This document shows positions 1 through 64,000 of a stretch of 64,000 nucleotides of DNA, one piece after another. This DNA comes from Roseomonas haemaphysalidis. GTDB lineage: Bacteria > Pseudomonadota > Alphaproteobacteria > Acetobacterales > Acetobacteraceae. The translations under genes and the position numbers were made by a program. Each line of letters begins with the position of its first letter. Position 1 is the stretch's first letter. The notes under the pieces are model-generated. The model saw only the letters and a program-made list of their open reading frames with translations. It was not told the DNA's origin and searched no databases. Location of the stretch: NCBI RefSeq assembly GCF_017355405.1, contig NZ_CP061179.1, positions 357,393 through 421,392 on the forward strand, written 5' to 3'.

Positions 1-2
1 CG

Positions 3-650
3 GAGGAAGAAGGCGTGGTGCCGCTGGCCGGAATGATGGCCGCGCTGCTGCGGATGGATGAGCGCCAGGGGCGGCTGGATGGCGTAACCGCCCTGGTGCG
101 CCGTGGCACCGCGCCCGCCGCGCAGGTGCCCGCCGCGCCGACGCTGCCGGCGGTTCCGCGCTTCAGGCCCGCCACAGCGTTGAGCGAGGCACAGGGCAAT
201 GCCCTGATCCGCCGCGCCAAGCTGGCCAGCGCCGCGCGCTTCAAGGCCGAGGAATGCGAGGAGAACGATGCGCAGGAGGCCGATGCCACCGGTGCCTTCG
301 CGCTGGATGAACGCAATGCACTGGTGATCCTGCCGTGCGGCATGGGCGCTTATCAGGGGTGGTCGCTGGTTTCCATCGTGCCGCGCACGGCGAACGGGGC
401 ACCCGTGCCTTTCCGGCCGGTCCTGCCGTTCCGGGGCAATACGCCGGAGAATTCCCTGACAGAGCCGTATTTCGATCCGGACACCGGCATCCTGGTGTTC
501 AGTGCCAAGGGCCGGGGACTGGCGGATTGCGGCATCACGGCGGAATGGAGCTGGGACGGACGCCAGTTCCAGCTCAGGGGTGCCGCCTTCCAGGACGCCT
601 GTGGCGGCAGCCAGCCCGGCGACTGGCCCACCCTGTACCGGTCACGGTGA
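3..650 (+). CDS. DUF1176 domain protein, 5' end outside the window
   Basis: The reading frame is open from the first bases (codons begin at base 3), so the true start probably lies to the left; a GTG at 15 is only the first start codon visible. The C-terminal half fits the DUF1176 family: an acidic linker with Cys residues, then DERNALVILPCGMGAYQGWS, then a segment on an FDPDTGILVFSAKGRGLADCG pattern and a W-D-G-R-Q-F-Q-L motif before the stop. Members are usually exported or envelope proteins of unknown function. Any signal peptide would be in the missing N-terminus. The family call is fairly secure; no activity can be assigned. Confidence 0.7.
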   Translation, partial: EEEGVVPLAGMMAALLRMDERQGRLDGVTALVRRGTAPAAQVPAAPTLPAVPRFRPATALSEAQGNALIRRAKLASAARFKAEECEENDAQEADATGAFALDERNALVILPCGMGAYQGWSLVSIVPRTANGAPVPFRPVLPFRGNTPENSLTEPYFDPDTGILVFSAKGRGLADCGITAEWSWDGRQFQLRGAAFQDACGGSQPGDWPTLYRSR

Positions 651-713
651 CCCAGGGCCTTCGCGACCGGCAGCGGCCGGGCGCGAGGCCCCGGCGACTG
701 CCTTCTGCCGGCG

Positions 714-1130
714 TTACTTCAGGTGCTGGGCGAGATGCTTGTTCATCTCGAACATCGTCACCTTGGACTTGCCGAACACCTTGCCCAGCTTGTCATCCGC
801 CAGGATCTCGCGGCCATCCTTGGGGTTCTGCAGCTTGTGTTCCTTGATGTAGGCCCACACCTTGCTGACCGCCTCGCCCCGGGCGAGCTTGTCGGAGCCG
901 ACCACCGCCGCCAGATCCTCGGACGGCTGCAAGGGCTGCTGCAAGGCGTTGGGCTTGCGACCCTCGGCGGGTTGCGCGACCTTCTTGGCCTTTACCGGCT
1001 TGGCTTCGGCGGCACCATCCTTGGCCTTCGCCGGCTTGGCGGCGGCATCAGCCTTTTTCGCCTTCACCGGCTTCGCGGCGGCGTCGGAATCTTTCGGCTC
1101 AGACGTCTTAGAGGTCGTCTTGGTGGGCAT
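714..1130 (-). CDS. SWIB/MDM2-domain protein with basic histone H1-like tail
   Basis: A protein of 138 residues. The ATG at 1130 follows AGGAG at good spacing; a GTG at 1136 lies too close to that site. The N-terminal half is low-complexity Lys/Ala/Pro with repeated KPVKAKK-type units, as in bacterial histone-H1-like tails. The C-terminal ~70 residues are a compact SWIB domain: SDKLARGEAVSKVWAYIKEH, then LQNPKDGREI, a KVFGKSKVTMFEMNKHL stretch and the C-terminus. SWIB domains mediate protein contacts in eukaryotic chromatin remodelers and occur in chlamydial and proteobacterial proteins of unclear role. DNA binding through the basic tail is plausible but inferred. It lies alone downstream of the thi operon on the same strand. 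Confidence 0.85.
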   Translation of the reverse strand: MPTKTTSKTSEPKDSDAAAKPVKAKKADAAAKPAKAKDGAAEAKPVKAKKVAQPAEGRKPNALQQPLQPSEDLAAVVGSDKLARGEAVSKVWAYIKEHKLQNPKDGREILADDKLGKVFGKSKVTMFEMNKHLAQHLK

Positions 1131-1262
1131 GGCCACACTCCTGATCTGTCACCCGCGGCGCCTGCCGATAACATGTCGGCGCAGGCAGCAGCGTAACGAC
1201 GCCAAGGCTAGGCAGTTTCCGCCGTTCGCAACAAGCAAAACCCACCGGCCCTGTTGCGCTCG

Positions 1263-1865
1263 TCACCGGTCCAGCCCGTCGCGCCATGCCAGGGCGCGCT
1301 GCTCCGGCGCCGCGTGGCCCGTGATGTCCGATACCACGGCCACGCAATCGGCCCCGGCCACGAGGCAACCGGGGGCACGCTCCAGCGTGATGCCGCCGAT
1401 CGCCACCAGCGGCAGCGCGCCGATGCGGCGCTTCCATGCCCGCAGCCGGTCCAGCCCCTGCGGCGCCCAGGGCATCACCTTCAGCGTGGTGGGATACACC
1501 GGCCCCAGCGCCACGTAATCGGGCCCGGCCGCCAGCGCGGTGTCCAGCTCCGCCTCGGAATGCGTGCTGAGGCCGAGGCGGAGGCCGGCGGCGCGGATGG
1601 CCGCCAGGTCGGCGTCCCGCAGGTCCTCCTGCCCCAGGTGGACGGCATCCAGCTTCAGGTCGATGGCGACGCGCCAGAAATCGTTCAGCACCAGCAGGGC
1701 GCCGTGCGCGCGGCACAGCGCCGCCGCTTCCGCCGCCTGGCGGCGCAGCTCGGCGTCCGGCGCGTCCTTCAGGCGGAGCTGGATCAGCTTCGCCCCGGGC
1801 ACGAGCCGCCGCACCCAGCCGAGGTCCGGCACCACGGGGTAGAAGCGGGACGGCAGGCGCATCAT
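1263..1865 (-). CDS. thiE: Thiamine phosphate synthase
   Basis: A protein of 200 residues, the last gene of the thi operon, overlapping thiG by 4 bases. ThiE is a TIM-barrel enzyme joining HMP pyrophosphate to the thiazole phosphate carboxylate to give thiamine monophosphate. Visible family features are IQLRLKD near residue 30, [10 protein letters not shown], a [10 protein letters not shown] motif around residue 75, and the phosphate-binding end [13 protein letters not shown] followed by VAIGGIT. At 200 residues it is at the short end for the family. It resembles the ThiE/TenI group of alphaproteobacteria, but its position after thiG and the TPP-riboswitch control support true thiamine phosphate synthase. 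Confidence 0.85.
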
Positions 1866-2644
1866 GCGAACACCGCCGCGCCCACCACGGGCGTGGAAGG
1901 CGAGGCCATGTCGCGCGCCTCCATCGGGTCAGCCTCAAAGGCCAGGCGGCCGGACCGCACCGCCAGCGCCATGGCACGGGCCATGGCCACGGGGTCGCCG
2001 GCGCGGGCCACGGCGGTGTTCAGCAACACGCCATCGAAGCCCAGTTCCATGGCCGCCGCCGCGTGGGACGGCAGGCCGATGCCGGCGTCGACGATCAGCG
2101 GCACATCGGGAAAATGCGCGCGCAGGCTGCGCAGCCCGTAGGGGTTGTTGAGGCCGCGGCCGGAGCCGATGGGCGCCCCCCAGGGCATCAGCACCTCGCA
2201 GCCGGCATCCAGCAGCCGGCCGGCCACCACCAAGTCCTCCGTGGTGTAGGGAAACACCTGGAAGCCATCGCGCGACAGGATGCGCGCGGCTTCCACCAGC
2301 CCGAAGACGTCGGGTTGCAGGGTGTCGTCCTCGCCGATCACCTCCAGCTTGATCCAGGGCGTGCCGAACACCTCGCGCGCCATCTGCGCGGTCAGCACCG
2401 CCTCCTTCACGGAATGGCAGCCGGCGGTGTTGGGCAGCACGCGCGGCCCGAGGCCGCCGACCAAATCCCAGAATCGCTGGCCGGCGCCCGCGCCCTCCTC
2501 GCCCGCCGCGCCTTCCCGGCGCAGCGACACGGTGACCACGCCGGCCTCCGCCGCCCGGATGGCCTCCGCCATCACCGCGGGCGAAGGATACAGCGCGGTG
2601 CCCAGCAACAGCCGCGAGGACAGGTCGGTCCCATATGCCCGCAT
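1862..2644 (-). CDS. thiG: Thiazole synthase
   Basis: A protein of 260 residues. ThiG builds the thiazole phosphate ring of thiamine from deoxyxylulose phosphate, dehydroglycine and ThiS thiocarboxylate. The Schiff-base lysine is Lys99 in [23 protein letters not shown], a [20 protein letters not shown] motif and VIVDAGIG-type phosphate-binding segments are all present. It begins 3 bases after the thiS stop and overlaps thiE by 4 bases. Aerobic use of dehydroglycine fits the upstream glycine oxidase gene thiO. Length and motifs are complete. Confidence 0.95.
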
Positions 2645-2647
2645 GGT

Positions 2648-2845
2648 TCAGCCCCCCTGCATGGGGCCGAGGATCTCGACCACGTCGCCCTCGGCAAGCC
2701 GGCATTCGGCGCGGCGCGCGGCGGGCACGAACTCGCTGCGCAGCGCGGTGGCCACGCGCGGGCCGGTGTAGCCCAGCTCCTCCAGCACCTCGGCCAGGGT
2801 TGCCGCCGCCACGCTGCGGGGCTTGCCGTTGACGATGATATTCAT
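2648..2845 (-). CDS. thiS: Sulfur carrier protein ThiS
   Basis: A protein of 65 residues with the ubiquitin-like ThiS fold: MNIIVNGKPRSV at the N-terminus, a conserved TLAEVLEELGY helix, RVATALRSEFVPAA, and the diagnostic C-terminal Gly-Gly that is adenylated and thiocarboxylated to supply thiazole sulfur. It overlaps the end of thiO by 4 bases and is followed 3 bases later by thiG. The activating enzyme ThiF/MoeB is not in the window and must be encoded elsewhere. Confidence 0.95.
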   Translation of the reverse strand: MNIIVNGKPRSVAAATLAEVLEELGYTGPRVATALRSEFVPAARRAECRLAEGDVVEILGPMQGG

Positions 2846-3849
2846 GCCGCTTCTCCTGGCAGGCCGGGGGTTGAGATGCCGAACACCGCCGCGGCGACCT
2901 GTTCGGCGAGCGAAGGCGAAAGCAGGAAGCCGTGCCTGAACATGCCGTTGACGCGCAGCACGCGGCCGTCACGGCGCAGCGCGGGCATGTTGTCGGGAAA
3001 GGCGGGGCGGATGTTGCTGGCGGCTTCCAGGATCTCGGCCTCGCCGAAGGCGGGGTGCAGCGCATAGGCGCCGTTCAGCAGCTCCATGGCGGATCGCGCG
3101 GTGATAGCGTGGCGCCCGGCACTCTCGATCATCGTGGCGCCCACCATGAACAGCCCTTCGCCGCGCGGTACGACGTAGAGCGGGATGCGCGGGTGCAGCA
3201 GCCGCACGGGGCGCGACAGCGACAGGCCGGTGCAGCGCAGCAGCAGCATCTCGCCACGCACGCCGCGCAGGTCGGGCAGCGCCGCCGCCGCAGCATGGCC
3301 GCGGCAGTCCACCACATGGTCGAAGCCGGCGGCATCGGCTTCCCTGAAGTCGCCTTCCCGGAACACCGCGCCACGGCCTTCCAGCGCCCCGGCCAGCGAC
3401 AGCAGCGCCGCGCGCGGGTCCAGGTGCGCCTCTTCCGGAAAGAACAGCCCGTCGGCGAAGCGGCCTTCCAGCTCGGGTTCCAGCGCGGCGATGGCGGCAG
3501 CGTCGCAGCGGCGGTGGCCTGTGGTGCGGCGCGCGAAGCGGTCCAGCTCCCCCCGGTCCCGCCGCGCGGCCAGCAGCAGGCTGCCGCGGCGCAGCGTGCC
3601 CGGCACCCGCGCCGCCCACCAGCCGATGGCGGCGGCACCCGGCGCCACCAGCGCCGGCGGGGCATCGGCGGCCTCGCACCACGGCGCCAGCATGCCGCCC
3701 GCCACGTGGGAGGCCCGGCTGGCCGGTTCCGGGCGGTGCAGCACCGTGACGGCCGCGCCGCGCTCGGCCAGCACGGTGGCCACCGCCAGCCCGGCGACGC
3801 CGGCGCCGATCACCAGAACCCGGGGGGCGGTATCCGCTGTCTCAGGCAT
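2842..3849 (-). CDS. thiO: Glycine oxidase ThiO
   Basis: A DAO-family FAD oxidase of 335 residues that makes dehydroglycine (iminoacetate) for the thiazole ring. The dinucleotide-binding GAGVAG lies at residues 15-20, followed by a HVAGGMLAPWCEA segment and a C-terminal GRVLRVNGMFRHGFLLSP pattern typical of ThiO. I chose the ATG at 3849 because AAGGGAG stands about 8 bases upstream; the frame is open to 3942, but that extension runs into the TPP riboswitch. It is the first gene of thiO-thiS-thiG-thiE, with a 4-base overlap into thiS. Expression should be repressed by thiamine pyrophosphate. Confidence 0.9.
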   Translation of the reverse strand: MPETADTAPRVLVIGAGVAGLAVATVLAERGAAVTVLHRPEPASRASHVAGGMLAPWCEAADAPPALVAPGAAAIGWWAARVPGTLRRGSLLLAARRDRGELDRFARRTTGHRRCDAAAIAALEPELEGRFADGLFFPEEAHLDPRAALLSLAGALEGRGAVFREGDFREADAAGFDHVVDCRGHAAAAALPDLRGVRGEMLLLRCTGLSLSRPVRLLHPRIPLYVVPRGEGLFMVGATMIESAGRHAITARSAMELLNGAYALHPAFGEAEILEAASNIRPAFPDNMPALRRDGRVLRVNGMFRHGFLLSPSLAEQVAAAVFGISTPGLPGEAA

Positions 3850-3900
3850 GGCCAGGGCTCCCTTGCGCTGGGCCATGCGGAATCGGGGGGAAAGAGAGCG

Positions 3901-3916
3901 GGCCTGGTGGCAGGCC
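3901..3916 (-). terminator. Hairpin after the TPP aptamer, possible expression platform
   Basis: Read on the minus strand, GGCCTG-ccac-CAGGCC forms a 6-bp stem just downstream of the TPP aptamer, followed by a pyrimidine-rich stretch (CGCTCTCTTTCCCCCC). It sits between the aptamer and the thiO ribosome binding site. It could act as a weak terminator or as part of an anti-Shine-Dalgarno switch; the U-run is imperfect. Confidence 0.4.
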
Positions 3917-3927
3917 GTTGTTTTCCA

Positions 3928-4004
3928 TCCCTCCGCCGGCATGACCCGGATCAGGTTCGATGGGTTCGGCCTTGCCGTCTCAGCCCCCCGCGCGGAGGCA
4001 CCCC
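3928..4004 (-). promoter_or_regulatory. TPP riboswitch (THI element)
   Basis: On the minus strand the conserved THI-box parts appear in order: GGGGTGCC at the 5' side, GGGGGCTGAGA (CUGAGA core), then AACCTGATCCGGGTCATGCC, closed by GGCGGAGGG. This matches the aptamer that binds thiamine pyrophosphate through its CUGAGA and pyrophosphate-helix elements. It lies directly upstream of thiO, so it should switch off thiO-thiS-thiG-thiE when TPP is plentiful. Confidence 0.95.
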
Positions 4005-4060
4005 AGGAACAACACCCCCAAGGTTAGCCGCTTCCGCCCGCCGCGCCAAATCCGGGGCGA

Positions 4061-5197
4061 TCAGCCCACCCGCGCCCAGGCCCGCAGGTCCTCCACAAAC
4101 AGCTCCGGCTCCTCCAGCGCCGCGAAGTGGCCGCCACGGGGCATGTCGGTCCAGCGGCTGACGGCGTAGCCCCGTTCCACCCAGCTTCGCGGCGGCATGG
4201 GGTTGCGCGGGTCCGGATAGCGGGCGATGGCGGTGGGCACCTCCACGCGGCGCCCGGGCGGCACCTTGCGGACCTCCTCCGCCTGCGCGCCGGCGTAGTA
4301 CCAGGCGGCGGTGGTGAAGGCATCGTTCATCACGTAGATCATGATGTTGGTCAGCAGCCGGTCCATGCCGAACACGTCCTGCACGGGTCGTCCCCGCAGG
4401 TCGGCCCAGTCGTGGAACCGCTCCACGATCCAGGCCGCCTGGGCCAGGGGGTTGTCCTGCATCGCATAGGCCAGCGACTGCGGCTTGGTGCCCTGCAGCC
4501 GGGCATAGGCGCCGAGCCGCTGCTGGCAATCCTCGATGGCCGCCATCCAGGCCTGTTCCTCCGGCATCTGCGGCGTGGTGTCGGGCTGGGTCAGCAGGTA
4601 GTTGAGGTGGATCGCCTCCACCGCCCCGGCATGGTCCAGCGCCAGCCAAGCGGACACGCCCGCGCCCCAGTCGCCGCCCTGCGCCCGGAAGCGCGGGTAG
4701 CCCAGGCCGCGCATCAGCGCCGCGAACAGCCGCGCGGTGGTGCGGGGGCCGATCGGCGCCGCCGGCTTGCCGGAAAAGCCGAAGCCCGGCAGCGAGGGGA
4801 TCACCAGATCGAAGGCATCCTCCGCCCGGCCGCCGTGCCGCGACGGAAAGGCCAGCGGCCCGATCACGTCCTGGAATTCCAGCACCGAGCCCGGCCAGCC
4901 ATGCGTCAGCAACAGCGGCCGCCGCCCGCCGGCCTCGCCCACCACGTGGATGGCGTGGATCTCCATGTCCTCCACCCGGGCCATGAGCTGCGGGTGGCGG
5001 TTCAGCTCCGCGGCAGCGGCCGCGGCGTCGTAGCCATCGATCCAGCGATCGCGCAGCATGGCCAGGAAGTCCGGGTCGCAACCGTAGCGCCAGCCGGCTC
5101 CGACGGGTGCGCGGGGCAGCGGGGTGGCCTGCAGCCGCTCGCGCAGCCGGGCCAGGGCGGGCTCCGACCAGCGGACCTCGAAGGGGCGTGTTTCCAT
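4061..5197 (-). CDS. Epoxide hydrolase (EHN-type alpha/beta hydrolase)
   Basis: A protein of 378 residues with the N-terminal EHN region (FEVRWSEPALARLRERL) found in microsomal-type epoxide hydrolases, followed by the alpha/beta-hydrolase core. The oxyanion motif HGWPGS is at residues 99-104, the nucleophile Asp176 lies in GGDWG, and the catalytic His357 lies in GGHFAALEEPE. Tyr residues of the lid that activate the epoxide are likely but were not placed. A strong ribosome binding site (AAAGGA) precedes the ATG at 5197. It is transcribed away from the clcA-like gene and towards the thi operon, with the riboswitch between. Natural substrate unknown. Confidence 0.9.
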   Translation of the reverse strand: METRPFEVRWSEPALARLRERLQATPLPRAPVGAGWRYGCDPDFLAMLRDRWIDGYDAAAAAAELNRHPQLMARVEDMEIHAIHVVGEAGGRRPLLLTHGWPGSVLEFQDVIGPLAFPSRHGGRAEDAFDLVIPSLPGFGFSGKPAAPIGPRTTARLFAALMRGLGYPRFRAQGGDWGAGVSAWLALDHAGAVEAIHLNYLLTQPDTTPQMPEEQAWMAAIEDCQQRLGAYARLQGTKPQSLAYAMQDNPLAQAAWIVERFHDWADLRGRPVQDVFGMDRLLTNIMIYVMNDAFTTAAWYYAGAQAEEVRKVPPGRRVEVPTAIARYPDPRNPMPPRSWVERGYAVSRWTDMPRGGHFAALEEPELFVEDLRAWARVG

Positions 5198-5371
5198 GGT
5201 GGTTCCTTTCGCTTTGGCTGCTGCTGCAACGCTCGTGGCGGGCCGGATTTGCTTGGCGCCGGTGCGGACCGGCTGGCGCGGCGTCTGGCTGCCATGGCTT
5301 TACTTCGCGGCCCGGCGCGTGCAGGGCTCAGCTTCCGCAAGCCGCTTTCAGACACGGACCCCGCATTGCCC

Positions 5372-6700
5372 ATGCTGCCTGCCCTGACCCCCCGACGCCG
5401 CCGCCGCCTGCGCATCGTGTCCCGCAAGGGCGGGCGCCTCGCGCTGTTTGTCGCCGGGGGGCTGGTGGTGGGTGCTGCGGCGGTGGGCATCGCGCAGCTG
5501 GCGGACCATGCCAGCGCGCTGTTCGCCGCCACCACGGCGGGGCGCCCCTGGCTGGCCCTGCTGCTGACGCCGCTGGCCTTTCTCGCCTCCGCCTTTATCG
5601 CCCGGCGCTGGTTTCCCAACTCGGGCGGCAGCGGCATCCCGCAGGCCATCGCGGCGCGGCGGCTGCACGGGCTGGCGGCGCGGGAGCGGCTGGTGTCGCT
5701 GCGCATCGCGGTGGGCAAGACCCTGCTGCTGGCGGTCGGGCTGCTGGGCGGCGCTTCCATCGGCCGCGAAGGGCCGACGGTGCAGGTCGGCGCCTCCATC
5801 ATGTTCGCGGTGGGGCGGCTGTCGCCCCGCCGCCAGCCGGGGCTGATCATGGCCGGCGCGGGCGCGGGCGTGGCGGCGGCCTTCAACACGCCGCTGGCCG
5901 GCATCGTCTTCGCGATCGAGGAAATGGGGCGCTCCTTCGACGAGCGCACCAACGGCATCGTCATCAGCACCGTGATCGCGGCGGGCCTGACCTCGCTCGC
6001 CATCCAGGGGGACTACACCTATTTCGGCACCACCGGCGCGGCGCTGGGCGGGTCGTGGCAGGGGTGGCTCGCCGTGCCGCTGCTGGGCATCGCGGGCGGG
6101 CTGCTGGGCGGCGGCTTCAGCCGGCTGCTGGTGCTCTTCGCCGGCGGGCTGCCGGGCCGGGCGGGAGCGGCGCTGAAGCGGCACCCGCTGGTGGTCGCCA
6201 CGGTGTGCGGGCTGCTGGTGGCGCTGTGCGGGCTGGCGTCCGGCGGGGCGGTGTTCGGCACGGGCTATGCCCAGGCGCAGGCCCTGGTGCAGGGCGACGG
6301 CGAGGTGTCCGCCGGCTTCGGCGTGCTGAAGCTGCTGGCCACGCTGCTGTCCTCCGTCAGCGGCATCCCGGGCGGCATCTTCGCGCCGTCGCTGTCCGTG
6401 GGCGCGGGGCTCGGGTCCAACATGGCGGCGCTGTTGCCCGGCGCGCCGGCGCAGGCCCTGATCGTGCTCGGCATGGTGGCGTATTTTTCCGGCGTGGTGC
6501 AGGCGCCCATCACCGCCTTCGTGATCGTGGAGGAAATGACCGGCGACCACCACCTGGTGGTGCCGCTGATGCTCGCCTCGCTGATCGGCTTCGCCGCCTC
6601 GCGCCTGGTGTGCCGCGAGGGGGTGTACCATGCCCTGGCCCGCAACTTCGTGGCGGCGGAGGCGGCGCGCAGCCTGCCGCCCCCGCGCGGCGGCGCCTGA
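5372..6700 (+). CDS. clcA: ClC-family chloride/proton antiporter
   Basis: An integral membrane protein of 442 residues. Selectivity-filter segments are GSGIP (86-90), GREGPTVQ (131-138, with gating Glu133) and GGIFAPSLSVGAG in the C-terminal half. The proton-pathway glutamate is present in AIEEM (Glu183/Glu184), so proton-coupled exchange is more likely than a channel. The frame continues upstream, and ATG 5294 or TTG 5366 are alternative starts; none has a clear ribosome binding site, so 5372 was taken from family length. It converges on the KtrA gene, with the two stop codons 4 bases apart inside a hairpin. Confidence 0.88.
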   Translation: MLPALTPRRRRRLRIVSRKGGRLALFVAGGLVVGAAAVGIAQLADHASALFAATTAGRPWLALLLTPLAFLASAFIARRWFPNSGGSGIPQAIAARRLHGLAARERLVSLRIAVGKTLLLAVGLLGGASIGREGPTVQVGASIMFAVGRLSPRRQPGLIMAGAGAGVAAAFNTPLAGIVFAIEEMGRSFDERTNGIVISTVIAAGLTSLAIQGDYTYFGTTGAALGGSWQGWLAVPLLGIAGGLLGGGFSRLLVLFAGGLPGRAGAALKRHPLVVATVCGLLVALCGLASGGAVFGTGYAQAQALVQGDGEVSAGFGVLKLLATLLSSVSGIPGGIFAPSLSVGAGLGSNMAALLPGAPAQALIVLGMVAYFSGVVQAPITAFVIVEEMTGDHHLVVPLMLASLIGFAASRLVCREGVYHALARNFVAAEAARSLPPPRGGA

Positions 6701-6711
6701 CCGTCAGGTGC
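6693..6711. terminator. Hairpin spanning two convergent stop codons
   Basis: GCGCCTGA-ccg-TCAGGTGC is an 8-bp stem with one G-U pair. The TGA stops of the clcA-like gene (6698-6700) and the KtrA-like gene (6704-6706, opposite strand) lie inside it. No U-run follows. It may slow or end transcription from either side. Confidence 0.4.
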
Positions 6712-7354
6712 GGGCCGCGAAGGCCTCCACCCTGGCGGTGGGGCCGGCGACGATCAGCAGGTCGCCTTCGCGGATCAGGGTTTCCGGCAGGCCGGGCTCG
6801 AACCCGCCGCGCAGCCGCTTGATGCCCACCACCGTGACGCCCTGCTCGCTGCGCCAGCCGCACTGCGCCAGGGTGCGGCCCACGGCGCCGCGCGGCGCGC
6901 AGGTCTTGACGATGGCATAGCCGTCTTCCAGCTCGATGAAGTCGATCATCTTGCCAGTGACCAGATGCGCCACCCGCTCGCCCATGGTGGCCTCGGGGTA
7001 GATCACGTGGTGCGCGCCGGTGCGCTCCAGGATGCGGCCGTGCTTGCTGCCCAGCGCCTTGGCCCAAATGTCGGGCACGCCAAGCTCGTCCAGCGCCAGT
7101 ACGGTCAGCACGCTGGCCTCGATATCCGTGCCGATCCCGACGATGGCGTGGCGGAAGTCATGCACGCCGAGCGAGCGCAGCGTGTCCCCGTTGGTGGCGT
7201 CCGCCTGCACCACGTGGGTCAGCCGGTCGGCCCATTGCTGCACCAGCTCGGCGCTTTCGTCGATGCCGAGCACGTCGTGCCCGAGGCGCAACAGCGATTC
7301 CGCGACGGCGCCGCCGAAGCGGCCGAGGCCTATCACGGCGATGCCGTCGGTCAT
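6704..7354 (-). CDS. ktrA: KtrA/TrkA-type potassium channel regulator (RCK protein)
   Basis: A cytoplasmic gating subunit of 216 residues. A Rossmann RCK-N domain carries GLGRFG near residues 8-13 with the acidic nucleotide ligand in VLGIDESAE, then VVQADATNGDTLRSLG; a TrkA-C domain follows, ending in the PETLIREGDLLIVAGP signature. The ATG at 7354 lies 10 bases after the stop of the KtrB-like gene; a TTG at 7372 would overlap that gene. It should bind NAD(H) or adenine nucleotides and gate the neighbouring transporter. Confidence 0.88.
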   Translation of the reverse strand: MTDGIAVIGLGRFGGAVAESLLRLGHDVLGIDESAELVQQWADRLTHVVQADATNGDTLRSLGVHDFRHAIVGIGTDIEASVLTVLALDELGVPDIWAKALGSKHGRILERTGAHHVIYPEATMGERVAHLVTGKMIDFIELEDGYAIVKTCAPRGAVGRTLAQCGWRSEQGVTVVGIKRLRGGFEPGLPETLIREGDLLIVAGPTARVEAFAART

Positions 7355-7364
7355 GCCAGAGCTT

Positions 7365-8687
7365 CTAGCCAACGATCGGTCGCTCCTCGGGAAAGCGGTA
7401 CAGGCGGCGGGTGCGGCGCAGCGCCAGGGCAGTGACCACGGTGACGGTGCCGACGCGGCCGACGAACATCAGCAGCATCAGCAGCCATTGCGCGGCGGGC
7501 GGCAGGTCGCCCGTGATGCCCGTGGACAGGCCCACCGTGGCGAAGGCCGAGATCACCTCGAACAACAGCACGCCGGCCGGGTGGTCCGTCATCGCCAGCA
7601 TCGCCAGCGTGCCGGCGACCACCACCAGCATGGCCAGCGTTGCCACCGTCAGCGCCTGGCGCTGGAGGTCGGGCGGGATGCGGCGGCGGAAAGCGGAAAC
7701 GTCCGGGTCGCCGCGCACCTCGGCCCAGACGATCAGCCCCAGCACCAGAAAGGTGGACACGCGGATGCCGCCGCCGGTGCCGGCGCTGCCGCCGCCGATC
7801 AGCATCAGCAGGCAGCTCAACGCCAAGCTGCCCTGGGTCAGCGCGCCGGTGTCGCCCGCGTTGAAGCCGCCGGAGCGGGTCATGACGGCGTGAAAGGCGG
7901 CGCTCAGCAGCCGGCTGCCGGCATCCATCGCGCCCAGCGTGCGGGGGTTGTTCCATTCAAACAGCAGCACCCCCGCCGTGCCCGCGAGCAGCAGCCCCGC
8001 CGTGCCCCACAGCGTCAGGCGGCTGTGCAGCGACAGGCGCCGGGGCTGGCGCATCACCTCCGCCATCACGGGAAAGCCGAGGCTGCCCACCACCACGGCC
8101 AGCGCCAGCGGCCCCAGCACCAGCGGGTCCGCAGCGAAGCGCGCCAGCCCGTCCGGGTACAACGAAAAGCCGGCATTGTTGAAGGCGCCCACGGCGTGGA
8201 AGACGCCGCTCCACCACGCCTCGCCCCAGTTCAGGCCGTGCGACAGGCGCAGCCGAAGCGCCAGCACGGCCGCGATGGCCAGCTCCACGCACAACGCCAG
8301 GGCCAGGATCAGCCGCAGCACGGCCAGCACATCGCCCAGCGCCAGCACGCGCACCTCCGCCTGCGCCAGCAGCCGCGTGCCGAGGCTGAGGCGGCGGGTG
8401 ACCAGCAGGCCCAGCAGTGTCGCCCCGCTCATGATGCCAAGGCCGCCGAGCTGCGCCAGCACCAGGATCACCCCCTGCCCGAAGCCGGACCAGTAGGTGC
8501 CGGTGTCCTGCACCGCCAGCCCCGTGACCGTGACGGCGGAGGTGGCGGTGAAGGCCGCCGCCAGCAGCGTGGCCCCCTGCCCGCCAGCATGCGCGGCGGG
8601 CAGCATCAGCAGCCCGGTGCCGAACAGGATGGCCAGCAGAAAGGCCAGCGGCAGCAGCCGCGCCGGGTGCCGCAGGCTGCGGTTCAT
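7365..8687 (-). CDS. ktrB: KtrB/TrkH-type potassium uptake protein
   Basis: An integral membrane protein of 440 residues of the Trk/Ktr/HKT superfamily. The first pore segment TATSAVTVTGL, a potassium-filter-like motif followed by a DTGTYWS-like stretch, is characteristic of KtrB; further pore loops include HAVGAFNNAGFS, TRSGGFNAGD and SAFATVGLSTGI. The frame is open to 8900, but the ATG at 8687 begins the first membrane segment (LLPLAFLLAILFGTGLL), so upstream residues are discounted. With the KtrA-like gene 10 bases downstream it forms a two-gene K+ uptake operon. Confidence 0.9.
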   Translation of the reverse strand: MNRSLRHPARLLPLAFLLAILFGTGLLMLPAAHAGGQGATLLAAAFTATSAVTVTGLAVQDTGTYWSGFGQGVILVLAQLGGLGIMSGATLLGLLVTRRLSLGTRLLAQAEVRVLALGDVLAVLRLILALALCVELAIAAVLALRLRLSHGLNWGEAWWSGVFHAVGAFNNAGFSLYPDGLARFAADPLVLGPLALAVVVGSLGFPVMAEVMRQPRRLSLHSRLTLWGTAGLLLAGTAGVLLFEWNNPRTLGAMDAGSRLLSAAFHAVMTRSGGFNAGDTGALTQGSLALSCLLMLIGGGSAGTGGGIRVSTFLVLGLIVWAEVRGDPDVSAFRRRIPPDLQRQALTVATLAMLVVVAGTLAMLAMTDHPAGVLLFEVISAFATVGLSTGITGDLPPAAQWLLMLLMFVGRVGTVTVVTALALRRTRRLYRFPEERPIVG

Positions 8688-8913
8688 GCCGGCAGGCCGG
8701 CCCGGCCGGGTGGGGTCGCCCCGGGGGCTGCCATGCCGTCTTCTCCTGAAGGTGCCCGCCCGGCACCATCGCCACGCGGCGGCCATCATAGCCGCCGGGC
8801 CCTTTCTGTCAGCCGCCGGGTTGCGCGGCGGCGCCAGGCGCGCATGATCGCGCCATGACGCAGCATTCCGCCACGGCGCAGCCCCGCGCGCCCCGGGCAC
8901 CGGGCCCGGGCCG

Positions 8914-9822
8914 ATGAACGCGCCGGCAGACCCGCCGCCCTGCGGCCCCGTGGGCTACATGCGGCGGACGCGGGATTACTACGCGGCGCTGGGCCACGCG
9001 CCCTACCGCTGGGCGCACCACGCCGAGGTGCCGTTCCACCCGCTGCCCCGGCCGCTGGCCGAAAGCCGCGTGGCGCTGGTGACCACCGCCGCGCGCTTCG
9101 ACCCGGCGCGGGGCGACCAGGGGCCGGGCGCGCCCTACAACGCCCGGGCCAAGTTCTTCGAGGTGTATTCCGGCGACAGCGCGGCGGAACACGACCTGCG
9201 CATCTCGCACATCGCCTACGACCGCCAGCACAGCCCGGCGACGGACCAGAACAGCTGGTTCCCGCTGCCGGCGCTGCGCCGCGCGGCTGCTGCCGGCCGC
9301 ATCGGCACGCTGGCGCCGCGCTTCCACGGCGTGCCCACCAATCGCAGCCAGCGCCATACGGTGGAGGTGGACGCGCCGGAATTGCTGCGGCGGCTGCGGC
9401 AGGATGGCGCGGATGCCGCCCTGCTGGTGCCGAACTGCCCCGTCTGCCACCAGACCTGCGCGCTGATGGCCCGCCACTTGGAGGCGCATGGCATCGCGAC
9501 CGTGGTGATGGGTTGCGCCAGGGACATCGTGGAGCATTGCGGCGTGCCCCGCCTGTTGTTCAGCGACCTGCCGCTGGGCAACGCCGCCGGCCTGCCGCAT
9601 GACGTCGCCAGCCAGGACGCCACGCTGGAGCTGGCGCTGCGCGTGCTGGAAGCGGCGCCGGCCGCGCGCACCACCGTGCAGTCGCCACTGCGGTGGCCCG
9701 GCCACCCGGACTGGAAGGCGGATTACGCCAACATCGACCGCATTCCCCCCGCCGAGGTGGCCCGCCTGCGCGAGGAGTTCCTGCAACAGAAGGAAGTGGC
9801 GCGCGGCCTGCGCGGCGCCTGA
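8914..9822 (+). CDS. Glycine/sarcosine/betaine reductase B-like protein, Cys form
   Basis: A protein of 302 residues resembling the GrdB/PrdB reductase family. The key motif is LVPNCPVCHQTC, with Cys175-x2-Cys178-x3-Cys182; Cys175 stands where clostridial GrdB carries selenocysteine in U-x-x-C. The N-terminal part has conserved VALVTTAARFDP and ISHIAYDR segments, and VVMGCARDIVEHCGVPR follows the Cys motif. No GrdA, GrdC, GrdD or thioredoxin gene is adjacent, so classical glycine reductase activity is unlikely. The protein is probably cytoplasmic and its substrate unknown. It converges on selO. Confidence 0.7.
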   Translation: MNAPADPPPCGPVGYMRRTRDYYAALGHAPYRWAHHAEVPFHPLPRPLAESRVALVTTAARFDPARGDQGPGAPYNARAKFFEVYSGDSAAEHDLRISHIAYDRQHSPATDQNSWFPLPALRRAAAAGRIGTLAPRFHGVPTNRSQRHTVEVDAPELLRRLRQDGADAALLVPNCPVCHQTCALMARHLEAHGIATVVMGCARDIVEHCGVPRLLFSDLPLGNAAGLPHDVASQDATLELALRVLEAAPAARTTVQSPLRWPGHPDWKADYANIDRIPPAEVARLREEFLQQKEVARGLRGA

Positions 9823-9835
9823 AGGCTCAGGTGCC
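9814..9835. terminator. Hairpin spanning two convergent stop codons
   Basis: GGCGCCTGA-aggc-TCAGGTGCC is a 9-bp stem with one G-U pair. The stop codons of the GrdB-like gene and of selO lie within it. It resembles the hairpin at 6693-6711 in sequence as well as position. Confidence 0.4.
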
Positions 9836-11299
9836 GCAAAAGGTCATGTAGGGGCCGCCGCCGGGCGCGGGCGGCTCAACGAAGCGCTCCAGCCCAGGGC
9901 GCTCATCGAACGGGCGGGACAGGGCGTCCAGCAAAGCTTCGAAGGGCGCGAAGTCCCGCCGGGTGACGGCAGCTTCCAGCGCCGCCTCCACCTGATGATT
10001 GCGCGGGATCACGGCCGGGTTCACGGCACGCATGGCGGCAGCGCGCTGTTCGGCATCCTGTGGTTCCGCCTCCAGGCGCGCGCGCCAGCGATCCATCCAG
10101 GCATCAAAGGCCGCCGGATCGGTGAACAGGGCACGAACCGCCGCGTCCTGACCCGCGGCCGCGTCCGCCAGGCGGCGAAACACCAGCGTGAAGTCGGCCT
10201 TGCCGGCAGCCATGGCGGTGAGCAGTTCCTGGATCAACGCGGCATCCCCGTCCTGCCCGGTGGACAGGCCGATCTTGCGACGCAGCCCGTCCAGATACGC
10301 GGCCTCAAAGGCGGGGCGGAAACCCGCCAGCGCCCCGTGCGCCGTGGCCAGGGCGGTGTCCTCGTCCTCCGCCAGCAGGGGCAGCATGGCCTCGGCCAGC
10401 CGCGCCAGGTTCCAGTGCGCGATGGCGGGCTGGTTGCCGTAGGCATAGCGCCCCGCATGGTCGATGGAGCTGAACACCGCTCCCGGGTCGTAGCCGTCCA
10501 TGAAGGCGCAGGGACCGTAGTCGATGGTTTCGCCGGCGATGGAACAGTTGTCCGTGTTCATCACGCCGTGGATGAAGCCGAGCAGCAGCCAGTGCGCGAT
10601 CAGCCGCGCCTGCCGCGCCACCACGCCCTGCAGCAGCGCGCGGTACGGTTCCTCCTCCGTTGCCGCCTCCGGGTAGTGGCGTGCGATCACGTGATCGGCC
10701 AGCAGGCGCAGCGCCTCCGTGTCCCGCCGCGCGGCAAAGAACTGGAACGTGCCCACGCGGATGTGGCTGGTCGCCACGCGGGCCAGCACCGCCCCGGGCA
10801 AGGCGGTTTCGCGCATCACCTCCTCGCCGGTGGTCACGGCGGCCAGGGCCCGGGTGGTGGGCACGCCCATTGCCGCCATCGCCTCGCTGACCAGGTATTC
10901 GCGCAGCACCGGGCCCAGCGCGGCACGGCCATCGCCCCGGCGGGAAAACGGCGTCGGGCCCGCGCCCTTGAGCTGGATGTCGCGCCGCACGCCATCGAGG
11001 CCCACCACCTCGCCCAGCAGAATGGCGCGGCCGTCGCCGAGCTGCGGCGTGAAGCCGCCGAACTGGTGCCCGGCATAGGCCGTGGCGATGGGCTGTGCGC
11101 CTTCGGCCACGCGGTTGCCGGCCAGCACCGCCACGCCTTCCGCATCCGCCAGGGCCGCAGGGTCGATGCCCAGCAGCGTGGCCAGCGCGGCATTCACCCG
11201 GACCAGCGTTGGCGCGGCCACCGGCGTCGGGTCACATGGCGCGAAGAAGCGCTCCGGCAGAGTGATGTAGCTGTTGCTGAACGGAATGCGCAGGGTCAT
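9827..11299 (-). CDS. selO: Protein adenylyltransferase SelO (YdiU family)
   Basis: A pseudokinase-fold protein of 490 residues that transfers AMP from ATP to protein hydroxyl groups. Recognisable segments include [18 protein letters not shown], the [20 protein letters not shown] loop, [15 protein letters not shown], and [16 protein letters not shown] with the metal-binding Asn/Asp. The C-terminus is YMTFCGT; this Cys replaces the selenocysteine found at the same place in eukaryotic SelO. Length is complete. The ribosome binding site before ATG 11299 is weak. The partner gene converging on it also belongs to a family with Sec/Cys variants. Confidence 0.93.
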
Positions 11300-11428
11300 G
11301 CGGGGGGTCCCGGATTGTGGGCGTGATGCGGCGCGGAACGGTTCGCGCGCGGCCGGGTGGCGGAACCCCCGGCCGGTCCATGTGCGGCGGTGTTGCTCAG
11401 GTTGTGCGGCGCGGCCGCCGGGGCAAGG

Positions 11429-12343
11429 TCAGGGGGCTCGCCGCAGCGCCGCGGCTTCCCGCAGCGCGGTTTCCACCACCAGGGCGGCGAACTGGTCCAC
11501 CACGGCGGGGCGGGGCTGCCAGGCGGGAAAGAACAACCCGTAGGGCAGGGGAATGGAGGCCGCGAAGGGCCGCATGGTCAGCTCCGGCGCCGGGGTGGAC
11601 AGGGCGACAAAGGGGTCCGACAGCGCGGCCCCCAGGCCCAGTGCCGCCATCTGGCACACCACCGCGCCATTGGATGCCTCGAACCGCGGGCGCGGCGTCA
11701 GCCCGGCCTCGCGGCAATGATGCTCCAGCCCCTGCCGCAGCATCGAGCGCGGATGCGTCACCACCAGGTCGTGCGCCACCAGCTCCGCCAGCCCCACTTC
11801 CGGCAGCAGGGCCAGCGGGTGGTCGCGGCGCATCACCACCACGGCTTCCACCGTGCAGACCGGCTCCACCTTCAGGCGCGGATGCTCGATCGGCAGCACG
11901 GTGACGCCGAGGTCGAAATGCTCCTGCTCCACCACCGCCTCGGCATCCAGGCGGATGCGGGTGTCCACCAGGGCGGTGAATTCAGGCACGCGCGCCGCCA
12001 TGACACGCAGCGCCGGGCCCAGGATGATGCTGGCCACCTGCGGCGCCGTCAGAACCCGCAGGTGGCGGTCGTTCTGCCCGGCGCGAATGCCGGCGGCCAG
12101 CCGCTGCAGCCCGTCGTGCCCGGCCAGCACCCGCTCCGCCTGGGCATAGAAACGCGCCCCTTCGGCGGTGAGGCTGAGGCGGCGGTTTTCCCGGTTGAAC
12201 AAGGCGAAGCCGAGGTCCGCTTCCAGCGCCGCCAGCAACCGCCCCACCTGGGGCTGCGTGCGGCCGAGCCGCAGCGCGGCCTGCGATACGGAGCCTGCTT
12301 CCACGAAGGCCCGCAGGGCGTCCAGCGACCTCAGATTGTGCAC
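11429..12343 (-). CDS. LysR-family transcriptional regulator
   Basis: A protein of 304 residues starting with GTG at 12343, preceded by a strong AAGGAGG site; the frame is open far upstream, but that extension would run antisense into the next gene. The N-terminal winged helix (LRSLDALRAFVEAGSVSQAA, then TQPQVGRLLAALE) is followed by a LysR substrate-binding domain. It diverges from the CocE/NonD hydrolase gene at 12476 and is the obvious candidate to control it and the binding-protein gene behind it. The effector is unknown. Confidence 0.9.
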   Translation of the reverse strand: MHNLRSLDALRAFVEAGSVSQAALRLGRTQPQVGRLLAALEADLGFALFNRENRRLSLTAEGARFYAQAERVLAGHDGLQRLAAGIRAGQNDRHLRVLTAPQVASIILGPALRVMAARVPEFTALVDTRIRLDAEAVVEQEHFDLGVTVLPIEHPRLKVEPVCTVEAVVVMRRDHPLALLPEVGLAELVAHDLVVTHPRSMLRQGLEHHCREAGLTPRPRFEASNGAVVCQMAALGLGAALSDPFVALSTPAPELTMRPFAASIPLPYGLFFPAWQPRPAVVDQFAALVVETALREAAALRRAP

Positions 12344-12475
12344 GACACCCGTCCTCCTTGTGCGGAAAGCGCATAAGATAGGCCATATAATGCATTTGAC
12401 GCAGCCTCGTCGCGTCGAGCATGACGGCGCCATGACGACACAGCCGCCGTTCCCGGCGCGAGCAAGGCCCTGAGC

Positions 12476-14299
12476 ATGTCCGACCGCGACCAAGACGGCG
12501 CTGCCTGGCGGCAGGCGCCTTCCAGCTACGCGGCCAGCCGCCCGCCCGAATTCGCGCTGCCGCCCGCGCCCGTGTCCCGCTACCTCCCTATGCGCGACGG
12601 CTGCCGCATCGCGGCGGACGTGTGGCTGCCGGACGGGGCCACCGGCCCGGTACCGGCCATCCTGATCCTGACGCCCTATTACCGTCGCTTCCGGCTGCGG
12701 GACGGCGGCACGGGCGATGCCATCCCCAATGCGGGCAAGTTCGTCCGCCACCTGGTGCCGCGCGGCTTCGCGGTGGTGGTGGTGGACGTACGCGGCACCG
12801 GCGCCTCCTTCGGCACGCGCGACAGCTTCCGCTCGCCGCGCGAGCGCGAGGATTCGCGCGAGATCACCGATTGGGTGGTGGCGCAGCCCTGGTCGGACGG
12901 GCAGGTCGGGGCCACCGGCATCTCCTATCCCGGCGCGGCGTCCGACTTCCTGGCCAGCACCGGGCACCCGGCGGTTAAGGCGATCGCGCCGCTGTTCGCG
13001 GTGTGGGACACCTACGCCGACAACTACTTCCCCGGCGGCATCGCGCTGAAGGCGCTGGCGAAGAGCTACGACGACCTGATGGTCGCCATGGACCACGACC
13101 GGCGCGACCTGTTGCGCAACTACGTCTACTACGCCAACCCCGACCTCGCCGGCCCGCACCCGGTGGACGAGGACGCCGACGGCGCCCTGCTGGCCCAGGC
13201 GCTGCGCGAGCATGCCGGCAACTTCCGCCAGCCCGACTTCATGGCCGAGTTCCGCTTTCGCGAGGAGCCGCTACCCTACGACCCGGACTTCTCCTCCGCT
13301 TCCTTCAGCCCTTATTCCGTCGGCGCCGGCATCCGGCCGGACGTGGCGGTGCTGGCGGTGTCCGGCTGGATGGATGGCGCGGGCTACGCCAATGGCGCCA
13401 TTGTCCGCTTCCTGACGTTGCGGAACAACCCGGTGCACCTGATTCTCGGGCCGTGGGACCATGGGGCGCGCTGCAACGTCTCGCCCTGGCGGCGGGAGCA
13501 GGCGCCGGAATTCGACCTGCTGGGCGCGGTGCTGCGCTTCTTCGACCACTACCTGCTCGGCCGCGACACCGGCCTGCAGGCCGAGGCGCCGGTGCACTAC
13601 TTCAGCCTGCACGACGAGTGCTGGCGCGCCGCTACATCCTGGCCGCCACTGGACGACACGCTGCGCCTGCACCTGGCCGAGGGCAACGCCCTGGCCGAGG
13701 CCCCCGGCCCCGCGGGCGCCGACGAGGCGCGAGCCGATTTCAGCTGGGGCAGCGGCGACGGCACGCGTTACGAGCGCATCGCCGGCATCAATAGCACCAC
13801 CTATTATGCCGACTGGGCGGCGCGGCAGGCCGCGCTCCCCGGCTGGTCCTCGGCGCCGCTGGAGCGGGACATGGAGCTGGCGGGCCACGGCCTCGCCGAC
13901 CTGTGGCTGGAATCGAGCGAGCCGGACGCCGCGATCTTCGCCTATCTTTCCGAAGTCGAGGCTGATGGCAGCGTGCGCTACGTGACCGAGGGGCTGCTGC
14001 GCGCGCTGCACCGCGCCGAAAGCCCGGCACCCGCCGAATACCGCACCACCTGGCCATTCCGCACCTTCAGCCGCCGGGACGCCACGCCGCTGGTACCGGG
14101 CGAGGCCACGCGCCTGCGCATCCCGCTGCTGCCCACCGCCTGGGTGTTCCGCCAGGCCAGCCGCATCCGCCTGTCCCTTTCCGGCGCGGATGCCGACCAC
14201 GCGGCGCAGGTGCCGCATGGCCGCCCGCCCCGCCTGCGCCTGTTGCGTGGCGGCGACCGGGCCTCGGCCCTGGAGCTGCCGCTGCGGGCCCTTTCATGA
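12476..14299 (+). CDS. CocE/NonD-family hydrolase (peptidase S15 type)
   Basis: A protein of 607 residues with an alpha/beta-hydrolase core and a C-terminal jelly-roll like cocaine esterase and X-Pro dipeptidyl peptidases. The nucleophile is Ser150 in GATGISYPGAA, and the catalytic His lies in ILGPWDHG about 180 residues later. Other family landmarks are VVVVDVRGTGASFG and a C-terminal LRIPLLPTAWVFRQASRIRL segment. No signal peptide is evident, suggesting a cytoplasmic esterase, amidase or acylase. Its stop overlaps an upstream start codon in the frame of the next gene, so it forms an operon with a peptide-type binding protein; imported acyl or peptide compounds are a plausible substrate. Confidence 0.88.
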   Translation: MSDRDQDGAAWRQAPSSYAASRPPEFALPPAPVSRYLPMRDGCRIAADVWLPDGATGPVPAILILTPYYRRFRLRDGGTGDAIPNAGKFVRHLVPRGFAVVVVDVRGTGASFGTRDSFRSPREREDSREITDWVVAQPWSDGQVGATGISYPGAASDFLASTGHPAVKAIAPLFAVWDTYADNYFPGGIALKALAKSYDDLMVAMDHDRRDLLRNYVYYANPDLAGPHPVDEDADGALLAQALREHAGNFRQPDFMAEFRFREEPLPYDPDFSSASFSPYSVGAGIRPDVAVLAVSGWMDGAGYANGAIVRFLTLRNNPVHLILGPWDHGARCNVSPWRREQAPEFDLLGAVLRFFDHYLLGRDTGLQAEAPVHYFSLHDECWRAATSWPPLDDTLRLHLAEGNALAEAPGPAGADEARADFSWGSGDGTRYERIAGINSTTYYADWAARQAALPGWSSAPLERDMELAGHGLADLWLESSEPDAAIFAYLSEVEADGSVRYVTEGLLRALHRAESPAPAEYRTTWPFRTFSRRDATPLVPGEATRLRIPLLPTAWVFRQASRIRLSLSGADADHAAQVPHGRPPRLRLLRGGDRASALELPLRALS

Positions 14300-14322
14300 C
14301 CCCGACCCTTCAGGAGACGCCC

Positions 14323-15918
14323 ATGCGCCGCCGCCACCTCCTCGCCGCCGCCGGCGCCCTGGCCACCACCGGCTGGGGGGCGCTTGCGCCGCGCCCGGCG
14401 CGGGCCGCCGGCACTGCCCTGCAGATCGGCCTGGGCGGCGCCTTCACGACCATGGACCCGCATTTCTACCACGCGGTGCCCAACCACACGGTCGCGATGC
14501 ACATCTACGAGCGGCTGATCAACCGCGCGCCGGACGGGCGTCTGATCCCGGGCCTGGCCACCGAGTGGAAGCCGCTGTCCGACACGCTCTGGGAATTCAA
14601 GCTGCGCCCCGGCGTGAAGTTCCACGACGGCGGCGACTTCACCGCGGACGACGTGGTCTTCACCTTCCAGCGCGCGCGTGACGTGCCCAACAGCCCCGGT
14701 GGCTTCGGCGGCTTTCTGCGCGCGGTGGAGCGGGTGGAGGTGATGGACCCGCTGACCATCCGGCTGCACACGCCCGTGCCGGCGCCTGACCTCGGCCCCA
14801 ACCTCACCTATGTCGGGATCGTGTCCCGCCGCGTGGGCGAGGGCGCCACCACGGCGGACTACAATTCCGGCAAGGCGGCGGTCGGCACCGGTCCCTACAA
14901 GTTCGCCTCCTACACCCCCGGCAACCGCGTGGAGCTGGCGCGCAACGATCTCTGGTGGGGTCCGAAGCAGGGGTGGGAGACGGTCGCGCTGCGGCTGCTC
15001 AGCAACCCCGCCGGCCGCACCGCCGCGCTGTTGTCCGGCGACGTGGACCTGATCGACACCCCCTCCGTCAGCGATCTGCCGCGCCTGCGCGGCGACGCGC
15101 GCGTGCAGGTGGAGGCCATTCCCGGCATTCGCCTGATCTACCTGGTGCCCGACCTGTCGCGCGAGGGTGAAAGCCCCTTCGTGACCGATGCCGGCGGCAC
15201 GCCGTTGCCGCGCAATCCGTTCCGTGACCTGCGGGTGCGCCAAGCCCTGTCCATCGCCCTGCAGCGGGACGCCCTGGCCGACCGCGTGATGCTGGGCACC
15301 GCCACGCCCACCGGCCAGTGGATGCCGCCGGGCGCCTATTCCTACGCCCCCAAGGTCGCACCGCCACAGCTCGACGCCGACCGCGCCCGCAAGCTGCTGG
15401 CCGAGGCCGGGCTGCCGGACGGCTTCCGCCTGGTGTTGCACACGCCGAACGACCGCTACCCCAATGACGCGCGGCTGGCGCAGGCGGTCGCGCAGATGTG
15501 GACGCGCATCGGCGTGCAGACCACGGTGGAGGCGATGCCGTGGTCCACCTACGTGGCGCGTGGCGGGCGGCAGGAGTTCTCCATGGGCCTGTGGGGCTGG
15601 GGCAGCGCCACCTTCGAGGGTGGCTACATGCTGAGCCAGTGCTTCGCGTCCCACAACAAGGACCGCAGCCTCGGCCTGTACAACTACGGCCGCTTCAGCG
15701 ACCCAGAACTGGACGCGATGATCCTGCGGGCCACCTCGACGGTGGATGAGGCCGCGCGTGAGGCGCTGCTGATCGAGGCAACGGAGAAAGCCGCCGCCGC
15801 CGTGCCGGTGATCCCGATGCTGATGCTGCAGAACCTGTGGGCCGTGCGCAAGGGCATCGACTTCTCGCCGCGCTCGGACGAGCGGACGCTGGCGGTCGAC
15901 GCGCGGATGGCGGGCTGA
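14323..15918 (+). CDS. Peptide/opine-type ABC substrate-binding protein (SBP family 5)
   Basis: A periplasmic binding protein of 531 residues from ATG 14323, which follows CAGGAGA; an in-frame ATG at 14296 is less likely. The signal MRRRHLLAAAGALATT looks Tat-like and is cleaved after ARAAG or nearby. Family 5 landmarks are TMDPHFYHAVPNHT, the TLWEFKLRPGVKFHDG motif, FTADDVVFTFQRA, and GTGPYKFASYTPG. No permease or ATPase genes are adjacent, so it must serve a transporter encoded elsewhere. It follows the CocE-like hydrolase closely and precedes a gamma-glutamyltransferase gene, hinting at peptide-like ligands. Confidence 0.92.
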   Translation: MRRRHLLAAAGALATTGWGALAPRPARAAGTALQIGLGGAFTTMDPHFYHAVPNHTVAMHIYERLINRAPDGRLIPGLATEWKPLSDTLWEFKLRPGVKFHDGGDFTADDVVFTFQRARDVPNSPGGFGGFLRAVERVEVMDPLTIRLHTPVPAPDLGPNLTYVGIVSRRVGEGATTADYNSGKAAVGTGPYKFASYTPGNRVELARNDLWWGPKQGWETVALRLLSNPAGRTAALLSGDVDLIDTPSVSDLPRLRGDARVQVEAIPGIRLIYLVPDLSREGESPFVTDAGGTPLPRNPFRDLRVRQALSIALQRDALADRVMLGTATPTGQWMPPGAYSYAPKVAPPQLDADRARKLLAEAGLPDGFRLVLHTPNDRYPNDARLAQAVAQMWTRIGVQTTVEAMPWSTYVARGGRQEFSMGLWGWGSATFEGGYMLSQCFASHNKDRSLGLYNYGRFSDPELDAMILRATSTVDEAAREALLIEATEKAAAAVPVIPMLMLQNLWAVRKGIDFSPRSDERTLAVDARMAG

Positions 15919-16078
15919 GCTCGGCCCGGCACCCGCGCCTGGCGCAGGCCGGGCGGATCAGCCCCTGTGCCCCCGTGCCGGTCCGCAACGCTGCAAAGCC
16001 CGCGGTCCCCACCTTGCTCCTGGGCAGCATAGCCCGGAGGATTGTAGCTGACTGATCGCGTTGCGCTTTGAAAGGAGT

Positions 16079-16115
16079 GCCGTCCCCGGCCAACTTTCTC
16101 CACCAGGGGGACGGC
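16079..16115 (+). promoter_or_regulatory. Long hairpin in the leader of the gamma-glutamyltransferase gene
   Basis: GCCGTCCCC (16079-16087) pairs exactly with GGGGACGGC (16107-16115), giving a 9-bp stem with a 19-base loop, about 40 bases before the start codon at 16156. It could be an operator or part of the transcript leader. No known riboswitch class was recognised. The remaining intergenic DNA from 15919 shows nothing else clear. Confidence 0.35.
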
Positions 16116-16155
16116 CTTCCCTGAGGAGCCCTGAGAAACACTAAGGAAACAATCG

Positions 16156-17763
16156 ATGCGCGGCATGGTGGTGGCGGCACAGCCGGAAGCGGCGGAGGCG
16201 GGCGTGGAGGTGTTGCGCGCGGGCGGCAACGCGGTGGACGCGGCCATCGCCTGCGCCTTCAGCCAGGGCGTGGTGGACCCGCAGATGTGCGGCATCGGCG
16301 GCTTCGGCGCGATGCAGGTCTGCATGCCCAGGCGGGGGGTGCACACGGTGCTGGAGTTCTTCGCCCGCGCGCCGCTGTCGGCGACGCCGGAGATGTGGGC
16401 GGACCGTTTCATCGGCCAGTCGCGCGACGGCTTCGTGTTCCTGCTCGACGACCAGCGCAACGACATCGGCTACGGCGCCGTCGGCACGCCGGGCAACGTG
16501 GCGGGCTACACGGAAGCATTGCAGCGCTTCGGCAGCATGCCGCTGCGGGAGGTGATGCGGCCGGCCATCGCGCAGGCGCATCGTGGCGTCATGGTGCGGC
16601 CCTACATGCATTATTACTGGGCGATGGACCATGGCGGCGACGGCCAGGTGAACGTGGCCGACAAGCTGCGCTTCAGCGAAACCGGGCGGCAGGTGTATTT
16701 CTGCGCCGACGGCACGATGAAGCGCCCCGGCGACACGCTGCGCAACCCGGAGATGGCGCAAACCTTGGAACGCATCGCCGAAGGTGGCGCCGAGGCTTTC
16801 TACCACGGCGACATCGCGCGCGAGATCGCCGCCGACATGGCGGCGCGCGGCGGCGGCGTGACGCTGGCGGACCTGGCGGCCTATCGGGTCAAGGAGAAGT
16901 CGCCTTGCTGGGGGGCGTATCGCGGGCTGCGCGTCGCTTCCAACCCGCCGCCCGCCGGCGGGGGCTCGCTGATCGAGCTGCTGCATATCCTGCAATGCTT
17001 CGACCTGGCGGCGCTGGAGCACAATGGCACGGAGCATCTTCGCATCCTGGCCGAAGCCATGAAGTGGATGACCATCAGCAAGGACGCCCACATGGGCGAC
17101 CCCGACTTCGTCGACGTGCCGCTGGACCGGTTGCTGTCGGCGGCGCATGCGGAGGCGCTGGCCGCGCGCATCCGCGCCGGCGAGAAGGCCAGCGTGCCGC
17201 GCGCCGAGGAACCGCGCGACCCACCGGATACCACCGTGGTGTGCGTGGTGGATGGCGAAGGCAACGCGGTTTCCCTGACGCACACGCTGGGCATTCCGTC
17301 GGGCGCCATCACGCCGGGACTGGGCTTCATGTACAACGGCTGCATGAGCGGCTTCGACCCGCGCCCGGGCCGCGCCGCCTCCATCGCGCCGGGCAAAAGC
17401 CGCGGCAGCGCCATGGCGCCGACGCTGCTGTTCCGTGACGGGTCGGTGGAAATGGTGATCGGCGCGCCGGGCGGTACCTTCATCGTGCCGGCCCTGGCGC
17501 AGGCGATCAGCAACGTGGTGGATTTCGGCATGTCGATGTCAGAAGCCGTGGCGGCGCCGCGCATCGTGGCGCTGAGCGATACCATCGACATCAGCAACCG
17601 CATTCCGCACCGCACGGCCGACGCCCTGGGAGAGATGGGCTATCCGGTCGCGCGGTCGTACCAGAGCTTCGCCTTTGGCGCGCCGCACGGGCTGCTGATC
17701 CGGGACGGAGCATGCACCGGCGGCGCCGACCCGCAGCGCGACGGCATGGCCCTGCGGGCGTGA
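16156..17763 (+). CDS. Gamma-glutamyltransferase family protein, no signal peptide
   Basis: A protein of 535 residues of the Ntn-hydrolase gamma-glutamyltranspeptidase family. The self-cleaving nucleophile should be Thr359 in PDTTVVCVVDGEGNAVS, and a GGT-type end GAPGGTFIVPALAQAISNVV follows. The N-terminus begins directly with MRGMVVAAQPEAAEAG, with no signal peptide, so it is probably cytoplasmic like YwrD-type proteins, unlike periplasmic GGT. AAGGAAA precedes the ATG. Glutathione or gamma-glutamyl compound hydrolysis is expected from the family, but other acyl substrates are possible. It converges on the ROK regulator gene. Confidence 0.88.
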   Translation: MRGMVVAAQPEAAEAGVEVLRAGGNAVDAAIACAFSQGVVDPQMCGIGGFGAMQVCMPRRGVHTVLEFFARAPLSATPEMWADRFIGQSRDGFVFLLDDQRNDIGYGAVGTPGNVAGYTEALQRFGSMPLREVMRPAIAQAHRGVMVRPYMHYYWAMDHGGDGQVNVADKLRFSETGRQVYFCADGTMKRPGDTLRNPEMAQTLERIAEGGAEAFYHGDIAREIAADMAARGGGVTLADLAAYRVKEKSPCWGAYRGLRVASNPPPAGGGSLIELLHILQCFDLAALEHNGTEHLRILAEAMKWMTISKDAHMGDPDFVDVPLDRLLSAAHAEALAARIRAGEKASVPRAEEPRDPPDTTVVCVVDGEGNAVSLTHTLGIPSGAITPGLGFMYNGCMSGFDPRPGRAASIAPGKSRGSAMAPTLLFRDGSVEMVIGAPGGTFIVPALAQAISNVVDFGMSMSEAVAAPRIVALSDTIDISNRIPHRTADALGEMGYPVARSYQSFAFGAPHGLLIRDGACTGGADPQRDGMALRA

Positions 17764-17766
17764 CGG

Positions 17767-17781
17767 GGCGGCTCAGCCGCC
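17767..17781. terminator. Small hairpin between convergent genes
   Basis: GGCGG-ctcag-CCGCC forms a 5-bp GC-only stem in the short gap between the gamma-glutamyltransferase stop and the ROK regulator stop. It could contribute to bidirectional termination; no U-run is present. Confidence 0.3.
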
Positions 17782-18984
17782 GGGCGGCACGTCGCGCAGC
17801 CGGGCCTGCACCGCTTCGGTCAGCAGCGGCGCGGCGGCGCCCTCGATAGCCAGCGCCACGCTGCTGCTCACCGGCACAAGGGGCGGCAGGCCGAGGCCAC
17901 CGATCGAGCCCTCCTGCCGGAATGCCGTCTCGAACTGCGTCCAGAAGCCCGGCTGCGCGCTGAAGGGCCCGGATACCAGCACGCGCCCGGGAAACAGCAG
18001 CCGGCACAGGTTGGCCAGCGCCTGCGCCACCAGCGTGGCTGCCTGCCGCAACGCCGGTGCCGTGGTCAGGTCCCGCTCGCGGAGCTGCCCGGCCAGTTCG
18101 GCCTCGTCCTCCGCCAATTCCGGCCAGGCGTCACGCAGCTGGGGCAGCAGCGCCCACAGCGCGGCGCCGGTTTCCAGGCATCCCTCCTGGCCACAGCCGC
18201 AGCGCCGCCCGGCCAGGGCGCGGAAGCGCCAGTGGCCGATCTCGCCGAAGGGGCCGCCGGCGGCGTTGAACACCGTGCCGTCCACCGCATAGGCCAGCCC
18301 GATGCCCCAGCCCCAGTGCAGCAGGAGCGTGCCGCCGGAGCGCAACGCCGGCTCCGCCAGCAGGCGGGCCTGCAGCTCGGCTTCCAGCTGCCGCGCCACC
18401 CGGACGGGCGCCGCCGCCGGCGACAGCGCGGCGCCGAGGTCCAGCCCGCACAGCCTTGGCCAGCGGGAGGAGGCGAGCCACCGCCCGCCCTGCAGGTCCA
18501 CCACGCCGGACACGGCGGCAGCGGTGCCGGCGTGTTCCATGCCGGGGGGTGTCGCGGCCCGCAGCCGCGAGGCGATGCCCGCCAGAACGCCGGACATCGC
18601 CTCGTTGTCCGCGTCCGGCCCCACGGTCCGCGCGTCCCGGTGCAGAACGCGGCCGGACAGGTCCACCAGCACCCCCACCACGTCGCGGCTCGCCACATGC
18701 AGCACGGAAGCACCCAGCACCGCCGGGTTGGCCCGCAGCGTCGCCGCCGGCCGCCCGCGCCCCTGCTTCTTGCCCGAGGCTTCCAGCAGCAGCCGCCGCT
18801 GCACCAGCTCCCCCACCACCCTGGACACGGTGGTGGAGCGCAGCCCCAGTCGCTCCACCAGCTGCGGGCGGGACCAGAGGCCGTCGCGCATCACGGCCTG
18901 CAGCACCTGGGCGCGATCCGCCCCGCCGCCGGAGGCGGGCTGCCGTGGGTCAAGCTGGATCAGCATGGGCGTCTGCACGGTCAT
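17773..18984 (-). CDS. ROK-family transcriptional regulator (NagC/XylR type)
   Basis: A protein of 403 residues: a winged-helix segment (ADRAQVLQAVMRDGLWSRPQ, then LGLRSTTVSRVVGELV) fused to a ROK sugar-kinase-like domain. The zinc-binding Cys cluster reads CGCGQEGCLE after GGPFGEIGHW, but the kinase ATP-binding DxGxT motif is not evident, as expected for a regulator. It diverges from nagB across an 85-bp AT-rich gap, so control of nagB-nagA by an amino-sugar phosphate is the natural inference. Confidence 0.9.
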   Translation of the reverse strand: MTVQTPMLIQLDPRQPASGGGADRAQVLQAVMRDGLWSRPQLVERLGLRSTTVSRVVGELVQRRLLLEASGKKQGRGRPAATLRANPAVLGASVLHVASRDVVGVLVDLSGRVLHRDARTVGPDADNEAMSGVLAGIASRLRAATPPGMEHAGTAAAVSGVVDLQGGRWLASSRWPRLCGLDLGAALSPAAAPVRVARQLEAELQARLLAEPALRSGGTLLLHWGWGIGLAYAVDGTVFNAAGGPFGEIGHWRFRALAGRRCGCGQEGCLETGAALWALLPQLRDAWPELAEDEAELAGQLRERDLTTAPALRQAATLVAQALANLCRLLFPGRVLVSGPFSAQPGFWTQFETAFRQEGSIGGLGLPPLVPVSSSVALAIEGAAAPLLTEAVQARLRDVPPGG

Positions 18985-18998
18985 GTTTCTGAACCACG

Positions 18999-19013
18999 CT
19001 ATTCAAAAATAAG
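18999..19013. promoter_or_regulatory. AT-rich imperfect palindrome in the ROK/nagB divergent promoter
   Basis: CTATTCAAAAATAAG stands out as AT-rich in a 70% GC setting and is an imperfect inverted repeat (CTATT against AATAAG). Operators of NagC-type ROK proteins are AT-rich palindromes, so this is a candidate binding site for the regulator encoded at 17773-18984. Confidence 0.35.
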
Positions 19014-19069
19014 TTGCCAGCCGAAATCGCGTCTGTTCTGCTTCTAGGCATGCGAGGAAACGGCCGGAT

Positions 19070-19819
19070 ATGATCAGTCTGAGGGTTTGTCCTGACAAGG
19101 GCGCGCTGGGCCAGGCGGCCGCCGAGGCGGGTGCCGAGGCCATCCGCGCCGCGCTGCGGCACCGTGGCGAGGCGACCATCGTGGTGGCCACCGGCGCCAG
19201 CCAGTTCGAGATGCTGGAAGCGTTGTGCGCCATGCCCGGCATCGACTGGGCGCGGGTGACCGCCTTTCACCTCGACGAATATGTCGGACTGCCGGCCAGC
19301 CACCCCGCCAGCTTCCGCGGCTACCTGCGGGAGCGCTTTCTGGCGCCGCTCGATGGCCGCCCGAAACTGGAGGAGGTGAATGGCGAGGCGCCCGACCCAG
19401 GGGCGGAAGCCGCGCGCCTGTCCGCCCTGATCGGCGACCGCGCGGTGGATGTCTGCTTCGCCGGGCTGGGGGAGAACTGCCACCTCGCCTTCAACGACCC
19501 GCCCGCCGACTTCGAGGCGGCAGCCGGCTTCATCGTGGTGGAGCTGGACGAGGCCTGCCGCCGCCAGCAGTTGGGCGAGGGCTGGTTCCCAAGCCTGGCG
19601 GCGGTGCCGCGCCGCGCCATCAGCATGAGCATTCCGCGCATCCTGCGGTCGTCTCTGGTGGTGCTGTCGGTGCCCGATGCGCGCAAGGCGCAGGCGGTGC
19701 GCGACGCCGTGCAGGGCCCCGTCACGCCGCTGCACCCCGGCTCCATTCTGCAACGGCACCCCCAGGCGCTGCTGTTCGTCGACCCCCCGGCCGCGTCGCT
19801 GCTGGATCAGCCGGGATGA
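19070..19819 (+). CDS. nagB: Glucosamine-6-phosphate deaminase
   Basis: A protein of 249 residues. NagB converts glucosamine 6-phosphate to fructose 6-phosphate and ammonia. Visible motifs are [15 protein letters not shown] (phosphate loop), [19 protein letters not shown] with the catalytic Asp, and [17 protein letters not shown], in which Asn-Cys stands where Asp-Gly is usual before the catalytic His. GAGGAAA precedes the ATG. It overlaps nagA by 4 bases and lies opposite the ROK regulator. No allosteric-site residues could be assessed. Confidence 0.88.
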
Positions 19820-20874
19820 TTTCCCCGGGGCTGGTGGACCTGCAGGTCAACGGTTTCGCCGGGGTGGACTTCAACGACGTGGCGCTGACCGCTGCGGCGC
19901 TGGACCGGGCGCTGGAGGCGATGCTGGGCACCGGCGTCACCTGTTGCCTGCCCACCATCATCACGGCGCCGGAGCCGGTGCTGCGCGCGCGGCTGCGGGC
20001 GCTGGACGCCGCCGTGGCCGGCAGCCGGCTGGGGCCGCTGATGTGCCCGGGCTTCCACCTGGAAGGCCCTTTCCTGAACCCCGCCCCCGGCTATGCCGGC
20101 TGCCACCCGCCCGAAGCGATGGGCCCGCCCGACCCGGCGTTGCCCACTCGGCTGGAAGCCGGGCTGCGCCGCCCCATTCTTTTGCTGACCCTGGCGGCGG
20201 AGCTGCCGGGGGCGGCGGCGGCCATCCGCGCCGCGCGCGCCGAAGCCCGGCTGGTGGCGATCGGCCACAGCGCGGCTGACTTCGCGGAGGTTTCGGCGGC
20301 GGCGGAAGCCGGGGCCACGCTGTCCACCCACCTGGGCAACGGCCTGCCGCAAAGCCTGCCCAAGCTGGCCAACCCCTTGTTCGCGCAGCTCGCGGAGGAC
20401 CGGCTGAGCGCCGGCTTCATTGCCGACGGCATCCACCTGCCGCCGCCGGCCCTGCGGGTGATGCTGCGCGCCAAGGGTGCGGGCCGCGCCTTTCTGGTGA
20501 CCGATGCCACGGCCGCCGCCGCGGCCCCGCCCGGCCGCTACCCCTTCGCCGGCATGGTGGTGCAGCGCGGCGCGGATGGCACGGTGCGCCAGGACGGCGG
20601 CACCACGCTCGCCGGCTCCTCGCTATGCCTGGATGCCGCGATGCGCAACCTCGTGGCCTGGGGCGCCGCCACGCCCGAAGAGGCGCTGCGGCTGGCCGGC
20701 GAGGCGCCCGCCGCGCTGCTGGCCCCCGTGCTGGCCGCGCGCAACATCGCCCTGCCGCCGGCCGAGGCCGAATGGTCGCCCGCGCTCCATGTCCGGCGCG
20801 TCCGCGTCGGCACCGCCGAGCGGCGCTTTCCCTGCCCCACCGACCACCAACGGGAGTTCTGCCAAGATGCGTGA
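19816..20874 (+). CDS. nagA: N-acetylglucosamine-6-phosphate deacetylase, short N-terminus
   Basis: A metal-dependent amidohydrolase of 352 residues that removes acetate from GlcNAc 6-phosphate. The core is intact: [17 protein letters not shown], the metal ligand Glu in [10 protein letters not shown], His in [17 protein letters not shown], and the catalytic Asp in LVTDATAAA. The ATG at 19816 overlaps the nagB stop, so the protein begins directly at the conserved [10 protein letters not shown] and lacks the roughly 40-residue beta-strand segment that normally precedes it. Upstream codons in the same frame are inside nagB and do not look like NagA. It is followed by a binding-protein gene overlapping its end by 8 bases. 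Confidence 0.88.
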
Positions 20875-22069
20875 CCTTTCCCTGCCGCGCCGGGCCGTCG
20901 TCGGCGGGCTGGCGGCCGCCACGGTGCTGGCCACGGCGCGGCGGCCCGCCCAGGCGGCGGCCCTGCCGCCCATGCCGCGCTCGCCCGTTGCCATCAGCGT
21001 GATGGACGTGTCCGGTGCCCTGGCGCTGCACCAGCGCGCCTTTGACGACTACCGCGCCGCCAAGCGGGACGCGGTGTCGCGCATCACCTTCGTCAAGGCA
21101 CCGGCGCCGGAACTGGCCGCCAAGATCAAGGCGCAGCAGGATGCCGGGCGTTCGGACCTCGACCTCGTGCTGACCGGCAGCGACGGGCTGGCCAGCGGCC
21201 TGGCGCTGAACCTGTGGCAGCGCATCCTGCCCGACTACGCCGAGAAGTTCCCGGACTTGGAAGCGAACTACCAGCCGGCGGCGCTGAAACTGCACCGCGA
21301 GCAGGGTGCGGGCTTCGGCGTGGTGTGCTCCTACTATCCGTCCGGCCCGCTGCTGGAATACATGCCCGCCCGCGTGCCGGAAGTGCCGCAAACGGCGGAA
21401 GAGCTTCTGGCCTGGGCCAAGTCCCGCCCCGGCAAGTTCATGTATGCGCGGCCGACCAACTCCGGCCCTGGCCGCACCTTCATGATGGGCCTGCCCTATC
21501 TGCTGGGCGACCGCGACCCCAAGGACCCGATCAACGGCTGGGACAAGACCTGGGCCTACCTGCAGGAGCTGGGCCAGTACATCGAGACCTATCCCAGCGG
21601 CACGGGCGTGACCATGCGGGAGCTGGGGGACGGCACGCGGGACATGATCGTTTCCACCACCGGCTGGGACATCAATCCGCGCGCGCTCGGCATCGTGCCC
21701 AAGGAAGCCAGGGTTTCCATCCTGAAGGGGCACCACTGGGTATCCGATGCCAACTACATGGTGGTGCCCAAGGGGCTGCCGCCGGAACGTCTGGCGGTGG
21801 TGCTGGACATGATGGCCTTCGTGCTGCAGCCGAAGATGCAGGCCTATGCCTACGACGAAGGCTACCTGTACCCCGGCCCCGCGGTGAAGGACGTGGGGCT
21901 GGACCTGGCGCCGCCGGAAAGCCGCAAGGTGATCGAGGAATTCGGGCGGCCGGAATACGCCGCCATGATCGCCGACCACCCGATCGAGCTGCCGCTCAAG
22001 CCCGATCAGATGGTGCTGGCTTTCCGGCGCTGGGACGAGACGGTGGGCTCGCGCACCATGCGGCGCTGA
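20867..22069 (+). CDS. ABC substrate-binding protein, family 1 type
   Basis: A periplasmic binding protein of 400 residues. The signal [20 protein letters not shown] carries a twin-arginine-like pair and ends near AQAAALP. The mature part resembles family 1 binding proteins: AAKIKAQQDAGRSDLDLVLTG, a LEYMPARVPEVPQTAEELLA segment, and WVSDANYMVVPKG near the end. Its start overlaps nagA by 8 bases, so it is part of the nag operon and may bind an amino sugar or related saccharide, though spermidine-type ligands are also bound by this family. No permease genes are adjacent. Confidence 0.85.
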   Translation: MRDLSLPRRAVVGGLAAATVLATARRPAQAAALPPMPRSPVAISVMDVSGALALHQRAFDDYRAAKRDAVSRITFVKAPAPELAAKIKAQQDAGRSDLDLVLTGSDGLASGLALNLWQRILPDYAEKFPDLEANYQPAALKLHREQGAGFGVVCSYYPSGPLLEYMPARVPEVPQTAEELLAWAKSRPGKFMYARPTNSGPGRTFMMGLPYLLGDRDPKDPINGWDKTWAYLQELGQYIETYPSGTGVTMRELGDGTRDMIVSTTGWDINPRALGIVPKEARVSILKGHHWVSDANYMVVPKGLPPERLAVVLDMMAFVLQPKMQAYAYDEGYLYPGPAVKDVGLDLAPPESRKVIEEFGRPEYAAMIADHPIELPLKPDQMVLAFRRWDETVGSRTMRR

Positions 22070-22078
22070 CCGGCGGGC

Positions 22079-22104
22079 GGGCCGCCGGCGAATGCCGGCG
22101 GCCC
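22079..22104. terminator. Strong terminator hairpin between convergent genes
   Basis: GGGCCGCCGGC-gaat-GCCGGCGGCCC is a perfect 11-bp stem with a 4-base loop, followed on the plus strand by CGTTCTTTCC. It lies between the stop of the binding-protein gene (22069) and that of the beta-helix gene (22118, minus strand) and should terminate the nag operon. Confidence 0.8.
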
Positions 22105-22117
22105 CGTTCTTTCCGTG

Positions 22118-23482
22118 CTAGTGCCAGATATCGGCGTGGTGCGACGGCTGGTGCAGGCCGTCGGCCAGCCCGTCGAAGCTCCACACCGCATGCGTCGGCG
22201 CGGCATCCGGCTGCGGGCCGTCGGGGCCGGAGGTGTCGCTGGACGGCGCGGGCACCTCGGCCGGCCACGACCCGGCGTCCCCGCCGTGCCCGAACCGGAA
22301 GTTCCAGCCCCCGTCGGACGCCGGGGTCCAGTGCGGCGTGGCTGCGGCCTCGGCCGGCACCGTATCGGCCGGTTCCGGAACGACAGCCACGGGGTCGGCC
22401 GGCGCGGCATGCGCCGGCGTCGTGCCGGTGCCCGCCGTATCGTTGGCGACCGTTTCCGCGGGCGCCGTGCCGGTGGAGCTGGTGTCCGCGGGAACCGTGT
22501 CCGCCGGGGTGGCCGAGACCGGTTCATCTGCCAGCGGCGCGCTGCCGCTGCTGTCAGACCCGCTGCTGGCGGACCAGGGATGCGACAGGTCCAGCAAAGG
22601 CTGCAACGCGAGCGCCACGCTGCCGGACACCTCGGCCAGGCCGGATGCGATCTGCGCCACGGACAGCCCGAACACCGAGTTGCCGTGCACCTCGGCAGTG
22701 ACGCCGGTATCGTTCACCAACAGGCGGGCGCTGTCGGAATCGAGGTTGTTCACCACCATGTTGTCGGCGACGGTCAGGCTGGACCCCGCGTAGTCGTTGC
22801 CCTCGCCGCCGAAGTGGATGATCGCCGGGTTGTCGGAATGCGCGCCCTGCTCGATGGTGTTGCCGGTCAGCGTCGCGACGCCGCCGTTCGGCAGGTCGAT
22901 GGAATAGCTGGCCGTACCGTCGCCATCCGCGATGCGGCTGCCGGTGATGGTGGTTTCGCTGGCGCGGCTCTTGATCTCGTGCCCGATGATGGCGTCGTGG
23001 AAGTAGCTGTCTTCCACGGTCAGGGCGGCGATGTGGCCGACATAGAGGTTGTGCGTGTAGCCGTCCCCGGTGCCGTTGGAAGCGAACTCGGAGTTGCGGA
23101 TGGTGATGGTGCCGTCCGAATCGTTGGCCAGCAGCCCTTCCTGGTTGTCGTGGAAGTAGGCGTTCTCGACAACCAGATCGCCCGCCTGGTGGCGGATGCC
23201 CGCGCCGTTGCCATCCGCCACGGCGGCCCCGGAGAACTCGAAGTTCTTGATGGTGACGTCGGCGCTGGTGGTCAGGATGGCCTTGCCGTCGCTGGGCGCC
23301 TCGGTAGCCAGTAGGTGGACCATGCCGCCCACGCCTTCCAGCGTGATGTTCGTGTTGATGGCGGCGAAGTCGTTTACATAGGTCCCGGCCTGGACCTGCA
23401 CGACGTCGCCGTCCTGGCTCGCCGCCACGGCGGCGTGGATCGTCTCGAACTGCAGGCCTGTGCCTACGGTCAGGGTGGTCAT
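22118..23482 (-). CDS. Right-handed parallel beta-helix repeat protein
   Basis: A protein of 454 residues. Residues 1 to about 290 show the short repeating strands of a pectate-lyase-like beta-helix: TIHAAVAASQDGDVVQVQAG, ITLEGVGG, DVTIKNFEFSG, DLVVENAYFHDNQEG, TITIRNSEFASN, and so on, with alternating N-x-F/Y-H-D turns. The last 150 residues are a low-complexity Ala/Pro/Thr/Asp tail with PADT-like repeats, ending in a His/Trp-rich segment. There is no N-terminal signal peptide, so non-classical or type I export would be needed if it is secreted. No catalytic residues were identified; polysaccharide binding or an epimerase-like role is possible. Confidence 0.75.
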   Translation of the reverse strand: MTTLTVGTGLQFETIHAAVAASQDGDVVQVQAGTYVNDFAAINTNITLEGVGGMVHLLATEAPSDGKAILTTSADVTIKNFEFSGAAVADGNGAGIRHQAGDLVVENAYFHDNQEGLLANDSDGTITIRNSEFASNGTGDGYTHNLYVGHIAALTVEDSYFHDAIIGHEIKSRASETTITGSRIADGDGTASYSIDLPNGGVATLTGNTIEQGAHSDNPAIIHFGGEGNDYAGSSLTVADNMVVNNLDSDSARLLVNDTGVTAEVHGNSVFGLSVAQIASGLAEVSGSVALALQPLLDLSHPWSASSGSDSSGSAPLADEPVSATPADTVPADTSSTGTAPAETVANDTAGTGTTPAHAAPADPVAVVPEPADTVPAEAAATPHWTPASDGGWNFRFGHGGDAGSWPAEVPAPSSDTSGPDGPQPDAAPTHAVWSFDGLADGLHQPSHHADIWH

Positions 23483-23868
23483 TCAGCGTATTCCTTTGGT
23501 CGCGGGACACACCAGCCCTGGGCGGGCGGCCCCTTTGCGTTGCGTCGGATGCAATCCCGGCATCGCGGATGCCCACGCCGTCCGGCGCGGGTCACGGCGT
23601 TGCCGTGCCTTCTCCCCTGGTTCGGGCCGCAGGATCGCGGGCCCGGCAGCCACATGCCATGCCAAGGTGTCGCGGCGATTGCTGCTGTGCTTCCGCCCTG
23701 AAATCTCGCGCGGGCGTGAGGCGCCTTGCCAGCGGCACCAGGGCCCGGCGGGGCAGCGCGCAGGCGGGGCAGCGGCTGGGCCGGTACCGTTCGCGCGCGT
23801 TTGTGTCAGCCCGGAAATCCGATTCCGCTTGACGGTCCACCGGCTCCGCTCGGACAGCACCGCCTGAC
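23483..23868. other. Gene-free stretch between two divergent genes
   Basis: This 386-bp gap separates the beta-helix gene (minus) from the first two-component operon (plus). Several overlapping open frames exist on both strands, but they look like random high-GC frames without ribosome binding sites or domain signals. I see no repeat, RNA or clear promoter in it. Confidence 0.5.
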
Positions 23869-24585
23869 ATGCCGAGCACCGCGCACATCCTCGTCGTGGA
23901 TGACGATCCGGACATCCGGGAGCTGATCGCAGGCTTTCTCGAACGTCATGGCTTCAGCGCGGACAGCGCCGCGGATGCCGTGGCGATGGAACAGGCGCTG
24001 GAGCGCCGCGCCGCCGACCTGATCGTGCTGGACCTGATGATGCCGGGCGAGGACGGGCTATCCCTGCTCCGCCGCATCACGGCCGGGCCGCGCACGCCGG
24101 TGATCATCCTCAGCGCGGTGGGCGACGACACGGACCGCATCGTCGGGCTTGAGCTTGGCGCGGACGACTACCTCAGCAAGCCCTGCAACCCGCGCGAGCT
24201 GCTGGCCCGCGTGCGGGCCGTGCTGCGCCGGCGCAGCGAGGCCACGGCGGCGCCGGGCGAGGGCGTGCGCAGCGTGGCGGAATTCGAGCGCTGGACGCTG
24301 GACCGCCTGCGGCGGGAGCTGCACAGCCCCGGCGGCGTGCTGGTGGACCTGTCGGACGGCGAATTCTCCCTGCTGGTGGCCTTTCTGGAGCGGCCGGGCC
24401 GCGTGCTGACGCGGGACCAGCTGCTGGACTACGCCCGCGGCCCGGAGTCCGAGGCCTTCGACCGCGCGGTGGACGTGCAGATCTCCCGCCTGCGGCGCAA
24501 GCTGGCGCTGGGCGCCGGGGGCAACTTCATCCGCACCGTGCGCAACGAGGGCTATCTGTTCGAGCCGGAGGTCACCTGGAAATGA
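23869..24585 (+). CDS. OmpR-family response regulator
   Basis: A protein of 238 residues. The receiver domain has the acidic pocket VVDDDPDIRELI, phospho-acceptor Asp in LDLMMPGEDG, a Thr/Ser switch region and Lys in LSKPCNPRELL; the winged-helix output domain ends in the OmpR-type DVQISRLRRKL and TVRNEGYLFEPEV. It overlaps the following histidine kinase gene by 4 bases. The signal is unknown; an EnvZ/OmpR-like envelope response is the family default. Confidence 0.92.
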   Translation: MPSTAHILVVDDDPDIRELIAGFLERHGFSADSAADAVAMEQALERRAADLIVLDLMMPGEDGLSLLRRITAGPRTPVIILSAVGDDTDRIVGLELGADDYLSKPCNPRELLARVRAVLRRRSEATAAPGEGVRSVAEFERWTLDRLRRELHSPGGVLVDLSDGEFSLLVAFLERPGRVLTRDQLLDYARGPESEAFDRAVDVQISRLRRKLALGAGGNFIRTVRNEGYLFEPEVTWK

Positions 24586-25922
24586 GCCGGCCGCGCCGGT
24601 CGGCACCGCTGCGGGTGCAGATCTTCCTGCTGCTGCTGGGCAGCATCACGGCGGCGCAGGTGGCCTCCGCCATCGTGTTGTTCAACGCCCCGGTTCCCGC
24701 CGCCGCACCCGTCCGCGTGGAAAAGGCCGCGGCTTTGCTTCGCGAAGGCCTGACCGGTGACGCTGCGGAATGGTTCAGCCTCACCCTGGACGAGCGCGCG
24801 CCCTACGACGACATGGAGGACGCGATCGAGCGGGAATACCGCGACGCCCTGGCCCGGCGGCTGGAGGTGGAGCCGGCGCTGGTGCGCACCGTGCTGCGCG
24901 CCGGTTCCCCCCGCGCCAAGCCGCGCCCGGAGATCGGTGGCCAGGGCACGCCCCCCTGGCTGTTCCGCACCCAGGCCGGCAGCTCCGACGTCCCGGTCGC
25001 CACCTTTTCCGCCGCGCTGCGCCAGCCGGACGGCCGCTGGCTGGTATTGTCCGAGCGCCAGGGCCTGCTCAGCCCGTGGGAAAAGCGTGCGGTGCTGTGG
25101 CTCGGCGGCAGCGTGCTGGTGGCCGGGCTGCTGGGCTACCTGTTCGCCCGGCGGCTGACCGCCCCCATCCAGTCCTTCGCCGAGGCGGCCGAGCGGCTGG
25201 GGCGGGACCCCCGCGCCGCCGCCCCGGTGCCGGAGGGACCGGCGGAGCTGGGTGCCGCCGCGCGGGCGTTCAACGCCATGCAGGACCGGCTGCGCCGCTA
25301 CGTGGAGGATCGCACCGCCATGGTCGGCGCCATCGCCCACGACCTGCGCACGCCATTGACCCGGCTTGCCTTCCGCCTGGAAGGCGGGCCGGAGGAGTTG
25401 CGCTGCAAGGCCTCCGGCGACATCGCGGAAATGGAGGCGATGATCAGTGCCCTGCTGTCCTTCGTGCACGACGCGACGGAGCCGGCGCAGCGGGAACGCC
25501 TGGAGCTGGGTTCGCTGGCCGAGCGGGTGTGCGCCGACCTGGCCGAGACGGGCGCGAACGCCAGCTTCGAGGACGGCGCCCCCGTGGTGCTGGATGCCGA
25601 CCCGCTGGGGCTGCGCCGCGTGGTGACCAATCTGGTGTCCAATGCCTGCCGCTATGGCATCCGCGCCCGGGTGCGGGTCATGGCGCGACTTGGCGAGGCG
25701 GTAATCGAGGTGGATGACGACGGACCGGGCCTGGCCCCCGCAGAGCTGGAACGGGTCTTCGAGCCCTTTGTCCGGGCGGAACGCTCGCGCAGCCGGCGCA
25801 CCGGCGGCGTCGGACTGGGGCTGTCCATCGTACGGCTCATCGTGCTGGCGCATGGCGGGACCATCCGGCTGGCGCCGCGGCCGGAAGGCGGCCTGCGCGC
25901 CACGGTGACGCTGCCGCTATGA
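24582..25922 (+). CDS. Sensor histidine kinase, partner of the OmpR-type regulator
   Basis: An inner-membrane kinase of 446 residues: one membrane segment near residues 10-30, a periplasmic domain of about 130 residues, a second segment (WLGGSVLVAGLLGYLFAR), a HAMP domain, the H-box AIAHDLRTPLTRL with the phospho-His, N-box VVTNLVSNACRYG, DDDGPGLAP and GVGLGLSIV. It overlaps its regulator gene by 4 bases. At its 3' end it overlaps the convergent CreC-like gene by 6 bases, an unusual tail-to-tail arrangement of two sensor genes. Confidence 0.92.
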   Translation: MSRPRRSAPLRVQIFLLLLGSITAAQVASAIVLFNAPVPAAAPVRVEKAAALLREGLTGDAAEWFSLTLDERAPYDDMEDAIEREYRDALARRLEVEPALVRTVLRAGSPRAKPRPEIGGQGTPPWLFRTQAGSSDVPVATFSAALRQPDGRWLVLSERQGLLSPWEKRAVLWLGGSVLVAGLLGYLFARRLTAPIQSFAEAAERLGRDPRAAAPVPEGPAELGAAARAFNAMQDRLRRYVEDRTAMVGAIAHDLRTPLTRLAFRLEGGPEELRCKASGDIAEMEAMISALLSFVHDATEPAQRERLELGSLAERVCADLAETGANASFEDGAPVVLDADPLGLRRVVTNLVSNACRYGIRARVRVMARLGEAVIEVDDDGPGLAPAELERVFEPFVRAERSRSRRTGGVGLGLSIVRLIVLAHGGTIRLAPRPEGGLRATVTLPL

Positions 25923-27479
25923 CGGCGGGCCCGGCCGCGCCGCCGGCAGCGTGACGCGGAAGGCGGCACCGCGCGCGGCGGCGACCAGCGCGATGCCGCC
26001 GCCGGCGCCTTCCAGAAGCGACCGCGCGATGGCCAGCCCCAGCCCCGTGCCGCCCTGCCCCCGCGCCGTTGTGAAGAACGGGTCGAAGGCCCGTACCGCG
26101 TTGGCGGGGGAGATGCCGGGGCCGTCGTCGGCCAGCAGCACGACAGCTGTGCCCCCCGTGCTGGCGATGCCGATGGTCACGGCGCTGCCCGGCCCGGCAT
26201 GTGCCAGGGTGTTGCCCAGCAGGCTGTCCAGCACCGTCGCCACGGCTTGCGGCCCGATGGCGGCCAGGGCATCGCCCGTGACGGCGATGCGCAACGCCGG
26301 AAAGCGGGCCGCTGCCGCCTCGGCCAGCGGGCGCAGCGCCGCCTGGCCACCGGCGGCAGCCATATCCGCCCGTGCCAGGTCCAGCAAACCGCGCACCAGC
26401 CGGTCCAGCCGCGCCACGCCCTGCTCGATGGTTTCCGCGAAGCGGGCACGCTCGGCGGGACTCATCGCTTCACCGTGCTCGGCCAGCAGCTCGGCGGCAC
26501 CGCGCATGGCGGCCAGCGGTGTCTTGAACTCGTGGCTCACATGGGCGGCCAGCCCGCGCACATAGCTGGCGCGGCCTTCCAACGTCTGCGTCATGCGGGC
26601 GATGGCATCCGACAGCTCCGCCGCTTCGCGCAGCGCCGTGGCGGGCAGCGCGGGCAAGGGCGCGCGGCCGCCGGCGGCCACCTGCCGCGCGGCCCGTACC
26701 ACCGCCTCCAGCGGCCGGGTGATCAGCCATGAGGCCAGCACCGCCAGCGCCGCCCCCAGCAGCAACAGCAGCAGGCCCATGGCGGCGATCTCGGGCAGCT
26801 TGTTCAGGATGGTTTGCCGCACCGTGGCGGGGGTGCGCGACAGCAGCACGACGGCTTCCACCCGCTCGCCATCCATCACCGGCATGGCCAGGTGCACGCG
26901 CAGCCCGGCGGTGCGGCTGATGCCGTCCGGCACGTCGGTCGCGATCTTTTCCCGCCGCCGCAGCACCGCCATGGGCTGGCCCGCGCGCGCCGCCTCCACC
27001 TCCTCCAGCCCCGCCAGCGACAGGCCGGTGTCGTTGCCTGTTGAGGCGACCACGGTGCCGGCGGCATCCAGCAGCCGCAGGGCGGCGAGCGTCACGGCCT
27101 GGGTGTCGCGCAGCACCGGCAGCAGGCGCGCGCCGGCCTCGGCCGCCACGGGGTCGGGCGGCGGCGCGGGGCGCGGGTCGGGCGCCAGCGGTAGCACGGG
27201 GTCGTGCGCCAGATCCAGGCCACGGCGGCGCGCGGTTTCCAGCGCGCGCGGCGTCAGCCCTTCCGCCAAGCTGTCACCGCGCAGGCCGCGCGTGGCGCGC
27301 CAGGCGCCCGCCAGCACCGCCGCCTGCGCGCGCAGCTCGCTTTCGGTTTGCCGCACCAGGGCGCTTTCATACAGCCGCAGCGCCCACAGCCCGGACAGCG
27401 GCAGGGCCAGGATCACCAGATTGCTGAACAACAGCAGCGTGCGCAGCCGGGGGCGCCCCAGCGGCCAGGTCAGTCGCAT
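25917..27479 (-). CDS. creC: CreC-like sensor histidine kinase
   Basis: A protein of 520 residues from ATG 27479, which overlaps the regulator gene by 10 bases; the open frame further upstream is the regulator gene in another frame. N-terminal membrane anchor LLLFSNLVILALPLSGLWAL, a long periplasmic domain, a second anchor MGLLLLLLGAALAVLASWLI, HAMP, the H-box HVSHEFKTPLAAMRG, N-box LDSLLGNTLAHAG and GTGLGLAIARSLLEG. The creC assignment rests on its pairing with a CreB-like regulator and on the divergent creD, a combination defined in enterobacteria. Confidence 0.85.
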   Translation of the reverse strand: MRLTWPLGRPRLRTLLLFSNLVILALPLSGLWALRLYESALVRQTESELRAQAAVLAGAWRATRGLRGDSLAEGLTPRALETARRRGLDLAHDPVLPLAPDPRPAPPPDPVAAEAGARLLPVLRDTQAVTLAALRLLDAAGTVVASTGNDTGLSLAGLEEVEAARAGQPMAVLRRREKIATDVPDGISRTAGLRVHLAMPVMDGERVEAVVLLSRTPATVRQTILNKLPEIAAMGLLLLLLGAALAVLASWLITRPLEAVVRAARQVAAGGRAPLPALPATALREAAELSDAIARMTQTLEGRASYVRGLAAHVSHEFKTPLAAMRGAAELLAEHGEAMSPAERARFAETIEQGVARLDRLVRGLLDLARADMAAAGGQAALRPLAEAAAARFPALRIAVTGDALAAIGPQAVATVLDSLLGNTLAHAGPGSAVTIGIASTGGTAVVLLADDGPGISPANAVRAFDPFFTTARGQGGTGLGLAIARSLLEGAGGGIALVAAARGAAFRVTLPAARPGPPS

Positions 27480-28174
27480 GGGCCGAGGCGGTAGCCGAAG
27501 CCCGGCAGCGTTTCCACCGGCGCCGCGCCCAGCAGCGCGAACTTGCCGCGCAGCCGGCGGATGTGGCTGTCGATGGTGCGGTCGGACACGATGCGCTCCA
27601 CCGCGTAAGCGCCGTCCATCAGCGCGTCGCGGTCCAGAACGCGGCCGGGGCGGCGCAGCAGGGTGCGCAACAGGCCGAACTCGGTGGCCGTCAGCACCAC
27701 CTCCCGCCCGTCCCAGCACACGCGCGCGGTGCCGTTGTCCAGCGACAGGCGGCCGTGGCGCAGCACCTCCGGCGTGGGCGCCGGGGGAGGCGGCGCCGGC
27801 ACGGCCCCGCGGCGCAGCACCGCCTTGACGCGCGCCACCAGCTCACGCGGGCTGAAGGGCTTGGTCAGGTAGTCGTCGCCGCCGATCTCCAGCCCCACCA
27901 CGCGGTCGATCTCGTCGTCACGGGCAGACAGAAACAGCACCGGCACCCGCGCGGCCGCCCCGCCGGAGCTGCGCAAGGCGCGGCACAGCTCCGTGCCGTC
28001 CATTTCCGGCAGCATCACGTCCAGCACCATCAGGTCGGGGGGGCTGGCGCGGGCCATGGCGAGGCCGGCGGCGCCGTCCGAGGCTTCCTCCGTGCCGAAG
28101 CCGGCGCGGTCCAGCGCGAAGCGCACCACGTCGCGGATGGCCGGGTCGTCGTCCACGATCAGGATACGCGGCAT
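27470..28174 (-). CDS. creB: CreB-like response regulator
   Basis: A protein of 234 residues. ATG 28174 is preceded by AAAGGA; an extension to 28246 has no support. Receiver motifs are ILIVDDDPAIRDVV, the phospho-acceptor Asp in LDVMLPEMDG, and LTKPFSPRELVARV; the OmpR-type DNA-binding domain ends with TIDSHIRRLRGKF and PGFGYRLGPCD. It lies opposite creD with 129 bp between, so a CreB-type site (the cre tag) is expected there, though I did not find convincing repeats of that motif. Confidence 0.87.
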   Translation of the reverse strand: MPRILIVDDDPAIRDVVRFALDRAGFGTEEASDGAAGLAMARASPPDLMVLDVMLPEMDGTELCRALRSSGGAAARVPVLFLSARDDEIDRVVGLEIGGDDYLTKPFSPRELVARVKAVLRRGAVPAPPPPAPTPEVLRHGRLSLDNGTARVCWDGREVVLTATEFGLLRTLLRRPGRVLDRDALMDGAYAVERIVSDRTIDSHIRRLRGKFALLGAAPVETLPGFGYRLGPCD

Positions 28175-28303
28175 GGGGGGTCCTTTCTGCCGCCTTCTGC
28201 ACCGGATTTGCACGGCTTTGGCAAGGGCTTTCCCCGCCCGCGCCATCCGGGCGGCACCGCGAAGGACGAGGATGCGGCCACACCCCCCGAGGAGCCTTCA
28301 GGC

Positions 28304-29641
28304 ATGACCGATCCCGTTCCGCCACCCCCACCCCCGCCGGCGCGCATGCCGATCCGCCTGGGCCGTGCCGGCAAGCTCGGCCTGGTGGCCGGGCTGCTGC
28401 TGGTGCTTTTGGTGCCGCATATGATGATCGAGGTGGTGATCGACGAGCGGCAATCCTATCAGGACGAGGTGCGCGCGGGCATCGCGCAGAGCTGGGGACA
28501 GGCGCAGGCCGTGCTGGGCCCCGTGCTGGTGGTGCCGACCCGCGTGCCGGCGTCGCGCAATGCCGGCGACCCGCTGCGCTGGGAGCGTGGCGCCGTGGCG
28601 GTGCTGCCCACGGAGCTGGACGCCAAGGCGACGCTGGCACCCGAGCGCCGCCGCCGCGGCTTGTTCGAGGCCATGGTGTTCGAGGCCGAGGTGGGGCTGA
28701 CCGCCCGCCTGGCGGTGCCGCCCATCAACGTCGCGGAGGGCACGGAACTGCTGTGGCGGGAGGCTTTTCTGGCCACCGGCGCCAGCGACCTGCGCTCGGC
28801 CGCCGGCGGTGCCCGCCTGGCGGTGGACGGCCGCCCACTGGTGGCCGCCGATGCCGCCGGCGCCGGCTGCTACGGCACAGAGCTGATCCGCTGGAACCTG
28901 TCGCTGGATGGCCCGCCCGAGCCGGGACAGGTGCTGGCGGTGGACGGCGCGCTGGCCCTGCGCGGCACCGGCAGCTTCGGGCTGCTGCCGCTGGCGCGCC
29001 GCGCCGGGCTGGCGGTCAGCGCGCCCTGGCCGACGCCGAGCTTCACCGGCGCCGGGCTGCCGGTGCGGGCCGACGTCACCGCCGGGGGCTTCGCGGCGCA
29101 ATGGCGCGAAGGCACCGGGCAGGCGCTGGTGCGCCACCTGCCCGCCGGTTGGTGCGAGGCGCTGGTGCAGCCCGCGGCACAGGTGGGCGTGGACCTGCTG
29201 GAAGCGGTGCCGACCTACCGCATGGTCACGCGGGCCTCGAAATACGCCGCCATGTTCCTGGCCCTCGCCTTTCTGACCTACGTGCTGTTCGAGCTCCTGG
29301 CGGGCGTGCGCATCCACTTGATGCAATACGCGCTGCTGGGCCTGTCCGTGGTGCTGTTCCCGCTGTTGCTGCTGGCCTTTGGCGAGCCGCTGGGCTTTGC
29401 CGCCGCCTATGCCATCAGTACGGCCGCCGTGGTCGTCCAGGCCTCGGCCTATACCGCGGCGGTGACGCGGCGCGTCGGGCTGGCGGGGCTGTTCGCGGCG
29501 GTGCTGGGCGGGCTGTTCGGCTTTCTCTACATCGTGCTCAGCCTGGAAGCCTTCGCCCTGCTGGCCGGCGCCGTGGCCTTGTTCGCGGCGCTGTCGGTGG
29601 TGATGCTGGTCACCCGCAGGGTGGACTGGTCCGGCGGCTGA
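28304..29641 (+). CDS. creD: Inner membrane protein CreD
   Basis: A protein of 445 residues; the ATG at 28304 follows GAGGAG. A proline-rich cytoplasmic start is followed by one membrane segment (LGLVAGLLLVLLVPHMMIEVV), the conserved VIDERQSYQDEV that opens a large periplasmic domain, and a C-terminal block of about five membrane segments (TYVLFELLAGVRIHLMQYAL and onward). This layout is diagnostic for CreD, whose expression in enterobacteria depends on CreBC and affects envelope stability and colicin or beta-lactam responses. It diverges from creBC. Confidence 0.92.
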   Translation: MTDPVPPPPPPPARMPIRLGRAGKLGLVAGLLLVLLVPHMMIEVVIDERQSYQDEVRAGIAQSWGQAQAVLGPVLVVPTRVPASRNAGDPLRWERGAVAVLPTELDAKATLAPERRRRGLFEAMVFEAEVGLTARLAVPPINVAEGTELLWREAFLATGASDLRSAAGGARLAVDGRPLVAADAAGAGCYGTELIRWNLSLDGPPEPGQVLAVDGALALRGTGSFGLLPLARRAGLAVSAPWPTPSFTGAGLPVRADVTAGGFAAQWREGTGQALVRHLPAGWCEALVQPAAQVGVDLLEAVPTYRMVTRASKYAAMFLALAFLTYVLFELLAGVRIHLMQYALLGLSVVLFPLLLLAFGEPLGFAAAYAISTAAVVVQASAYTAAVTRRVGLAGLFAAVLGGLFGFLYIVLSLEAFALLAGAVALFAALSVVMLVTRRVDWSGG

Positions 29642-29649
29642 ACCGCCGG
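29631..29649. terminator. Hairpin over the creD stop codon
   Basis: CCGGCGG-ctgaa-CCGCCGG is a perfect 7-bp stem whose loop holds the TGA stop of creD; the convergent LysR gene ends 3 bases beyond. Possible bidirectional terminator without a U-run. Confidence 0.4.
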
Positions 29650-29651
29650 CC

Positions 29652-30548
29652 TCACGCCTGCACGTAGTGGATGTCCCGCATCACCCGCCCGATGGTGCGG
29701 GCCACCGCCAGGACCTTGGGGTCGTCCACACCCTCGCGGAAGCTGGTGAACAGCAGGCCGTTTTCCACCGCCGGCTCCGCCGCCACCAGCCGCATGGTAC
29801 CTTCCACCACGTAGCGCCGCGCCATGGGCACCGGCAGCAACCCGGCGCCGATGCCGCCCGCCACCAATTCCGCGATCACCGCCACGCTGCTGCAGATGCT
29901 GAGCCGGGCAGGCGCCAGCGCCGCGGTGCCGAACCAATGGGCGATCTGCCGGTGCATGGCGGAAGGCGGCGGGTTGGAGATGACGGGCAGCGACCACAGG
30001 TCGCGCGGCGTGACCGGCCCCGCCAGTCCCCAGCCCGCCGGCACCACCCAGGAGGTGGGCTGCGCCCCAAGCGGGCCAAGGTGCAGCCGCTCGTCGCCCA
30101 CCGGGTTCAGCAGCACCGCGAGGTCCAGCGTGTCGCGCAGCAATGCCTGTTCCAGCGTGGTGCTGGTGGATACCACCCATTCCGGCCGCAGCGCCGGGTG
30201 GTCCTGCTGCAACCCGGCCAGGAGCGGCGGCAGGCAGGACACCGCGAAGCCCTCCGCCAGCCCCACGCGCACCGGCCCCGCCACGTCCCGCGCCGGATCG
30301 TCACCCGCGATGCCGCGCAGCTCCGCCATGATGGAAGCCACACGCGGCAAAAGCGCGCGGCCTTCCGCCGTCAGCCGCAGGCCGCGGGCGCGGCGCTCCA
30401 GCACGTCGCTGCCCAGGGCCGCGCGCAGGTCCCGCAGGCGCAGCGACAGCGTCGGCTGCGCCAGATTCAAATGCTGCGCCGCACGGTGGGCGGAGCCGAG
30501 CTGCGCGGTCCAGTAGAAGGCTTCCAGCTGCGCCAGGGTCACGCGCAT
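29652..30548 (-). CDS. LysR-family transcriptional regulator
   Basis: A protein of 298 residues from ATG 30548 (MRVTLAQLEAFYWTAQLGSA); an in-frame start at 30587 would add 13 residues. A winged helix is followed by a substrate-binding domain with GPVRVGLAEGFAVSCLPPLL and a GGIGAGLLPVPMARR segment, a layout common in regulators of aromatic or sugar-acid catabolism. It diverges from the MFS transporter/enolase-family operon across about 110 bp and should regulate it. Confidence 0.9.
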   Translation of the reverse strand: MRVTLAQLEAFYWTAQLGSAHRAAQHLNLAQPTLSLRLRDLRAALGSDVLERRARGLRLTAEGRALLPRVASIMAELRGIAGDDPARDVAGPVRVGLAEGFAVSCLPPLLAGLQQDHPALRPEWVVSTSTTLEQALLRDTLDLAVLLNPVGDERLHLGPLGAQPTSWVVPAGWGLAGPVTPRDLWSLPVISNPPPSAMHRQIAHWFGTAALAPARLSICSSVAVIAELVAGGIGAGLLPVPMARRYVVEGTMRLVAAEPAVENGLLFTSFREGVDDPKVLAVARTIGRVMRDIHYVQA

Positions 30549-30658
30549 CTTCAGAAATTCCAATAATGCGAGATTGAAACATCCCATTTGATTGCGGGAG
30601 TCAATTCCCGAATAGATCGGCCAGGCGCGGCGCAGTTCGCGTGACCGGAGGAAACACC

Positions 30659-31972
30659 TTGGACAACCGACCCGACATCATCAGCAAGGCGGCATGGCGC
30701 ATCCTGCCGATCCTGATGATCTGCTACTTCGCGGCATTCCTGGACCGCGTGAACATCGGCTTCGCGGCCTTGACCATGAACCAGGACCTCGGCTTCTCCG
30801 CCTCCGTCTTCGGGTTCGGCGCCGGCATCTTCTTTCTGGGCTACATCCTGTGCGAGCTGCCGAGCAACCTGCTGCTGGTGCGCTTCGGCGCGCGCATCTG
30901 GATCGCGCGCATCCTGATCACCTGGGGCATCCTGTCGGCGGCCACCGCCTTTGTGTGGAGCCCGCTGAGCTTCTACGCGGTGCGCGTGCTGCTGGGCGCC
31001 GCCGAGGCCGGCTTCTTTCCCGGCATGATCTTCTACATGACGCTGTGGTTTCCGCGCGAATACCGCGCCCGCATGTTCGCCACCTTCAACATCGCGGTGC
31101 CGCTGTCTTCCATGATCGGTGCCCCGGTGTCGGGGCTGATCATCGAGCACATGAACGGGCTGCACGGGCTGGCCGGCTGGCAGTGGATGTTCGTGCTGGA
31201 AGCCCTGCCGGCGGTGGTGATGGGCATCGTGGTGCTGCTGGCGCTGCCGGAAAGCCCGCGCACCGCGGCTTTTCTCGCACCGGACGAGCGCGCTTGGCTG
31301 GCTGGCCGGCTGGATGCCGAGCGGGCCACCCGGGAAACCCGGGAACGCTTCACCATCCGCCGCGCGCTGTTCGACCCGCGCGTGCTGCTGATGTGCATGA
31401 TCGCCGTCGGGCTGGTGATGGGCACCACCGGCATCGCGATCTGGATGCCGCAGTTCGTGCGCAGCTTCGGCCTTTCCACCGTGCAGACCGGTTTCGTGAC
31501 CGCCATTCCCTCGGCCTTCATGGCGCTGGCGATGATCGTGGTGGGCCGTCACGCGGACAAGACGGGCGAGCGTGTGTGGCACGCCGCCGGCCCCTTTCTG
31601 GTGAGCGCGGCAGGCTTCGTGCTGGCGGCCATGAGCAGCAGCCCGACCCTGGCGCTGGTCGGGCTGACGATCGGGGCGGCGGGCATCGGCGGCGCCTCGC
31701 CCAACATCTGGATCTTTCCGACCACCCTGCTCACCGGCGCCGCGGCGGCGGCCGGCATCGCGCTGATCAATTCCGTGGGCAGCACCGGCGGCTTCTTCGG
31801 CCCCAGCATCATCGGCTGGATGCGCGATGCCACTGGCGGCTTCGCTGGCGCACAGCTCGTGCTGGCGGCGGTCATGGCAGCCACCGCCTGCGCCATCCTG
31901 ATCCTCGGCGGCACCATGCGCGAGATGATGCGCCGCCCCGCCGGCCCGAATTCCCTGGAGGCCCGCCCGTGA
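30659..31972 (+). CDS. MFS transporter, anion:cation symporter type
   Basis: A 12-helix carrier of 437 residues. I place the start at TTG 30659 because GGAGGA lies 6 bases upstream; a GTG at 30641 precedes that site. Family signs are FLDRVNIGFAAL in helix 1, GAGIFFLGYILCELPSNLLL, and GAAEAGFFPGMIFYMTLWFP, typical of the ACS family that imports organic anions such as sugar acids, phthalate or tartrate. The stop overlaps the next gene by 4 bases, so the substrate is probably that of the following acid-sugar dehydratase-like enzyme. Confidence 0.9.
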   Translation: MDNRPDIISKAAWRILPILMICYFAAFLDRVNIGFAALTMNQDLGFSASVFGFGAGIFFLGYILCELPSNLLLVRFGARIWIARILITWGILSAATAFVWSPLSFYAVRVLLGAAEAGFFPGMIFYMTLWFPREYRARMFATFNIAVPLSSMIGAPVSGLIIEHMNGLHGLAGWQWMFVLEALPAVVMGIVVLLALPESPRTAAFLAPDERAWLAGRLDAERATRETRERFTIRRALFDPRVLLMCMIAVGLVMGTTGIAIWMPQFVRSFGLSTVQTGFVTAIPSAFMALAMIVVGRHADKTGERVWHAAGPFLVSAAGFVLAAMSSSPTLALVGLTIGAAGIGGASPNIWIFPTTLLTGAAAAAGIALINSVGSTGGFFGPSIIGWMRDATGGFAGAQLVLAAVMAATACAILILGGTMREMMRRPAGPNSLEARP

Positions 31973-33111
31973 GCGTGACCGCAATCCGCCTGTTCCACCT
32001 GTCGGCGCAGTTGCCGGAAACCATCGGCAACGCGCTGGTCTTCTTTGACCGCCGCGACACGCTGATGGTGGAGGTGGTGGATTCCTCCGGCCTGTCCGGC
32101 TGGGGGGAAACCTGGGCAACGCCGGCGGCGGCGGCGGCCGTGATCGAGACACAGCTGGCGCCGCTGGTTCTGGGCCAGGACCCGGCCCACACGGGGCGGC
32201 TGTGGCACAGCATGCGCGACGCCGCCGGCGCCGACACGCAGGGCACCGCCATCACCGCCGTGGCGGCGCTGGACATGGCGCTGCACGACCTGGCGGCGCG
32301 GCTGCGCGGGGTGCCCTTGTCCACCCTGCTCGGCGGCGCTTTGCGCGACCGCGTGCCGGCCTATGCCAGCGGGCCGTTCTTTAAGCCGCACGGCCATCCC
32401 TACCGCGACTTCGAGCGGGACGCGGAAGGCTATCTGCGTGCCGGCTTCCGCGCCATCAAGCTGCGGTCAGGCTTCCGCCCCGCCGATGATGCCGCGACCG
32501 CCATTGCCATCCGCCGGCTGATGGGCCCGGACGGCACGCTGATGCTGGACTTCAACCAGTCCTATACCCCGCGCGCCGCCCTGGCCGCCGCCGCGCGGAT
32601 GGCCGAGGCGGAGCTGCTGTGGATCGAGGAGCCAGCCGTGCCGGAGGACCTCGCCGGGTACCGCATGTTGTCCTCGCGGCTGCTGCCGGCGCTGGCGGGG
32701 GGCGAGACCTATGGCAGCGCCTCCCAGTTCCTGCCTTTTCTGGAAGCCGGCTGCATGGACGTGCTGCAGCCCGACATCGCCATCTGCGGCGGGCTGACCG
32801 GCACCGGCCGCGTGGCAGCGCTAGCCGAGCTGTTCGAGCGCCCGGTGGTGCCGCATGTCTGGGGCGGCACGGTGAATTTCCACGCCGCCCTGCACCTGAC
32901 CGCGACCTTGCCCGCGCAGCGCGGCGGCGCGGTGGCCTTTCCGCTGCTGGAATTCGATGCCGGACCCAATCCGCTGCTCGACCTCGCCGGGCGGCCGGCG
33001 CTGGGCGCCGACGGCACGGTGGCCGTGCCCGACGGTCCCGGACTGGGGATCGAGATCCGGCCTGACATGCTGGCACCCTGGACCCGCTGGCATCGCAGCC
33101 TCGGCGCGTGA
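31969..33111 (+). CDS. Mandelate racemase/muconate-lactonizing-type enolase superfamily enzyme
   Basis: A protein of 380 residues, starting with GTG inside the transporter stop. Active-site elements of the mandelate-racemase subgroup are visible: Lys in AIKLRSGF, metal ligands Asp in LDFNQ, Glu in WIEEP and Glu in GGETYG, and an Asp/His pair in QPDIAICGG and VPHVWGG. This set fits acid-sugar dehydratases or racemases that abstract a proton next to a carboxylate. Coupling to an ACS-type carrier supports a sugar acid or hydroxy-acid substrate, which cannot be named. Confidence 0.88.
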   Translation: MSVTAIRLFHLSAQLPETIGNALVFFDRRDTLMVEVVDSSGLSGWGETWATPAAAAAVIETQLAPLVLGQDPAHTGRLWHSMRDAAGADTQGTAITAVAALDMALHDLAARLRGVPLSTLLGGALRDRVPAYASGPFFKPHGHPYRDFERDAEGYLRAGFRAIKLRSGFRPADDAATAIAIRRLMGPDGTLMLDFNQSYTPRAALAAAARMAEAELLWIEEPAVPEDLAGYRMLSSRLLPALAGGETYGSASQFLPFLEAGCMDVLQPDIAICGGLTGTGRVAALAELFERPVVPHVWGGTVNFHAALHLTATLPAQRGGAVAFPLLEFDAGPNPLLDLAGRPALGADGTVAVPDGPGLGIEIRPDMLAPWTRWHRSLGA

Positions 33112-33273
33112 CCGGCGCGCCCGCCTGCGGGGCTGCCGGGCGCTTCGTGATCGCGCCGCGCCGGAGGGTGGAAACGAGAAGGCCTGTTCGGGATTTAAAT
33201 GCCCAGCGGCGCGGTGCCGGGGCCGAGCATGGCCTCCGGTGGTGGCGTGAAGGCCGCCAACCTGGAGAAGACA

Positions 33274-34359
33274 ATGACCCCTGCCCAGCCAGTGCGCTTT
33301 TCCGCCGATGTCGAGGACGTGCGACCCGACGAGCGGGAAACCATCGAGGGCCTGAACCAGACCTTCGACAAGATCCTCAATACCACCGCCAAGGATTACG
33401 GCCACGCCGTCCGCTCCGTGCACGCCAAGGCGCATGGCATTCTGGAAGGCCGGATGCGCATCGCCGAGGGCCTGCCGCCTGAACTGGCGCAGGGGCTGTT
33501 CAGCAAGCCGGGCGAGCACAAGGTCCTGCTGCGGATCTCGACCAATGCCGGCGACATCCTGCCGGACGCCATTTCCCTGCCACGCGGCGTGGCGCTCAAG
33601 GTGCTGGACGTGGAAGGCGAACGGCTGCCGGGTGCCAAGGGCACCACGCAGGACTTCATCATGGTCAACGGACCGGTGTTCCAGGCCAAGACCGCCGACA
33701 AGTTCCTCGGCAACCTGAAGATGCTGGCCTCCACCACGGACCGCATGGAGGGCACCAAGACCGTGGTGTCCAGCGTGATGCGCGGTGTCAACACGGCGCT
33801 GCAGGCGGTGGGCATCGAGAGCACCAAGATAGCCTCGCTCGGCGGCGCGCCGAATGTCGACCCGCTGGGCGAGACCTATTACAGCGTCACGCCGTTCCGC
33901 TACGGCGACTACATCGCGAAGTTCAGCCTCGCTCCCGTCGCACCCGCCCTGCTGGCGCGCAAGGACCAGGAAATCGACGCCAAGGACCGCCCGGATGCCA
34001 TTCGCGAAACGCTGCGCGATGAGATGCGGGACATCGACGGCGTCTGGGAATTCCGCGTGCAGCTGTGCCGCGACCTGGAGAAACAGCCGATCGAGGACCC
34101 CACCGTGCAATGGGACGAGGCGGAAGCCCCGTTCCAGACGGTCGCCACCATCACCGTGCCGCGCCAGGACAGCTGGGACAGCGCGCGCGTGCAGGAGGTG
34201 GACGAGCGCATGCATTTCATGGTCTGGACAGGGCTCGCGGCGCACAGGCCCCTCGGCAACATCAACCGCGCGCGCAAGGATACCTACCAGCATTCCGCCG
34301 ACTTCCGGGCCGGCTTCAACCGTTGCCCCATGCACGAGCCAGGCGGCACCAACGGCTGA
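33274..34359 (+). CDS. Catalase-related heme protein
   Basis: A protein of 361 residues from ATG 33274, preceded by GGAGAA. It matches the catalase-like family: HAVRSVHAKAHGILEGRM near residue 45, GTTQDFIMVNGPVFQAK, a YYSVTPFRYGDYIAKFSLAP block, and a C-terminal HRPLGNINRARKDTYQHS in which RxxxY resembles the heme-ligand motif. It is shorter than true catalase (about 480 residues) and lacks a signal peptide. Peroxidase activity or fatty-acid hydroperoxide handling is possible; function is not proven for such proteins. Confidence 0.78.
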   Translation: MTPAQPVRFSADVEDVRPDERETIEGLNQTFDKILNTTAKDYGHAVRSVHAKAHGILEGRMRIAEGLPPELAQGLFSKPGEHKVLLRISTNAGDILPDAISLPRGVALKVLDVEGERLPGAKGTTQDFIMVNGPVFQAKTADKFLGNLKMLASTTDRMEGTKTVVSSVMRGVNTALQAVGIESTKIASLGGAPNVDPLGETYYSVTPFRYGDYIAKFSLAPVAPALLARKDQEIDAKDRPDAIRETLRDEMRDIDGVWEFRVQLCRDLEKQPIEDPTVQWDEAEAPFQTVATITVPRQDSWDSARVQEVDERMHFMVWTGLAAHRPLGNINRARKDTYQHSADFRAGFNRCPMHEPGGTNG

Positions 34360-34368
34360 GCCTATTGC

Positions 34369-34395
34369 GCGCCCCGCCGGCATCAGGCGGGGCGC
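34369..34395 (+). terminator. Terminator hairpin after the catalase-like gene
   Basis: GCGCCCCGCC-ggcatca-GGCGGGGCGC is a perfect 10-bp stem starting 10 bases after the stop codon. The following ATTCGC is not a proper U-run, but stem strength and position fit a terminator. Confidence 0.65.
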
Positions 34396-34512
34396 ATTCG
34401 CTACGCGATCGCGACATCTTCCGCCTGCGAGCAACAAACTCGCCGATCGCCGCGTTCCTGCTCCACGGGTGCGCGGCATGGTGGCGTGGGCCCGAAGCCA
34501 GGAGCCTTCGCC

Positions 34513-35424
34513 ATGAGCGGCAGCAGCAGCAACACCGATCCCTACCGCATGCGCGACCCGCGCAAGCAGTATCCCCAGCCGCCCTTCCCCCGCCAGCCGC
34601 AGGGCGCACCCGGCGACGTGCACCGCATGGACCCCGCGCCCGACCACGGCGAGCAGAGCTACCGCGGCGCTGGCCGCCTGCCCGGCCGCAAGGCTCTGGT
34701 GACCGGCGCCGATTCCGGCATCGGCCGCGCCGCCGCCATCGCCTTCGCGCGGGAAGGCGCCGACGTGGCACTGGTGTTCCTGCCGTCCGAGGAACAGGAC
34801 GCGCGCGAGGTCGCCCGCCTGATCGAGGCTGCGGGGCGAAAGGCCGTGCTCCTGCCGGGCGACATGAAGGATGAAGCCTTCTGCCAGCGGATGGTGGCAG
34901 ACGCGGTGCAACAGCTTGGCGGGCTGGACATTCTGGTCAACAACGCCGGCAAGCAGACGGCCGTGAAGGACATTGCCGAGCTGACGACCGAGCAGTTCGA
35001 CGCCACCTTCAAGACCAATGTCTATGCGATGTTCTGGATCACCAAGGCAGCGTTGCCGCATATGCCGGCCGGCGCCGCGATCATCAACACCACGTCGATC
35101 CAGGCGATGCAGCCCTCGCCGACGCTGCTGGACTACGCGCCCACCAAGGCGGCGATCATGAACTTCACCAAGGCGCTGGCCAAGCAGGTCGCCGAGAAGG
35201 GCATTCGCGTGAATGCCGTGGCGCCCGGCCCGTTCTGGACACCGCTGCAGCCTTCCGGCGGCCAGCCGCAGGAGAAGATCGAGGAATTCGGCAGCGAAAC
35301 GCTGCTGGGCCGCCCTGGCCAGCCGGCCGAGCTCGCCGCCGCCTACGTGCTTCTGGCCTCGCAGGAAGCCAGCTACATGACGGGCGAGGTGATCGGCGCG
35401 ACCGGCGGCATGACGCCTTACTGA
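34513..35424 (+). CDS. SDR-family oxidoreductase
   Basis: A protein of 303 residues from ATG 34513, with CAGGAG upstream. An N-terminal extension of about 55 residues rich in Pro/Gln ([17 protein letters not shown]) is typical of the YhdF/YhxC-like stress-associated group. The Rossmann motif [22 protein letters not shown] and the catalytic Ser/Tyr-Lys (NTTSIQA, YAPTKAA) are all present. NAD(P)-linked, substrate unknown. It lies beside a catalase-like gene, a pairing consistent with a stress response, and is followed 8 bases later by the SMP-30 gene. Confidence 0.9.
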
Positions 35425-35432
35425 GCCGCGCC

Positions 35433-36398
35433 GTGCCGCACTCCCTTGCGCGCCGGCTGCTGCTGCGCGGCGTCGCCTCCAGCTTGTTGGTGGGCGGCGC
35501 CGCGAGGGCGCTGCGCGCGGCGCCGTTGCCCGGCATCGTCGCGCCCGGTGCGGTGCTGCTGCCGGTCTACGACGACGGCCGCTGGTGCGAGGGGCCAGCC
35601 TGGGACAGCCGCAACGGGCGGCTAGTGTTCAGCGACGTGCGCGCCGACCGGCTGATGCAGCTGGCCGCCGGCGAGCCCGCCCGCATCCGGCGCAGCCCTT
35701 CCAACAATGCCAACGGCAATGCCTTCGACCGGCAAGGCCGCCTGGTAAGCTGCGAGCACCGTGGCCGGCGCCTGGTGCTTGAGGAAGCCGACGGCAGCCT
35801 GTCCGTGCTCGCCGACCGGTTCGATGGCCGCCCGCTGAATTCGCCCAACGACCTCGCCGTCGCGGCGGATGGAGCCATCTGGTTCACCGACCCGACCTTC
35901 GGGCTGGAGCAGCCGGAAGAAGGGCGCATGGCGCGGCCGGAGCAGCCGGGCCGCTTTGTGTTCCGCCTGGATCCGGGCGGCCGCCTGGACAAGGTGGCCG
36001 ATAGCTTCGAGCAGCCCAACGGCATTGTCTTTTCGCCTGACGGCAGCCGCCTCTACGTCAGCGACACCAGCGCCGCACAGGGCCGTGAAGGCAAGCGCGA
36101 GATCCGGGTCTTCGATGTGCGCGACGGCCTACGGCTGACGAATGAGCGCCCGTTCGCCCGCGTCGCCGCTGGCGTGCCGGACGGGCTGGCGATGGACGCG
36201 GAGGGGCGGCTCTTCGCAGCCACCGACGGGGGCGCCATGATCTGGAACCCGGACGGCACGCCCGCCGGGCTTATCCCGACGCCCGCCCCCTGCGCCAACC
36301 TTGCCTTCGGCGGCGCGGACGGTCGCTGGCTGTTTCTGTGCAACGGCACGCATATCCATCGCATCACGCTGCTGACCAGGGGAGCATCATGGGCATGA
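35433..36398 (+). CDS. SMP-30/gluconolactonase/LRE-family protein, exported
   Basis: A six-bladed propeller protein of 321 residues, starting with GTG. The N-terminus MPHSLARRLLLRGVASSLLV looks like a Tat-type signal. Metal-site segments are WCEGPAWDSRNGRLVFSDV (Glu), LNSPNDLAVAADGAIWFTD (Asn/Asp) and PNGIVFSPDGSRLYVSD. This suggests a periplasmic lactonase acting on a sugar lactone. Its end overlaps the next propeller-type gene by 10 bases, so the two are co-expressed. Confidence 0.87.
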   Translation: MPHSLARRLLLRGVASSLLVGGAARALRAAPLPGIVAPGAVLLPVYDDGRWCEGPAWDSRNGRLVFSDVRADRLMQLAAGEPARIRRSPSNNANGNAFDRQGRLVSCEHRGRRLVLEEADGSLSVLADRFDGRPLNSPNDLAVAADGAIWFTDPTFGLEQPEEGRMARPEQPGRFVFRLDPGGRLDKVADSFEQPNGIVFSPDGSRLYVSDTSAAQGREGKREIRVFDVRDGLRLTNERPFARVAAGVPDGLAMDAEGRLFAATDGGAMIWNPDGTPAGLIPTPAPCANLAFGGADGRWLFLCNGTHIHRITLLTRGASWA

Positions 36399-37543
36399 CA
36401 CGCAAGGGCATCGCGCGGCGCGGGCTGCTGGCGGCGGCGGGCGGGGGCACGGCCATCGCGGCCCTGCCCCCCGCCCCCGCGGGGGCCCAGGCGGCCCCGG
36501 CACAGGGGGGGCCGCTGGAACTGTTCCGCATGGCCGCGGCGCCGACCACGCCCACCGGCCTCGCCTTGTCCCGCGACGGGCGCATGTTCCTGTTCATGCC
36601 CCGGTTTGACGACAAGACGGTGTATTCGGTGGGTGAGGTGGCCGAGGATGGCAGCGTCCGCCCCTGGCCGGACGAGGCCACCAACCGCCCCGACCCGAAG
36701 CGCCCGCAGGACACCTTCTTCCACATCCCGAACGGCGTGTTCGACGCCGAGGACCGGCTGTGGGTGCTGGATGCCGGCCTGATGGCCTCTTCCGGCCCGC
36801 CGGTGCCCGGGGCGCCCAAGCTGATGTGCTTCGACCTCGGCAGCGGGCGGGTGATGCGCACCATCTTGCTCGGCCCCGCCGTGGAACCCACTTCCTCGCT
36901 CAACGACCTGCGGGTGGATGCGCGGGGCGCCTTCATCACCGACCAGGGGCAGGACGGCCAGGGTGCGGTGATCGCGGTTGACCTGGCCAGCGGGCGCGTG
37001 ACGCGGCGGCTGGCGCGGCATTCCAGTACCGCCTCCGTCAAGGGCGTGCTGAAGTTGGTGGAAGGCCAGCCGGTGCGGCAACGGCGGCCGGATGGCGGCA
37101 GCAGCGAGGTGCAGGGCGGCGCTAATGGCATCGCGCTGTCGGCGGATGGTGAAACGCTGTTCTACGCCCCGCTGATGGGCCGCCGGCTTTATGCCGTGCC
37201 CACCGCCACGCTGCTGGACCCTCAGGCGGATGACGCCGCCGTCGCGGCGGCGGTGGAGGACCTGGGCGAAAAGGGCCTGACTGGCGGGCTGACCGCCGAT
37301 GCGGCGGGGCGGGTCTACCTGACGTGGCAGGAATTCAACGCCATCGGCGTCCGGCATCCGGACGGGCGCTTCGAACAGCTGGGAAGCGACCCACGGCTGA
37401 TCTGGCCGGATACCTTCCAGATCCGCGATGGCTGGCTCTACGTCAATTCGGCGCAGGTCAACCGGCGGGGCAGCTTCAATGGCGGGATCGACCGGCAGCA
37501 GCCGCCCTATGCGGTATTCCGCATGCGGCTCCCGGCCGGTTAA
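36389..37543 (+). CDS. MRJP/yellow-like propeller protein, exported
   Basis: A protein of 384 residues from ATG 36389, after GGGGAG; a second ATG is at 36395. The signal MTRKGIARRGLLAAAGGGTA is Tat-like. The mature part matches bacterial members of the major royal jelly/yellow family: PTGLALSRDGRMFLFMPRF, FFHIPNGVFDAEDRLWVLDAG, a NDLRVDARGAFITDQG segment and GANGIALSADGETLFYAPL. Functions are unknown in bacteria. It overlaps the SMP-30 gene by 10 bases; two exported propeller proteins in tandem suggest a shared periplasmic substrate. Confidence 0.82.
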   Translation: MGMTRKGIARRGLLAAAGGGTAIAALPPAPAGAQAAPAQGGPLELFRMAAAPTTPTGLALSRDGRMFLFMPRFDDKTVYSVGEVAEDGSVRPWPDEATNRPDPKRPQDTFFHIPNGVFDAEDRLWVLDAGLMASSGPPVPGAPKLMCFDLGSGRVMRTILLGPAVEPTSSLNDLRVDARGAFITDQGQDGQGAVIAVDLASGRVTRRLARHSSTASVKGVLKLVEGQPVRQRRPDGGSSEVQGGANGIALSADGETLFYAPLMGRRLYAVPTATLLDPQADDAAVAAAVEDLGEKGLTGGLTADAAGRVYLTWQEFNAIGVRHPDGRFEQLGSDPRLIWPDTFQIRDGWLYVNSAQVNRRGSFNGGIDRQQPPYAVFRMRLPAG

Positions 37544-37637
37544 CAGGTGGCAGATGGAGGGCGATAGGACAGCCGGCCTGACTTGATCGGGCCGCCGGAA
37601 CGGCGGAAGAGCGCGGCCGCACTTCTGGAGTCTGCCC

Positions 37638-38630
37638 ATGTCGCGTTCCATGGCCCGCCGCGATTGGCTGGGCGCCGGCCTCGCCCTGGCCGGTGCGGCC
37701 GCCCTGCCCCGCACCGCCCGCGCCAGCGGAGCCTGGCCCAACCGCCCCGTGCGGCTGCTGATCCCGTTTCCGCCCGGACAGGCCACGGACACCATCCTGC
37801 GCTACCTGGCGGACGAGCTGTCGCGCCGTTGGCCGCAACGCATCGTGGTAGACAACCGGGCGGGCGGCGCGGGCGTGGTGGGCATGGAGGCTGGCGCGCG
37901 CTCGGTGCCCGATGGCTACACGCTGGTGGCTTCCACCAGCGGCACCAATGGCATCAACCCCAGCATCATCCCCAGCCTGCCCTATGACGCGGTGAAGGAT
38001 TTCACCTACGTCACCACGGTGTTCACCGTGCCGCTGATGATCGTGGCGCATCCGTCCTTCGCGCCCAACAGCGTTGCCGAACTGCTGGCTGCAGCCAAGG
38101 CAGACCCGGGCGGCATCAACTACGGCAGCGGCGGTCCGGGCACCTCGCAGCACCTGTCGGCCGAAATGTTCTGCAGCCAGGCGGGTGTGACGCTTACGCA
38201 CGTTCCCTACAAGGGCTCGGGCCCCGCGATGACGGACCTGATCGCGGGCAACATCCCTATCATGTTCGACAGCGTGGCCAGCGCGCTGCCGCATATCCAG
38301 GGCGGGCGCATCAAGCCGATCGGCGTCACCTCCGCCGCGCGGGCGCCGCAGCTCCCGGCGGTGCCGGCGATCGGCGAAACGCTGTCAGGTTACGAGGCCA
38401 TCGGCTGGGGCGGGCTGTGCGTGCCGTCCGCCACGCCGCGCGCGGTGGTGGAGCGTGTCAACACGGATGTCACCGCCCTGCTGCGGGAGCCGCGCATCGT
38501 GGCGCGCATGCAGGAGCTGGGCGGCACCGCCGCGCCGCAAAGCATCGAGGCCGCCAATGCCTTCGTGGCCAGCGAGATCCGCAAATGGGGCGAGGTGGCG
38601 CGCGCCGCAGGCGTGAAGCTGGAGGGCTGA
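37638..38630 (+). CDS. Bug-family tripartite tricarboxylate transporter receptor
   Basis: A periplasmic binding protein of 330 residues. Signal MSRSMARRDWLGAGLALAGA, then the Bug signature WPNRPVRLLIPFPPGQATD, IVVDNRAGGAGVVGMEAG, YDAVKDFTYVTTV and HVPYKGSGPAMTDLIAGNI. Bug proteins capture carboxylates for TctAB-type permeases; none is encoded nearby, as usual for these expanded orphan families. Placed after the exported propeller genes, it may take up a product of lactone hydrolysis. Confidence 0.9.
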   Translation: MSRSMARRDWLGAGLALAGAAALPRTARASGAWPNRPVRLLIPFPPGQATDTILRYLADELSRRWPQRIVVDNRAGGAGVVGMEAGARSVPDGYTLVASTSGTNGINPSIIPSLPYDAVKDFTYVTTVFTVPLMIVAHPSFAPNSVAELLAAAKADPGGINYGSGGPGTSQHLSAEMFCSQAGVTLTHVPYKGSGPAMTDLIAGNIPIMFDSVASALPHIQGGRIKPIGVTSAARAPQLPAVPAIGETLSGYEAIGWGGLCVPSATPRAVVERVNTDVTALLREPRIVARMQELGGTAAPQSIEAANAFVASEIRKWGEVARAAGVKLEG

Positions 38631-38753
38631 CACCCGGGCCGGGTGATCTGTGCGCAAGCGCAAGATTCGTCCGCCCGGCCCCTTCCCCCGCCGCGCGAAT
38701 CAGCGGACCATGCAATGGCGGCGCTCAGGCTCCGCCAAGCACAGGAGCCGTTC

Positions 38754-38807
38754 ATGGTCGAGTTCGCCGCCGTAGTCCCACGATGTCCGGTGGAGCAAGG
38801 GGCGTGA
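38754..38807 (+). CDS. Possible 17-residue leader peptide
   Basis: ATG 38754 follows AGGAG by 6 bases and opens a short frame, MVEFAAVVPRCPVEQGA, whose TGA overlaps the GTG start of the next gene as GTGA. The arrangement is that of a translationally coupled leader. It has no known homolog that I can name and could be a chance frame. Confidence 0.35.
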   Translation: MVEFAAVVPRCPVEQGA

Positions 38808-39841
38808 GCCAGCGGCAAACGGTGGTCATTGCCTCGCCGCTGGAGGCCGGGCACGTGGACAGGCTGCGCGCCCTGGCGCCCGACCGGCTGGACGTGCTGT
38901 TTGAACCGTCGCTGCTGCCGCCCGTGCGCTACGTCGCGGACCACAAGGGTGCGCCCTTCACACGTGACGCCGCGCAGCAGCAGGCGTGGCAGGCGCTGCT
39001 GGCGCGGGCCGACATCCTGTGGGACTTCCCGCCCGCCGATTTGCTGGACATCATGCCCCGCCTGCGCTGGATCCAGGCCACCAGCACCGGCGTCGGCCCC
39101 ACCGCCGCCAAGCTGCGCCTGGCCGAGCATGGCATCACCGTGACCACCGCGCGCGGCGTACATGCCGGGCCGCTGGCGGAATGGGTGTTCATGGCGCTGC
39201 TGCAGCACGTGCGTGGCCTGGACCACCTGCGGCGGGAGCAGGCTGCGCATCGTTGGACACGCTATTGCGGCGAGGACTTGGCCGGGCGCCGGCTGCTGCT
39301 GATCGGCGCCGGTGACCTGGCGCGCGGCTGCGCCCGCATCGGCAAGGCCATGGATATGGAGGTGGTGGCGCTGGCCCGCCGGCCGGAACGCGAGCGTGGT
39401 CACGCCGCGCTGTTCGACCGCGTCGCCCCCGTGTCCGACCTTCTGGATGAGTTGCGGCAGGCGGATGCCGTGGTGGTCACGGTGCCGCAGACGCCCGAAA
39501 CGGAAGGGATGTTCAATGCCGCGGCCTTCGCCGCCATGCGGCCTGGCGCGGCCTTCGTGAATATCGGCCGCGGCGCGGTGGTGGACCAACCGGCGCTGTG
39601 CGCAGCCTTGCAGCGCGGGCAGGTTGGCTTCGCCGCGCTGGACGTGACGGAGCCGGAGCCGCTGCCGCCGGAAGACCCGCTGTGGTCCATGCCGAACGTG
39701 CTGATCAGCCCACATTCAGCCAGCACCGTATCGCGCGAGAATGCGCGCATCACCGCCATCTTCATCGACAACCTACGCTGCTGGCTGGACGGCCGGCCCC
39801 AGGCGATGCGCAACATCCTGGAACCCGGCCAGCTCTACTGA
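38804..39841 (+). CDS. D-2-hydroxyacid dehydrogenase
   Basis: A protein of 345 residues. I prefer GTG 38804, which has AAGGGG close by and makes a GTGA overlap with the short leader frame; an ATG at 38783 is in frame. The NAD-binding GAGDLARGCA is followed by LARRPE, VVTVPQTPETEGMFN, the catalytic Arg in VNIGRGAVVD, Glu in DVTEPEPLPP and His in LISPHSAST, so the catalytic triad is complete. Likely a glyoxylate/hydroxypyruvate-type 2-ketoacid reductase. A solute-binding protein gene follows after 24 bases. Confidence 0.9.
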   Translation: MSQRQTVVIASPLEAGHVDRLRALAPDRLDVLFEPSLLPPVRYVADHKGAPFTRDAAQQQAWQALLARADILWDFPPADLLDIMPRLRWIQATSTGVGPTAAKLRLAEHGITVTTARGVHAGPLAEWVFMALLQHVRGLDHLRREQAAHRWTRYCGEDLAGRRLLLIGAGDLARGCARIGKAMDMEVVALARRPERERGHAALFDRVAPVSDLLDELRQADAVVVTVPQTPETEGMFNAAAFAAMRPGAAFVNIGRGAVVDQPALCAALQRGQVGFAALDVTEPEPLPPEDPLWSMPNVLISPHSASTVSRENARITAIFIDNLRCWLDGRPQAMRNILEPGQLY

Positions 39842-39865
39842 CCGCCCCTCAGAGGAAATTAAGCG

Positions 39866-41401
39866 ATGACGCTGCTGCCCCGGCTGGCCCTTGGCCTGTC
39901 CCTGCTGCTGGCCGGCCCCGCCATGGCGCAGACGCTGCGCATCGGCATCCAGTCGCCGCCGAGCACGCTGGACCCCCACTGGCTGCTGAACCTGTCCAAC
40001 ACCGGCGCGCTGCGCAACATCTACGAGACGCTGGTGGCGCGCGACGCGCAAATGCAGTTGAAGCCCGGCCTCGCACTATCCTGGCAGCCGGTGGACGAGA
40101 CGACGTGGGAGTTCCGACTGCGCCCCGGCGTGCGCTTCCATGATGGCTCGCCCTTCACGGCGGCCGATGTCGCGGCCTCCTTCCAGCGCGTGCCCAACGT
40201 GGCGGGCAATCCCAACCCCTACACCATCTACCTCGCGGGCGTCGCGGGGGTGGATGTGGTGGACGACCTGACCCTGCGCATCCGCACCAACGGCCCGCTG
40301 CCGATCCTGCCCACCAACCTGACGCAGGTCTTCATCGTGCCGCGCTCGGTAGCTGAGAAGGGTAATGCCGAATTTAACGCCGGCACCGCCGCCATCGGCA
40401 CCGGGCCTTTCCGGGTATCAAGCTGGTCCACCAGCGCGCCCCTGGTGATGCGCCGCAACGACGACTGGTGGGGCGGCGCCGTGCCATGGGAGGGCGCCTC
40501 GCTGGTGCCGATCCCGGTGGATAGCGCGCGCGTCGCGGCGCTGATCGCGGGCGATGTGGACTTCATCAACAACGTGCCGTTGCAGGACGCGCCTCGCATC
40601 CGCGATGACCGCCGGCTCGCGCTGTTCGATGGTCCTTCCGTCTACGCCGTCAACCTGTACATGGATGTGGAGCGCGCCAATCCGCCGGGCGTGGAAGCCG
40701 ATGGCCGCAACCCCATGCGCGACGGGCGGGTGCGCCGCGCCATGTCGCTGGCGCTGAACCGCGAGGGCATCGCGCGGCAGGTGATGGAAGGCTATGCCGA
40801 CCCGACGGACCAGCCCGCGCCGCCCTTCATCTTCGGCGCGCTGCCGGACCGCGCGGTGCCGGCGCAGGACCTTGCCGCCGCCCGCGCGCTGTTGGCGGAG
40901 GCGGGCTTCCCACAGGGCTTCGGGCTGAACCTGTTCTGCTCGCCCAACCGCACACCACGCATCTGCCAGGCGATGGCCGCCGTCTGGACGCGCATCGGCA
41001 TCCGCACCACGGTGGAGGTGGTGCCGCAGGCTACCTTCCTGACCCGCCGCAACAAGCGCGACTACGGCGCTTTCGTCACCGCCTTCGGCTCCCTGACGGG
41101 CGAGACCTCCTACCTGCTGGGCTCTCAGCTGCACTCAGTCGGTACGGTACCTGGCCTCGGCACGCTGAACTTCACCGGTCTCGGCACGCCGGAAACCGAT
41201 GCGATGATTCAGCGCGCACGGGCGACGCTGGACGACACGCAACGCGCCGAGCAGCTACGCGCGCTGATGCGGCGAACGGTGGAGGAGAACCTCATCACCG
41301 GCGTCGGCCTGCTGCGCTCGGTCAATGCCGGGCAGGCGCGTTTGACCTACCAAGCACGCGCCGATGAGGAAGTGCTGGCTGTAGAGGTGCGACCATTCTG
41401 A
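39866..41401 (+). CDS. Peptide-type ABC substrate-binding protein (SBP family 5)
   Basis: A periplasmic protein of 511 residues with a Sec signal (MTLLPRLALGLSLLLAGPAM, then AQ). Family 5 features: LRIGIQSPPSTLDPHW, LARDAQ-type linker, TTWEFRLRPGVRFHDGSPF, GTGPFRVSSWS and FGLNLFCSPNR near the end. GAGGAAA precedes the ATG. It is an orphan receptor: no permease or ATPase gene lies beside it. It closes the high-GC block; base composition changes sharply just after its stop. Confidence 0.92.
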   Translation: MTLLPRLALGLSLLLAGPAMAQTLRIGIQSPPSTLDPHWLLNLSNTGALRNIYETLVARDAQMQLKPGLALSWQPVDETTWEFRLRPGVRFHDGSPFTAADVAASFQRVPNVAGNPNPYTIYLAGVAGVDVVDDLTLRIRTNGPLPILPTNLTQVFIVPRSVAEKGNAEFNAGTAAIGTGPFRVSSWSTSAPLVMRRNDDWWGGAVPWEGASLVPIPVDSARVAALIAGDVDFINNVPLQDAPRIRDDRRLALFDGPSVYAVNLYMDVERANPPGVEADGRNPMRDGRVRRAMSLALNREGIARQVMEGYADPTDQPAPPFIFGALPDRAVPAQDLAAARALLAEAGFPQGFGLNLFCSPNRTPRICQAMAAVWTRIGIRTTVEVVPQATFLTRRNKRDYGAFVTAFGSLTGETSYLLGSQLHSVGTVPGLGTLNFTGLGTPETDAMIQRARATLDDTQRAEQLRALMRRTVEENLITGVGLLRSVNAGQARLTYQARADEEVLAVEVRPF

Positions 41402-41463
41402 AGGACCATCTGGCAACAAGCGGGAGCTTATCGGCGAAGAATGCTGGCCGCAACGGTTTCGCT

Positions 41464-41477
41464 TATCTTACAAGATA
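41464..41477. promoter_or_regulatory. Inverted repeat upstream of the glycosyltransferase pair
   Basis: TATCTT-AC-AAGATA is a perfect 6-bp inverted repeat, extended by CGC/GCG with one bulged T, in the AT-rich 180-bp stretch before the glycosyltransferase gene. It may be an operator or hairpin. No clear promoter hexamers were found around it. Confidence 0.35.
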
Positions 41478-41582
41478 GCGATAATGTTACAAATTGTCAT
41501 ACTTCGATTGGTCTAAGGTGGAGGCTGCATGGAATGCTTGCTTCGCAGCGATGCGAAGCTGGCAAGAGATCTTCGAGTGGAA

Positions 41583-42686
41583 ATGACAGATATTACACCA
41601 ATCCTTTCCGCTCCCTCCGTATCCATTGTGGTTCCAGCCTTCAATGAAATCGAGGTACTACCCGCATTTCACAGGCGACTGTCAGATGTGATGGGTCGAA
41701 CCTCCCTGAGCTGGGAGGTCGTCTACGTCAACGACGGGTCGACCGACGGAACACTCGCGGCATTAGAGGTGCTTTGCACCACAGATCCTCGTGTCGCGCT
41801 CGTCAACCTAAGCCGGAACTTCGGAAAAGAAATTGCTCTCACCGCTGGCCTTGACCATGCACGTGGAACAGAGGCCATCGTTGTCATCGACGTGGACCTG
41901 CAGGATCCACCGGAAGTGATCCCATTGCTGATCGCCGAATGGCGGAGGGGATTCGATGTCGTATATGCCCGACGCCGGATGCGACAGGGTGAGACGTGGC
42001 TGAAGAAAGCCACTGCTGCGGCCTTCTATCGTGTCATGCGGCGCGTCAGTGACAAGGTGGAGATCCCAGCTGATACTGGGGATTTTCGTTTGATGAGTAG
42101 ACGCGCCTTGGAAGCTCTCCTGGCGTTGCGCGAGCGACATCGCTTTATGAAGGGCTTGTTCGCCTGGATTGGATTTCCAACCACTGGCGTACTGTACGAC
42201 CGGGCCCCACGTGCAGCTGGAACCACCAAGTGGAACTACTGGCATCTCTGGAACTTCAGCCTGGAGGGCTTGACGTCTTTCACAGTCGCACCGCTCAAGG
42301 TTGCGACCTACCTTGGCCTCATCACCGCTTTTTTGGCCGCCTGCTACGGAGCAATCATCATCTTCCGCACCGTGGTGTGGGGTAACCCGGTAGCCGGCTA
42401 CCCAAGCGTCATGGTCGTCGTGCTGATCTTGGGCGGAATTCAACTAGTAACGCTTGGGATTATCGGCGAATACTTGGGCCGTGTATTCAATGAGGTGAAG
42501 GCCCGGCCCTTGTACTTGGCCGAACGCTTCCTCCCCAGCCGGTATGATGCCACAGAAAACCCTGGCCTATCCCCGCCGGTCAATGAGAGATCGTTGGATT
42601 TGCTCGTACCGCATACACCGCGTCATCCCACGCCGACAGAAACTGCTACCATTCCCTCGAAGCCTCATTCCGATACTGTCGCATGA
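41583..42686 (+). CDS. Family 2 glycosyltransferase, GtrB/DPM1-like
   Basis: A protein of 367 residues from ATG 41583; an ATG at 41529 is in frame but adds a non-homologous start. The GT-A domain has SIVVPAFNEIEVLPAF, VYVNDGSTDGTL, VNLSRNFGKEIALTAGLDHA and the DVDLQDPPEVIP metal site. Two C-terminal membrane segments (LGLITAFLAACYGAIIIF and VVVLILGGIQLVTLGIIGEYLG) resemble bactoprenol glycosyltransferases such as GtrB and ArnC. It should load a sugar onto undecaprenyl phosphate. Codon use is less GC-biased than the neighbours. It overlaps the next gene by 4 bases; no GtrA flippase gene is present. Confidence 0.88.
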   Translation: MTDITPILSAPSVSIVVPAFNEIEVLPAFHRRLSDVMGRTSLSWEVVYVNDGSTDGTLAALEVLCTTDPRVALVNLSRNFGKEIALTAGLDHARGTEAIVVIDVDLQDPPEVIPLLIAEWRRGFDVVYARRRMRQGETWLKKATAAAFYRVMRRVSDKVEIPADTGDFRLMSRRALEALLALRERHRFMKGLFAWIGFPTTGVLYDRAPRAAGTTKWNYWHLWNFSLEGLTSFTVAPLKVATYLGLITAFLAACYGAIIIFRTVVWGNPVAGYPSVMVVVLILGGIQLVTLGIIGEYLGRVFNEVKARPLYLAERFLPSRYDATENPGLSPPVNERSLDLLVPHTPRHPTPTETATIPSKPHSDTVA

Positions 42687-44407
42687 GCAGGCTTAGGCTT
42701 TCCAACCGACCGTTCGCTATCGGCGGCGAAAAATCTCAGTATTTTTGGCCGCTGTTGGTGGTCGTGATCGGCACACTCATCTGTGTCTGGCCACTTCTCG
42801 TGTTCGGCTTCCCTGCTGGCGCCTGGGACGTCCGGTTCCATGTGCTGTATGCCGAGGAAGTGCTCCAGGAGATCGGTCAGGGTGTTCTCTTCCCAAGATG
42901 GCTGCCAGGACTGAACAATGGCCTAGGCGCACCCACCTTCTTTTATTACGGTCCCGTTCCTTATCTGCTGAGTAGTCTGACAGCCGTGATCGCTTGGTCC
43001 CATGACGGGCTGGTCCTCTTGGCGCTGGCGGGAACACTGGTCATGGTGGCGTCGGGCCTCGCCTTTTTTGCTTGGGCGAGGCAGGTCGTGCCGCCATGGC
43101 CAGCAGCACTTGGAGCACTCACTTATGGGGCACTCCCTTATCATCTGCTGATGGATCTCTGGACTCGTGCGGCATTTGCCGAGTTCACGGCCTATCTTTG
43201 CCTTCCCCTAGTGTTCTTGGCTGCGGATGGCGTCGCGCGCCGCAAATGGTGGGGCATGCTGCTTCTGCCCATAAGCTTTGCTCTACTTATTGCTACGCAC
43301 ATCATCACAGCACTGCTAACGTCCGGAATTCTGGCTTTTTATCTCCTGGCCTGCCGACTCGCTGTTGCCGCACTGTGGCGCATCAGTTGGGCTGCCCTGC
43401 TCGGCATCCTTCTGTCAGCGGTATATCTGGTACCAGCTGTCACGCTCCGCTCGGAGGTCAACGTACCGGTCGATATCTTGCCGAATGGCGTATTCCTCGG
43501 CAATTCGTTTACCGGCGGCCTGGGTCAGGGATCACGTGCGATCGGTTTGGCCCTTGACCTTATCTGGCTCGCGCAGCTTGCGCTCAATCTTGCCATGCTA
43601 GCCGTATTCCTACGCTACCGATTGTCACCGCGGTTTGGCCGGATCTGGAGCGTTTTGACCGTCGGCATGCTGGTCATGATGTCGGTCTGGATGGCACCGG
43701 TCTGGCGGCTGCTTCCCATCCTTCAGAATGTCCAGTTCCCGTCGCGCATGCTCGCACTAGCCGATCTGGGTACAGCCATCTCGATAGCCGTGCTCATGGG
43801 CTCCATAGGTGCCCGCTGGACCAGGATCGCGATCCCGATGGGGGTGGCACTTTCCATCCTGTTTGGCGCCTCCCAGGCCATACCTGCACTGCAATATGGC
43901 AATTTCGATGCCGCTCGCACTCCTTGGCCCATTGTCCGCGCTATACGCACAACTTATGAGACGTTCCGGCCTGTCCACAGCCTTCGCAGGCTGCCTTTTG
44001 ACCACGAGCCGGATCGCCCGTTTTCCGGGGCTCGATTGGAGGTTTTGGAGCAGCTGGCTAGCGCTGCCGTCGTTTCCTGGACCGCACGAGATATCGTATT
44101 CCAAACGATGTCCCCCGTGCCCTTCACGATCGACGTCGCACAGCTCTTTTTCAGTGGCTGGGTCGCGAAAACAGGCGAGCAGAGGCTGCCCGTCAGGCCG
44201 TCCCCAGATCTAGGATTGGTGCAAATCGATATTCCGGCAGGTCAACACCAGGTCGCTCTCAAACTTGAGCCGGTGCCGGCAGAGGTGGCGGGATGGTACA
44301 TCTCCAGCACTGCGATGCTGGTCTGGCTGGTGCAGGCCATCTTTCATTTTCGAAGCCGGGCAAGGTGGCCACTAGCAGGTGGAAGGTCAGGCACCTTTCG
44401 CCACTGA
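42683..44407 (+). CDS. Multi-pass membrane protein, GT-C/PTPS-related type
   Basis: A membrane protein of 574 residues with about 11 hydrophobic segments and a soluble C-terminal portion. The segment GAWDVRFHVLYAEEVLQEIG, then LFPRWLPGLNNGLGAPTFFY and GPVPYLL matches the 6-pyruvoyl-tetrahydropterin-synthase-related membrane family, proteins built like GT-C glycosyltransferases with an acidic first loop. It likely transfers the lipid-linked sugar made by its partner to an envelope polymer on the periplasmic face; that role is inferred from pairing. Base composition is low in GC for this replicon. Confidence 0.75.
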   Translation: MSRLRLSNRPFAIGGEKSQYFWPLLVVVIGTLICVWPLLVFGFPAGAWDVRFHVLYAEEVLQEIGQGVLFPRWLPGLNNGLGAPTFFYYGPVPYLLSSLTAVIAWSHDGLVLLALAGTLVMVASGLAFFAWARQVVPPWPAALGALTYGALPYHLLMDLWTRAAFAEFTAYLCLPLVFLAADGVARRKWWGMLLLPISFALLIATHIITALLTSGILAFYLLACRLAVAALWRISWAALLGILLSAVYLVPAVTLRSEVNVPVDILPNGVFLGNSFTGGLGQGSRAIGLALDLIWLAQLALNLAMLAVFLRYRLSPRFGRIWSVLTVGMLVMMSVWMAPVWRLLPILQNVQFPSRMLALADLGTAISIAVLMGSIGARWTRIAIPMGVALSILFGASQAIPALQYGNFDAARTPWPIVRAIRTTYETFRPVHSLRRLPFDHEPDRPFSGARLEVLEQLASAAVVSWTARDIVFQTMSPVPFTIDVAQLFFSGWVAKTGEQRLPVRPSPDLGLVQIDIPAGQHQVALKLEPVPAEVAGWYISSTAMLVWLVQAIFHFRSRARWPLAGGRSGTFRH

Positions 44408-44411
44408 AGCA

Positions 44412-45818
44412 TCATTCATTGCGATGACGGGGGCCACCCCCAGCCATGGCGCCCGCGATGCGGCCCATGGCCACCGCTGTCAGCAGCCCGTTGCCCGACA
44501 GGTAGCCCTCCGCCCGGCTACCTGACACGCCGCAGGCTGCGCCCCCGGCCGCGAAGAGGTTGGGCAGCGCCGTGCCGTCCGGGCGCAACACGCGGGCTTC
44601 CCCATCCGTGGTCAAGCCGCCCTGCGTGTGGAACAGCGCACCTGTGACACGCACGGCGCGAAAGGGCGGCTGCAATGGCGCCACGCCCTCGAAAGCACGG
44701 CCGTAGCGGTCCTTCCCCTGCCCCGCCTTACAGCCCTCCACCCGCTCCAGCGTGTCACGCAGCGCGGCGGGGGGCAGACCGGTGGCCTCGGCCAGCGCTT
44801 CGATGCTGGGGGCCGAGATGATAGCGCCCGCGGCCTCGGCCTGGCGGAAGTCCTCGAATTGCCGGGCAATGCTGGCGATGCGCTCGTCGAACACCGACCA
44901 CGCTATGGCGCCGGGCTGGCGCAGCACGCTGGCGGCCTGTTCGGAATAACCGTGGCTTTCGTCGGAAAAGCGCCGGCCTTCCGCGTTCACCTGGATGCCG
45001 CCTTCCATAATGGTGGCCCAGGTGATCAGGATGCCGATCGGGTGCGCGACGGAGCCGTGTCCCTGATGGCCGGACAGGTGCCGCGTGCCGGCGCCCAGCG
45101 CCTCGCCCCAGAGCAATGCCTCGCCTTGGTTGCCGGGGTGGCCGAAGTACAGCGCGCCGGCCAGCGAGGGTACGTGCCGCGCCACCAGATCCGGATTGCC
45201 GCCATAGCCATTGCAGGCCAGCACCAGCGCGTCGCAACCCACCTGCTCCATGCTGCCATCCGGCCGGCGCAGCGCCACGCCGCGGATGCAACCGCCGTCA
45301 TCGGCGAACAAATCTGTCACCTGCGCATCGCACAGGATGTCGATCCCCGCCTGCTCCACCGCGTTGCGCAGCCGGTCCACCAGTTCCTCGCCGGACCGGC
45401 TGGGCAGGCCGTGCATGCGGCAAGCCGAATGGCCGGGGTAGCGGAAGTCGGTGATCACGGAGAAATCCAGCCCGTGACTGTCCGCCAGCCATTCCAGCGT
45501 GGGGGCGATGCCTTCCGTCGCGGCACCGACCAGCACCGGGTCCGGCTCGCCATCCGCCTTGCGCATGATGTCGGCGGCGAAGAGGGCGGGGCTGTCCTCT
45601 TCCCCTGCCGCCCGCTGCCAGCGGGTGCCCGGGGCCGGGATCAGGCCGGCGGACAGGGCGGTGGAGCCGCGCGGCACGGCGTCGCGCTCCAGGACCAGCA
45701 CCTCGGCGCCCGCCTCGCCCGCCGCCAGCGCGGCTGTCAGCCCGGCGGCACCGGCGCCGACCACCAGCACGGGCACGGTGAACTCAAAGGCCGCACCGCC
45801 GGCGGGCAGGATGCTCAT
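44412..45818 (-). CDS. FAD-dependent oxidoreductase, fumarate-reductase flavoprotein type
   Basis: A protein of 468 residues from ATG 45818; the frame is open further upstream only as a shadow of the neighbouring genes. The FAD site VLVVGAGAAGLTAALAAGEA lies at the N-terminus, GSTALSAGLIPAPGTR follows, and the FRD-like end is HTQGGLTTDGEARVLRPDG, then FAAGGAACGVSGSRAEGYLS. Relatives include tricarballylate dehydrogenase and ketosteroid dehydrogenases. Last gene of the minus-strand catabolic operon, overlapping the hydrolase gene by 4 bases. A role in oxidising or reducing a carbon-carbon bond of a carboxylic acid is inferred. Confidence 0.87.
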   Translation of the reverse strand: MSILPAGGAAFEFTVPVLVVGAGAAGLTAALAAGEAGAEVLVLERDAVPRGSTALSAGLIPAPGTRWQRAAGEEDSPALFAADIMRKADGEPDPVLVGAATEGIAPTLEWLADSHGLDFSVITDFRYPGHSACRMHGLPSRSGEELVDRLRNAVEQAGIDILCDAQVTDLFADDGGCIRGVALRRPDGSMEQVGCDALVLACNGYGGNPDLVARHVPSLAGALYFGHPGNQGEALLWGEALGAGTRHLSGHQGHGSVAHPIGILITWATIMEGGIQVNAEGRRFSDESHGYSEQAASVLRQPGAIAWSVFDERIASIARQFEDFRQAEAAGAIISAPSIEALAEATGLPPAALRDTLERVEGCKAGQGKDRYGRAFEGVAPLQPPFRAVRVTGALFHTQGGLTTDGEARVLRPDGTALPNLFAAGGAACGVSGSRAEGYLSGNGLLTAVAMGRIAGAMAGGGPRHRNE

Positions 45819-46429
45819 GCGGCGCCGAGCTCCGCCATCGCCTCGGCGATGGTGGCCACGCGGCAGACCGGGCGAAGCGCGGCAATGGCCGTGTCGTGCA
45901 CCTCGGCGGAAAAAGCGGCGCAGCCGTCGGACAGCACGGTCACGTCGATGTCCCGGACATGCGCTTCCCGGACCGTGGAGGCGACGCCGCCATTGGTCAC
46001 GATGCCGCCGACGATCAGCCGGCGGATGCCGCTCTTGCGCAGCACCCATTCCAGCCGGGTCATGTAGAAGGCCGAGTAGGCGACCTTCTCGACCAACAGG
46101 TCGGCCGGCTGCAACTCGTCCACCAACTGGTGCCCCCAGGCACCGGGCTGGAAATCGCCCTTCCGCAGAAAAGGCCGCAGCGAAAGCAGGTGTGGCGAAA
46201 CGATGGGCTCGCCACCCTTGCCCGGCACCAGGGTGAACTGTGTGGAAACCACCCAGCCGCCGCTGGCCTGCAGCCCGCGGGCCAGCGGCGCGAGGCGCGC
46301 CGGCAGCGCAGCGATGGCCGGCGCCCCCTGCCCGCCACGGGCATAGGCGCCGTCCGGGTGCACGAAGTCGTTCTGCAGGTCGACGATCAGCAGCGCCGTG
46401 TCCTGCGGGGGGATGGTCTCCTGGCTCAT
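45815..46429 (-). CDS. Isochorismatase-like hydrolase lacking the usual cysteine
   Basis: A protein of 204 residues. The family Asp (ALLIVDLQNDFVHPDGAY) and Lys (LVEKVAYSAFYMTRLEW) are present. In the nucleophile loop the sequence is GGIVTNGGVASTVREAH, so Gly stands where cysteine hydrolases of this family have Cys (TN-x-CV). True isochorismatases such as EntB and PhzD also have Gly there and cleave a vinyl ether without a Cys nucleophile. A conventional amidase function is therefore doubtful. It overlaps both operon neighbours by 4 bases. Confidence 0.87.
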   Translation of the reverse strand: MSQETIPPQDTALLIVDLQNDFVHPDGAYARGGQGAPAIAALPARLAPLARGLQASGGWVVSTQFTLVPGKGGEPIVSPHLLSLRPFLRKGDFQPGAWGHQLVDELQPADLLVEKVAYSAFYMTRLEWVLRKSGIRRLIVGGIVTNGGVASTVREAHVRDIDVTVLSDGCAAFSAEVHDTAIAALRPVCRVATIAEAMAELGAA

Positions 46430-48480
46430 GCCGCGGCCTCCACGATGACGTTGCCGAGCTCATCCACCCGCGCGGACAGCCCGGGGTCCACCACTGTTGT
46501 GGCGTCCGGTTGCTCCAGGATGGCAGGACCCGGAATCACGGCGCCCACCGGCAACTCCAGCCGCGCGAAGATCGCGGCCTCATGCCAGGCGCCAGAGAAC
46601 CAGACGGGACGCGTGCCCCGCGCCGCCCCTTGGACAGAGGCGCCGGCTTCCGGCGCCAGGGCGCGCAGGTCGAAATGCGGCCGGCGGCCGACGGCGGCGG
46701 TGCGCAGGTTGACGATGCGCGCGGCGACACCTGGCAGCAGCCGGCTGAAGGAGGTGCGGTAGCTCTCCTCGAAGGCCCCGCGCACCACCGCTTCCGTCAC
46801 GCCCGTGGTACCGCCCGACACTGCGACGGGCAGCGGCACGGACACGGTGTGCGTCTGGCCGGCGTAGTGCATGTCCAGCGCGAAGAGGATGTCGATCCGC
46901 TCCACCGGCAGTCCGGCCTCGGCCACCACGGCGCGCACCGCCGCAGCCTCGGCCACCATGCGCCGGTCCAGCGCGGCGGCGTCCAGCCCTTCCAGCATCA
47001 GGTTCAGCGTCTGCACCTGATCGTGGCGGATATCCGCGATCACGCAGCCAAGGGCGGAAGTGACGCCGGGATAGCGCGGCACCAGCGCCGCCTTGAGGCC
47101 CACGTCGCGGATCAGCGCACCGGCATGCAGCGCGCCGCCGCCGCCGAAGGGCACAGCCGCGAAGCGCGACGGGTCGTGCCCGCGCTCGATCGACACCAGC
47201 CGGATGGCACCTGCCATGTGGCCGTTGGCGACCCGCAGGATCGCCTCCGCCGCCGCCATGGCGTCGAGCCCCAGTGGCTTGCCCACATGCTCCAGGATGG
47301 CGGCCTTGGCGGCCTCCACATCTAGCCGTGCCAGCTTGCCGCCGATGGGGCGCTCCGCGTTGATGCGGCCGAGCACCACGTTGGCATCCGTCAGCGTCGG
47401 ACGAGTGTTGCCCTGCGCGTAGCAGACGGGGCCGGGGCGGGAGCCGGCACTTTCCGGTCCCACCTGCAGCAGCCCGCCGGCATCGACGCGGGCGATGGAG
47501 CCGCCGCCGGCGCCGATGGTAGTGATCTCGATCATCGGCGTGCGGATCACCAGGCCGAAGTCGATGGTGGTCTGCGCCGCCAGCGCGGTTTCCCCGCCCA
47601 CCACCAGTGAAACATCGAAGGACGTGCCGCCCAGATCACCGGTGATGACGTCCGGGAAGCCCGCCGCGCGGGCGATGGCCGCCGCCGCGATGACGCCGGC
47701 CGCCGGGCCCGACAGCGCGGTGCGCACCGGCAGCCGACGCGCGGAGGCCGTGGACATCACGCCGCCGTTGGACTGAACGATGTGGAAGCGGCCGGTGAAG
47801 CCGTCGCTTTGCAGCGCGGCGTCCAGCTTGCCGAGGTAGGAGCCCACCACCGGTTGCAGGTAGGCATTCAGCGCGGTGGTGGAGGTGCGCTCGAACTCGC
47901 GGATCTCAGGCAGGATCTGGCTGGAACAGGCGATGGTGTCGCCGGTCCAGACCTCGGCCGCCGCCGCCAGGGCCGCCTGCTCGTTGGCCGGGTTGGCATA
48001 GGCGTTGATGAAGACGATGGCCAGCGCCTCGGCGCCCTGTGCGATCAGCTGTCGCGCGGCGGCGCGCACCTCCTCCGCATCCACCGGCTCGCGGATCGTG
48101 CCGTCGGCCAGCACGCGCTCGCCCACTTCCAGGCGCATGTCGCGGTCCACCACGGGCACGAAGTCGCCCCACAAACCCCAGGTGCGGAGCCGGTCGCGGC
48201 GGCGCATCTCCAACACGTCGCGGAAGCCGCGCGTGGTGATCAGCCCGACCCTGGCACCCTTGCGCTCCAGCAGCGCGTTGGTGCCGACGGTCGTGCCGTG
48301 CACGACGGAGGCGAGCTGCGACACCGGGCCGAAGGTCCGCAACCCGTCCAGGAAGCCCACTGCCTCGTCGCCGCGGTTGGACGGCACCTTGGCGGTACGG
48401 AAGCGCCCTTGCGCCTCATCGAAGCAGAACAGGTCGGTGAAGGTACCGCCGACATCGACCCCAACGATCGTACCGCTCAT
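46426..48480 (-). CDS. hyuA: Hydantoinase/oxoprolinase family protein A (HyuA-like)
   Basis: An ATP-binding subunit of 684 residues. The actin-fold motifs are complete: IVGVDVGGTFTDLFCFDE at the start, VVHGTTVGTNALLERKG, ITGDLGGTSFDVSLVVGG, the TIGAGGGSIARVDAGG loop and GPESAGSRPGPVCYAQG. Family members use ATP to open lactam or hydantoin rings (5-oxoprolinase, N-methylhydantoinase) or to phosphorylate ketones for carboxylation (acetone carboxylase). It overlaps hyuB by 4 bases, so both subunits are made together. The substrate within this operon is unknown. Confidence 0.93.
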   Translation of the reverse strand: MSGTIVGVDVGGTFTDLFCFDEAQGRFRTAKVPSNRGDEAVGFLDGLRTFGPVSQLASVVHGTTVGTNALLERKGARVGLITTRGFRDVLEMRRRDRLRTWGLWGDFVPVVDRDMRLEVGERVLADGTIREPVDAEEVRAAARQLIAQGAEALAIVFINAYANPANEQAALAAAAEVWTGDTIACSSQILPEIREFERTSTTALNAYLQPVVGSYLGKLDAALQSDGFTGRFHIVQSNGGVMSTASARRLPVRTALSGPAAGVIAAAAIARAAGFPDVITGDLGGTSFDVSLVVGGETALAAQTTIDFGLVIRTPMIEITTIGAGGGSIARVDAGGLLQVGPESAGSRPGPVCYAQGNTRPTLTDANVVLGRINAERPIGGKLARLDVEAAKAAILEHVGKPLGLDAMAAAEAILRVANGHMAGAIRLVSIERGHDPSRFAAVPFGGGGALHAGALIRDVGLKAALVPRYPGVTSALGCVIADIRHDQVQTLNLMLEGLDAAALDRRMVAEAAAVRAVVAEAGLPVERIDILFALDMHYAGQTHTVSVPLPVAVSGGTTGVTEAVVRGAFEESYRTSFSRLLPGVAARIVNLRTAAVGRRPHFDLRALAPEAGASVQGAARGTRPVWFSGAWHEAAIFARLELPVGAVIPGPAILEQPDATTVVDPGLSARVDELGNVIVEAAA

Positions 48481-50123
48481 GCCACGTCTCCCTTCGAGAC
48501 ATAGCCCATGCGGCGGTCGCGCTCGGCGGCCGCCGTGTCACGCGCGGCGGGCTCGCCCCAGCCGCCGCCGCCCGGCGTTTCCAGCCGCACGCGCTGCCCG
48601 GCCTTCAGGCGGATGTCGGTGATCTTGCTGACCATGGGCGGGGACTGCTCGCCCTCGTCGCTTTGCCAGGAGAAGCGGTTCAGCGCGGCGCTGCCGCCGC
48701 CATGCACGCCGAAGGGCGCAACCTTGCCCCGCTCGCCCAGCAATGACACGCTGGCATCCGTCAGCGCCTCGATCTCGTAGACGGCGCCGAGGCCGCCGCG
48801 ATGCTGGCCCATGCCGCCGGAATCCGGGCGCAGCGCCCATTGCGTGAACATCACCGGGTAAGCGGCCTCCAGGATCTCCACCGGCGGGATGGTGGCGGTC
48901 GAGATCGGGTTGTTGGCGTGGTTGAGACCGTCCGTTTCCGGATTGCCACCGAGTCCGCCACCAAAGAACGAAAACATCACCCAGCGTGAGCCATCGGCGC
49001 GGTGGCCGGCCAGCGACAACGCATTGATGGTGCCGAAGGGCGCCGCCGTGGCGCGCGCCGGATCCGCCTTGGCGAGTGCACCGAAGATCACGCCGATCAG
49101 CCGCAGCACCGTCTCGGTATAGCCGGCCACGGGCTTGGGCGCCGTGGCGCTGAGCAGCATGCCGTCCGGCACCACGAAGGTGATGGGGCGGAGGCACCCG
49201 GCATTGGCCGGCACCTCCGTGAAGACGTGCTTCAGCGCCACGTAGCAGCCGGCGATGGTGGTGGAGCGGGCGATGTTGATCGGCCCCTGTGCCGGCGGCG
49301 AGGAACGGGAAAAGTCCAGCACCATGCCGTCGCCCGCGATGGTCAGGTCCAGCGCGATGGTCAGCGGGTCGTCAGTGATGCCGTCGTTGTCCAGCACGTC
49401 CTCGAACGAATAGGTGCCGTCCGGCAGGCTGGCGATGGCGGCGCGCATCAGCGCCTCGGCGCGGGCCGAGAAGGCGGTGAAGGCCTCGGCCACCAGCGCC
49501 TCACCATGCTCGTCGATCAGCGCGGCCACGCGCTTCTCGCCGAGGTCCAGCGCGTTGAGCTGGCCGTTCAGGTCGCCCCAGTTGGAGGTGGGCACGCGGG
49601 AGTTGGCGGCCAGGATGTCCAGGATGTCCTGGCTGACCACGCCGTCGCGGATCAGCCGCACGGGCGGGATGCGGAAGCCTTCCTGGAAGCTTTCGGTGGC
49701 CTTGGGATTGTAGCTGCCTGGCACGTTGCCGCCGACATCCAGCCAGTGCCCGGCCGAGGCCATCCAGCAAAACAACCGCCCCTGGCGGAACACCGGCCGC
49801 ACCAGCCGCATGTCGTTGAGATGCGTGCCGCCCTCGTAGGGGTCGTTGAACAGGAAGGTATCGCCCTCCCGCAGGTCGCCCTCGCGCGCCACCTTGCTGA
49901 TCACCGCCTTCACGGCAAAAGCCATGGCGCCGACGAAGATCGGCAGCCCGCTGGTGCCCTGCACCAGGGTCTCGCCGGTTTCCGCGTGGTAGAGGCCGTG
50001 GCAGGCGTCCTTGGCCTCGGCGATGATCGGATTGAAGGCGGAGCGGAACAACGTCGCGTCCATCTCGTCCGCGATCTGCTCCAGCCGGCCCTTCAGGATG
50101 GCCAGCGTGACGGGATCGATCAT
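48477..50123 (-). CDS. hyuB: Hydantoinase/oxoprolinase family protein B (HyuB-like)
   Basis: A catalytic subunit of 548 residues with the family pattern DPVTLAILKGRLEQIADEMD at the start, FLFNDPYEGGTHLNDMRLV (metal-binding Asp/His region), GRLFCWMASAGHWLDVGGNV and PGSYNPKATESFQEG; the C-terminal region is rich in Gly with a final RLETPGGGGWG. It pairs with the HyuA-like protein directly downstream and overlaps the lyase gene upstream by 4 bases. The usual length and all landmarks are present. Confidence 0.93.
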   Translation of the reverse strand: MIDPVTLAILKGRLEQIADEMDATLFRSAFNPIIAEAKDACHGLYHAETGETLVQGTSGLPIFVGAMAFAVKAVISKVAREGDLREGDTFLFNDPYEGGTHLNDMRLVRPVFRQGRLFCWMASAGHWLDVGGNVPGSYNPKATESFQEGFRIPPVRLIRDGVVSQDILDILAANSRVPTSNWGDLNGQLNALDLGEKRVAALIDEHGEALVAEAFTAFSARAEALMRAAIASLPDGTYSFEDVLDNDGITDDPLTIALDLTIAGDGMVLDFSRSSPPAQGPINIARSTTIAGCYVALKHVFTEVPANAGCLRPITFVVPDGMLLSATAPKPVAGYTETVLRLIGVIFGALAKADPARATAAPFGTINALSLAGHRADGSRWVMFSFFGGGLGGNPETDGLNHANNPISTATIPPVEILEAAYPVMFTQWALRPDSGGMGQHRGGLGAVYEIEALTDASVSLLGERGKVAPFGVHGGGSAALNRFSWQSDEGEQSPPMVSKITDIRLKAGQRVRLETPGGGGWGEPAARDTAAAERDRRMGYVSKGDVA

Positions 50124-50995
50124 TCAGCGGCGCCCTTGAAGGAATCGTAGCTCTGGCCCAGAGCCAGCATCTCCGGCGTGCCGATCAATGCGTTGAGCTG
50201 TGTGAAGTCGAACATGCGCTCCGCGAAGGGCGCGTTGCTGCCATTGGCGGCCAGCGAGCGATAGTAATCCTGCGCCGCGCGGGCCAGGGCGCGCACGATG
50301 CCGCCGGGAAAGATCACCAGCCGGAAGCCCATGGCACCGAGGTCGTCGGCGGATGAGATCGGCGTGTCGCCGCCCTCCACCATGTTGGCGAGCAAGGGAC
50401 GCTTGCCCCCGAGGCTTTCCACCACCTTGGCCATCTGCGCGCGGTCGCGCGGGGCCTCCACGAACAAGACGTCGGCGCCCGCCTCGGCATAGAGATGCGC
50501 ACGGTCCAGCGCGGCGGACAGCCCCTCCACCGCGACTGCGTCGGTGCGGGCGATGATCAGCGTCTCCTCGCTGGCGCGGGCATCGACGGCAGCCTTGACC
50601 TTGCCGGCCATCTCGTCTGCCGGGATCAATGCCTTGCCTTGCAGGTGGCCGCAGCGCTTGGGCAGCGTCTGGTCTTCCAATTGAAGCGCGGTCGCGCCCG
50701 CCCGCTCGAACATCCGCACGGTGCGCTGGGTGTTGAGCGCGTTGCCGTGGCCGTTGTCCGCATCCACCACCAGCGGCAATGCCACACGGTCTCGGATCAA
50801 CGCCACGGTCTCGGCCATCTCGGCCATGGACACCAGCCCGATGTCGGGGCGGCCGAGGCGGGTATAGGCGACGGCGGCACCAGAGACGTAGAGCGCCTCG
50901 AACCCCGCACCGGCCGCGATGCTCGCGGTCAGCGCGTCGTAGATGCCGGGTGCCACGACGGGGCGCGGCCCTGCCAGCCTTTGCCGGAAGCTCAT
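50120..50995 (-). CDS. Isocitrate lyase/PEP mutase family protein
   Basis: A TIM-barrel protein of 291 residues. The active-site loop LEDQTLPKRCGHLQGK carries the K-R-C-G-H signature of lyases (methylisocitrate lyase, dimethylmalate lyase, oxaloacetate decarboxylase), with the metal-binding segment VDADNGHGNALN before it. The Cys acts as acid/base in C-C cleavage, so a lyase splitting a 2-hydroxy-acid into pyruvate-, glyoxylate- or succinate-like halves is expected, not a phosphonate mutase. It overlaps both its operon neighbours by 4 bases. Confidence 0.9.
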   Translation of the reverse strand: MSFRQRLAGPRPVVAPGIYDALTASIAAGAGFEALYVSGAAVAYTRLGRPDIGLVSMAEMAETVALIRDRVALPLVVDADNGHGNALNTQRTVRMFERAGATALQLEDQTLPKRCGHLQGKALIPADEMAGKVKAAVDARASEETLIIARTDAVAVEGLSAALDRAHLYAEAGADVLFVEAPRDRAQMAKVVESLGGKRPLLANMVEGGDTPISSADDLGAMGFRLVIFPGGIVRALARAAQDYYRSLAANGSNAPFAERMFDFTQLNALIGTPEMLALGQSYDSFKGAAE

Positions 50996-52389
50996 AGGGA
51001 TTCTCCTGCCAGCAGCGCATGCAGCGGTGCCAGGGTGGTGGCCGTGCCCAGCGCCATCACCGCCTCCGCCACGCGGGCGGCATGGGCGTGGCCCCAGACG
51101 GGGTCGGCCAGCTCATGGAACTTCGCGACGATGTCCGAGGCCGCGAAGGGGTCCTCGGTATCGCCGCGGTTGGTTTCGACGGCAGCCTCGCGGACGGTGC
51201 CATCGCGCAACAGCACGCGCAGGCGGGCGGGGCGGAGCCCGGGCAGGCGCGCCGTCAGCGCCGGGTCCTCCCGCACCACCACGCGGGCGGCGAGCGCCAG
51301 CGTTTCGGCCTGGTGCAGCGCCGGCTCGCGGAAGGCGGGCACGGTCGCCGCGCCGTGCACGATGCTGGTGGCCAGCGCGAAGGGCAGCGAGAACTTGGCG
51401 GACAGCATGTTGCGCGGCTGCGGCAGGTCCAGCTGCGCGGCCCAGACATAGGTATCCACCTCGATCCGCTCGATCGCGGCGGCGTCCAGCGGCGCCTCGG
51501 CCTGAAGTGCCGCCAAAGCATCCAGCGCGCCGTGGGTGTAGCGGCAGGCAGCGTGGCGCTTGAAGTAGTTGCGGGCGATCTCCCAGCGCGTGCCGAGATC
51601 CTCGACCATGTCTTCCGGCCGGAAGTCCTCGGCGATGATGCCGCCATAGACGGCGCCGACACCATCCGTTTCACCGATGAACCCGGACTGCGCCAGGTCC
51701 CAGGCCAGGAGGCCAAGCTGGTTGGACAGGCCGGCATAGCTGTTCCGCACCGTCGCACCTTCCAGCATGGTGCGCCGGCTGGTGGACAGGCCGAAGGAGG
51801 AAGCGATGTTCAGCACCTCGCGCATCCGGTCCGCATCCCCTCCGTGCAGCGCGGCCACCGCCAGCGCGGCGCCAACGGTGCCCCAGGTGCCATGCGGGTG
51901 CATCGTCACCCGCAGCTTGCTGCTGATGCCGATGCGCGCGCCGATCTCGTAGCCCAGCGCCAGGGCACCCAGCACGGCGGCGCCGGTCGCATCGGGCCGT
52001 GCCGCCAGCACCGCCGGCACGACATGGATGCCGGGGTGGCCGCGCGCATACTGGTTGCCTTCGTCCAGCTCCAGCATCGTGCCGGCGGTGCCGTGCGCAA
52101 AGGCATTGGCGCCGGGTGCCAGCGATACGCCCCCGCCGATCACCGGCAGGCTGCCAGACTGCGTCGCGGCCAGGCGCGGCAGCAGCACCCGCAACTCCGG
52201 CTCCTGCATGCCCGAGGCGATGACGCCGATGCTGTCCAGCAGCACCAGCTTGGCGCGGTCCATGGCTTCCGCCGGCAGATGTGCCGGGCGGAAATCGGCG
52301 GCGAAGCGCGACCATTGTTCCAACCAGGGTGGCGTGCCCTGTTGCAACAGCACGGAAGCAGGCTGGACGCCGGGGGTGACGATGCTCAT
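50992..52389 (-). CDS. MmgE/PrpD family protein
   Basis: A protein of 465 residues from ATG 52389; the open frame beyond is the ABC gene in another frame. Family landmarks: KLVLLDSIGVIASGMQEPEL, NAFAHGTAGTMLELDEGNQ, YEIGARIG, MHPHGTWGTVGAALAVAALH and YFKRHAACRYTHGALDAL. PrpD dehydrates 2-methylcitrate to 2-methylaconitate, and relatives include cis-aconitate decarboxylase and iminodisuccinate epimerase. It is placed between the transporter genes and an ICL-type lyase, with 4-base overlap to the lyase gene, which favours a dehydratase step on a di- or tricarboxylate. Confidence 0.9.
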   Translation of the reverse strand: MSIVTPGVQPASVLLQQGTPPWLEQWSRFAADFRPAHLPAEAMDRAKLVLLDSIGVIASGMQEPELRVLLPRLAATQSGSLPVIGGGVSLAPGANAFAHGTAGTMLELDEGNQYARGHPGIHVVPAVLAARPDATGAAVLGALALGYEIGARIGISSKLRVTMHPHGTWGTVGAALAVAALHGGDADRMREVLNIASSFGLSTSRRTMLEGATVRNSYAGLSNQLGLLAWDLAQSGFIGETDGVGAVYGGIIAEDFRPEDMVEDLGTRWEIARNYFKRHAACRYTHGALDALAALQAEAPLDAAAIERIEVDTYVWAAQLDLPQPRNMLSAKFSLPFALATSIVHGAATVPAFREPALHQAETLALAARVVVREDPALTARLPGLRPARLRVLLRDGTVREAAVETNRGDTEDPFAASDIVAKFHELADPVWGHAHAARVAEAVMALGTATTLAPLHALLAGESL

Positions 52390-52396
52390 GCAAGCC

Positions 52397-53098
52397 TCAC
52401 AGGCCGAGATACACCCGGCGCAATTCGGGATCGTCGCGCATGTCGGCGGCGGCGCCGTGCATGGCGAAGATGCCGTTTTCCAGAATAAAGGCGCGGGAGG
52501 CGATCTCCAGCGACTGCACGACGTTCTGCTCCACCAACAGGATCGGCAGGCCATCGGCATTCAGGCGACGGATCAGCGCGAACATCTCCTCCACCAGCAG
52601 CGGCGACAGGCCAAGGGAGGGCTCGTCCAGGATCAGCAGGCGCGGCTCGGCCATCATGCCACGGCCGATCGCCAGCATCTGCTGCTCACCGCCCGACAGC
52701 GTGCCGGCGAATTGACGGATACGCTCCCGCAAGCGGGGGAAGGTCTCGAACACCCGCTCCAAATTGGCGCGGCGGCGGGGCTTGCCGCGCCGATAGCTGC
52801 CGAGCTCCAAATTCTCGCGCACGCTCATATTTGGAAAGATCTTGCGCCCCTCCGGCACGTGGATCAGTCCCGCCGAGACGATGGCGTCCGGGCTGGCGCC
52901 CGTAATGGCGGAGCCATCGAAGCGGATAGCACCCGCAGTGGCCGGCAGAACGCCGGACAACACCTTGTTCAACGTGGTCTTGCCAACGCCGTTGGCCCCC
53001 AGCACGGCAACGATCTCACCGCCGCTGACAGCCATGTCCAGCCCGCGCAACACTTCCACCGGGCCATAGCCGGCCCGCAATCCGGACACCTCAAGCAT
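52397..53098 (-). CDS. livF: Branched-chain-type ABC transporter ATPase (LivF-like)
   Basis: A protein of 233 residues from ATG 53098 (MLEVSGLRAGYGPVEVLRGL); it overlaps the LivG-like gene by 8 bases. Walker A is GANGVGKTTLNKVLSG, the ABC signature FAGTLSGGEQQMLAIGR and Walker B LLILDEPSLGL, followed by LVEQNV. LivF-type ATPases energise import of branched-chain amino acids, but this family also serves amides, urea and carboxylates, which better suits the enzymes encoded in this operon. Confidence 0.92.
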   Translation of the reverse strand: MLEVSGLRAGYGPVEVLRGLDMAVSGGEIVAVLGANGVGKTTLNKVLSGVLPATAGAIRFDGSAITGASPDAIVSAGLIHVPEGRKIFPNMSVRENLELGSYRRGKPRRRANLERVFETFPRLRERIRQFAGTLSGGEQQMLAIGRGMMAEPRLLILDEPSLGLSPLLVEEMFALIRRLNADGLPILLVEQNVVQSLEIASRAFILENGIFAMHGAAADMRDDPELRRVYLGL

Positions 53099-53840
53099 GC
53101 GGTGCCTCCGCCTTGATGCGATCGGCGGCACCGTGGCCGAGATAAGCCTCGATCACCACGGGGTCGGCGCAGACGGCGCGTGGCGCGCCTTCCGCGATCA
53201 TGCGGCCCTGCGCCAGCACATGGACATGGTCGCACAGGTTCATCACGGCCTGCATCACGTGCTCGATCATCAGGATGGTCACGCCGCGGTCGCGGATGGT
53301 GCGGATGACCGGCAGGATGTCGCGCACTTCCGAGGGGTTGAGACCGGCCAACACCTCGTCAAGCAGCAGGAGGCGCGGTTCGGTGGCCAGGGCGCGGGCC
53401 AGCTCCAGCCGCTTGCGCCCGGCGACGGTGAGGGCGGAGGCCGGGCCGTCCAGCATGGAACCGAGGCCCACTTCGCGCGCCACGGCCTCAGCCCGCACAA
53501 GCGCCTCGGCACGGCCGGGGTGGCGCAGATACGCGCCGACCGCGATGTTGTCGCGCACCGACAGCCCCGCGAAAGGCTGCACGATCTGAAAGGTGCGGGC
53601 GATGCCCCGGCGGGCACGCAGGTGCGGCGCTTCCCGCGTCACGTCCTGGCCGTCAAACTCGACGCTGCCGGCGCTGGGTTCCAGAAAGCCGGAGATCAGC
53701 GCGAAAAGTGTGGTCTTGCCCGCGCCATTCGGCCCGATCAGGCCGGTGATGGCGCCGGCGGGCACCTGCAGGGAAGCGCCATCCACCGCCAGAAGGCCGC
53801 CGAAGCGACGGGACAATCCGTTGACCGAAAGAAGGCTCAT
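53091..53840 (-). CDS. livG: Branched-chain-type ABC transporter ATPase (LivG-like)
   Basis: A protein of 249 residues. Walker A is GPNGAGKTTLFALISG, then RGIARTFQIVQPFAGLSV as is typical for LivG, the ABC signature region ALTVAGRKRLELARAL (degenerate, as often in LivG), Walker B LLLLDEVLAGLN, and IMIEHVMQAVM. Its start overlaps the stop of the LivM-like gene by 4 bases. It pairs with the LivF-like protein as the heterodimeric motor. Confidence 0.92.
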   Translation of the reverse strand: MSLLSVNGLSRRFGGLLAVDGASLQVPAGAITGLIGPNGAGKTTLFALISGFLEPSAGSVEFDGQDVTREAPHLRARRGIARTFQIVQPFAGLSVRDNIAVGAYLRHPGRAEALVRAEAVAREVGLGSMLDGPASALTVAGRKRLELARALATEPRLLLLDEVLAGLNPSEVRDILPVIRTIRDRGVTILMIEHVMQAVMNLCDHVHVLAQGRMIAEGAPRAVCADPVVIEAYLGHGAADRIKAEAPHA

Positions 53841-54787
53841 CCCGCGCGCCCCTTGAACAGCCGGCGCAGGCCCATCACCCCATTGGGTGCGAAAGCCACG
53901 GACAGGATCAGCACGGCACCGAAAATGGCGAGGTCGATGCCGGTGATCTGACCAGACACCAGCTTGGTGGCCTCACCCAACCCGTGCAGCGCCAGCGCGC
54001 CGACCACGGGGCCGAGCACCGTGCCCAACCCACCGATGATGGAGGCGATCAGCACCTCCACCGAGATCCAGGTGCCATAGGCGATGTTGGCGTCCAGGTA
54101 GAGAAAGTTCTGCATGTAAAGGCAGCCCGCCGCCGCCGTGATGGCAGCCGACAGCGAGATGGCCTTGAGCTTGGTGGCCAGCACGTCCACGCCCAGCGCG
54201 CGGGCCGCATCCTCATTTTCCCGCACCGCGACGAGTTGCGCGCCGAAGCGGCTGCGTTCGATGGAGGCGGTCAGCAGCAGCACGAACAGGATGCAGCCCA
54301 GGACCAGCCACAGAAACACCCCGCGGTCAGGGAACTGCAGGTTGCCGAAGCCGGGCTGCAGGCGGATCAGCAGCCCCGCCGCACCGCCGGTGAAGTCCGC
54401 CGCATTGGCCAGGATGCGCAGCACCTCGGCGAAGGCCAGCGTCACCAGCGCGAAGTAGGAGCCGCGCAGCCGCGCGCGAAACGACAGAAAGCCGATGACC
54501 CAGCCCACCACCGCGCCCAGCGCGATGCCCGCCGCCATGCCGGCCCAGGCGTTGATGCCGAATCGGATCTGCAGAAGGGCTGTGACATAGGCGCCCATGC
54601 CGAAGAAGGCGGCGTGGCCGAAGGAAAGTTGGCCGCCGAAGCCGGCCAGCAGGTTCCAGCCCTGCGCCCCCAGCGCGACGATCAGCGCCGAGACCAGGAA
54701 ATTCAGCATGGTGCCGGAGGCGAAGAACGGCAGCACCGCCAGCACCGCCACCAGCAGCACGGGGGCCGCGATATCGCGCGCGCTCAT
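53837..54787 (-). CDS. livM: Branched-chain-type ABC transporter permease (LivM-like)
   Basis: A membrane protein of 316 residues with about nine hydrophobic segments. Start ATG 54787 overlaps the LivH-like gene by 4 bases; the longer open frame upstream is a shadow. Family markers are ALGAQGWNLLAGFGGQLSFG, HAAFFGMGAYVTALL, and RENEDAARALGVDVLATKL, the cytoplasmic EAA-like loop that contacts the ATPase. Confidence 0.92.
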   Translation of the reverse strand: MSARDIAAPVLLVAVLAVLPFFASGTMLNFLVSALIVALGAQGWNLLAGFGGQLSFGHAAFFGMGAYVTALLQIRFGINAWAGMAAGIALGAVVGWVIGFLSFRARLRGSYFALVTLAFAEVLRILANAADFTGGAAGLLIRLQPGFGNLQFPDRGVFLWLVLGCILFVLLLTASIERSRFGAQLVAVRENEDAARALGVDVLATKLKAISLSAAITAAAGCLYMQNFLYLDANIAYGTWISVEVLIASIIGGLGTVLGPVVGALALHGLGEATKLVSGQITGIDLAIFGAVLILSVAFAPNGVMGLRRLFKGRAG

Positions 54788-55656
54788 GCCCGGGCTCCAA
54801 ACAACCCGGTGGGGCGCACCAGCAGCATCAGGATGAAGATCAGGAAGATGCCGAGCTGGCCAAGGCTTTCGCCCAGCAGCAGCCCGCCCAGGCTTTCCAC
54901 CACGCCCACCAGCAGCCCGCCCACCAGCGCACCGGTGATGGAGCCCATGCCGCCCAGCACCACGATGGTGAAGGCGACCAGCACGAAGGCATTGCCGACG
55001 CGCGGATTGACGTAGAAGGTCGGCAGCAGGAGGCAGGCGGCCACCGCCAGGCAGGAGCAGCCGATGCCGAAGGTGACCGCGAAGATGTGCCGCGGGTCGA
55101 TGCCGGACAGCTGCGCGCCCAGCTTCTCCTTGGCCACGGCGCGGATGGCGCGGCCGGTGTCGGTCGCCGACAACAGCAGCCACAACAGCCCGGCGGTGAC
55201 CAACGCGACGGCGAAGCCGATCAGCCGCGGGCGGGACAGCAGCATGGGCCCCAGCTCGATGACATCGAAGGCCGTGTCGGCACCCAGCGTGCGGGTGTCC
55301 GACTTGAAGGCCGCCAGCAAGAGGTTCTCCAGGATGATGGACAGCCCCAGCGTCACCAGCAGGGTGTTGCGGTCCTCGCCATGGCTGGATGGGCCGATGA
55401 CGAAGCGCTGCAGCCCGTAGCCAAAGGCGAAGAAGACGGCGGCCAGCGGCAGGATGGACCAGTACGGGTCCACCCCCAGCCACAGGTGCATGCCCAGCAC
55501 CGCGAACATGGCACAGGTCAGCAGCGCGCCATGCGCGAAGTTCACGATATGCAGCACGCCGTAGACCAGCGTCAGCCCCAGCGCGATCAGCGCGTAAGTG
55601 CCGCCGGTCAACAGGCCGTTCACCACGGCCTCGGCGATGATTTCAGGCGAATACAT
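54784..55656 (-). CDS. livH: Branched-chain-type ABC transporter permease (LivH-like)
   Basis: A membrane protein of 290 residues. It carries the LivH start pattern AVVNGLLTGGTYALIALGLT, VYGVLHIVNFAHGALLTCAM, the loop IRAVAKEKLGAQLSGID for coupling to the ATPase and a VLGGMGSITGALVGGLLVGV segment. It overlaps the LivM-like gene by 4 bases and follows the binding-protein gene by 12 bases. Confidence 0.92.
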   Translation of the reverse strand: MYSPEIIAEAVVNGLLTGGTYALIALGLTLVYGVLHIVNFAHGALLTCAMFAVLGMHLWLGVDPYWSILPLAAVFFAFGYGLQRFVIGPSSHGEDRNTLLVTLGLSIILENLLLAAFKSDTRTLGADTAFDVIELGPMLLSRPRLIGFAVALVTAGLLWLLLSATDTGRAIRAVAKEKLGAQLSGIDPRHIFAVTFGIGCSCLAVAACLLLPTFYVNPRVGNAFVLVAFTIVVLGGMGSITGALVGGLLVGVVESLGGLLLGESLGQLGIFLIFILMLLVRPTGLFGARA

Positions 55657-55668
55657 TCAGTGTCCCGT

Positions 55669-56871
55669 TCAGCCCTGCACCGGGAAGACCGGCTTGGCGT
55701 CGGCCACTTCCTCGGGGAAGATGACCTTGATGTCCTCGCCCTGCACCTGGGTGTTGACCGGGCGGGCGCCCTGGTTCTGGCCCTGGGCGAACTTGGTGGG
55801 GCCATAAGGCATGATGTGGCCAGCGAATTCGCTGGCAGCCAGCGCCTGCGTCACCTTGGCGCGGTCCGTACCGCCGGCGCGCGCGATGGCGTCCGCTGCC
55901 AGCTTCACGCAGGAATAGTTCAGCGGAATGTTGTAGGCCCAGAACTTGCCGCTGTCCTCCACCTGCTTCTTGAGCGCCAGCGCCTCAGCGTTCTTGGGAT
56001 CGTGCCAGTGGTTGCAGTCCATGACGTTGAGCGCCGCGTCCGGAAATTCCTTGACGAAGCGAAAGTTGGAAGCAGCACCGTTCAGCACGGCGTAGATGCC
56101 CTTGGGCCGGATGCGCTGCTGCCGCATGGTGCGGGCCAGCAAGACGAACTCACCATAATAGCTGGAGGGGATCACTAGGTCCGGGCGCAGCGAGCGGATA
56201 CGCAGCGCGACGTTGGACATGTCGCGCGCCGGCGTCGGGTGGGCGATGGTTTCCAGGATCTCGAAGCCGCGCTTGGGAAGCTCGGTCTGCATCAGCTTGG
56301 CGAGGCCGGAGCCGAACAGCCCGTCCTCATGCACCAGCACCACCGTCTTGCAGGGCTTGCCGGCGGCATCGTTCAGCTTGGACAGGTTGTCCAGCGCCGT
56401 CGCGGTCACCATGCCGAAGCCGGGGGCGAAGCGGAAGGTATTGGTCAGGCCGCGCTGCAGGATCGCGTCCGACACGCCCACATCGACGATGTAGGGCAGG
56501 TCGTAGCGCGCAGCCGCCTGCGAGGCCGCCAGGCAGATCGGGCTGGCGAAGCCGCCGACGATGGCAGCCACGCCTCCGGCCTGCAGCTTCTCGACCTCCT
56601 GCGCCGCAGCCTCGGGGTTGGAGCGCGCGTCGGCCACCACCAGCTCCAGCTTGGCGCCGTTGATGCCACCGGCCTTGTTGATCGCCGCCGCCGCCGCTTC
56701 CGCGCCGATCCGCCCCAATTCACCGTCCTGCGCCAGGGCGCCGGTCAGCGGCTGCAGGATGCCAAGCTTCACCGCTGCGGGCTGCGCCCGCAGGATGCGC
56801 GGCATGGCGAGCGTGGTGGCCAGCCCGGCGGTGCCGGCCAGCACGGCGCGGCGGGAAAGCGGAAGCATCAT
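55669..56871 (-). CDS. livK: Branched-chain-type ABC substrate-binding protein (LivK-like)
   Basis: A periplasmic receptor of 400 residues with a Tat-like signal MMLPLSRRAVLAGTAGLAT ending near LRAQPAA. The type I periplasmic fold is shown by VKLGILQPLTGALAQDGELG, AAIVGGFASPICLAASQAA, and FRFAPGFGMVTATALDNL. It starts within the stop of the GntR gene (ATGA), so the importer is co-transcribed with its regulator. Ligand unknown; catabolic neighbours suggest an organic acid or amide in place of leucine. Confidence 0.9.
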   Translation of the reverse strand: MMLPLSRRAVLAGTAGLATTLAMPRILRAQPAAVKLGILQPLTGALAQDGELGRIGAEAAAAAINKAGGINGAKLELVVADARSNPEAAAQEVEKLQAGGVAAIVGGFASPICLAASQAAARYDLPYIVDVGVSDAILQRGLTNTFRFAPGFGMVTATALDNLSKLNDAAGKPCKTVVLVHEDGLFGSGLAKLMQTELPKRGFEILETIAHPTPARDMSNVALRIRSLRPDLVIPSSYYGEFVLLARTMRQQRIRPKGIYAVLNGAASNFRFVKEFPDAALNVMDCNHWHDPKNAEALALKKQVEDSGKFWAYNIPLNYSCVKLAADAIARAGGTDRAKVTQALAASEFAGHIMPYGPTKFAQGQNQGARPVNTQVQGEDIKVIFPEEVADAKPVFPVQG

Positions 56872-57764
56872 GACGTGGTCCTCTTGCTGCGGGGGGGCCG
56901 CGCGGGCTTGGCGTTTTGGTTGTTGGCCGCGTCCCCGGTGCCGGGGGGCGGCAGCGGGCTCCAGCGGCGTTCGCCGAGCGCGCCGGTGCGCTGGAGCTGC
57001 ATTTCGAAGGAAAAGCGGTCCGGGCGATACAGCGCGTGCAGGTGCTCCACCGCGCGCCCCGCCTCGTCTTCCACCAGCCGGGTCAGCGACAGCAGTGGCG
57101 CGCCGATCTCCAGCTGCAGCAGCCCCGCAACCTCCGGCCCGGCCAGCGTGGCGCCGATGCTTTGCCGCGCGCGGCCCACCACGGCGCCCGAGCGTTCCAG
57201 AAGCGCCAAAAGCGGCTGGCTGGCGAGCTCGGCTTCCGAATAGGTGTGGCCCAGCCGCTCTGGCACATGGGTGGTGAGAAAGGAAAAGGGCGCGTCGCCC
57301 AGCATGCGCACGCGCACAGCGCGCTGCGCCCGCTCCCCCGGCGCGAGGCCCAGCGCCGCCGCCACGGCGGCGGCTGGCACCAGGTAGTCGAAGGACAGGA
57401 GCCGTACTTCGGTGCGCCGGCCCATTTCCTTGAGGTGCGAGAAGACATCCGAGAAGTCGAGCACCGTGGTGCCCAGCGCCGGCAGGCCCGCGCGCACGAA
57501 GGTGCCGACACCGGGGCGGCGCTCCACCAGTTGCTCGGCCACCAGCTGCTCGAGGGCGCGGCGCACCGTGACGCGCGACACGCCATAGGCGGCGGCGAGG
57601 TCCGGCTCGCCCGGCAGGCGGTCGCCCGCCGGCAGCGCACCGCTGCCGATGCGGTCGCGCAGCAGCAGATAGATGCGGCGGGCCTTGAACGGCTCTACGG
57701 CGGCGTCCACGCGCTTCCTGTTCCCTTCGTGACGGCGACTGGGCTGTCTGGTTTCTAAGACCAC
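56868..57764 (-). CDS. GntR-family transcriptional regulator (HutC/UTRA type)
   Basis: A protein of up to 298 residues. The frame opens with GTG 57764; another GTG at 57710 follows AGGAAG and would give 280 residues. The winged helix LPGEPDLAAAYGVSRVTVRR, then ALEQLVAEQLVERRPGVGTF is followed by an effector-binding UTRA domain. The C-terminus is basic (PARPPRSKRTTS). It is the first gene of the catabolic operon and diverges from leuC; a palindrome at 57766-57789 is the likely operator for both directions. Confidence 0.9.
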   Translation of the reverse strand: MVLETRQPSRRHEGNRKRVDAAVEPFKARRIYLLLRDRIGSGALPAGDRLPGEPDLAAAYGVSRVTVRRALEQLVAEQLVERRPGVGTFVRAGLPALGTTVLDFSDVFSHLKEMGRRTEVRLLSFDYLVPAAAVAAALGLAPGERAQRAVRVRMLGDAPFSFLTTHVPERLGHTYSEAELASQPLLALLERSGAVVGRARQSIGATLAGPEVAGLLQLEIGAPLLSLTRLVEDEAGRAVEHLHALYRPDRFSFEMQLQRTGALGERRWSPLPPPGTGDAANNQNAKPARPPRSKRTTS

Positions 57765-57765
57765 T

Positions 57766-57789
57766 TGCTGTCTAGACTACGGGACAGCA
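57766..57789. promoter_or_regulatory. Inverted repeat, probable GntR operator
   Basis: TGCTGTC (57766-57772) and GACAGCA (57783-57789) form a perfect 7-bp inverted repeat with a 10-base spacer, between the GntR gene and leuC. A partial further copy, GGCTGTC, is at 57742-57748. Position and symmetry fit an operator that controls the two divergent transcripts. Confidence 0.6.
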
Positions 57790-57862
57790 GGATTGCGTCA
57801 ACGCTTTTTGCGGGTCTATCGTCAGCGCAACAAGGCTTCAGCAACGTGAAGGGGAAACGCGC

Positions 57863-59281
57863 ATGCCGGGCACCGCCGCGCCGCGCACGCTGTTCGACAA
57901 GGTGTGGGACGAGCACGTCATCCTGACGCGGGAAGACGGGCAAAGCCTGCTCTGGATCGACCGCCACTTCTTTCATGAGGGCTCGCATCATGCCTTCGCG
58001 CAGCTCCGCGCGCGGGATGCCAGGGTGGCGCGTCCGGCGCTGAACATCGGCGTGGCGGACCACTACGTGCCGACGCACGGCCGGGGCGGCCCCATCGCGG
58101 ACCCCGGCATCCGCCTGATGGTGGACCAGCTGTCCGACAACGCCGCCAAGCACGGGCTGCGGCTGTTCGGGCTGGACAGCCCGGGCCAGGGCATCGTGCA
58201 CGTGGTGGGGCCGGAACAGGGGCTGACCCTGCCGGGGCTGACCATCGTCTGCGGCGACAGCCACACCTCCACCCACGGCGCCTTCGGCGCGCTGGCCTTC
58301 GGCATCGGCGCCTCCGAGGTGGCGCATGTGCTGATGACGCAGACGCTGTGGCAGCGCCGGCCGAAGCGCATGCAGATCGTGATGGATGGCACGCTGGCGC
58401 CGGGCATCGGCGCCAAGGATATCGCGCTGTCCATCATCGCCGCCATCGGCGCGGACGGCGCGCAGGGCCACGCGGTGGAATACGCCGGCAGCGCCGTGCG
58501 GGCGCTGTCCATGGAAGGCCGGCTGACGCTGTGCAACCTGGCCATCGAGAGCGGCGCGCGCTGCGGCATGGTGGCACCGGACGAGACCACCCTGCGCTAC
58601 CTCCGCGGCCGCCCCTTCGCTCCCGCCGGCGCGGAGTTCGACCGCGCCGCCGCGCATTGGCTGAGCCTGGCCAGCGACCCGGACGCCGCCTTCGACCGTG
58701 AGGTGCGGCTGGACGCCGCCGCCATCGCGCCGGTCGTCACCTGGGGCGTCAGCCCTGAGGACGCCTTGCCCGTCACCGCCACCCTGCCCGACCCGGCGGC
58801 GGCGCGCGACGAATCCCATGCCGCGCAGATCCGGGACGGGCTGGACTACATGGGTCTGCAAGCGGGGCAGAAGATTTCCGACATCCGCATCGACCGCGTG
58901 TTCATCGGCTCCTGCACCAACAGCCGGATCGAGGATCTGCGCGCCGCCGCTGCCGTGCTGGCCGGGCGCCGTTCGCTGGTGCCGGGCATGGTGTCGCCCG
59001 GCTCCACGCTCGTGAAGCATCAGGCGGAACAGGAAGGACTGGACCGCATCTTCCGCGACGCCGGGCTGGAATGGGTGGAGTCCGGCTGCTCCATGTGCGT
59101 CGGCATGAACGGCGACCTGGTGCCGCCGGGCGAGCGCTGCGCGTCCACCACCAACCGCAACTTCCGCGGGCGGCAGGGGCCGGGCTCGCGCACCCACCTG
59201 ATGTCGCCGGCCATGACGGCCGCCGCCGCCGTGTGCGGCCACCTGACCGACGTACGGCCGCTTCTGGAAGGGCGCCTGTGA
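57863..59281 (+). CDS. leuC: LeuC-type hydro-lyase large subunit (isopropylmalate dehydratase family)
   Basis: A protein of 472 residues of the aconitase superfamily. The [4Fe-4S] cluster cysteines appear in GSCTNSRIEDLRAA and in ESGCSMCVGMNGDLVPPG; other landmarks are VCGDSHTSTHGAFGALAFGI and SSTTNRNF-like CASTTNRNFRGRQGPGSRTH. GAAGGGGAAA precedes the ATG. The motif reads CSMCVGMNGD instead of the common CAMCLAMNPD, which may mean a substrate other than isopropylmalate. It overlaps leuD by 1 base and diverges from the GntR/ABC operon, so hydration of another dicarboxylate, for example a methylated maleate or aconitate analog, is plausible. Confidence 0.9.
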   Translation: MPGTAAPRTLFDKVWDEHVILTREDGQSLLWIDRHFFHEGSHHAFAQLRARDARVARPALNIGVADHYVPTHGRGGPIADPGIRLMVDQLSDNAAKHGLRLFGLDSPGQGIVHVVGPEQGLTLPGLTIVCGDSHTSTHGAFGALAFGIGASEVAHVLMTQTLWQRRPKRMQIVMDGTLAPGIGAKDIALSIIAAIGADGAQGHAVEYAGSAVRALSMEGRLTLCNLAIESGARCGMVAPDETTLRYLRGRPFAPAGAEFDRAAAHWLSLASDPDAAFDREVRLDAAAIAPVVTWGVSPEDALPVTATLPDPAAARDESHAAQIRDGLDYMGLQAGQKISDIRIDRVFIGSCTNSRIEDLRAAAAVLAGRRSLVPGMVSPGSTLVKHQAEQEGLDRIFRDAGLEWVESGCSMCVGMNGDLVPPGERCASTTNRNFRGRQGPGSRTHLMSPAMTAAAAVCGHLTDVRPLLEGRL

Positions 59282-59889
59282 TGGAACCGCTGCGCATCCT
59301 GTCCGCCCGCGCCTGCCCACTGCCGCTGGCCAATGTGGATACCGACCAGCTCATTCCGGCGCGCTTCATGAAACGGCCGCGCTCGGCCGGCTACGGCGAC
59401 TTTCTTTTGCGCGATCTGCGCTTCGACGGCGATACGCCGCGCGCCGACTTCCCACTCAACCGCCCCGAACGCCAGGGCAGCCGCATTCTGGTGGCGCGGC
59501 GCAACTTCGGCAGCGGCTCCTCGCGCGAGGCGGCGGTCTACGCCCTAGTGGACCACGGCATCCGCTGCGTGCTGGCACCTTCCTTCGGCGACATCTTCTC
59601 GTCCAACGCCGTGAACAACGGCCTGCTGCCCGCGCGGATCGGTGAGGACGAAGCCGAGGCGCTGCTGAGCTGGCTGGACCAGGGCGGCGACAGCATGACC
59701 GTGAACCTGGAAGCCTGTCAGCTCGAAGCCGGCGGCCAGACCTTCGGCTTCGCGGTGGACCCGGTGTGGCGCACCAAGCTGCTGAACGGATGGAGCGACA
59801 TTGACCTGACGCTGAGCCACGCCGCCACGATCGACAGCTTCGCGCAAGCCGACAGCGAGCGCCGACCTTGGGTCATGCCGCCCAGATAA
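59281..59889 (+). CDS. leuD: LeuD-type hydro-lyase small subunit
   Basis: A protein of 202 residues, swivel domain of the aconitase superfamily: NVDTDQLIPARFMKRPRSAG, the RRNFGSGSSREAAVYALVDHG phosphate/carboxylate-binding loop shown by ARRNFGSGSSRE, and APSFGDIFSSNAVNNGLLPA. The ATG shares its A with the leuC stop codon. Together with LeuC it makes the heterodimeric hydro-lyase. The sequence does not say whether it works in leucine synthesis or in the neighbouring catabolic route; position favours the latter. Confidence 0.9.
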   Translation: MEPLRILSARACPLPLANVDTDQLIPARFMKRPRSAGYGDFLLRDLRFDGDTPRADFPLNRPERQGSRILVARRNFGSGSSREAAVYALVDHGIRCVLAPSFGDIFSSNAVNNGLLPARIGEDEAEALLSWLDQGGDSMTVNLEACQLEAGGQTFGFAVDPVWRTKLLNGWSDIDLTLSHAATIDSFAQADSERRPWVMPPR

Positions 59890-59944
59890 CACCCGCCCAC
59901 CCGCACAACCGGCGCCAAGAAAGCCGGAACAGGAGGACGTGCCC

Positions 59945-60925
59945 ATGCCCTTCCACCCGCCCCGCCGGGCCCTGCCCGCGCTGCTGCTAGCGGGCCTCGC
60001 CGCGCCACGTGTGGCGCGAGCCCAGGCCCCCTGGCCGGACCGCCCGGTCCGCTTCGTGATACCCTACCCGCCCGGCGGCTCCACCGACGTCATCGGCCGC
60101 CTGGTCGGCAATGCACTGGGGCAGGAACTTGGCCAGCCCGTGGTGATCGAGAATCGCGGCGGCGCCACGGCCACCATCGGCAGCCTCATGGTGTCGCAGT
60201 CACGGCCGGACGGCTACACGCTGCTGCTGTCCAACATCGCCAGCCACGCCATCGCCGCCACGCTGTTCCGCAACCTGCCTTACGACCCGGTGCGCGACTT
60301 CACCCACGTCGCGCTGCTGGTCACCACGCCCACCATCCTGGTCGTCAACCCGGCCTTCCCTGCCCACAGCCTGGCAGACGTGGTGCGACTGTCGCAGCAG
60401 GCCCCGGGCGGGCTGGACATGGCGTCATCCGGGACCGGCTCCTCCAACCACCTGCTGCTGGTACGCTTCGCGGAACTGACCGGCGCCAAGCTGAACCACG
60501 TGCCCTATCGTGGCGGCGGGCCGGCCATGACCGACGTGATCGCCGGCACGGTGCCCATGATGTCGGACACCCTGCCCTCCGCCCTGCCGCATCTGCGCGG
60601 CGGCGCCGTGCGCGCCCTGGCGGTCAGTGGGCCGGAGCGCTCGCCCCTGGTGCCGGAGGTACCGACCTTCCGCGAAGCCGGCATCGACCTGATCAACCTG
60701 CCCTGGTACGGCCTGTCCGCCCCGGCGGGGCTGGAGCCGGGCATCCGCGATCGCCTGGCCAGCGCCATCAGCAAGGTGCTCGCCGCGCCAGCCCTGCGGG
60801 CACGGCTGGCGGAGCTGGGCAGCGAGCCGGGCGACATGGGGCCTGCGGACTATACCCGGTTCGTGGGCGAGGAAGCCAAGCGCTGGGCGCCGGTGGTCAA
60901 GGCTTCCGGCGCGCAGGCCGACTGA
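59945..60925 (+). CDS. Bug-family tripartite tricarboxylate transporter receptor
   Basis: A periplasmic receptor of 326 residues. ATG 59945 lies 8 bases after AGGAGG; GTG 59939 is too close. Signal PRRALPALLLAGLAAPRVARA, then WPDRPVRFVIPYPPGGSTDV, VIENRGGATATIGS and NHVPYRGGGPAMTDVIAG define the Bug family. Third gene of the leuCD transcript. Together with the LivK-like receptor the locus has two different carboxylate/amide receptors, while TctAB permease genes are absent here. Confidence 0.9.
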   Translation: MPFHPPRRALPALLLAGLAAPRVARAQAPWPDRPVRFVIPYPPGGSTDVIGRLVGNALGQELGQPVVIENRGGATATIGSLMVSQSRPDGYTLLLSNIASHAIAATLFRNLPYDPVRDFTHVALLVTTPTILVVNPAFPAHSLADVVRLSQQAPGGLDMASSGTGSSNHLLLVRFAELTGAKLNHVPYRGGGPAMTDVIAGTVPMMSDTLPSALPHLRGGAVRALAVSGPERSPLVPEVPTFREAGIDLINLPWYGLSAPAGLEPGIRDRLASAISKVLAAPALRARLAELGSEPGDMGPADYTRFVGEEAKRWAPVVKASGAQAD

Positions 60926-60952
60926 GGCCAATCGGCACCAAAATCCATTCAT

Positions 60953-60966
60953 AGGAATATATTCCT
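60953..60966. repeat. AT-rich 14-bp palindrome
   Basis: AGGAATATATTCCT is a perfect palindrome 27 bases after the Bug receptor stop and at the edge of the origin-like region. It could be a regulator site or an easily melted element; its function is unknown. Confidence 0.5.
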
Positions 60967-61023
60967 GCTTTCAACTGAGATGGTTTGCCTCGCTCCGTCG
61001 CTTTCCACGCCGCGTTGGATTAT

Positions 61024-61347
61024 CGGAGGCGAAACCCCGAACCCCGCTGCTGAAGGCGGCTTGGTCCTGCGCCGCCGTGGCGGCGATGACGCCGGTGCCA
61101 TGGTCGGGCGAGCCCATCCCAGGCCAGCAACGCTGCCAGGCCGGCCGCGGCAGGGAAATCGCACTTACCGAGCTAAAGCGCGATGGGTACCCCGCCTGCG
61201 AGTCGGAGCGACTCGCTTTCCGACGGGACTTTCGGAGGCGATACCCCGAACGGGGCCACGTGCGCTCCTCCGCTCAAATGCGGTTCAGGTCGCTGCGGAG
61301 CACTAAATCCGCAACTCCAGGCCACTTTCGGAGGCGAAACCCCGAAC
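61024..61347 (+). repeat. Three iteron-like direct repeats
   Basis: CGGAGGCGAAACCCCGAAC occurs at 61024-61042 and 61329-61347, and with one change (GATA for GAAA) at 61233-61251, each preceded by TAT or TTT. Centre distances of 209 and 96 bp are close to whole helical turns. All are in the same orientation as, and upstream of, the initiator gene. Their length and placement fit iterons bound by the RPA-type initiator, although iterons are usually more closely spaced. Confidence 0.65.
61198..61216. repeat. 8-bp inverted repeat in the origin region
   Basis: GCGAGTCG-gag-CGACTCGC is a perfect inverted repeat 17 bases before the second iteron-like copy. It can form a hairpin and may be part of the origin or an autoregulatory operator of the initiator gene. 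Confidence 0.5.
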
Positions 61348-61419
61348 CAAGTCCCTCGCAGCCTGGGCCAGGGTGTGCATGCTGGGCGTTGAAACAGGTC
61401 AGACACATCCTTGCGCGCC

Positions 61420-62469
61420 ATGCGACGCCCCTCTCACCCCCAGCCGGACGGCGACACGCCGCTCCAGGATGGCCCCACCCCACCACCGCAGCCACGTGGC
61501 AAGGTCGCTCCTCCTGCGCGCGCGCGCCGTGGCCGGGACGCGACCCCGGACCTGTTTGACAGTCCGCTGCATGGCCGCGTGCGGGGCCAGCGCAGCGTCA
61601 TGGCCTACCCATTCTTTCATCTGGGCAAGACCGCTGCGACGCGCGAGGTGCTGCGTTACGACGATGGCCAGGTGCGGATCGAGGTGGCGCCAGGCCCGTC
61701 CGGTATCGCCACCATCTATGACAAGGACCTCATCCTCTACATCGCCTCGCTGATGGCGGAGAAGCTCCGACGCGGCGAGCTGCGCCCCGACGATCCCAAG
61801 CCCGATCGCGAATTCACGTTCACGGCGCACGACTTCTTCCGCGTCGCCGGGCGGGATACCGCGGGCAAGGCCTATGACCGGCTGCTGCAGATGCTGCAGC
61901 GCCTGCAGGGCACCCAGGTCCGTACCAACATCGAGATGGCCGGCGAAGGTACGGACGGCGTCTTCTCCTGGATCGACGCGGTGAACACCCGCTACCGCCG
62001 CAATGCCCGCAAGGAGAAGGAGCTGGTCAGCGTGTCGGTCACGCTGTGCTCCTGGCTGTACCGCGGCATCCTGAACGATACCCGGCTGCTGACCTTCGCG
62101 GACGAGTATTTCGACCTCGCCCCGCTGGAACGCCGCCTTTACGAGATCGCCAAATCCGAGGACGTGGACGAGGCGGGCTGGTCCATCGGGATCGAGGACC
62201 TGCATGCGCGTGTCGGCACGCGCGGGCTGATGCGGCACTTCGGCCAGTTCCTGACGGAACTGGAGCAGAACCGCCGCTTGATCGAGTTTGACATCGGGCT
62301 GCATCGCCCCGCCGCCGAAGTGCTGCGGCGCGGGCGCCCAGGCTACGAGGGCACGATCGTGACCTTCACCGCCCGGTCCAGCCCCCCCCTGCCCCGCCGC
62401 CTGGTACATCCGGCGACGGATCAGTCCCCTGATCACCGAGAGGAGGCGCGCACGGATCCGGAAGCCTGA
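61420..62469 (+). CDS. repA: Plasmid replication initiator protein, RPA family
   Basis: A protein of 349 residues from ATG 61420; TTG 61411 is in frame. After a Pro/Arg-rich start it has the RPA-family core: MAYPFFHLGKTAATREVLRY, GIATIYDKDLILYIAS, FTAHDFFRVAGRDTAGKAYD, an NARKEKELVSVSVTLCSWLY block and LTFADEYFDLAPLERRLYEI. This is a winged-helix initiator found on alphaproteobacterial plasmids, expected to bind the repeats upstream and open the origin. The ribosome binding site is weak. RepC is encoded 180 bp downstream. Confidence 0.85.
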   Translation: MRRPSHPQPDGDTPLQDGPTPPPQPRGKVAPPARARRGRDATPDLFDSPLHGRVRGQRSVMAYPFFHLGKTAATREVLRYDDGQVRIEVAPGPSGIATIYDKDLILYIASLMAEKLRRGELRPDDPKPDREFTFTAHDFFRVAGRDTAGKAYDRLLQMLQRLQGTQVRTNIEMAGEGTDGVFSWIDAVNTRYRRNARKEKELVSVSVTLCSWLYRGILNDTRLLTFADEYFDLAPLERRLYEIAKSEDVDEAGWSIGIEDLHARVGTRGLMRHFGQFLTELEQNRRLIEFDIGLHRPAAEVLRRGRPGYEGTIVTFTARSSPPLPRRLVHPATDQSPDHREEARTDPEA

Positions 62470-62475
62470 ATACGC

Positions 62476-62549
62476 AAAACCCCGCTCTGCAAAGCGGGGC
62501 TTGCTGAACATACCGGAATGGCCGCGATTGGCCTTTGGAATGCCCTGAA
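62476..62549 (-). ncRNA. Candidate antisense countertranscript upstream of repC
   Basis: On the minus strand CCCCGCT-ttgcag-AGCGGGG-TTTT makes a proper rho-independent terminator (stem 62480-62499, U-run to 62476). A promoter-like pair, TTGACC (62585-62580) and TAGGAA (62561-62556) with 18 bases between, would start an RNA near 62549, about 74 bases long and antisense to the repC leader. RepABC plasmids encode such an inhibitory RNA in the same place. The -10 match is weak; on the plus strand the same hairpin has no U-run. Confidence 0.6.
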
Positions 62550-62649
62550 CACTCATTCCTAGGATCCGATCGCGGGCTAGGTCAAGCGCGAAAGCCATTT
62601 CGCCGCTGATGCTGGTGCTTGCCCACTCCGGTCCATCTTCGCCAAAGGA

Positions 62650-64000
62650 ATGGGCAACGTGGAAACTCAAGGTTTTCCGCGGCGGACGGGGTGTGGGCTG
62701 CGCAAGCTGACCACTGGCCATCTGGCTGCGGCGCGACTCGCGGACCAAGCGCCGGCGCTGCCGGACGGTATCCGGCATCCCAACCAGCTGCTCGCCGCCA
62801 TGCGCCGCGCCGCTCCCTATCTCGGCCAGACCCGGCTGCTGCCCCTGATGGAAGCGCTGTTCCGCTGGACCCAACCGCAAGACTGGGCGGCCGAGTGCGA
62901 CCCCGTCGTTTGGCCGAGCAACGAAGAGCTGGCGCATACCCTGGCTTGCAGTGAGCGGCATGTCAGCCGCCTGCTTTCCTCGGCGATCGAGGCGGGGCTC
63001 GTCGTCATGCGCGACAGCAGCGACCGCAGGCGTCGCGGCATGCGGCGGGATGGCAGGATCGTTTGGGCCTGGGGAATCAGCTTGCGCCCCATGGCGGCGC
63101 GCCATGCTGACTTCGTTCAGGTCGCAGACGCGGGCGCGGAGCACCGGCGGCACTGCCATGAACTGCGCCGCCGTGCCTCGGCGGCCCGCCAATTCATCGC
63201 GCAGCTCCAGGCCCTTGCCGCCAGCCGTGGCCTGGTGGTCGAAACGCTGGAAACTTATGGCACCGAGGCCCGTCAGATATGCGCAACGCTACGCCGCATG
63301 GATGACCAGCCGAAGCTGCAGGCCTTGACCGACACGCTGCAGGCGATGGCGGCAGACGCCCGGACAGCATTGGAACAGGCTGTGAATGACGCGGATATGT
63401 CAGGCTCGCCCGACTCACCTGTCAGGTCCAATTTACCTACGAACGAACGTTCTGAAATGAGAAAGGAACTTGTAGCGGCTCGGGAGGAGGCGCCGTCTGA
63501 ACCCCCTTCTCCTTCGGGAAACGAGGCGATGGCTGAAGGCGAAGCCAGGATCTCGCCAGGAGAGCTGATGCATTTGGCTCCACGGCTTCGCGCCTGCATG
63601 CCGCCAGGGCGGCCGGCATGGCCCGAAATTGGCCAAGCTGCAACAATTGTGGCACGGCAACTGGGCATTTCTTCCTCGCTTTATGGCGAGGCATGTGGGC
63701 TGCTTGGCCGCCGGCCGGCGGCCATCGCCATCGCGGTGATCTCGACCAAGCCAGACAGCCATTTTCATACCGCGGGCCCGGGCGGATATCTACGCGGCAT
63801 GCTGCGCCGGGCTTCGCGGGGCGAGTTGAACCTGGACCGCAGCATCCACGGGCTCAGGGACGCGGCAGGAAGTGCCCATGGGGGCTGGTTGACGGCCGTC
63901 AACCAGCGGTCCTCCGCCAGCACGGTTGCGGGAAGGACGGCAGAAATGCGATACCTACCGCCAAAGGCCTCCTCATCCGCATCTGCGAGTATGTTGCATG
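62650..64000 (+). CDS. repC: Plasmid replication protein RepC, cut by the window end
   Basis: The frame runs open from ATG 62650 to the last base, 450 residues with no stop. AAAGGA touches the ATG, so GTG 62659, 9 bases downstream of that site, may be the true start. The N-terminal domain has GHLAAARLADQAPALPDGI, LLPLMEALFRWTQPQDW and a winged helix ending LACSERHVSRLLSSAIEAG. A variable linker follows, then the RepC C-terminal signature FHTAGPGGYLRGMLRRASRG, then ELNLDRSIHGL. RepC initiates replication of repABC-type replicons; no parA/parB-like repA and repB precede it here. Confidence 0.88.
   Translation, partial: MGNVETQGFPRRTGCGLRKLTTGHLAAARLADQAPALPDGIRHPNQLLAAMRRAAPYLGQTRLLPLMEALFRWTQPQDWAAECDPVVWPSNEELAHTLACSERHVSRLLSSAIEAGLVVMRDSSDRRRRGMRRDGRIVWAWGISLRPMAARHADFVQVADAGAEHRRHCHELRRRASAARQFIAQLQALAASRGLVVETLETYGTEARQICATLRRMDDQPKLQALTDTLQAMAADARTALEQAVNDADMSGSPDSPVRSNLPTNERSEMRKELVAAREEAPSEPPSPSGNEAMAEGEARISPGELMHLAPRLRACMPPGRPAWPEIGQAATIVARQLGISSSLYGEACGLLGRRPAAIAIAVISTKPDSHFHTAGPGGYLRGMLRRASRGELNLDRSIHGLRDAAGSAHGGWLTAVNQRSSASTVAGRTAEMRYLPPKASSSASASMLH

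Follow-up and report, generated by a model that had tools for sequence, protein, structure and literature searches.

What does a fifteen-gene locus import and degrade when its genes, at positions 44412..60925 of the window (the whole 64,000-nucleotide stretch of Roseomonas haemaphysalidis DNA that was analyzed), bear the names of leucine, hydantoin and methylcitrate enzymes? All fifteen genes were present, and their names agreed with family scans. As the sequence-only reading had described, twelve of them formed a minus-strand block (44412-57764) with mostly 4-base overlaps, and leuC, leuD and a gene for a Bug binding protein pointed the opposite way. The overlaps were found at 8 of the 11 minus-strand junctions, the junction lengths resting on start codons chosen by hand; the other three were an 8-base overlap between LivF and LivG and short gaps between PrpD and LivF (7 bases) and between LivH and LivK (12 bases). 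GntR and LeuC were divergent with 98 bases between them, LeuC and LeuD overlapped by 1 base, and LeuD was followed by Bug after 49 bases.

The regulator was of the GntR/UTRA type (56868..57764, minus strand, GTG start; PF00392 and PF07702). Beside it lay the importer, comprising a LivK-like periplasmic binding protein (55669..56871; PF13458), LivH-like (54784..55656; NCBIfam UrtB/LivH) and LivM-like (53837..54787; UrtC/LivM) permeases, and LivG-like (53091..53840; LivG) and LivF-like (52397..53098; LivF) ATPases, all on the minus strand and the last four below the cut-offs of their NCBIfam models. To define the module, two sets of relatives were compared, namely, 59 with more than 9 kb on either side of PrpD ("full loci") and 12 anchored on HyuA instead of PrpD. 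The importer (each of its five genes), HyuAB and the isochorismatase-like gene occurred together in 57 of the 59 full loci, and a GntR match of at least 45% identity was present in 46. The gene order was common to Methylobacterium, Microvirga, Azospirillum, Bosea, Roseomonas and others, which is more than chance. This conserved module supports the earlier proposal of a single co-inherited import-and-degrade locus, and the scattering of genes among homologous loci that would have spoken against that proposal was not seen in the 59. Among the open-access literature matches listed, there was no account of this gene set and nothing joining four of PrpD, isocitrate lyase, hydantoinase, isochorismatase and LeuC.

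Anchoring on HyuA showed which genes form the core: HyuBA and the isochorismatase-like gene were present at all 12 loci, the ICL-like lyase and LeuCD at 11 each, the flavoprotein at 10 and PrpD at only 1. The core is HyuBA, the isochorismatase-like protein, the ICL-like lyase and LeuCD. Ten of the 59 PrpD-anchored loci, all Acetobacteraceae by name, lacked both the ICL-like gene and LeuC and may reflect a single event; strict co-loss is not a rule, because two loci had the ICL-like gene without LeuC and two had LeuC without the ICL-like gene. These gaps count against the route proposed below. The Bug/TctC binding protein (59939..60925, plus strand; PF03401) lies beside the module and was rejected as part of it, as a match of at least 45% identity was found at none of the 59 full loci. 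Weaker Bug relatives were observed near several loci.

HyuB (48477..50123, minus; PF02538) and HyuA (46426..48480, minus; PF01968, PF05378 and PF19278) are the predicted metal-bearing and ATP-binding subunits of an ATP-dependent cyclic-amide hydrolase. The metal ligands D, H, D and H of CapB, as given in PMC8453981, correspond by motif to D39, H101, D104 and H126 of HyuB; the last three were invariant in 103 of 103 rows (97 distinct), and D39 was present in 95 with a gap in 8. The best solved relative of HyuA was N-methylhydantoinase, which ranked over the carboxylases, and HyuA was nearer to it and to 5-oxoprolinase than to these. Judged on this order of scores, a carboxylase function is less likely. 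The best NCBIfam models were those of caprolactamase, yet the CapA and CapB equivalog cut-offs were not reached (500.5 and 305 bits versus 1000 each). The earlier suggestion of a cyclic amide opened by HyuAB is supported as probable.

The isochorismatase-fold protein (45815..46429, minus; PF00857), which had no part in the chemistry of the sequence-only reading, looks central to the module despite the loss of its catalytic Cys. The Cys position is occupied by Gly (G148 in the window protein), and the motif TNGG was found in 100 of 100 rows (88 distinct). RutB places Cys at the aligned position, and Escherichia coli EntB likewise has Gly there. The fold and the Asp and Lys of the triad are kept; the nearest proteins by fold were BiuH, TrtA and RutB, with maleamate amidases close after. 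In PMC3913492, intramolecular nucleophilic catalysis is described as driving the hydrolysis of maleamic acids. If the neighboring carboxylate of the substrate were the nucleophile here, this would explain the loss of Cys.

We lean toward the view, somewhat probable in our judgment, that the locus takes up a five-membered cyclic imide and degrades it through HyuAB, half-amide hydrolysis, LeuCD and the lyase. Gene content, conservation, residue changes and the replacement of steps by other families are established here, and we infer the reactions, their order and the substrate. From the logic of the enzymes, the imide would most simply be a 3,4-dialkylmaleimide. LivKHMGF would import it, and HyuAB with ATP would open the ring to the dialkylmaleamate half-amide, from which the Cys-less protein, the proposed half-amide hydrolase, would free ammonia by using the adjacent carboxylate of the substrate itself. 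LeuC (57863..59281, plus) and LeuD (59281..59889, plus), the large and small subunits of the proposed hydratase, would then hydrate the dialkylmaleate, and the ICL/PEP-mutase-superfamily lyase (50120..50995, minus; KRCGH motif) would cleave the 2,3-dialkylmalate to a 2-oxoacid and a carboxylic acid. The MmgE/PrpD-family protein (50992..52389, minus; PF03972 and PF19305) and the fumarate-reductase/urocanate-reductase-like flavoprotein (44412..45818, minus; PF00890) would be accessory proteins that place the double bond or process another isomer; both stand outside the assigned steps, which counts against the route.

Variant loci bear on this proposal in both directions. In its favor, the Paraburkholderia locus comprised only the GntR, importer, LeuCD, HyuBA, isochorismatase-like and ICL-like functions, and its hydratase pair was of the hacA-family/LeuD-DmdB type in place of LeuCD. 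Four such hacA-type large subunits formed a separate branch of the LeuC tree. Against it, LeuCD on Tistrella pTM2 was accompanied by an acyl-CoA dehydrogenase and a CoA-transferase, and the ICL-like gene was absent. In its favor again, all three Sphingobium-type loci retained PrpD, the flavoprotein and LeuCD and added proteins that by sequence family would do analogous work: two PuuE-allantoinase-like proteins for ring opening, a further isochorismatase-like hydrolase as the amidase and, for C-C cleavage, an HMG-CoA-lyase-like protein. The last of these scored over a CoA-enzyme cut-off, which counts against the imide route.

Enzymes of the PuuE type open the hydantoin ring, and their relatives in the Sphingobium-type loci favor a hydantoin or ureide as the substrate. 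HyuAB would then convert a substituted hydantoin into an N-carbamoyl amino acid, which the isochorismatase-like protein would hydrolyze as a carbamoylase, and LeuCD and the lyase would receive a dicarboxylate made from the resulting amino acid. This is also consistent with N-methylhydantoinase as the best solved relative of HyuA, with the ureide hydrolases BiuH, TrtA and RutB as the nearest relatives of the isochorismatase-like protein, and with genes of the hydantoin/allantoin-racemase family in three extended loci. However, Tistrella pTM1 has racemase-family genes and no HyuAB across a 31-kb stretch, and the invariant Gly is hard to reconcile with a carbamoylase, as a carbamoyl group would have no adjacent carboxylate to substitute for Cys. 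Furthermore, LeuCD requires a C=C diacid, and in Paraburkholderia the annotation shows no deaminase or transaminase between GntR and the ICL-like gene. We consider a hydantoin route unlikely.

Another nitrogen ring, such as a lactam, a pyrrolinone or a heterocycle hydroxylated beforehand by a molybdenum enzyme, might instead enter the same diacid ending. In each of the 10 full loci lacking the ICL-like gene and LeuCD, the flavoprotein gene was followed by one for a CO/xanthine-dehydrogenase-type large subunit (its family was checked in L063 only), and the caprolactamase models gave the top, though subthreshold, scores for HyuAB. Among the loci compared, however, the molybdenum gene was confined to the Roseomonas/Falsiroseomonas-type group, and a simple lactam would make the second amide hydrolase superfluous, so that such a ring appears quite unlikely.

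The sequence-only reading had placed a PrpD/AcnD/PrpB-like trio at the core, which would imply that a tricarboxylate is degraded in the manner of the methylcitrate cycle. Among NCBIfam models, PrpB did score best for the lyase, whose best solved relative was a methylisocitrate lyase (192.5 bits), with petal death protein at 190.6; the K-[RK]-C-G-H catalytic motif was kept, with K121, C123, G124 and H125 in 84 of 84 rows and position 122 Arg in 83 and Lys in 1. However, the PrpB score of 281.7 bits was below the equivalog cut-off of 354.4, and Arg270 of PrpB, which binds the third carboxylate, was missing in all 84 rows, being replaced by Phe in 81 (including the window protein) and Leu in 3. 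PrpD gave 26.6 bits versus 950 for NF042438, the sole methylcitrate dehydratase model listed, and LeuC gave 88 bits versus 1419.85 for AcnD. The best solved relatives of PrpD were Bacillus subtilis IRG1 and iminodisuccinate epimerase; its gene was not found at 11 of the 12 HyuA-anchored loci, and no match at an E value of 1e-60 was found in the three other genomes of the genus in the sample, indicating a patchy distribution. In the flavoprotein, H254, R283 and H397 were present in 96 of 96 rows and Y439 in 95, and it carries Tyr where Fcc3 carries Arg, a difference that speaks against the imide route. On the cut-offs, Arg270 and the distribution of PrpD, a methylcitrate-type route was rejected as very improbable. 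The import-and-degrade locus, the cyclic amide and the LeuCD-lyase ending of the sequence-only reading are supported, and the trio as core is not.

That LeuCD is a spare leucine enzyme, a chance neighbor of an unrelated importer and catabolic operon, is the least credible reading: LeuC (645.8 bits) and LeuD (173.6 bits) do exceed the NCBIfam leuC and leuD cut-offs (560.25 and 116.25), but LeuC occurred at 47 of the 59 PrpD-anchored and LeuCD at 11 of the 12 HyuA-anchored loci, the Paraburkholderia operon contains a different hydratase type, and the genome holds a further leuC-leuD pair, behind which lies a leuB-like gene resembling isopropylmalate dehydrogenase. LeuCD of the locus is therefore not the only copy; its being the sole copy had been named earlier as part of a possible refutation of the import-and-degrade reading. 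In the LeuC tree, the window protein fell in a 41-row branch of operon LeuCs, separate from the other LeuC of the genome; operon LeuCs did not make one clade, a point against the imide route.

For the cyclic imide route, the leading candidates for the natural substrate would be methyl-ethyl- or methyl-vinyl-maleimide from chlorophyll or heme, or hematinic acid. PMC7318184 presents maleimides and hematinic acid as products of tetrapyrrole oxidation and, citing earlier work, as recovered from senescent leaves and lake sediments, and it states that chlorophyll is made and degraded on a scale of 10^12 kg per year. Counting against these candidates, the authors of that study did not detect maleimides in their own leaf samples. 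A Photo_RC match was present in all 7 other genomes of the family with a PrpD of at least 57% identity versus 67 of 200 overall (66 over the cut-off), or in 4 of 4 versus 40 of 102 genera (hypergeometric values of 0.0004 and 0.02, respectively, uncorrected for kinship). This link to host photosynthesis was not used as evidence, since one of the seven (G087) had PrpD, the flavoprotein and Bug only, the window's own genome, which is included in both the family sample of 200 and the phylum sample of 398, had no match, and in the phylum sample the proportions were 2 of 7 versus 30 of 398. We tentatively suggest, as a possibility about which we are rather doubtful, that the locus might be the missing final stage of tetrapyrrole mineralization, a dedicated and widespread route by which the dialkylmaleimides of chlorophyll, heme and bilin oxidation are taken up and yield ammonia, short acids and 2-oxoacids; its amide hydrolase would manage without a nucleophile because dialkylmaleamate provides one. 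If the substrate is such a fragment, the locus would show how nitrogen from chlorophyll re-enters the cycle once the ring system has broken up. In sequence models the genes resemble leucine, hydantoin, methylcitrate and isocitrate enzymes, and therefore a conserved catabolic pathway may be masked by misleading annotation in many bacteria from soil, from plants and from the sea. The Cys-less hydrolase would also give a clean test case of substrate-assisted amide hydrolysis.

Parts of the module resemble several known systems. The methylcitrate cycle (PrpB, PrpD and AcnD) shares its superfamilies, but the proteins of the locus score below the equivalog cut-offs and the lyase lacks Arg270 of PrpB. 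Creatinine breakdown by way of N-methylhydantoin pairs an ATP-dependent N-methylhydantoinase with N-carbamoylsarcosine amidohydrolase, an arrangement similar to HyuAB beside an isochorismatase-fold hydrolase; here, however, the hydrolase lacks Cys and is accompanied by a hydratase and a C-C lyase. The maleamate amidases NicF and Ami of nicotinate and nicotine degradation share only 18 to 24% identity with the window hydrolase, and Ami has a Cys (C149, from the PDB title) at the place where the window hydrolase is expected to have Gly. For the lyase, the nearest known enzymes by proposed substrate range are petal death protein and 2,3-dimethylmalate lyase. The window lyase could be aligned with the former (1zlp) across residues 12 to 285, and a similar activity is predicted; its alignment with the latter (3fa3) was shorter (residues 2 to 249 only) and, at 169.4 bits, scored under several PrpBs, which counts against a dialkylmalate substrate. 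A close parallel to the proposed ending is the lower part of nicotinate fermentation, in which the dimethylmaleate hydratase DmdAB is followed by 2,3-dimethylmalate lyase. The sequence-only reading had noted this resemblance, and it is supported here. The likeness, a LeuCD-family hydratase together with an ICL-superfamily lyase, is set by family models rather than by Dmd sequences; the window LeuCD is of the bacterial LeuC type, and the Paraburkholderia small subunit exceeds the LeuD/DmdB family cut-off. The difference is that here an importer, HyuAB and an isochorismatase-fold protein would feed the ending.

Twelve minus-strand genes and three plus-strand genes of the window, their families checked against NCBIfam and Pfam, form the locus analyzed here. 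The minus-strand genes encode a flavoprotein (44412-45818), an isochorismatase-like protein (45815-46429), HyuA (46426-48480), HyuB (48477-50123), an ICL-like lyase (50120-50995), PrpD (50992-52389), LivF (52397-53098), LivG (53091-53840), LivM (53837-54787), LivH (54784-55656), LivK (55669-56871) and GntR (56868-57764), with 4-base overlaps at 8 of the 11 junctions; the plus-strand genes are leuC (57863-59281), leuD (59281-59889) and Bug (59939-60925). The window is the end of a 421-kb contig (contig 3) of a 4.9-Mb genome and, since an RPA-family replication initiator (PF10134) was observed at 61600-62469, close to the contig end, the module probably sits on a 421-kb secondary replicon. Two genes directly adjoining the module (41529-44407; one resembling, by eye, a glycosyltransferase and the other a large membrane protein) had third-position G+C of 0.62 and 0.65, against ~0.8-0.9 in the upstream neighboring genes, and were possibly acquired recently.

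PrpD of at least 57% identity was present in 8 of the 200 genomes of the family sample, including the window's own, and no match at E 1e-60 was found in the three other genomes of the window's genus in that sample; the distribution of the module is therefore patchy. The window's genome falls in the same family as G152, a genome whose stretch has a sequence identical to part of Falsiroseomonas bella. A PrpD-alignment scan with one genome per species gave 149 relatives, of which the best 80 were kept. Counts were made on the 59 of these that had over 9 kb either side of PrpD (21 shorter loci were left out), and a gene was scored as present if its match was at least 45% identical. Among these 59 loci from the best 80 of 149, the flavoprotein was found in all 59, each importer gene, HyuA, HyuB and the isochorismatase-like protein in 57, the ICL-like lyase and LeuC in 47 each, GntR in 46 and LeuD in 45. 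The locus described in the sequence-only reading is real, and the module is conserved. The window's order, with LeuDC divergent from the GntR-to-flavoprotein genes, was seen in 18 loci, LeuCD downstream in 18, a divergent flavoprotein with LeuCD downstream in 8 and other arrangements in 5. The lyase, LeuCD and GntR were all absent from 10 loci, named Falsiroseomonas, Roseomonas and Acetobacteraceae; in all 10 (L059, L063, L113 and others) a member of one gene cluster came next after the flavoprotein, and in L063, the single locus checked, it was a CO/xanthine-dehydrogenase-type molybdenum-hydroxylase large subunit. Two loci had the lyase without LeuC (L050, L123) and two had LeuC without the lyase (L119, L126).

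Three extended loci (L048, L049 and L128) also carried an Old Yellow Enzyme relative, a second flavoprotein, two Asp/Glu/hydantoin-racemase-family genes and a gene annotated as tautomerase in one record and without a Pfam match in L049; L048 and L128 had a second PrpD. One genome held two further LeuCD-like and ICL-like clusters with Bug genes nearby (L041 and L042, on contigs 3 and 2), L041 also having an HMG-CoA-lyase-like gene and another that looked by eye like a CoA-transferase gene.

Because this sample was tied to PrpD, loci were also anchored on HyuA. HyuA of at least 62% identity occurred in 7 of 398 phylum genomes besides the window's own; six of these were taken, plus 6 of the 40 rows listed among 159 matching plasmid records, picked for spread. 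HyuBA and the isochorismatase-like protein were present in all 12 stretches, the lyase in 11 (missing from Tistrella pTM2), LeuCD in 11 (incomplete in L163, where the contig stops; none seen in L166, where the stretch ends) and the flavoprotein in 10 (missing from Paraburkholderia and Tistrella pTM2). PrpD, previously placed in a core trio, was found in 1 of 12, and that placement was not borne out; it may lie elsewhere in the other genomes, and in Tistrella it was located on pTM1. The smallest set, in Paraburkholderia, comprised GntR, importer, LeuC, LeuD, HyuB, HyuA, isochorismatase-like protein and lyase. TRAP transporter genes adjoined the set in Sulfitobacter, and the Liv importer was not found within that stretch. 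From these counts and gene contents, the core is ring opener, isochorismatase-like protein, hydratase and lyase, with PrpD accessory. On Tistrella pTM2, HyuA matched as two overlapping pieces (L160:12025-14045), is absent from the record's gene table and may be broken; an acyl-CoA dehydrogenase and a CoA-transferase lie between hydrolase and LeuCD (L160:14741-19280, without an ICL-like gene), which suggests a CoA-based ending.

For the ring opener, HyuA scored 408 bits against N-methylhydantoinase, 386 against 5-oxoprolinase and 308 against acetophenone carboxylase, and HyuA and HyuB were each under the NCBIfam caprolactamase cut-offs. HyuB has all four metal ligands named for CapB in PMC8453981, which gives cyclic amides as substrates of all hydrolases in the HyuAB/CapAB family.

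The module's leuCD is not the genome's only copy: another LeuC is followed by LeuD and, judged from its first residues, an isopropylmalate dehydrogenase-like protein. In a tree of 79 LeuCs, this other LeuC grouped with E. coli LeuC (support 99/93), and the window's LeuC fell among operon LeuCs in a branch of 41 rows (97/96); operon LeuCs overall were not one clade, and long branches occurred in several rows. Four Paraburkholderia-type large subunits formed a separate branch (100/96). The Paraburkholderia large subunit was over the hacA-family cut-off (406.5 versus 385.7) and narrowly under that of IPMI_arch (400 versus 410.15), and the small subunit was over the LeuD/DmdB cut-off (152.4 versus 108.95). 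In all three Sphingobium-type loci (L047, L119, L126), LeuDC and GntR were followed by an HMG-CoA-lyase-like protein that scored above its cut-off, an additional, different isochorismatase-like hydrolase (in L126 with Cys within the presumed catalytic motif, identified by eye) and two PuuE-allantoinase-like proteins under the PuuE cut-off. These loci look like the same chemistry through other enzymes, a likeness that does not distinguish imide from hydantoin.

In 84 lyase rows, each at least 50% identical to a reference, the E. coli PrpB residues K121, C123, H125, E115, R158, E188 and N210 were kept throughout, while at R270, which in PrpB binds the third carboxylate, 81 rows had Phe and 3 had Leu. 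By phmmer, a methylisocitrate lyase ranked top (192.5 bits), followed by petal death protein (190.6), and just 169.4 bits over residues 2-249 were obtained for the solved 2,3-dimethylmalate lyase; alignments ended near residue 254-266 for the PrpB rows and at 285 for petal death protein. Sequence rank thus does not single out dialkylmalates, and the argument for a predicted dialkylmalate substrate stands on R270 and the neighborhood.

LeuCD plus the lyase points to an unsaturated C4 diacid, and HyuAB plus a second amide hydrolase points to two C-N bonds; together these suggest a five-membered imide as the putative substrate. We somewhat favor the proposed imide-degradation mechanism. Natural imides described in PMC7318184 are hematinic acid and three maleimides (methyl-, methyl-ethyl- and methyl-vinyl-) derived from chlorophyll and heme; in its authors' leaves, hematinic acid was detected and maleimides were not. 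The absence of Arg270 favors substrates whose side chains are neutral over hematinic acid. The association of the module with photosynthesis was weak and mixed in the family and phylum samples. Host habitats (soil, roots, leaves and sea, partly from record fields) are compatible with a tetrapyrrole substrate and no test of it. We regard such an origin as rather unlikely.

In the flavoprotein, H254, R283 and H397 were invariant across all 96 rows, 91 of them distinct; they line up with the active-site residues His, Arg and His in the fumarate reductase flavocytochrome c3. Flavocytochrome c3 has a further Arg, whereas the module flavoprotein has Tyr439 there (95 of 96 rows, with a gap in one); we guess that its substrate may have one free carboxylate fewer than fumarate, such as an amide or imide. 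No description of this gene set was found in the open-access literature searched, and the set brings known types of enzyme together in a new combination.
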